Shown here one piece after another: positions 1 through 21,659 of a stretch of DNA of 21,659 nt. Source of the stretch: a virus; IMG/VR virus record IMGVR_UViG_3300022839_000106, positions 1 to 21,659 of that record, one strand, 5' to 3'. Numbering within the stretch: position 1 is the first letter of the stretch; the number at the start of each line of letters is the position of its first letter. Position numbers and translations under genes: made by a program. A model generated the notes under the pieces. It was not told the origin of the DNA, did not search any database, and worked only from the letters and a program-made list of their open reading frames with translations.

Positions 1-1
1 T

Positions 2-1168
2 GCAGATAACAACCTTGTCCGGTACAACGGTGTATCCGGTACATCTATACAAACTAGTTTGGCTTCTATCAGCGATACTGGAATATTATCAGCAACATCA
101 TTCAGCGGTATAGGAACAAGTCTAACAGCATTAAATGCTAGCAACTTAGCAAGTGGTACAGTTCCTAATGCTAGATTTCCTGCTACGCTGCCTGTTGCCA
201 GCGGAGTAAACTTAACAGCATTAAATGCTAGCAACTTAGCAAGTGGTACTATGCCAGATGCTAGATTCCCTGCTACGCTTCCAGTAGTAAGCGGAATAAA
301 CTTAACAGCATTAAATGCTAGTAACTTAGCAAGTGGTACTGTGCCAGTTTTGAGGTTAGGCACTGCTGGAACTAGAGATACTACCACGTTCTTGAGAGGC
401 GATAATACTTGGACAACCGTAGCTGGCGGTGGCGCACAATCAGATAGTTTTGCAACAATAGCAGTAGCAGGACAGACTAGTGTTGCAGCAGATTCAGCTA
501 CTGATACGTTAACACTAGTCGCTGGCACCGGTATCAGTATAACTACAGATGCAGGCACAGACACTGTGACTATTACTAACAGTTCTAGCTCTGCTAATGC
601 TTTTGCAACTATTGCAGTTACCGGACAAAATGATGTAGTAGCAGATAGTGCTACTGATACGTTAACGATCTCCGCTGGTACAGGTATTAGCATAACTACA
701 AATGAGAGTACAGACACAGTAACTATTACAAGTACAGTAGCCTCTGGAGCCACTGCATTTACAGGATTAAGCGATTCGGCCGGCGCAACTATAGATCAAA
801 TCTACTTACCAGCAATGACAATGTTGTTAGTAACAAATAACGGAGCATCGGCATATAGATTTGATCAATACGGATCTACTGATAACCCAACAGTATATGC
901 AATTACAGGAATGACTATTGCTTTTAATTTAAATGTAAGCGGCCATCCTTTCCTAATACAAACACCAGGCGGTATAAATTATAATACTGGATTAATTCAT
1001 GTATCAACTGGTGGTACAGTATCAACTGGAACTAATGCACAAGGTAAGGTTTCTGGAACATTATATTGGAAAGTACCATCGGACATATCAGGTGGATACC
1101 GATATCAGTGTAGCGTACACGGCTCAATGGTAGGGCTGATTACTGTTAAAACTATCTCTACTCTTTAA
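2..1168 (+). CDS. Fibre-like virion structural protein, C-terminal part, with cupredoxin-like end (5' partial)
   Basis: The reading frame is open from the window edge (frame starting at base 2), so the true start lies upstream and the TTG at 59 is internal. The visible part has three layers. First come Ala/Ser/Asn-rich 30-residue repeats (units beginning TALNASNLASGT). Next are two copies of a roughly 51-residue beta-type unit (FATIAV...SATDTLT...GTGISITT...TDTVTIT). Last is a C-terminal domain of about 130 residues holding a His (codon 944-946) and the run YQCSVHGSMVG, where Cys, His and Met follow a C-x2-H-x2-M spacing as in blue-copper cupredoxins. Low-complexity repeats followed by a globular tip are typical of phage fibres and surface appendages. 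It is convergent with gp15, 12 bp away. A fibre/appendage role is inferred from composition and neighbours; copper binding is inferred from the ligand pattern only. Confidence 0.75.
   Translation, partial: ADNNLVRYNGVSGTSIQTSLASISDTGILSATSFSGIGTSLTALNASNLASGTVPNARFPATLPVASGVNLTALNASNLASGTMPDARFPATLPVVSGINLTALNASNLASGTVPVLRLGTAGTRDTTTFLRGDNTWTTVAGGGAQSDSFATIAVAGQTSVAADSATDTLTLVAGTGISITTDAGTDTVTITNSSSSANAFATIAVTGQNDVVADSATDTLTISAGTGISITTNESTDTVTITSTVASGATAFTGLSDSAGATIDQIYLPAMTMLLVTNNGASAYRFDQYGSTDNPTVYAITGMTIAFNLNVSGHPFLIQTPGGINYNTGLIHVSTGGTVSTGTNAQGKVSGTLYWKVPSDISGGYRYQCSVHGSMVGLITVKTISTL
124..346 (+). repeat. 90-bp tandem repeat in the fibre-like gene
   Basis: Units start at 124, 214 and 304, each opening with AACAGCATTAAATGCTAG and differing by few substitutions. 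The third is cut short after about 43 bp. The unit encodes 30 residues (TALNASNLASGT-x-P-x-ARFPATLPV-x-SG). The strict 90-bp period keeps the frame, so copy number could change without disrupting the gene. Confidence 0.9.
449..739 (+). repeat. Two-copy 153-bp repeat (51-residue beta-type unit)
   Basis: The codon for the Phe of FATIAV lies at 449 and again at 602, a 153-bp offset. Both copies encode FATIAV-x-GQ, a segment with ADSATDTLT, then GTGISITT and TDTVTIT. The second copy is diverged at DNA level, suggesting an older duplication than the 90-bp repeats. The alternating hydrophobic/Thr pattern suggests beta strands. Confidence 0.8.
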
Positions 1169-1180
1169 ACTTTAGAATTA

Positions 1181-2560
1181 TTACCCGTTAACTATTCCCC
1201 AGTATCCTGGAGCGTACTCGCCTTCAAATGCTTTCATCCATTGAGTACCGTCCCAGCGATATTGGATACCTGTACGATAGTTTTGAATATAAGTTGGAAC
1301 AGTAGCAGTAGCAGGATCCCAAACTTCAACCCAGTTAGTGCCGTTCCATTCAATAATACTGTTGGCTTTGATAACTGGGTCACTAAGGTCGAGATTCTTC
1401 CAGCCATCGGGTCCATCTGCATTTGCACTATTAGGATTGACATCGTCTAACATTAGATATCTAATCTCAGGTATATTTGCCTGTCCGTTAAATGTAGTAA
1501 CAGGATTGAATCTATAAGGATCAATGATTGCATCTACATAAGTTTTGCCTGCAATAACAGTATTAGAAATTTGGTTAGGATCGTCTGCAAACGACACAGT
1601 TAGAATAGTTGGATCAGTAGGGTTAATATCAAATGTGCCTACCATGTCAAAGCCGCTAGCCTGCTTAAAGAAAATATGGTCTCCAGCTTTAAACCCACCG
1701 GTAGCTGATAACAAACTATTCCAATCAACTGGTTCACCTAACTTGAATGCTTTTTGATCTAACCCTTGTGCAATAACAGCAGCACCTGGATTGACTAGTG
1801 TAAGATCGTAAATATTATCACTGATATTACCAGTATTAGATTTAAACAATAGTACACGAAAGCGCAACGGATTAGTCTGGAAAGATCCCTTATCCCGATT
1901 AAATGCTAAATCTTCAAGATTAACAATATCACCGGCTTCTGTGAACACATTAGCAATAACTGATCTAACCACGCCTAACTTCTTGACCTTGGCTGGCGGA
2001 GATAACCATATAGGCATATCGAACTCAACAGAACAAATGTCAATGTCACTGTCAGTGCCTTGTGGTATTGTTCTAGAACTAAAATTAGTTGTCTTTATAT
2101 TTAGAACGCTTAAACTAGTCCAATCAATATAGTTGTCCGTTGTTTGTAACTCAAGACTAGGATTAAACAATACCATAATCTGTTCAAATAATTGTAACTT
2201 TTGATCAGTGTTACTGGTCCAGATGTCTGCTTTCATAGACAGTGTGAACGGAGTAGGCATTAGCCGTTCGACGGTATAGTTGCCGCCTTGTGCATTTTGA
2301 TAATCAATTGTACCGTCGATATCGTCATATCTACGTTCTCTAATATTAACCTTACTAACAAACGTAGCATCACTCATCCGACTCATATCCATGTCAACGC
2401 CACTGATATAACAGGCAATGCGAGGAACGGTAGACATTTTGTTTTCGCTGTTATCTTTAATAATACTAGCAACTTGCCTGGTCATATCTCCGTACAGCAC
2501 CGGAACACTTAATTGATTGCCTTCTCCGTCTTGATACTTAAATCCTATAAACACACGCAT
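1181..2560 (-). CDS. gp15: Tail sheath stabiliser / tail terminator, gp15-like
   Basis: This 459-residue protein resembles T4 gp15, which caps the tail tube and sheath and joins the tail to the neck. Recognisable parts are an N-terminal VPVLYGDMTRQ segment, then STVPRIACYISG, then TPFTLSMKADIWTSNTDQ followed by LFEQIMVLFNPSLELQ. In T4 gp15 the matching stretch is the PSPIKMIYELSIFTRYEDD / IVEQILPYFQP region. It is much longer than T4 gp15 (272). The C-terminal part, roughly residues 370-459, holds two NGT-x-W type modules (IEWNGTNWVEVW, YRWDGTQWMKAFE) also seen in gp14 and gp18 here. It is the last gene of the minus-strand gp14-endonuclease-gp15 group. No clear Shine-Dalgarno precedes the ATG. 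The family call rests on remembered motif similarity. Confidence 0.75.
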   Translation of the reverse strand: MRVFIGFKYQDGEGNQLSVPVLYGDMTRQVASIIKDNSENKMSTVPRIACYISGVDMDMSRMSDATFVSKVNIRERRYDDIDGTIDYQNAQGGNYTVERLMPTPFTLSMKADIWTSNTDQKLQLFEQIMVLFNPSLELQTTDNYIDWTSLSVLNIKTTNFSSRTIPQGTDSDIDICSVEFDMPIWLSPPAKVKKLGVVRSVIANVFTEAGDIVNLEDLAFNRDKGSFQTNPLRFRVLLFKSNTGNISDNIYDLTLVNPGAAVIAQGLDQKAFKLGEPVDWNSLLSATGGFKAGDHIFFKQASGFDMVGTFDINPTDPTILTVSFADDPNQISNTVIAGKTYVDAIIDPYRFNPVTTFNGQANIPEIRYLMLDDVNPNSANADGPDGWKNLDLSDPVIKANSIIEWNGTNWVEVWDPATATVPTYIQNYRTGIQYRWDGTQWMKAFEGEYAPGYWGIVNG

Positions 2561-2610
2561 GAATTGCGTTACATATCGTCTTATTTGTCCGTCATAAAAA
2601 TAGTCGATGA

Positions 2611-3159
2611 TTATACAGTAGCGTTAGCCACAGCCTCCTTAGTTAACCACACTCTTTTACCATCTATAACTTTCCAAGTTTTTCCAGTATAGTGCTGTGC
2701 TTTTAAATGTGCTTCTCGTTTTTTTTGTTTATTTTCTTCGGAACAGATTTTTCCTTTCATAGGCCCGCCATCTTTCCTTTTCCATCCGCTATCTCTTCCT
2801 TCTAATCTTCTCTGTAAATGAGCAGCTTTTTGAGCATCACTCATCCGTTGTTTACTCTCTTCAGAATGTAGCTTGTTGCCACCTGCTTGTCGAATATTAA
2901 ACCCATTGTTAATAGAATCGTATTGATTCACATATTTTTCCTCTAACAAGTTTAATTCTTCCAAAGATTTCGCTTCTGCAATAACTTCAAATATAAATGA
3001 TTCTGATCCGTATTTTTTTAAAGCATTGTGAAAGTGATATGTTCTTGGAGTATTCCTACTATCGGCAATATGTTCAAGCCGACGCCGATTTGGATTTTGT
3101 ATAGTTTGCCCTATATACGCTCTTCCGCTTTCGGTATGTATAAATTTATAGATATACAT
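2611..3159 (-). CDS. GIY-YIG homing endonuclease with NUMOD3 motifs
   Basis: This 182-residue protein has an intact GIY-YIG nuclease layout: YIY at residues 2-4, YIG at 15-17, an Arg-rich stretch with His at 25-30, ALKKYG at 46-51, and a candidate catalytic Glu at 73/74 in LLEEKYVNQY. Two NUMOD3-type DNA-binding motifs follow (about 97-113, SEESKQRMSDAQK; about 139-152, SEENKQKKREAHL). The tail KTWKVIDGKRVW (160-171) resembles tails seen in other phage homing nucleases. Its ATG overlaps the gp14 stop codon (TAATG), so it is probably translated by coupling to gp14. It sits between two essential neck genes, the usual place for a free-standing homing gene that cleaves a related phage lacking it. 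Nuclease activity is inferred from intact motifs. Confidence 0.9.
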   Translation of the reverse strand: MYIYKFIHTESGRAYIGQTIQNPNRRRLEHIADSRNTPRTYHFHNALKKYGSESFIFEVIAEAKSLEELNLLEEKYVNQYDSINNGFNIRQAGGNKLHSEESKQRMSDAQKAAHLQRRLEGRDSGWKRKDGGPMKGKICSEENKQKKREAHLKAQHYTGKTWKVIDGKRVWLTKEAVANATV

Positions 3160-4424
3160 TATACATCCGCCTGTGGTCTAAGCGCCTTGCTAAGGCTTTG
3201 TTTCTCTTCAACAGTATGCCCGTCGATGACTGCTGTATTTGTATTGTTAATAAATGTACCTTTCTGTGTTTGACGAACATCTTTACCTTCAAATGTATCG
3301 CCAACTCCGGTATCGCTAGCACCTAGATTGTTCATAGTCATACGCTGTATATCTTCCATCTTAACCCATCTTGTTCCGTTGAACCTAAACAGTCTGTTAG
3401 GCATGTAATCTTTTCTTAGGCAATACTGTCCGTCTACGCCTGACAGTGGAAATGCAATGCCAGCAGTAAACGGCGCGCCGTTTGAAGGAATGCCATCTCC
3501 TGTTAGGTAACCTTGGTAGCCATTGCCCTTGGCAGTTTGTAACATTGTGCTAGCTGTTGGCCCAACATATATTGGGTCGTTGTTGGCATCAAACAACAAG
3601 TTGCCATTAGCATCAGTGGCCTGCGTTTGCAAGCTAGCATCAATAGTTTCATTGTCAACAGTTACTAGATCAGCATTTCCGTTTTCATCCAGTTGAACAG
3701 TCCAGAATTTAGTAGTATCGTATCCGCTCTTAGGAGCATCTGCTTCTGCTTGGTTAAGAACTGCTTGGGTAATCTGCATTTCTTTTTCATACGTAGACAT
3801 AATGTCACGTAAGGTAGTGGTAGTATCGTTACCATCTCCGTCAGCGAGACCGTTGAGAATGTCTTTAAATTCTTGACTGTCTACTAGTGGTTTACATTTA
3901 GCACGATATAGGTGCGGATACCAAGTTACTGAATATCCTTCCGCTGCACGATTGACTTCCTCAACAACGTAAAAACGTTTTAGAGCAAACTGCAAATCGT
4001 TAAGTGCATACTCGTCTTTTAAGTGCGGTAGCTCAATTACATCGCCCGACATAATTTTACGTCCAAGTTTTTCGACAGTATCGTTAATATGAAACGTCAT
4101 GAATACTGTGTCATTTTGTAGAAATAGACCAAACTGACTTAGGTTAAAGTCAATGTCTTGAATATTATAAACACCTCGCAGCCTATATATATCCGGATCA
4201 TACTTACGATCTCTATTTTCTAAGAATAGTAAATCTTGTATTTGTAAAGGATTGTCTGTGGTATATGCAGGAGTTGTCGGAGTAACTTCACTGCTAGAAC
4301 CAGGTCCTATATACTTGTGAACAAGTACATCGACTCCGCCGACTTGGAACATTTCCCAAACGGTTTTATCGATGAATTTAAAATCATTGCCCTTTTGGGC
4401 GCGGTAGAGGCTTAATCTTGGCAT
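3159..4424 (-). CDS. gp14: Neck protein, gp14-like
   Basis: A 421-residue protein starting MPRLSLYRAQ. In T4, gp14 with gp13 forms the neck that closes the filled head and receives the tail. The central region (IQDLLFLENRDRKYD ... FGLFLQNDTVFMTF ... GDVIELPHL ... LNDLQFALKRFYVVEEV) parallels the T4 gp14 order of a LIFGED-type segment, FGMQVQDEVTL, GDLIYFP and FEINWVEP. It is longer than T4 gp14 (256). A C-terminal insert includes GQYCLRKDYMPNRLFRFNGTRWVKMED, written here in parts: GQYCLRKDY then FRFNGTRWV, the module shared with gp15 and gp18. The frame continues 19 codons upstream, but the ATG at 4424 was chosen because it follows a late-promoter-like element by 4 nt and the extension would cross the divergent promoter and gp13 start. 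The stop overlaps the downstream endonuclease start. Confidence 0.75.
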   Translation of the reverse strand: MPRLSLYRAQKGNDFKFIDKTVWEMFQVGGVDVLVHKYIGPGSSSEVTPTTPAYTTDNPLQIQDLLFLENRDRKYDPDIYRLRGVYNIQDIDFNLSQFGLFLQNDTVFMTFHINDTVEKLGRKIMSGDVIELPHLKDEYALNDLQFALKRFYVVEEVNRAAEGYSVTWYPHLYRAKCKPLVDSQEFKDILNGLADGDGNDTTTTLRDIMSTYEKEMQITQAVLNQAEADAPKSGYDTTKFWTVQLDENGNADLVTVDNETIDASLQTQATDANGNLLFDANNDPIYVGPTASTMLQTAKGNGYQGYLTGDGIPSNGAPFTAGIAFPLSGVDGQYCLRKDYMPNRLFRFNGTRWVKMEDIQRMTMNNLGASDTGVGDTFEGKDVRQTQKGTFINNTNTAVIDGHTVEEKQSLSKALRPQADV

Positions 4425-4428
4425 ACTA

Positions 4429-4436
4429 TATTTACC
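4429..4436 (-). promoter_or_regulatory. Late-promoter-like element for gp14 (GGTAAATA)
   Basis: On the minus strand GGTAAATA lies 4 nt before the gp14 ATG. It resembles the T4 late consensus TATAAATA. Only five bases separate it from the divergent element serving gp13. Confidence 0.6.
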
Positions 4437-4441
4437 GTAAC

Positions 4442-4449
4442 GATAAATA
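4442..4449 (+). promoter_or_regulatory. Late-promoter-like element for gp13 (GATAAATA)
   Basis: GATAAATA matches seven of eight bases of the T4 late -10 consensus and ends 5 nt before the gp13 ATG. No Shine-Dalgarno site lies in the short gap, so a transcript starting from this element would be leaderless or nearly so. Confidence 0.65.
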
Positions 4450-4454
4450 CTTGT

Positions 4455-5210
4455 ATGAGCCAAATAGATATTACCAAACAAAGCGTTTACGACTACTGTA
4501 AAGCCATGCTGGGTGACGGCATGATTGATATAGAGCTAGATCCTATCCATTACGAAACTGCGCTAACACGCAGTTTAGCAGTATTTCGACAACGTGCAGA
4601 TAATGCTGTTGAAGAAAGTTACATCTTTTTGAATCTTGAAGAAGATCAAAACGAGTATATTTTGCCAAAAGAAATACAGGTTGTCCGACAGATTTATCGT
4701 AGAACTATTGGTTCGCGCACAGGCGGAGGAAGCGGCGGTACCGTATTTGAACCGTTTAACTTAGCCTACACAAATACCTATTTGTTATCATCAACAAACA
4801 TGGGTGGGCTAGCAACATACGAACTGTTTGCAGGCTATCAAGAAATGGTTGGTAAGATGTTTGGATCTTTTATTAACTTTAATTGGAATCCACAAAACCG
4901 TAAACTAACAATTCATCAACGTCCTCGCACTCAAGAGTCAGTTATGTTGTTGGTTTATAACGTCAAACCTGATCACGCAATTATCGAAGATACGTATGCA
5001 GGACAATGGATTAAAGATTACACCCTTGCTAATTGCAAAATGATGCTTGGTCAAGCCCGTGAAAAGTTTGCCAGCATTGCAGGTCCGCAGGGCGGCACAG
5101 CGCTTAACGGGGCAGCAATGAAAGCTGAAGGACAATCTGATATGGATAGACTAAGTGAAGACCTTAAGACTGGTATTACTACACAAGGTTGGGGATGGGT
5201 GATCGGATAA
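4455..5210 (+). CDS. gp13: Neck (head completion) protein, gp13-like
   Basis: This 251-residue protein opens with a helical segment (SVYDYCKAMLGDGMIDIEL) followed by DPIHYETALTRSLAVF, then YIFLNLEEDQNEYILPKEI and VVRQIYRR. That order (short N-terminal helix, degenerate ALxxSLxxF repeat, then an LxxxQxxYxLPxxI strand) is what I know of gp13 neck proteins in T4-like phages. T4 gp13 is 309 residues. A Gly-rich loop (TGGGSGGTVFEP) follows, and the end is WGWVIG. The neighbours agree: it is divergent from gp14/gp15, its partners in the neck. The downstream gene starts in its stop codon (TAATG). The identification rests on motif order and context rather than on invariant residues. Confidence 0.7.
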   Translation: MSQIDITKQSVYDYCKAMLGDGMIDIELDPIHYETALTRSLAVFRQRADNAVEESYIFLNLEEDQNEYILPKEIQVVRQIYRRTIGSRTGGGSGGTVFEPFNLAYTNTYLLSSTNMGGLATYELFAGYQEMVGKMFGSFINFNWNPQNRKLTIHQRPRTQESVMLLVYNVKPDHAIIEDTYAGQWIKDYTLANCKMMLGQAREKFASIAGPQGGTALNGAAMKAEGQSDMDRLSEDLKTGITTQGWGWVIG

Positions 5211-5548
5211 TGAAAGCTAATGAATTTATTTTTGAAGATGACGAAGAGTTATATACTGAAACTGCTAAAATGGTTTGGGGTGTTGGCAAGCACACTGCTC
5301 GTGGCGGCACAACTAAATTAAAATTCCGTTGTTCATCAGGACCAAGGAAGAGCCGACAAGTTAGTCATCCATCAAAATGCCACCAGCCTATGGATATGGC
5401 ACAGGCCCAGAAGATGAAAACTACTAGAGCACGTACTGCTCCTCAAGCAGCTAGAAGAACTCAAAGAACTAAATCTATCAATACTGCAAGTGTATTAGCT
5501 AATAGATTGAACACTAACAAACCAAAACAACCAAAACCTTATAGATAG
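5210..5548 (+). CDS. Small basic conserved phage protein, function unknown
   Basis: A 112-residue protein beginning MKANEFIFEDDEELY. The start at 5210 overlaps the gp13 stop and is preferred over a frame extension 7 codons upstream. After a short acidic head it is strongly basic: GGTTKLKFRCSSGPRKSRQV, then a Cys-containing SHPSKC segment, then an Arg/Lys/Thr-rich tail (TRARTAPQAARRTQRTK) ending KPKQPKPYR. I recall similar small basic proteins with an LKxRCxSGPRKxR core in T4-like phages of aquatic bacteria, with no assigned function. Coupling to gp13 suggests late expression and possibly a nucleic-acid-binding or virion-associated role, but that is inference. Confidence 0.7.
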   Translation: MKANEFIFEDDEELYTETAKMVWGVGKHTARGGTTKLKFRCSSGPRKSRQVSHPSKCHQPMDMAQAQKMKTTRARTAPQAARRTQRTKSINTASVLANRLNTNKPKQPKPYR

Positions 5549-5549
5549 G

Positions 5550-5578
5550 TTGACCCTATATCATTATTATAGTATAAT
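5550..5578 (+). promoter_or_regulatory. Sigma70-like promoter (upstream copy)
   Basis: TTGACC (5550-5555), a 17-bp spacer and TATAAT (5573-5578) make a near-consensus host promoter. A Shine-Dalgarno site TAGGAGA (5586-5592) and ATG (5598) follow. The inverted repeat ATAGG-TTGAC-CCTAT (5545-5559) brackets the -35 box and could be an operator or chance. Today it drives only a 34-codon remnant. Confidence 0.75.
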
Positions 5579-5597
5579 TGTCGTATAGGAGATAGTT

Positions 5598-5702
5598 ATG
5601 ATTATAGGTGTATGCGGGTTCTTAGAAAGGCCCACAACTGGTAGAACGCTGATTAACAGCGCTGACATCTATACTGCTGTTAGCAATCCATCGTTAAGAT
5701 GA
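5598..5702 (+). pseudogene. Fragment resembling the dNMP kinase N-terminus
   Basis: A 34-codon frame after a good promoter and Shine-Dalgarno site. Its first nine residues, MIIGVCGFL, closely match the start of the intact dNMP kinase gene downstream (AIIGVVGFI). Where GSGKDT should follow, the sequence changes to ERPTTGRTL and homology is lost. It looks like the front end of an older kinase gene cut off before the P-loop, with unrelated or homing-gene DNA behind it. A translated leader peptide or new micro-gene cannot be excluded. Confidence 0.6.
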
Positions 5703-5794
5703 CAATTTTTTGCAGTTCGTGATCCGATATACCACATACTAGTTGGTATATGCTTCCATTTATAAACAAATGCTTGAGATTGGTAATCTTTCAT
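5669..5794 (-). pseudogene. GIY-YIG homing endonuclease remnant (N-terminus only)
   Basis: A 41-codon frame read from ATG at 5794. It contains FVYKWKHIPTSMWYIGSRTA followed by KNCHLNDG, the GIY-YIG signature of a phage homing-nuclease type (Y-x-YKW ... WYIGSRTAKxCHxNDGY). The frame ends just after NDG with LLTAV and a stop. The catalytic Arg helix, Glu and all DNA-binding parts are absent, so it cannot be active. A perfect TATAAATA stands 7 nt upstream of the ATG on the same strand, suggesting it was once a late gene. It differs in sequence from the intact GIY-YIG gene at 2611-3159. Confidence 0.75.
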
Positions 5795-5801
5795 GACTTT
5801 G

Positions 5802-5809
5802 TATTTATA
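5802..5809 (-). promoter_or_regulatory. Late-promoter consensus TATAAATA before the GIY-YIG remnant
   Basis: The minus strand reads TATAAATA, identical to the T4 late -10 consensus, 7 nt before the remnant's ATG (5794). If still active it would send late transcripts antisense through the upstream promoter copy. Confidence 0.55.
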
Positions 5810-5816
5810 ATTATGG

Positions 5817-5845
5817 TTGACAAGTATATAAAAGTGTAATATAAT
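5817..5845 (+). promoter_or_regulatory. Consensus sigma70 promoter of the dNMP kinase gene
   Basis: TTGACA (5817-5822), a 17-bp spacer and TATAAT (5840-5845) are a perfect match to the bacterial housekeeping consensus. An AAGGA Shine-Dalgarno core sits about 8 nt before the ATG at 5865. This points to early transcription by unmodified host polymerase. Confidence 0.85.
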
Positions 5846-5864
5846 ATGAAAAAGGAAAAAACTT

Positions 5865-6521
5865 ATGGCTATAATTGGGGTAGTGGGATTTATAGGCAGC
5901 GGCAAAGATACTGTTGCGGATTATCTCGTAAATTTTCATCGGTATCGTAGAGAGAGCTTTGCATCAACTCTTAAAGATGCAGTGGCAGCAGTATTTGGTT
6001 GGGACCGAACTATGCTAGAAGGTCGTACTAAGGAAGCTCGCGAATGGCGAGAACAAGTAGATCCGTGGTGGGCAACTCGCCTAGCAATGCCTACACTAAC
6101 TCCTCGTTGGGTTCTCCAATATTGGGGTACAGAAGTATGCCGCAAAACATTCCATGACGATATCTGGATCGCTAGCTTGGAAAACAAACTCCGTCTAAGT
6201 AAAGATAATGTAGTAATTAGTGATTGTAGATTTCCTAATGAAATTCAAAGTATTCGAAATGCAGGTGGTAAGATTGTCTGGGTACAACGTGGAGAATTAC
6301 CTGATTGGTATCAAGTGGCTCTCGACGCAAACACAGGCCGCAATTATGCAATTCAAGAATTAAAGATGCGAAAAATTCATGCTAGTGAAACAGCATGGGT
6401 GGGCACAGACTTTGACGCTGTTCTAGACAACAATCATACTATTGACGCATTGTACAAGCAGGCCGCTTCAATAGTCAGCGATGAGGTCACCCTGCTTCCA
6501 GGCAATTCCTTCTTTGCCTAG
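5865..6521 (+). CDS. gp1: Deoxynucleoside monophosphate kinase, gp1-like
   Basis: A 218-residue P-loop kinase. T4 gp1 (241 residues) phosphorylates dNMPs, including the modified dHMP, to supply precursors for phage DNA. Visible features are the Walker A loop GFIGSGKDT (residues 8-16), then RESFASTLKDAVAAVFGW, then REQVDPWWA and LTPRWVLQYWGTEVCR, which I recognise from phage dNMP kinases, and VVISDCRFPNEI, which carries the conserved Asp/Arg of the family. The C-terminal tail after about residue 200 is encoded antisense to the end of the HNH-type gene and may be a lineage-specific extension. Unlike its late neighbours it has a consensus sigma70 promoter and a Shine-Dalgarno site, so it is an early gene sitting between late blocks. 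Substrate range cannot be read from the sequence. Confidence 0.85.
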   Translation: MAIIGVVGFIGSGKDTVADYLVNFHRYRRESFASTLKDAVAAVFGWDRTMLEGRTKEAREWREQVDPWWATRLAMPTLTPRWVLQYWGTEVCRKTFHDDIWIASLENKLRLSKDNVVISDCRFPNEIQSIRNAGGKIVWVQRGELPDWYQVALDANTGRNYAIQELKMRKIHASETAWVGTDFDAVLDNNHTIDALYKQAASIVSDEVTLLPGNSFFA

Positions 6522-6803
6522 TACTTGAGCACAGTTACAGCAAACAGTTTTTAGATTGTTAGGACGGCAGTTGTTTAAATTACCGTCTACGTGAAATACT
6601 CTAAACACTTCTTTATGCGGTGATCGAAACCCGCACTTATCGCATTGTAACTTTATCTGATACCCTGCTCTAACCCAGCGGGGTATTCCATGACCAATTC
6701 CGTTGGACATGCAGATTTCACAGAGACTTCGGTAGTATACTCTGTCATTTTTCTTGTAATTTACTGCTTTAGGGCGGTATCCGCACTTGCAAAGTGGTCT
6801 CAT
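6468..6803 (-). CDS. HNH-type zinc-binding protein (putative endonuclease)
   Basis: A 111-residue protein with two zinc-knuckle pairs: CKCG with CEICM in the first half, and CDKCGF with CCNC in the second. Between the latter lies VFHVDGNLNNCRPNNLKTV, the HVDGN ... NN ... NL core of HNH nucleases. In most HNH proteins the second pair is followed by His (CxxCH); here it is CCNCAQ, so the last metal-binding His seems to be missing and activity is uncertain. The conserved-looking end WKQGDLIADY lies inside the 54-bp convergent overlap with the dNMP kinase gene, which supports this frame. A GCTAAGTA element is 5 nt upstream of the ATG. It could be a homing nuclease or a DNA-binding derivative. Confidence 0.8.
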   Translation of the reverse strand: MRPLCKCGYRPKAVNYKKNDRVYYRSLCEICMSNGIGHGIPRWVRAGYQIKLQCDKCGFRSPHKEVFRVFHVDGNLNNCRPNNLKTVCCNCAQVLGKEGIAWKQGDLIADY

Positions 6804-6808
6804 AAAAA

Positions 6809-6816
6809 TACTTAGC
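6809..6816 (-). promoter_or_regulatory. Late-promoter-like element (GCTAAGTA) for the HNH-type gene
   Basis: The minus strand reads GCTAAGTA, then TTTTT, then ATG: the same 5-nt spacing as the plus-strand late genes, with the TAAGTA variant also seen before gp16. No Shine-Dalgarno site is visible. Confidence 0.45.
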
Positions 6817-6824
6817 CTTTTCTG

Positions 6825-6839
6825 CCCCTTTTTCAGGGG
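6825..6839. other. Short inverted repeat between the HNH-type and sheath genes
   Basis: CCCCT-TTTTC-AGGGG can form a 5-bp GC-rich hairpin. No T-run follows on either strand, so it is a poor intrinsic terminator candidate. It lies between two divergent late elements. Confidence 0.3.
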
Positions 6840-6867
6840 TTATAACGGACTATTTTTCCTGCATTCA

Positions 6868-6875
6868 GGTAAATA
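6868..6875 (+). promoter_or_regulatory. Late-promoter-like element (GGTAAATA) of the sheath gene
   Basis: GGTAAATA lies 34 nt before the sheath ATG. Unlike the other late elements it leaves a real leader with a Shine-Dalgarno site (AGGAGA, 6895-6900), as expected for a very highly expressed protein. Confidence 0.55.
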
Positions 6876-6909
6876 CTTTGAGTAAACTATTACCAGGAGA
6901 ATAGGGAAT

Positions 6910-9900
6910 ATGGCACTACAATCACCAGGCGTACAAGTTACAGTTATCGACGAGAGTTTTTACACACCAGCAGAGCCTGGTACTACTCCTCTTATCGTAG
7001 TAGCTACAGCGCAAGACAAAACGAACGGATCAGGGACAGCGGTTGCCTCATCCACAACAAAAGCAAATGCCGGCAAGGCATTTAAACTAACTAGCCAACG
7101 CGATCTTACTGATCTGTTTGGAGTACCATTCTTTGAGAAGACTGCTTCTTCAAGTCCAGTACACGGCGGTGAAAGAAACGAATACGGTCTGCTAGCAGCT
7201 TACAGCTTGCTAGGAGTCAGCAACGCAGCATTTATTGTACGTGCTGATGTTGATCTATCAGAGTTAGAAGCCCAAGCAACTGCTCCGGGAGCGGCCCCGA
7301 ATAACGGCAAATGGTGGGTTGATACGCAAGCGACTACTTGGGGCATCCAAGAGTGGAACAGTGCAGATGTTAGCACTACCGGTGGACAGAAGTTTGCAGC
7401 AAAAACTCCAATAGTACTAACAGACGACGACAGTTCTAAAATTGAATCAGGCGGTGTTCCAAAAGCATCTATTGGCTCTATCGGTGACTACTGTGTTGTG
7501 TTCCAAACAGTGCAAGGAAGCGGCGCAGGTAGCGAAGAAGCTAAAATTTATTTCAAGAGCGCTGGACTACCAGTCGCTGGTGTTGTTGCAGGTGCATGGG
7601 CGCTAGTTGGTTCTACAGAGTGGGCATTAAGCCACGCAACTGTAACTGGCTCTGGCTTTAGTACTCCTATAGCAGGCAACTTTACAATTAACGGAACAAC
7701 TATTACATTGACCGGTGGCGAAACTGTTGCAGCAACAGTTGCACTTATTAATGGATTAACTATTGTTGATGCTGAAGAAGCAAGAGGCGTATTTGCTAGA
7801 GCAGTTGGCGGCGAAATTTATCTTTATACTTCCGGTACTAACGATCAACCAGCTACTGTTGATTCTAGTCTGTCAACAACAATTACCATTGGTGCAGGCA
7901 CTACTACACTATCCTTATTAGGTTTAGTTGCTGGCACATTTTATGCTCCAGGTCTACAGCAAACTCCACATACGCAAGTTCCAACATGGAAGAGCAACGA
8001 TGCAACTGCACGCCCAACAGGTTCAGTATGGTTAAAGACAACTGAGCCAAACAATGGCGCACGTTGGAGAGTTAAGCAATGGAATTCAGCGACTGCTACT
8101 TGGGTAGCAAGCGAAGCTCCTATCTATGCTACTACAAATGCAGCATTGTATTACTTAGACCGCAGCGGCGGCGGAATCAACATTAGTGCTAACGCATTAA
8201 TGGTTCAAACAAACAGCCAAGAAGGCTCGTTCAATGACATAGTGCCTGATAGTGTTACATTTAGAATGTGGAGACGGTCTGTTGCGGCCGGACAATACAC
8301 AACAATTGCTACTAGCATAACAGTAGGATCAGTTGCATCTACTGGTCCAAAGTCATTCACAATTGCAGAAAGTGTTAAGGGTGTTATTGCATTAGGTACA
8401 GCAAAGACTATTTCATTCACTGCTACCAACGACATGGACGATGCTGAACTAATTGCTCAAGCAATTAACGCAGCAGGATTTGCAAACATTGAAGCAGAAT
8501 CAGTAGCAGCAAGTACCGCGCCTACTAATGCAACTAACGTATTGAGCATTTACCACAAGTTAGGAGGCGACTTTAGAATTGTCGACACTGACAGTGTATT
8601 TGGTAACTTGTTTGCCAGCGCACTAAATGTATATGCTGCGCCTGCAGGTTCAAGTGATGACTATGTTGTCTCAGCCTGGGCACCATTTACAACTACTGCC
8701 TTTAGTGCATCTGCTAGCGCTCCTCTAAACGAAGCAGATGATGGACAATTATGGTACAGCTCTAGTGTTGGCGATGTTGACATTATGATACATGATGGTA
8801 CAACTTGGGTTGGTTACAGAAACGCTGCATCAGATTTTAATAGCGTAGATACAACACGTATTGGATACACTCCAGTGGTATCAGCAAGCAATCCTTGGAT
8901 AGCCGGAACACTAACAGGCGACTTGTGGATTAGCACAGCCGACTTAGAAAATTATCCAACAATTTACCGTTACAATTCAGCAAGAACTGATATTGCCGAC
9001 GGAAAGAATCGTTGGGAATTAGTTGACAAGACTGATCAACAAACTGAAGAAGGTATCTTGTTTGCCGATGCACGTTATGACTTGAACGGCGAAGAAACTA
9101 TTGCAGCTTCTATTAGCGATCTAGCTAACAGTAACTTCTTAGACTTTGATGCTCCAGATCCAGATCTATATCCAAGAGGCATGTTGCTGTGGAACTTGCG
9201 CAGAAGTGGCGGCAACGTTAAGCGTTACCAAAACAACTACGTGAATACAGCAAGTGATAATGTACGTTTTAACAACAACGAATCTATGGCAGACTATGCA
9301 ACTGATCGTTGGGTTACAGCTAGCCCAAATAATGAAGACGGTTCTGGATCATTCCTACGTCATGCACAACGTGGTGTTGTAGTTGCTGCGCTTAAGAGTG
9401 CAGTTGATACAAGCAGCGAGATCCGTGACGAAGAAAGACGTAACTTTAACATTATTTCTTGCCCAGGATATCCTGAGCTAATGAGCAATCTAGTTAACTT
9501 GAATATCGATCGTGGAATTACAGCGTTTGTAGTTGGTGACACTCCACTACGTTTAGCTAGCGATGCTACAACATTAACTAACTGGGGTTCAAATGCAGAG
9601 CTAGTTACTGATAACGGCGATAAAGGGCTTGTTACTTACGACGAATACTTGGCTACGTTCTACCCAAGTGGATTTACCACAGACCTAAGCGGCGCCAATG
9701 CAGTTGTTCCTAGCTCACACATGATGCTTAAGACTATTGCACTAAGCGACAACGTTTCTTACCCATGGTTTGCTCCAGCAGGTACAAGACGCGGTGGCAT
9801 TACTAACGCTACAGCCGTTGGTTACATTGATGCAGCAAGCGGTGAATTCCAAACTGTTGCACTGAATGAAGGTCAACGTGATACGTTATATGACTTAAAA

Positions 9901-10290
9901 ATTAACCCAATTACATTCTTTAATGGTGTTGGACTAGTTAACTATGGTCAGAAGACTCGTGCAAGAAACGCATCAGCATTAGATCGTATCAACGTAGCAC
10001 GTTTAACAGTATACTTACGTAGTCAGTTAAACAAATTAGCTCGTCCGTTTATCTTTGAACCAAATGATAAGATTACTAGAGATGAAGTTAAACAAGCATG
10101 TGAAAGTCTATTGTTAGAATTGGTAGGCTTACGTGCATTGTATGACTTTGCTGTAGTGTGTGACGAGTCAAATAACACAGCGGCAAGAATTGATCGCAAC
10201 GAGCTTTGGGTAGATATCGCTATCGAACCCGTCAAGGCAGTTGAGTTCATTTACATTCCATTGCGTGTCAAGAACACAGGAGAGATTTAA
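6910..10290 (+). CDS. gp18: Tail sheath protein, gp18-like, unusually long
   Basis: A 1126-residue protein. Its N-terminus (MALQSPGVQVTVIDESFYTP) and C-terminal half are typical of contractile-tail sheath subunits. SYPWFAPAGTRRGGI, LYDLKINPITFF, DRINVARLTVYLRSQLNK, YDFAVVCDESNNT and DRNELWVDIAIEPVKAVEFI follow the order of T4 gp18. The subunits polymerise around the gp19 tube and contract on infection. T4 gp18 has 659 residues; the excess lies between about residues 120 and 720. That insert has four Trp-rich modules, near 130-151 (GKWWVDT), 368-407 (GSVWLKTT), 607-639 (GQLWYSSS ... HDGTTWVGY) and 664-707 (GDLWISTA), separated by Thr/Ala/Gly-rich beta-type sequence. The insert probably forms extra outward-facing domains (inference). 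A Shine-Dalgarno AGGAGA precedes the start and gp19 follows after 2 nt. Confidence 0.95.
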   Translation: MALQSPGVQVTVIDESFYTPAEPGTTPLIVVATAQDKTNGSGTAVASSTTKANAGKAFKLTSQRDLTDLFGVPFFEKTASSSPVHGGERNEYGLLAAYSLLGVSNAAFIVRADVDLSELEAQATAPGAAPNNGKWWVDTQATTWGIQEWNSADVSTTGGQKFAAKTPIVLTDDDSSKIESGGVPKASIGSIGDYCVVFQTVQGSGAGSEEAKIYFKSAGLPVAGVVAGAWALVGSTEWALSHATVTGSGFSTPIAGNFTINGTTITLTGGETVAATVALINGLTIVDAEEARGVFARAVGGEIYLYTSGTNDQPATVDSSLSTTITIGAGTTTLSLLGLVAGTFYAPGLQQTPHTQVPTWKSNDATARPTGSVWLKTTEPNNGARWRVKQWNSATATWVASEAPIYATTNAALYYLDRSGGGINISANALMVQTNSQEGSFNDIVPDSVTFRMWRRSVAAGQYTTIATSITVGSVASTGPKSFTIAESVKGVIALGTAKTISFTATNDMDDAELIAQAINAAGFANIEAESVAASTAPTNATNVLSIYHKLGGDFRIVDTDSVFGNLFASALNVYAAPAGSSDDYVVSAWAPFTTTAFSASASAPLNEADDGQLWYSSSVGDVDIMIHDGTTWVGYRNAASDFNSVDTTRIGYTPVVSASNPWIAGTLTGDLWISTADLENYPTIYRYNSARTDIADGKNRWELVDKTDQQTEEGILFADARYDLNGEETIAASISDLANSNFLDFDAPDPDLYPRGMLLWNLRRSGGNVKRYQNNYVNTASDNVRFNNNESMADYATDRWVTASPNNEDGSGSFLRHAQRGVVVAALKSAVDTSSEIRDEERRNFNIISCPGYPELMSNLVNLNIDRGITAFVVGDTPLRLASDATTLTNWGSNAELVTDNGDKGLVTYDEYLATFYPSGFTTDLSGANAVVPSSHMMLKTIALSDNVSYPWFAPAGTRRGGITNATAVGYIDAASGEFQTVALNEGQRDTLYDLKINPITFFNGVGLVNYGQKTRARNASALDRINVARLTVYLRSQLNKLARPFIFEPNDKITRDEVKQACESLLLELVGLRALYDFAVVCDESNNTAARIDRNELWVDIAIEPVKAVEFIYIPLRVKNTGEI

Positions 10291-10292
10291 AA

Positions 10293-10931
10293 ATGGCTAT
10301 TACATCATTAAATAATTTTGGTATCCCGACAGGAGGCGCCGGCAGTACGCAAGTACTATTGATGCCAAAACTGAAGTATCGCTTTAGAGTGACTCTCTTA
10401 GGTTTTGGTGTTGCAGCAGCCACTGAGCTAACCAAGCAAGTACAAGACGTTACTCGTCCAAAGGTAAACTTTGAAGAGATTATGTTAGACGTTTACAACA
10501 GCAAGGTTTACCTTGCTGGTAAGCCTAGCTTTGAAACATTATCATTAACATTACGTGATGATGCTAGTGGTGAAGTTCAAAAGTTAGTTGGTCAGCAAAT
10601 TCAGAAACAGTTTGACTTTATGGAACAATCATCTGCACGTTCAGGTATTGACTATAAGTTCACAACTCGTGTTGAAGTACTAGACGGCGGTAACGGTAAC
10701 TACGTATCAAACGTTCTAGAAACTATGAACATGTATGGTTGCATCTTAATGAATGCAGACTACGGCGATATGAATTACGCTACTAACGAAGCAGCTACTG
10801 TGGCACTAACAATCCGCTTTGATAACATGGAACAATGGGGTGCAGGAGCATCCAGTGTTGGATCTGGTATCGGTGCAGCAGTTGGTCGTACACTTGGCGA
10901 GGCAGTTACTGGAGCAGGTACACCAGTCTAA
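10293..10931 (+). CDS. gp19: Tail tube protein, gp19-like
   Basis: A 212-residue tube subunit; T4 gp19 has 163. It polymerises into the inner tail tube through which DNA passes. Characteristic stretches are MPKLKYRFRVTLLGFG near the start, TKQVQDVTRPKVNFEEI, LDVYNSKVYLAGKPSFETL, LTLRDDASGEVQKLV and a late MYGCILMNADYGDMNYA, the order expected for the gp19 beta-barrel. The C-terminal tail is Gly/Ala-rich (GAGASSVGSGIGAAVGRTLG) and extends beyond the T4 protein. The gene has a Shine-Dalgarno AGGAGA overlapping the end of the sheath gene, and a strong terminator follows, so gp18-gp19 form one late unit. Confidence 0.92.
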   Translation: MAITSLNNFGIPTGGAGSTQVLLMPKLKYRFRVTLLGFGVAAATELTKQVQDVTRPKVNFEEIMLDVYNSKVYLAGKPSFETLSLTLRDDASGEVQKLVGQQIQKQFDFMEQSSARSGIDYKFTTRVEVLDGGNGNYVSNVLETMNMYGCILMNADYGDMNYATNEAATVALTIRFDNMEQWGAGASSVGSGIGAAVGRTLGEAVTGAGTPV

Positions 10932-10949
10932 TCTACGCAGTACTAGAAA

Positions 10950-10977
10950 AAGCTCGGACGCATTCCGGGCTTTTTTT
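10950..10977 (+). terminator. Intrinsic terminator after gp19
   Basis: AAGCTCGG and CCGGGCTT form an 8-bp stem (one T-G pair) around a 7-base loop, running into a T-tract to 10977. It closes the sheath-tube unit, and the next late element starts 5 bases downstream. Confidence 0.9.
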
Positions 10978-10981
10978 ACGG

Positions 10982-10989
10982 CATAAATA
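10982..10989 (+). promoter_or_regulatory. Late-promoter-like element (CATAAATA)
   Basis: CATAAATA ends 5 nt before the ATG at 10995. There is no Shine-Dalgarno site; the bases just upstream belong to the terminator T-tract. Confidence 0.65.
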
Positions 10990-10994
10990 TTATT

Positions 10995-12071
10995 ATGGCA
11001 AACTACTTTACTCGTTTTCTAAATGGCGTAGGCACAGGGTTAACTACTCCTAAGGGAATAGTTTCTAACTGGCAGCATGCCACGCGTCTATTCATAGACG
11101 ATACTATGAGATTAGCTCCTCGTACAAAGTTTAATTACTATGTGCGATTTGAGATTGATCCAACTGCCCACGCAGCAGCAGCATTTACAGCTAAACATTC
11201 TCAAGAAGTTGGTATGCTGGTTAAAACTACAGAACTTCCTAAATTTAAATTTGATACTCTTACAAAAAATCAATATAATAGAAAAAAGATTGTTTACAAA
11301 AACATCAACTACGAACCTATATCAATTACCATGCACGATGATGCAGCAGGTGTAACTAATGCATTATGGGCAATATACTACGGATACTATGTTGCTGATA
11401 GACACTTGCCAACTTCTGCGTATAACGAAAATAAATTCAGGCCTACAAAGACACCACTAGATAATTTTAGATACGGTATGGATAATAATATTTCTGTTCC
11501 TTTCTTTAAAAGCATTAGCATATACACTATGGCGCGCAGACGCTTTACCGGATACACGTTAATTAATCCAAAAATTACTAACTGGAATCACGGATCATTA
11601 GATTATGCAGCAGGTAGTGAAGTACTAGAAAGTCAAATGACTTTAGAATATGAAGCGGTAAAGTATAGTGCGGGTAATGTAGGATATGATAGTCCAAAAG
11701 GATTTGCCACACTGCACTATGATACTGTACCAAGTCCATTAAGTGTAGCAGGCGGCGGCGTAAGCAACTTAACAGGTGACGGCGGAGTCCTTGATGGATT
11801 AGAAAGTATATTTGGCGATTTAGCTAATGGTAATACTTTTGACAGTTTTGGGGGATTCTTAGGGAGTGCTATTAAAACGGTCAACACCTACAAGAATTTT
11901 AAAGAACTTTCAAAAGATAGTCTTAAGAGAGAAGCAATAAATGTTTTAAGCAACCCAGCAAATATTGCAACCGCAGTAAGCACCGTAGGCGGCCTTGTAG
12001 GAACAATATTTCCTAAAAGCTCCAGCAACACAGAAACAACTACTGCTTCACCAAAGAACCTAGCACCGTAA
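10995..12071 (+). CDS. Tail-tube-fold structural protein (gp54/gp48-like baseplate tube initiator or cap candidate)
   Basis: A 358-residue protein. Residues about 40-120 carry a gp19-like tube-fold pattern: RTKFNYYVRFEIDP, GMLVKTTELPKFKFDTLT, NQYNRKKIVYKNINYEPI, SITMHDDAAGVTNALW. Next come RRRFTGYTLINPKITNWNHG and LESQMTLEYEAVKY, typical of tube-type barrels. The C-terminal third is Gly-rich, then helical, ending in Ser/Thr-rich sequence. I recall homologues in T4-like cyanophages annotated as structural proteins beside the tail genes. T4 has two larger gp19 relatives, gp54 (tube initiator) and gp48 (tube cap), and this is probably one of them, but I cannot say which. It follows gp19 directly, in its own late unit with its own promoter-like element. 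Confidence 0.65.
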   Translation: MANYFTRFLNGVGTGLTTPKGIVSNWQHATRLFIDDTMRLAPRTKFNYYVRFEIDPTAHAAAAFTAKHSQEVGMLVKTTELPKFKFDTLTKNQYNRKKIVYKNINYEPISITMHDDAAGVTNALWAIYYGYYVADRHLPTSAYNENKFRPTKTPLDNFRYGMDNNISVPFFKSISIYTMARRRFTGYTLINPKITNWNHGSLDYAAGSEVLESQMTLEYEAVKYSAGNVGYDSPKGFATLHYDTVPSPLSVAGGGVSNLTGDGGVLDGLESIFGDLANGNTFDSFGGFLGSAIKTVNTYKNFKELSKDSLKREAINVLSNPANIATAVSTVGGLVGTIFPKSSSNTETTTASPKNLAP

Positions 12072-12072
12072 T

Positions 12073-12441
12073 ATGGCAACTACTAATCTCCCCGCACAAA
12101 TTAAACAGGATAGTGCAGCAGGAACAAAACTATTCTTTGATAGTTATGGGCAAGCACCTTTAGAATTTAATGCTGATGATGTCAATGCAACTATTGCATT
12201 CTTTAGATCAAAAGGATTCGAATTAGATGCAGCACAAACAGTATCAACTGTTTTATTAAAACAGGCAAAGTTAGACGGTACTCCTATATTTCAAATATTA
12301 GACAGCCTAACTGGGTTTGATAATCTAGGGTTAAGTCAAGTAGTCGGAGAAGTTCTTAATAATAATAGAACTCCTAGTAGTACACTAGGATTTAGAACTG
12401 CTGATGTAAAACCAACTCAAATTAGGAATATTGCAGCATAA
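12073..12441 (+). CDS. Conserved phage protein of unknown function
   Basis: A 122-residue protein. Visible features are FNADDVNATIAFFRSKGFEL, DAAQTVSTVLLKQAKLDG, then QILDSLTGFDNLGLSQVVGE followed by VLNNNRTPSSTLGF and the terminal RNIAA. The pattern of short helices ending in LNxNR ... SSxLGF resembles small proteins I recall beside the gp4 gene in T4-like phages of aquatic bacteria. No catalytic motif is evident. Its start is 2 nt after the preceding stop and its own stop overlaps the gp4 start (TAATG), so it is made with the tail-tube-fold protein and gp4, suggesting a virion assembly role. Confidence 0.75.
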   Translation: MATTNLPAQIKQDSAAGTKLFFDSYGQAPLEFNADDVNATIAFFRSKGFELDAAQTVSTVLLKQAKLDGTPIFQILDSLTGFDNLGLSQVVGEVLNNNRTPSSTLGFRTADVKPTQIRNIAA

Positions 12442-12881
12442 TGGCAAAGTTTGCACAAGGTAGATATGAAGTAAAAAATCCCGAAAAGTATGTTGGGAAG
12501 AAAACTCCTATGTCTCGCAGCTCTTGGGAATTTATCTTTATGAAAATGCTAGACGAACATCCTAGCGTTGAGAAGTGGGCAAGCGAAAGCGTACAAATAC
12601 CGTATAGGGATCCGCTCACTGGCAAATATACCATTTATGTTCCTGATTTCTTTGTAGTGTACAACGATAAAAACGGCGCGAAACATGCAGAGCTAATAGA
12701 AGTAAAGCCGTCTAGTCAAACATTTATAGATAAAGTAGGAAAGAGTCAATACAATCAGCAACAGTATGTTAAGAATGTAGCCAAATGGGAAGCTGCTACT
12801 GCATGGTGCAAACAGCAAGGTATCAAATTTCGAATAGTAAATGAAGGCGATATTTTCCACCAAGGCAGTAAACGTAGATAA
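12441..12881 (+). CDS. gp4: Head completion protein gp4-like, PD-(D/E)xK nuclease-type fold
   Basis: A 146-residue protein close in length to T4 gp4 (150), needed to finish filled heads so that tails can join. The nuclease-type residues are visible in order: SRSSWE with Glu30, YVPDF with Asp69, and ELIEVKP with Glu87 and Lys89. This E ... PD ... E-x-K layout matches the TnsA-like branch of the PD-(D/E)xK fold. The N-terminus (MAKFAQGRYEVKNPEKYVGK) is Lys/Arg-rich. The start overlaps the previous stop (TAATG), and the late element of gp16 overlaps its last codons. A nuclease that trims or protects packaged DNA ends is the family expectation rather than something shown here. Confidence 0.88.
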   Translation: MAKFAQGRYEVKNPEKYVGKKTPMSRSSWEFIFMKMLDEHPSVEKWASESVQIPYRDPLTGKYTIYVPDFFVVYNDKNGAKHAELIEVKPSSQTFIDKVGKSQYNQQQYVKNVAKWEAATAWCKQQGIKFRIVNEGDIFHQGSKRR

Positions 12882-12884
12882 GTA
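12877..12884 (+). promoter_or_regulatory. Late-promoter-like element (GATAAGTA) of gp16
   Basis: GATAAGTA ends 5 nt before the gp16 ATG and overlaps the gp4 stop codon. It is a one-base variant of TAAATA with the same spacing; no Shine-Dalgarno site is present. Confidence 0.5.
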
Positions 12885-12889
12885 ATTAT

Positions 12890-13366
12890 ATGACCAAAAA
12901 GTTAGAAGAATTGTTCAACCTAGACTCAGCAGAGCCAGAAGCTAAGCCAGTTATTGAACCTCCTACCCATTCTCAAGTTAAAAGCATAACTGATAGTTAC
13001 AACGCAGTAGCAGAGATCACTCGAACATTACCGCAGATTACAGAGTTGGACGACTTAGGCGACGACGAACTTGACGATCTAGCAGCAAAAGCAGAAAAAG
13101 CCTATGACGAACTAATGGATCTAGGTATGAACGTAGAAGTACGATATTCTAGCAGAATATTTGAAGTTGCTAGCAGTATGCTAGGACATGCTATCACCGC
13201 AAAGACTAACAAAGTAGATAAAAAGCTCAAAGCTATTGATCTACAGTTAAAGAAACTAAAAATGGATAAAGATTCACCAGAAGACCCTAACGATGTGCTA
13301 AAAGGTTCAGGTTATATAATCACAGACCGTAATGCATTGCTCAAGAGTTTGGGTCAAAAGGACTAA
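12890..13366 (+). CDS. gp16: Terminase small subunit, gp16-like
   Basis: A 158-residue protein, close to T4 gp16 (164). In T4, gp16 forms rings that recognise DNA and stimulate the gp17 packaging motor. The N-terminal third is acidic and Pro-rich. A helical core follows (SITDSYNAVAEITRTLP, then an Asp-rich turn and a long helix around KAEKAYDELMDLG), then SRIFEVASSMLGHAITAKTN and a Lys-rich coiled-coil-like segment (DKKLKAIDLQLKKLKMDK). The end, GSGYIITDRNALLKSLG, corresponds to the FxGSxxEL(M/L) tail of gp16 proteins. Context supports the call: gp4 precedes it and gp17 lies three genes downstream. Primary similarity is weak, as is usual for small terminases. Confidence 0.78.
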   Translation: MTKKLEELFNLDSAEPEAKPVIEPPTHSQVKSITDSYNAVAEITRTLPQITELDDLGDDELDDLAAKAEKAYDELMDLGMNVEVRYSSRIFEVASSMLGHAITAKTNKVDKKLKAIDLQLKKLKMDKDSPEDPNDVLKGSGYIITDRNALLKSLGQKD

Positions 13367-13369
13367 ATA
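13362..13369 (+). promoter_or_regulatory. Late-promoter-like element (ACTAAATA)
   Basis: ACTAAATA ends 5 nt before the ATG at 13375 and overlaps the gp16 stop codon. An AAGGA lies just upstream but is 12 nt from the ATG, far for a Shine-Dalgarno site. Confidence 0.55.
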
Positions 13370-13374
13370 CTGAT

Positions 13375-13962
13375 ATGAAAACTTTTAAAGAATATCTTGC
13401 TGAAAGCAAAAAAGCATACCCTTTTAGAGTAAAAGTCGCAGGCGAATTGCCTAAGGATTTTGAAAAAAAATTAAAGGAAATGCTCGGGGCAGCTAATCCA
13501 ACAATCATTGAAAAGTCTAAAACATCTGCTCAAGCGATTCCGTTGGATTTCCCAGAACTTGCAAACATGGAAGTGTACACATTCGAAGTGGTTTGTGAAT
13601 ATCCAATTACTGCACCCGAACTTGCTGTACACGTTGGCCACTTAGTGCCTGAATCTAATTTCAGAGTGCGTAACGGCGGCGACCCAGCTGAAGCAGAACA
13701 TGCTACATTTGACCTAGACCCTAGCGGTGAAGCAGTACTAGATGAAGCAGAGTACAAAAATGAAAAAATTAAACACAAAGATTATTTTGGGGATGATTTT
13801 AACAAGAGTTTCTTAAAAGATTTAGAGAAAACGGCTAAAGCCCGTAAGAAAGAAGACGGTGTTGGGGAATACAAATTACCTAAGGCAAAACAAGACAAAG
13901 CTGGATCTATGGCTCCTATGAGCAAGATTAGTAATCCAGATCCACTTAAAGGAAAAGTATAA
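13375..13962 (+). CDS. Probable virion protein with capsid-targeting-like N-terminus
   Basis: A 195-residue protein starting MKTFKEYLAESKK. T4 internal head proteins II and III start MKTYQEFIAEA and are cut after that Glu by the prohead protease, so the YLAE-S stretch could be a capsid-targeting peptide cleaved after Glu10. The next domain (about 17-95: YPFRVKVAGELPKDFEKKLK ... VYTFEVVCEYPITAPELAVH) looks like an alpha/beta ferredoxin-type fold and matches proteins I recall as virion structural proteins of aquatic phages. The rest is charged and probably flexible (KHKDYFGDDFNKSFLKDLEK; ending NPDPLKGKV). It lies between small and large terminase genes and its stop overlaps the next start (TAATG). 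An internal head role is inferred. Confidence 0.7.
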   Translation: MKTFKEYLAESKKAYPFRVKVAGELPKDFEKKLKEMLGAANPTIIEKSKTSAQAIPLDFPELANMEVYTFEVVCEYPITAPELAVHVGHLVPESNFRVRNGGDPAEAEHATFDLDPSGEAVLDEAEYKNEKIKHKDYFGDDFNKSFLKDLEKTAKARKKEDGVGEYKLPKAKQDKAGSMAPMSKISNPDPLKGKV

Positions 13963-14678
13963 TGGATTTTAATAAATTAATGCAAACAATGCGTGACTTA
14001 GATCGCCCGGTCAGTAACGTAGCAGTAGAAGCCTGCGGTGATTCTATGATGAGTGGAATGATGCCCCCAATGTCATCTACTCCTGCAGTAACTCCACCAT
14101 CAATGAGTGTTAATCTTAATGCACAAGGTATGGACAGCATTGAAAGTTTACTAAAGTTAATGACTAAAGTAAATCCGGATATGATCAATCAACCAATGCC
14201 TAGTTTAACTCCTCCTGGACCTAGCATTGCACCTTTAAGTTTAGGTAATCTAGATAAAGGTCCGTTGAAGATGTTACCAGACTTTGATAAAGCAATGGGT
14301 GACCAAGATGGTGATGGTGATCACGACATGGACGATCACGATATGGAGAAAGATGACAGTCCAATGGACGCTATGCAGAAAGCAATGGGTGACCAAGATG
14401 GTGATGGTGATCACGACATGGACGATCACAAGCTAGAAAAGAAGATGCGTGATAAAGAAAAAGACGAATCATATGCAAACGAGCCAGATCCTGAAGTTAA
14501 AAGTGTTGACTATATGAACAACCAATTAGCCGGTGGCATGAATAAGCCTAAAGGAACACATCCTAAAGTGGCTGGCGGCGACAACCCAATGAACCGTGTT
14601 AGAGAAGGCGCCGACCTACGTGCTAGTATCCGTGCAGAACTATTACAAAGATTAGCAGAAGCTAAGGGAGCAAAATAA
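13962..14678 (+). CDS. Met/Asp-rich probable head-associated protein with tandem DxDGDGD repeat
   Basis: A 238-residue protein of unusual composition. It starts MDFNKLMQTMRDLDRPV, then a Met/Pro-rich segment (MMSGMMPPMSSTP), SIESLLKLMTKVNPDM, another Pro-rich linker, and two acidic units each containing KAMGDQDGDGDHDMDDH. The D-x-D-G-D-x-D pattern resembles EF-hand or dockerin-type calcium loops, but no flanking EF-hand helices are clear. The end, RASIRAELLQRLAEAKGAK, is a basic amphipathic helix containing LAE-A, which fits the prohead-protease cleavage pattern. I recall comparable proteins upstream of gp17 in aquatic T4-like phages without a known role. Scaffold or internal head protein is possible. 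It is joined to both neighbours by TAATG overlaps. Confidence 0.68.
   Translation: MDFNKLMQTMRDLDRPVSNVAVEACGDSMMSGMMPPMSSTPAVTPPSMSVNLNAQGMDSIESLLKLMTKVNPDMINQPMPSLTPPGPSIAPLSLGNLDKGPLKMLPDFDKAMGDQDGDGDHDMDDHDMEKDDSPMDAMQKAMGDQDGDGDHDMDDHKLEKKMRDKEKDESYANEPDPEVKSVDYMNNQLAGGMNKPKGTHPKVAGGDNPMNRVREGADLRASIRAELLQRLAEAKGAK
14289..14429 (+). repeat. Perfect 51-bp direct repeat (90-bp period) encoding an acidic loop
   Basis: Bases 14289-14339 and 14379-14429 are identical, opening AAAGCAATGGGTGACCAAG and encoding KAMGDQDGDGDHDMDDH. The 39 bp between them is not repeated downstream. Identity at synonymous sites points to a recent duplication or gene-conversion-like maintenance. Confidence 0.92.
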
Positions 14679-15118
14679 TGGCAGATTTATATGGAACAAC
14701 CGCGGGCGGCACAGCAGTTAATGTTGACGCCAATGCAAGAAGAGTATTAGGAGATGGCGCAGCAGGAGTTGGACCATATACAAGTTTTGGTACTCCTACG
14801 CTAACGGCAATTAAGATTGTTTCAGCAACTATTAACTTTACCACAACACCTACAGTTGCTAACAGTAATATGTCTAAGGCACTTACAGGACTTCAAAGCC
14901 GTGCAGAGATTTATTACGCAGGCAAGCCAACAGCATCCGGTGCTAATCAGTTTGTAGCGCTAATCCACTCTGAAGATACTGGAGACGGCTACGGAGCATC
15001 AACAAGTTTTGACGGATCTTATGAAAATCTTGAAGATGCAATTGGCGCAGCACTTGGTGTTGCAGAAAATGATATCACAATTACTGAAGTGGCATTGACT
15101 GGGTTATCTTTCGCTTAA
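14678..15118 (+). CDS. Probable virion protein, function unknown
   Basis: A 146-residue protein. Its composition is rich in Ala, Gly and Thr with few charged residues, typical of phage structural proteins: TTAGGTAVNVDANARRVLGD, TPTLTAIKIVSATINFTTTP, then SKALTGLQSRAEIYYAGKP, then NQFVALIHSEDTGDGYG and a final VAENDITITEVALTGLSFA. No known domain is recognised. It is translationally coupled to the preceding gene (TAATG) and is the last of its unit, followed by a strong terminator. Position between head-associated and terminase genes suggests a small head decoration or assembly protein, but nothing in the sequence proves it. Confidence 0.68.
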   Translation: MADLYGTTAGGTAVNVDANARRVLGDGAAGVGPYTSFGTPTLTAIKIVSATINFTTTPTVANSNMSKALTGLQSRAEIYYAGKPTASGANQFVALIHSEDTGDGYGASTSFDGSYENLEDAIGAALGVAENDITITEVALTGLSFA

Positions 15119-15133
15119 TACAGCTATAAAACC

Positions 15134-15161
15134 AAATAGGCTCTTCGGAGCCTATTTTTTT
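15134..15161 (+). terminator. Intrinsic terminator with UUCG tetraloop
   Basis: AAATAGGCTC and GAGCCTATTT form a perfect 10-bp stem closed by a C(TTCG)G loop, running into a T-tract. It separates the gp16-to-virion-protein unit from gp17. The gp17 late element begins 2 bases later. Confidence 0.93.
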
Positions 15162-15162
15162 C

Positions 15163-15170
15163 AGTAAATA
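15163..15170 (+). promoter_or_regulatory. Late-promoter-like element (AGTAAATA) of gp17
   Basis: AGTAAATA ends 5 nt before the gp17 ATG. The terminator occupies the sequence immediately upstream, so gp17 would depend on this element or on read-through. No Shine-Dalgarno site is visible. Confidence 0.6.
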
Positions 15171-15175
15171 ACAAT

Positions 15176-16762
15176 ATGGCAAAATCACTAGACGGTAATT
15201 TAATTAAGAAAGCACATGCTCCGATCCGATACACGTTAGAGGAAGTTAAGCATCTTGAAGCATGTATGCATCCGGTAGACGGTCCGTTATACTTCTGTAA
15301 AAACTTTTTAAAGATTCAACATCCTGTACGTGGATCGATTAAGTTTGAACCGTATGAATACCAAGAGAGGCTAATACAGTCATACCACAACTACAAACAG
15401 TCTATTGGTATGCTGCCTCGTCAGATGGGTAAGACTACTTGCGCTACGGGATATTTACTATGGTACACAATGTTTGTGCCAGAAGCACAAGTATTAATTG
15501 CTGCTCATAAGTACGAAGGTGCGCAGGATATTATGAATCGTTACCGATTCGGTTATGAGAACTTGCCTGACTTTATTCGTGCAGGTGTATACAGCTACAA
15601 CAGAAACACAATTGAATACGACAACGGCGCACGTATTCAAGCAACTACTACAACAGAAAACACTGGTCGTGGTAAGTCACTATCATTAATTTACTGTGAT
15701 GAATTCGCATTCGTGCAGCCGCCAGAGAAAGCTAAAGAGTTCTGGACGGCACTAAGCCCTACATTGTCAACAGGTGGTAAGTGTATCATTACATCGACAC
15801 CAAACAGCGACGAAGATCAATTTGCTTTAATCTGGACAGAAGCTAATAAGAAGTTTGACGAGTATGGCAACGAACAAGAACTTGGCACAAACGGATTCCA
15901 CAGCTTCTTTGCACACTGGAATGAACATCCAGATCGAGATGAGAAGTGGGCGGCAGTAGAACGTGCTAAAATTGGTCCTGAACGTTTCCGGCGCGAGTTT
16001 GATTGCGAATTCTTGATCTTTGACGAAACCTTGATTAATACTGTAAAACTTGCAGAGCTGTCTGGAGTTGATCCTGTAATGACTATGGGGCAAACTAGAT
16101 TCTACAAAGACATTGATCCTAAGGCAACTTACTTATTGTCGTTAGATCCCAGTCTGGGAACAGGCGGCAACTATGCAGCTATTCAAGTATTTGAAATGCC
16201 TAGTATGATACAGGTTGCAGAGTGGCGTCATAATTTAACTCCTATACAACAGCAGATAAAGCACATGAGAGAGATACTGCGATATATCCAAGATCGTGGC
16301 ATAGAAAAAGGCGGTGCGCCCCAGATGTATTACTCAGTAGAAAACAACAGTCTAGGTGAAGCAGCACTTATTGTTATCAGTGACATCGGTGAAGAAAACT
16401 TTCCAGGACTATTCCTAAGCGAACCTATTCGCAAAGGGCATGTGCGTAAATTTCGTAAGGGATTTAATACAACACATCGCAGTAAAGTCACAGCATGTAG
16501 TCAGTTTAAGAACTTAGTCGAAACTAACAAACTAATTATTAAATCAAAACCTCTATTATCAGAACTTAAAACATTCGTAGCCAGCGGCCTAGGATTTAAT
16601 GCTAAATCAGGAGAAAATGACGATCTAATAAGCGCTGCATTGCTAATTATACGTATGGCAGATGTATTAGCAGATTGGGATCCTAAGATTTACGAAAAAA
16701 TGTCTGAACGACTTTCTGAAGAACAAATGCCAATGCCGATCTTTGTAAGCACAGGATATTGA
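15176..16762 (+). CDS. gp17: Terminase large subunit (packaging ATPase and nuclease), gp17-like
   Basis: A 528-residue packaging motor that drives DNA into the prohead and cuts concatemers. The N-terminal ATPase shows Walker A PRQMGKTT (residues 81-88), Walker B LIYCDEF (171-177, with Asp175 and catalytic Glu176) and a coupling motif ITSTPNS. The C-terminal RNase H-type nuclease shows SLDPSLGTGG with Asp324, YSVENNS with Glu389, and NDDLISAAL with Asp482/483. It is shorter than T4 gp17 (610) but all catalytic motifs are present. The start was chosen at ATG 15176, 5 nt after a late-promoter-like element. The last codons overlap the late element of the next gene. Confidence 0.96.
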   Translation: MAKSLDGNLIKKAHAPIRYTLEEVKHLEACMHPVDGPLYFCKNFLKIQHPVRGSIKFEPYEYQERLIQSYHNYKQSIGMLPRQMGKTTCATGYLLWYTMFVPEAQVLIAAHKYEGAQDIMNRYRFGYENLPDFIRAGVYSYNRNTIEYDNGARIQATTTTENTGRGKSLSLIYCDEFAFVQPPEKAKEFWTALSPTLSTGGKCIITSTPNSDEDQFALIWTEANKKFDEYGNEQELGTNGFHSFFAHWNEHPDRDEKWAAVERAKIGPERFRREFDCEFLIFDETLINTVKLAELSGVDPVMTMGQTRFYKDIDPKATYLLSLDPSLGTGGNYAAIQVFEMPSMIQVAEWRHNLTPIQQQIKHMREILRYIQDRGIEKGGAPQMYYSVENNSLGEAALIVISDIGEENFPGLFLSEPIRKGHVRKFRKGFNTTHRSKVTACSQFKNLVETNKLIIKSKPLLSELKTFVASGLGFNAKSGENDDLISAALLIIRMADVLADWDPKIYEKMSERLSEEQMPMPIFVSTGY

Positions 16763-16768
16763 TAAATA
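16761..16768 (+). promoter_or_regulatory. Late-promoter-like element (GATAAATA)
   Basis: GATAAATA ends 5 nt before ATG 16774 and overlaps the end of gp17 (its TGA stop is 16760-16762). It supports the start at 16774 over the in-frame TTG at 16759. Confidence 0.65.
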
Positions 16769-16773
16769 TAACT

Positions 16774-18513
16774 ATGGACGCAACTAACAACATCGCAACA
16801 GATTTATTCTACAAAATTCGTAGCAGATTCTCTGGTCTAAAATTAGGTACAGAAATTGGCGAAATTACTATAAATCCACAAGAAGCACGTTTCTTTGATT
16901 TTGACTATATGGAAGGTGAAACTCCTATTGGTCACGTTAGCATTAGTCTAGCAGAAGATAATTCCATGAAGATTTACTTCAGTCACGGAATTACAGAATC
17001 AATGGACGCAGAGCAAAAAGACAGGTGGTACGGATTCCTAAAAGAATTACGTATGTTTGCCAAGCGTAGATTACTAAACTTTGACACTAGAGATATTGCC
17101 AAAGACAACCTAGATAAAAGAGATTACAAATTTTTAACTCGTAATGCTCAACCTAAACAAGAAGCACAAAATTCAGTTCCAGTCGGAGAAGGCGTTATGG
17201 CAGAAAGCACAATGTACGGTACTAAAAGCGTTAGTTACCAAAAATTAGAAAATACACGATTGATTGTTAAACACAGTCAAAAGTTAAATGACGATATGGC
17301 ACCGGGTGCCAGAAGTCGTAATATCGCTGGCCTGTTTGTAGAAAACGCAGACGGTGAAAGATTTAAATATCCATTCATTCACTTAGCAGGCGCCCGTGCT
17401 ATGCAACGCCATGTGGCTAACGGTGGCTTACCGTACGATGCCATTGGTGAAAGCATCATTAAGATGAGTGAAGAGATTGCACAATTAAAGAGCTTTGGCA
17501 ATTATGTTGTACGCAATGATCTAATGAACAGCGACACGAACAGTGTTGTTGAGCGTAGTACACAAGCACTTAACGGATTACGTGAGCAAATAAAAGCACT
17601 ATCAAAACAAGGCCACTATGAGGCTTACAAAGAAAGTTTCCAGGCACAGCAACCTATGGAAGTTCCGCAAGAAATTGCAGAACAATTTAAAGATCAATTT
17701 ACAGTGAAGAATTTCAAAGAAGATATGGCCGCAGTATTTCCTGTACTGTATCGTTTAATGAAAGAAAGTGAACTAGGCTACGACGACATAGTCGCCATGA
17801 CACAAGAAGAAATCCAAACTGAAGACGAGGATTTCAACGCAGACCGCTATGACCCATTTGCAAAGTTTGAACAATGGGCTATGAATTTAGGCGAAGAAAG
17901 CGCAATACAAAGCCAAGATGAAGAAGAACAGGCAGCAGCAGCACAACAATTACAAGAGTTAGTTAGCCAGGCATTCCCCGCAGGCGTAGACGGTTCTAAT
18001 GCAATTGAAAGTCTTAAAGGCATCATAGATGATCCACGATTAGAAGAAGAAATTAAGACGCAATCTAAAGAAGATCCGGAAGCAGATGTAAGAGGCCTAG
18101 TACAAGTATGGCTGGAAGCCAATGCTCCAGAAGTGTTAGAGGTATTAGATTTTGGTGATTTTCAACCAGAACCAGTGGGCGGTGAGCCGGCGACAGACCA
18201 AGGGGGTGAAGAAACTGCGCCAGAAGAAGTCCCACAGGAATCGGAAGAACAATCGCCGGAAGAACATAGTGGCAAGATGAACGTACAAGAATTAGCTGAG
18301 TTTATGCACAGCTTTTATGATAAAGATTCAGGCACATTTCCCAAAGGCCCAGAAGGCGTTTGCACTATGGTAGGTAAGAAGTTTGGTGAGCAGGCAGAAA
18401 CAGTAGCTCGTAAGATGGCTGAAAGAATGGCGCCGCAACAACAAGCTCCAGAACCAGCAGAGAATCCAGAGCTAGCTCGTATTAAAGCACTATCAGGCAT
18501 GTACAGTATGTAA
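16774..18513 (+). CDS. Large conserved phage protein of unknown function (possible virion/head protein)
   Basis: A 579-residue protein starting MDATNNIATDLFYKIRSRFS. The first 135 residues (ARFFDFDYMEG, KDRWYGFLKELRMFAKRRLL, NFDTRDIAKDNLDKRDYKFL) form a recognisable block that I recall from proteins of T4-like marine phages with no assigned role. A second block follows (MYGTKSVSYQKLENTRLIVK ... RSRNIAGLFVENADGERFKY ... IHLAGARAMQRHVANGG). After about residue 350 the protein is acidic with Gln/Ala-rich helices and a Glu/Pro linker. It ends with a compact domain (ELAEFMHSFYDKDSGTFPKG ... FGEQAETVARKMAERM). The start at 16774 fits the late element. A strong terminator ends the unit. Late expression and size suggest a structural or assembly role. 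Confidence 0.75.
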   Translation: MDATNNIATDLFYKIRSRFSGLKLGTEIGEITINPQEARFFDFDYMEGETPIGHVSISLAEDNSMKIYFSHGITESMDAEQKDRWYGFLKELRMFAKRRLLNFDTRDIAKDNLDKRDYKFLTRNAQPKQEAQNSVPVGEGVMAESTMYGTKSVSYQKLENTRLIVKHSQKLNDDMAPGARSRNIAGLFVENADGERFKYPFIHLAGARAMQRHVANGGLPYDAIGESIIKMSEEIAQLKSFGNYVVRNDLMNSDTNSVVERSTQALNGLREQIKALSKQGHYEAYKESFQAQQPMEVPQEIAEQFKDQFTVKNFKEDMAAVFPVLYRLMKESELGYDDIVAMTQEEIQTEDEDFNADRYDPFAKFEQWAMNLGEESAIQSQDEEEQAAAAQQLQELVSQAFPAGVDGSNAIESLKGIIDDPRLEEEIKTQSKEDPEADVRGLVQVWLEANAPEVLEVLDFGDFQPEPVGGEPATDQGGEETAPEEVPQESEEQSPEEHSGKMNVQELAEFMHSFYDKDSGTFPKGPEGVCTMVGKKFGEQAETVARKMAERMAPQQQAPEPAENPELARIKALSGMYSM

Positions 18514-18528
18514 GCAGCAATGCTTCAT

Positions 18529-18558
18529 GAAAAGGACTTTTCGAAGTCCTTTTCTTTT
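18529..18558 (+). terminator. Intrinsic terminator before the recombination module
   Basis: GAAAAGGACTT and AAGTCCTTTTC form an 11-bp stem with a TTCG loop, followed by TTTT. It ends the gp17 unit and insulates the gp32 promoter region. Confidence 0.88.
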
Positions 18559-18592
18559 GGCTTAATAAAACCAATAAAGTAGTAGATAATCG

Positions 18593-18621
18593 TTGACAAT
18601 ACTAAATAAAAAGCGCATAAT
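18593..18621 (+). promoter_or_regulatory. Sigma70-like promoter of gp32
   Basis: TTGACA (18593-18598), a 17-bp spacer and CATAAT (18616-18621): one mismatch from the housekeeping consensus. The spacer contains CTAAATAA, which could add a late element. Expected transcript start is near 18628, giving a leader of about 55 nt. Confidence 0.85.
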
Positions 18622-18625
18622 AGCT

Positions 18626-18673
18626 TATGTGCATTAAGGCATATACAACATTTTTATTTTAGGCTATAGGAGG
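18626..18673 (+). promoter_or_regulatory. gp32 mRNA leader: 5' hairpin, A/U-rich tract and Shine-Dalgarno (candidate autoregulatory operator)
   Basis: The arms TATGTGC (18626-18632) and GCATATA (18639-18645) pair over 7 bp (one G-U) around a 6-base loop, almost exactly at the predicted 5' end. An unstructured A/U-rich tract (18646-18661) and the Shine-Dalgarno TAGGAGG (18667-18673) follow, 9 nt before the ATG. In T4, gp32 represses its own translation by nucleating on a 5' pseudoknot and coating the A/U-rich leader. The layout here is analogous, though I see a hairpin and no clear pseudoknot. Confidence 0.5.
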
Positions 18674-18682
18674 CATACAAAA

Positions 18683-19687
18683 ATGGCATCACTCGCAGAA
18701 ATCCGTGCTAAACTCGCAGAAGCACAATCAAAGTCCACAGGACAATCCACCGGCGGTGGAGACAACGCAATTTACCCACATTGGAACATGGCTGAAGGTA
18801 AGGAAGCAGTAATTCGTTTGCTACCCGATGGCAATTCTGCCAATACATTCTTCTGGGTAGAACGTGCAATGATCAAGTTGCCGTTCGCAGGTATTAAAGG
18901 TGAAACTGACAGTCGTCCAGTTCAAGTACAAGTTCCTTGTATTGAAATGTACAATGACGGTACTGTTTGTCCGATCTTATCAGAAGTACGTGGTTGGTTT
19001 AAAGATAAATCTTTAGAAGACATGGGTCGTAAGTACTGGAAAAAGCGTTCATACATTTTCCAAGGCTTTGTTGTTGAAGATCCTATTCGTGAAGAAAAGA
19101 CTCCGGCAAACCCAATTCGTCGATTCATCATTGGTCCTCAAATCTTTCAAATTATCCGTTCAGCATTGATGGATCCAGAATTGGAAGAGTTGCCAACTGA
19201 CTACCTGAAAGGTGTAGACTTCCGTATTGCTAAGACATCTAAAGGTGGCTTCGCTGATTACTCTACTTCAAAGTGGAGCCGTCGTGAACGTGCATTGACA
19301 GAAGTTGAAGCAAGTGCATTGGCAACAAATGAGTTGTACACTCTCAGCGACTTCCTGCCTAAAAAGCCAACTGATGTTGAGCTTAAGGTAATGAAGGAAA
19401 TGTTTGAAGCATCAGTTGATGGCGAAGCATATGACCTGGAACGTTGGGGTCAGTATTACAAGCCAGCGGGTATGGGTCAAGCAACTGGCGATCCGCATCG
19501 TGCAACTGCTAACACAGCTACACCAGCTGCTAAAGCTAGTGCAGACTATGCAGACAGCGAGCCTGCTCCTGTAGCAAGAGTTACTCAAGCACCAACACCA
19601 GTAGCTGCACCAGCAGCAACAACAGGTGGCGATAGTCGTGCGCAAGACATTCTTGCAATGATTCGTAATCGCAAAGCAGCAGAGTAA
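18683..19687 (+). CDS. gp32: Single-stranded DNA-binding protein, gp32-like
   Basis: A 334-residue protein; T4 gp32 has 301. It coats ssDNA during replication, recombination and repair and works with UvsX and UvsY, encoded next. The N-terminus is basic/helical (ASLAEIRAKLAEAQSK), as for the gp32 cooperativity domain. The core has YPHWNMAEGKEAVIRLLPDG, FFWVERAMIKLPFAGI, GRKYWKKRSYIFQGFV and NPIRRFIIGPQIFQII. The T4 zinc site uses His64, Cys77, Cys87 and Cys90; here Cys86 and Cys96 (CIEMYNDGTVCPIL) match the first two Cys, but the third is Leu99, so the site looks incomplete. The C-terminus has an Ala/Pro/Thr-rich linker and ends basic (MIRNRKAAE), unlike the acidic T4 tail. It has a sigma70 promoter and a strong Shine-Dalgarno site. 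Confidence 0.93.
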   Translation: MASLAEIRAKLAEAQSKSTGQSTGGGDNAIYPHWNMAEGKEAVIRLLPDGNSANTFFWVERAMIKLPFAGIKGETDSRPVQVQVPCIEMYNDGTVCPILSEVRGWFKDKSLEDMGRKYWKKRSYIFQGFVVEDPIREEKTPANPIRRFIIGPQIFQIIRSALMDPELEELPTDYLKGVDFRIAKTSKGGFADYSTSKWSRRERALTEVEASALATNELYTLSDFLPKKPTDVELKVMKEMFEASVDGEAYDLERWGQYYKPAGMGQATGDPHRATANTATPAAKASADYADSEPAPVARVTQAPTPVAAPAATTGGDSRAQDILAMIRNRKAAE

Positions 19688-19696
19688 GCAACATAA

Positions 19697-19725
19697 AAGA
19701 GTGGGACAGGTTCCCACTCTTCTTC
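19697..19725 (+). terminator. Hairpin terminator between gp32 and uvsX
   Basis: AAGAGTGGGA and TCCCACTCTT form a perfect 10-bp stem around a 5-base loop. The trailing sequence is only moderately T-rich (CTTCATTTA), so read-through into uvsX is plausible; it may instead stabilise the 3' end of the abundant gp32 message. Confidence 0.75.
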
Positions 19726-19741
19726 ATTTACAGGGACTAAT

Positions 19742-20821
19742 ATGGCAAAAGCATTTGATATTTCTAAATTTAGAAAGTCAATCACTAAATCAATCGAAGG
19801 TTTAAGTATTGGCTTTAACGACCCAACAGATTGGGTTAGTACAAACAACTACGCATTGAACTATCTTATCAGTGGACACTTTGATCGAGGCATTCCACTA
19901 GGCAAGGTTACAGTATTTGCTGGGGAATCTGGTGCAGGTAAATCTTTTATCTGTTCGGGCAATCTAGTTAAGAACGCACAAGCACAAGGCATCTATCCTA
20001 TCTTGATTGATACAGAGAATGCGCTTGATGAAAAATGGCTACATGCTCTTGGTGTTGATACGAGTCCAGATAAGTTGCTAAAACTTAACATGGCTATGAT
20101 TGACGATGTAGCAAAGACTATCACAGAGTTTATTTCAGAGTACAAAACAATGGATGAACTAGATCGTCCTAAAGTATTGTTTATCGTTGACAGCTTGGGC
20201 ATGTTGTTGACTCCGACTGATGTTAATCAATTCCAAGCAGGTGATATGAAAGGTGATATGGGCCGTAAGCCTAAGGCACTAACCGCACTTGTTCGTAACT
20301 GTGTTAATATGTTTGGTGCTTACAACATTGGTATGGTATGTACTAATCACACATACGCATCACAAGATATGTTTGATCCGGATGATAAAATCAGTGGCGG
20401 CCAAGGCTTTATCTACGCAAGTTCAATTGTTGTCGCTATGCGCAAGTTAAAGTTGAAACTTGATGCAGCCGGTAACAAAACTTCAACTGTGCAAGGTATT
20501 CGTGCAGCTTGTAAGATTATGAAAACACGTTATGCAAAGCCGTTTGAAAGTGTACAGGTTGAGATTCCTTATGAAACAGGTATGAGTCCATATAGTGGAT
20601 TAGTCGACTTGTTCGAAGCTAAAGGGATGCTCAAGAAAGAAGGTAACAGCCTAGTATACATAACCAGTGATGGCGAAATTATCAAACAGTTCCGTAAGCC
20701 GTGGGAACGCAATGAAAAGAAAGGTCTCGATGTTATTATGGCAGACATTTCGAAACATGGCGAAAAATCCGATTCAGAGATAACTACTATTGTTGAACCT
20801 GAAACGGAGATTACTGAATGA
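19742..20821 (+). CDS. uvsX: RecA-like recombinase UvsX
   Basis: A 359-residue RecA-family strand-exchange ATPase; T4 UvsX is about 390. It forms filaments on ssDNA for recombination-dependent replication and repair, loaded by UvsY onto gp32-coated DNA. Motifs: Walker A GESGAGKS (61-68); DTENALD at 90-96 with the candidate catalytic Glu92; Walker B VLFIVDSLGML with Asp150; loop-region DMKGDMGRKPKALTALVRN; and CTNHTYASQDMFDPDDKISG, typical of UvsX. The C-terminus is acidic (IVEPETEITE). An AGGGA Shine-Dalgarno lies 6-10 nt before the ATG. No separate promoter is evident in the short gap after gp32, so it may depend on read-through. The stop overlaps the next start (ATGA). Confidence 0.95.
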   Translation: MAKAFDISKFRKSITKSIEGLSIGFNDPTDWVSTNNYALNYLISGHFDRGIPLGKVTVFAGESGAGKSFICSGNLVKNAQAQGIYPILIDTENALDEKWLHALGVDTSPDKLLKLNMAMIDDVAKTITEFISEYKTMDELDRPKVLFIVDSLGMLLTPTDVNQFQAGDMKGDMGRKPKALTALVRNCVNMFGAYNIGMVCTNHTYASQDMFDPDDKISGGQGFIYASSIVVAMRKLKLKLDAAGNKTSTVQGIRAACKIMKTRYAKPFESVQVEIPYETGMSPYSGLVDLFEAKGMLKKEGNSLVYITSDGEIIKQFRKPWERNEKKGLDVIMADISKHGEKSDSEITTIVEPETEITE

Positions 20822-21048
20822 AAGAAGATTTAATTACGGATATTTGGACTATTGTTATTGAACATATCCCTGAGAAAGCAAGAAAAGATGTTGCAGCAGA
20901 TTTTGTAAACGCTTTGCTAGATCATGGGATTAAAGAAAGCGTACTAGAAAGTTTAATGGGCGTAGATCCATATCTAGATCAGGCTATTGAATATGCAGTA
21001 GACGGTGAAGAAATCGAAGAACAAGACGAAGAAGATTACGAGGATTAA
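20818..21048 (+). CDS. Small acidic protein between uvsX and the uvsY-like gene
   Basis: A 76-residue protein, MKEDLITDIWTIVIEHIPEK then KDVAADFVNALLDHGI, ending in a strongly acidic tail (EEIEEQDEEDYED). It overlaps uvsX by ATGA and abuts the next gene, so the three are co-translated. Small acidic proteins of this kind are, as I recall, a common companion of uvsX in T4-like phages of aquatic bacteria; the function is not established. The acidic tail could mimic DNA or contact gp32/UvsX, but that is speculation. Confidence 0.75.
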   Translation: MKEDLITDIWTIVIEHIPEKARKDVAADFVNALLDHGIKESVLESLMGVDPYLDQAIEYAVDGEEIEEQDEEDYED

Positions 21049-21504
21049 ATGAACTGGTACCACAAGGTTAGTAAAGATATAAGCAATATTCCCGATGCTG
21101 TGGCTTATTATGAAGCTGAATTAATTCATGCAAAACAAGATGTCCGCATAGCGGGAAACATTGAGAAAGCAAGTTCGCAAATGCCCGGCATCGTAGAAAA
21201 CCGCTTTAATCAACTTCAAGAGATTGAAGGTATCCTTGAGTACTTACACATTGAACTTCGTAGACTTCGTAGTCAATATTTTCGCAAGTATCTTGAAAAT
21301 TATCAACGAGCTTTATCTTCTAGGGACTGTGAAAAGTTCGTAGAAGGTGAAGCTGACGTTGTAGACTTTGAAAAAATTATCAACGATTTTGCCCTATTAC
21401 GTAACAAGTGGTTGGGCATTATTAAAGCACTTGATCAGAAACAATGGCATCTAAGCAATATTGTTAAATTACGAGTATCAGGATTAGAAGATGCCAGTCT
21501 TTAA
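21049..21504 (+). CDS. uvsY: Recombination mediator, UvsY-like
   Basis: A 151-residue mostly helical protein; T4 UvsY is 137. UvsY loads UvsX on gp32-covered ssDNA. The N-terminus contains SKDISNIPDAVAYYEAELIH. The middle has IVENRFNQLQEIEGILEYLH followed by the basic ELRRLRSQYFRKYLENYQRA. The C-terminal part (VDFEKIINDFALLRNKWLGI then IKALDQKQWHLSNIVKLRVS) follows the T4 UvsY order of an Asp/Val segment, a long helix and an AIKSRGFAIKHIQDMR-type end. Sequence identity with T4 is low, so the call rests on that pattern, size, and position directly after uvsX and the acidic protein. The start codon follows the previous stop with no gap. Confidence 0.65.
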   Translation: MNWYHKVSKDISNIPDAVAYYEAELIHAKQDVRIAGNIEKASSQMPGIVENRFNQLQEIEGILEYLHIELRRLRSQYFRKYLENYQRALSSRDCEKFVEGEADVVDFEKIINDFALLRNKWLGIIKALDQKQWHLSNIVKLRVSGLEDASL

Positions 21505-21524
21505 ACACAGCTATAATAGTAGCA

Positions 21525-21532
21525 GATAAATA
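21525..21532 (+). promoter_or_regulatory. Late-promoter-like element (GATAAATA) within an inverted repeat
   Basis: GATAAATA ends 5 nt before the ATG at 21538. It lies inside GCAGATA-AA-TATCTGC (21522-21537), whose 7-bp arms are perfectly complementary. A TATAAT at 21512-21517 has no convincing -35 partner. Confidence 0.6.
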
Positions 21533-21537
21533 TCTGC

Positions 21538-21659
21538 ATGAAACGTATTATACTTGTCACTGGCGGATACGACCCTTTACACAGTGGGCACATTGCCTAC
21601 TTCAACGCAGCAAAAGAGTTAGGCGATGTTTTAGTCGTTGGTATCAATAGTGACGGCTG
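21538..21659 (+). CDS. Cytidylyltransferase-like nucleotidyltransferase (3' partial)
   Basis: Only 40 codons are in the window. After a beta strand ([11 protein letters not shown]) comes [11 protein letters not shown], containing the H-x-G-H signature of the nucleotidyltransferase superfamily that activates sugars or lipid head groups as CMP/AMP derivatives, then [16 protein letters not shown], the next strand of the Rossmann-like fold. The opening resembles glycerol-3-phosphate cytidylyltransferase and the HldE/RfaE adenylyltransferase domain; the specific substrate cannot be told from this part. It has its own late element, so it is probably not part of the uvsX unit. Confidence 0.85.

Follow-up and report, generated by a model that had tools for sequence, protein, structure and literature searches.

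The locus described here raises the question of why a late-promoter-like box, TAA[A/G]TA, stands 4–5 nt upstream of the start codons of a set of genes, known virion genes among them, and where the transcripts of these genes would begin. Late transcription in T4 is a textbook case, in which most late genes have a leader with a Shine-Dalgarno (SD) site. The window, i.e. the whole stretch of DNA analysed, is a 21,659-base IMG/VR fragment of an uncultured giant phage. It carries T4-type genes for gp14-type, gp13, dNMP kinase, sheath, two tail-tube-type, head closure, TerL, gp32 and UvsX proteins. Among cultured phages no TerL exceeds 53% identity to that of the window (the top match being PA5oct), and those of the best 80 IMG/VR loci are 85–100% identical; identity reaches 100% in two of the 80, one of which lies on a 126 kb contig (G007). 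These best 80 loci by TerL were taken as the set of relatives and gave 670 ORF starts once duplicate start regions had been removed. In this and the other large surveys an ORF start is the most upstream ATG of the longest open frame and not a curated start. Moreover, larger contigs of the same clade (126–364 kb) were examined, namely G001 (364 kb), G003 (of which 260 kb were read) and G007 (126 kb).

Boxes and start codons in the window

Among the 23 curated gene starts of the window, eight have the box at a gap of 5 nt, one (gp14) at 4 nt and one (sheath) at 34 nt, and no other box lies within 60 nt of a start. The sites, together with three contrasting upstream regions and a terminator, are as follows.

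4424..4434, minus strand: box TAAATA (4429–4434), 4-nt spacer TAGT and ATG of the gp14-type virion protein gene (3159–4424); gap 4
4444..4457, plus strand: box TAAATA, 5-nt spacer and ATG of the gp13 head-tail adaptor gene (4455–5210); gap 5 in 8/8 orthologues
6801..6814, minus strand: box TAAGTA, 5-nt spacer and ATG of the gene for a small cysteine-rich HNH-like protein (6468–6803); gap 5 in 28/28 distinct orthologous regions
10984..10997, plus strand: box TAAATA, 5-nt spacer and ATG of the second tail-tube-type protein gene (10995–12071); gap 5 in 33/33 orthologues
12879..12892, plus strand: box TAAGTA and ATG of 12890–13366 (PHROG of unknown function); gap 4 (22) or gap 5 (10) in 32/32 orthologues
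13364..13377, plus strand: box TAAATA and ATG of the virion structural protein gene 13375–13962; gap 5 in 30/30 orthologues
15134..15157, plus strand: terminator hairpin and adjoining T-run, which end shortly before the TerL box; T-run kept in 32/35 orthologous regions
15165..15178, plus strand: box TAAATA, 5-nt spacer and ATG of gp17/TerL (15176–16762); gap 4–6 in 27/30 orthologues
16763..16776, plus strand: box TAAATA immediately 3′ of the TerL stop, and ATG of the virion structural protein gene 16774–18513; gap 4–5 in 32/32 orthologues
21527..21540, plus strand: box TAAATA, 5-nt spacer and ATG (gene start 21538) of an ORF that resembles an RfaE-type nucleotidyltransferase and runs off the contig
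6870..6909, plus strand (contrast): box TAAATA and, after a gap of 34 nt that holds SD AGGAG, the sheath gene (6910); predicted leadered late promoter
5817..5864, plus strand (contrast): sigma70 promoter TTGACA-17-TATAAT and SD before the dNMP kinase gene; early-type control
18593..18682, plus strand (contrast): sigma70-like promoter TTGACA-17-CATAAT and SD AGGAG before gp32

All nine boxes placed by a preliminary description of this DNA are present, with a gap of 5 at 4455, 10995, 12890, 13375, 15176, 16774 and 21538 on the plus strand and at 6803 on the minus strand, and a gap of 4 at 4424 on the minus strand. Two of its gene names fared less well: 'gp16' at 12890 has no terminase-family support, the gene matching a PHROG of unknown function, and the HNH label at 6803 found no PHROG match. 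The gp13 and gp14 boxes lie back to back. At 12890 and at 13375 the TAA of the box doubles as the stop codon of the upstream gene, and upstream of the second tail-tube gene a T-run lies at most 22 nt from the box, a T-run being found in 34/34 orthologous regions. A G001 gene with the same arrangement as the ORF at 21538 (L098:3700–4458) matches a heptose kinase/adenylyltransferase PHROG.

The gap-5 box precedes 8/23 gene starts vs 1/707 non-start ATGs (Fisher P = 2e-12). TAARTA-N5-ATG occurs nine times in the window against 0.92 expected, a count reached in 0/100 shuffles, and eight of the nine are real starts, the other being a chance match inside the sheath gene (8144, minus strand). When the 30-nt upstream regions were shuffled, 20,000 trials never gave more than two gap-5 sites. 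TAAATA itself is rarer in the window than chance would have it (15 seen, 26.7 expected), and therefore the pattern is one of positioning and not of AT-richness. Moreover, the gap-5 peak of TAAATA stands far above those of all permutations of its letters, overlapping shifted words excepted.

Several other features of the window were observed. The HNH-like gene lies antisense between dNMP kinase and sheath and is found in 40/80 loci; to judge by its late-type promoter, the protein may act in the virion or in packaging and is less likely to be a mobile endonuclease. The sheath protein (6910–10290) is 1126 aa, far longer than T4 gp18, and its gene is followed by the two tail-tube-type paralogues. 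The stretch 5548–5865 is mostly non-coding, with two sigma70-like promoters and a short stretch that looks like a disrupted copy of the N-terminus of dNMP kinase (MIIGVCGF). An acidic tandem repeat, DQDGDGDHDMDDH, at 14270–14440 inside the 13962–14678 protein resembles calcium-binding loops.

Conservation and start context in relatives

Across the 670 distinct ORF starts of the 80 loci the box is found at a gap of 5 in 171, 4 in 34 and 6 in 4, at 7–15 nt in only 2, and at 16–39 nt in 48. The distribution is thus bimodal (4–6, then at least 16). Such a split would arise if transcripts had either no leader or one with room for an SD, the near-empty range of 7–15 nt corresponding to leaders that would be too short for one. 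The larger contigs behave likewise, with 24 boxes at gap 4–6 and 52 at 16–39 in G001, 19 and 33 in G003, and 13 and 14 in G007. Enrichment of the fixed spacing first noticed in the window is thus very strong in the window itself, in the 80 relatives and in the 126–364 kb contigs. Each genome has roughly 12 to 24 fused-box starts, a minority of its genes. Some of these are known virion genes, whereas for many genome-wide targets no function is assigned: of 19 box targets scanned outside the gene set of the window, 12 had no PHROG match, and these are putative late genes.

Genes that have no box in the window have none in the relatives either, the sole exception being one gp32 with a gap of 3. 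In most gene families the box is nearly invariant, whereas up to 75% of comparisons show a different base in the spacer, and among orthologues of TerL and of 12890 the gap sometimes shifts by one base. The four distinct gp14 orthologues have the box at 7 nt, with the start chosen automatically, and judged from sequence gp14 is the weakest case of the arrangement. We considered whether start codons had been wrongly called. In the fused-box families codon-type (third-position) variation begins at codon 2, which identifies the box-proximal ATG as the true start and rules this out. No further in-frame ATG occurs in the next 19 codons in all seven families except gp13.

The context of these starts is distinctive. 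An SD is found at 25/209 (12%) of the gap 4–6 starts, which is the background level of internal ATGs (965/8496, 11%), whereas 38/46 starts with a distant box have one and, in the genomes as a whole, 502/1117 starts (45%) do. The SD sites that had been noted at the dNMP kinase, sheath, gp19 and gp32 genes recur in 23/23, 20/20, 25/25 and 23/23 distinct orthologous regions, respectively, and sheath orthologues also keep the box at 30–36 nt in 20/20. The base preceding the ATG is C or T in 171/171 gap-5 starts vs about 45% at other starts, a bias that an RNA start, with its pyrimidine-purine step, would produce. At the leadered boxes of these genomes a purine at +1 is not clearly preferred, so the initiator argument is drawn from the gap-5 set only. 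Where an open frame follows at box+5 the start codon is ATG in 39 cases, GTG in 1 and TTG in 0. The base before TAA[A/G]TA is A in 56% and the first T is not conserved; this T is also weak in the late promoters of RB49, KVP40 and S-PM2 (PMC1524935).

Late sigma genes and distribution among phages

The preliminary description had attributed these boxes to a late sigma/clamp promoter system and proposed a search for gp55, gp33 and gp45 homologues. The sigma half is borne out: a gp55-type late sigma is encoded in 8/9 clade contigs tested (phrog_12791, E 1e-77 to 1e-82). Clamp activation is unsupported in the giant-phage clade, where neither gp33 nor gp45 (the latter sought by Pfam, PHROG and our own HMM) gave a convincing match in contigs that are incomplete. 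T4 itself has a gp55/gp33/gp45 system. The clade shares with T4 late promoters the TAAATA/TAAGTA box, the lack of a −35 consensus, a gp55-type sigma and the virion genes served. However, T4 has no box at gap 4–6, most lying 17–29 nt upstream with an SD between (SD in 26/29 for boxes at 16–45 nt), whereas in the present phage box and start codon are fused. For phages of the CBB/GAP32 type a late promoter ATAAATA and a gp55 homologue have been described, with no gp33 or gp45 found (PMC5259590). CBB thus resembles the giant clade in box, sigma and undetected gp33/gp45, but has 0 boxes at gap 4–6, its boxes lying mostly 28–39 nt upstream.

The arrangement is absent from most cultured phages that were compared. 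No box was found at gap 4–6 from ORF starts in T4, Syn9 or CBB, and two were found in PA5oct. Counts of the N5 pattern were near those of reversed-pattern controls in these four and in P-SSM2, KVP40, phiM12, Cr30, phiW-14, Phosso, Atu_ph07 and 2.275.O; the largest excess among cultured T4-superfamily phages was in CBB (25 vs 19, none at ORF starts), and counts in the latter eight were not above controls except in phiW-14 (1 vs 0). Four KVP40 and P-SSM2 matches that were looked up were not at annotated starts. Uncultured PA5oct-type relatives (L281–L360; TerL 53–59% identical to PA5oct) have a gap mode of 5 (93 starts) and a smaller peak at 7–8 nt (47).

Pelagibacter phage HTVC008M has 13 boxes at gap 4–6, 10 of them at gap 5, and those in the annotated stretch read are all on annotated starts. 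The virion genes concerned encode tape measure, DNA end protector, head closure, tail-tube cap and baseplate wedge proteins, and the others include oxygenase, curli and cyclase genes. Uncultured relatives of HTVC008M keep the arrangement down to about 41% query-protein identity. This phage shares the fused gap-5 arrangement with the giant clade but belongs to the Kyanoviridae and encodes both gp33 and gp45. The arrangement is missing from Syn9 and P-SSM2, which belong to this family too, and judged by presence and absence a separate origin in pelagimyophages is therefore the simplest reading. A published attempt to predict the middle and late promoters of pelagimyophages did not succeed (PMC7029224); for the late ones, a box placed right at the ATG may explain this. 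On balance we favour the view that a gp55 late promoter has become fused to many late start codons in two separate lineages of the T4 superfamily, the uncultured giant phages and the pelagimyophages, whereby part of late translation would be leaderless and SD-independent and could escape host or phage control of SD-led mRNAs.

A phage-encoded bS21 is present in the two largest clade contigs (G001 and G002; L368 and L367) and in HTVC008M. However, PA5oct, Phosso, Atu_ph07 and 2.275.O also encode it and lack the arrangement, and bS21 was therefore rejected as a sufficient cause. Searches of genome contigs for a host gave no relative with TerL, and with S21 only a 41% match to a Bacillales MAG, which is not usable.

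Predicted leaderless late transcripts

In T4 the late promoter TATAAATA occupies −13 to −6 (PMC1524935), and a 5-nt gap therefore puts +1 on the A of AUG. The earlier proposal that transcripts begin at or beside the AUG is thus in accord with published geometry. We regard leaderless late mRNAs from the box-fused starts as the best reading of these data, with a probability of a little over 0.8. TAA[A/G]TA would serve as the −10-type element in late promoters of the T4 kind, recognised by host RNA polymerase in complex with the phage gp55-type sigma. Transcription would begin on the A of the start codon, a 4-nt gap requiring a one-base shift, so that late mRNAs of gp13, gp14, TerL, the tube paralogue and other virion proteins would begin 5′-AUG and ribosomes would load at this terminal AUG without an SD. 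Genes further down a transcript, which either lie directly behind the previous stop or have an SD, are probably translated by coupling or from that SD. Other late genes (sheath) would keep a conventional leader and SD, and early-type genes (dNMP kinase, gp32) would use sigma70-like promoters and an SD. Promoter activity, the exact +1, leaderless translation and timing are all predicted here from the DNA. At 12890 and 13375, with the box overlapping the previous stop, and at 16774, with the box following it, read-through mRNAs may also carry the gene, there without an SD of their own.

Three other explanations were weighed. It is unlikely that the late promoter is real but has starts 1–4 nt before the AUG, or mixed starts, giving very short leaders. 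The one-base variation of the gap in some genes would fit this, as would the secondary 7–8 nt peak of the PA5oct-type relatives, which would leave a leader of 1–3 nt; the exact 5-nt mode, the invariable pyrimidine before the ATG and the T4 box coordinates, which place +1 at the A, argue against it. We consider it very unlikely that the box is a translation-initiation element (an A/U-rich ribosome-binding or standby site of the SD-less Bacteroidetes type), with transcription beginning elsewhere upstream. A/U-rich Kozak-like start contexts are known in Flavobacteria, and a fixed distance between box and ATG and the missing SD would be compatible with such an element. However, the same box stands 30–36 nt ahead of sheath genes, whose starts are equipped with an SD, the box sequence is that of the published T4 late promoter, the pyrimidine before the ATG is a feature of RNA starts, and these genomes, unlike Bacteroidetes, use SD sites elsewhere. 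Moreover, the tube-paralogue and TerL boxes are closely preceded by a T-run, which at TerL belongs to a hairpin terminator, and this would leave no upstream RNA.

Chance or compaction of AT-rich intergenic sequence, with TAA stops overlapping the box, has a negligible probability, even though the box shares its TAA with a stop codon at 12890 and 13375. TAAATA is rarer than expected in the window, starts and other ATGs differ at P = 2e-12, letter permutations of the box give no such peak, and T4, Syn9 and CBB, at 35–41% GC, have no box at gap 4–6; together, the window statistics and the phage comparisons rule out chance or AT-richness.

Leaderless mRNAs, which are relatively resistant to kasugamycin, are known from lambda cI and, as fusions of a −10 box to the ATG, from Deinococcus and Mycobacterium. 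Like these, the genes described here have a −10 box a few bases from the ATG, an expected 5′-terminal AUG, a nearly obligatory ATG and no SD. However, the known cases are single genes or use a host vegetative sigma, whereas here a phage late-sigma promoter serves a set of late genes. The giant phages phiKZ and AR9 also have short late motifs (TATG in phiKZ), but their late promoters are read by a phage-encoded non-virion RNA polymerase, and the motif found here is TAARTA-N5-ATG. Transcription in phiKZ starts on the G of TATG, and the UTRs of AR9 measure 26–491 nt (PMC5312081). Both T4-type late promoters and leaderless mRNAs have been described, but a search of mainly open-access literature found no paper on leaderless T4-type late mRNAs or on a systematic fusion of the two.

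If our reading is true, leaderless translation would be a regular route to virion proteins and not a rarity. It yields a one-base prediction of transcription starts for dozens of uncultured phages, for which HTVC008M provides a cultured test case, and the arrangement aids the calling of gene starts in such genomes. Lastly, we observed divergent gene pairs with back-to-back boxes, gp14/gp13 in the window (4424–4455) and DNA end protector/head closure in HTVC008M (L200:12393–12944), in which both starts have a gap of 4–5 and lie within about 30 bp.
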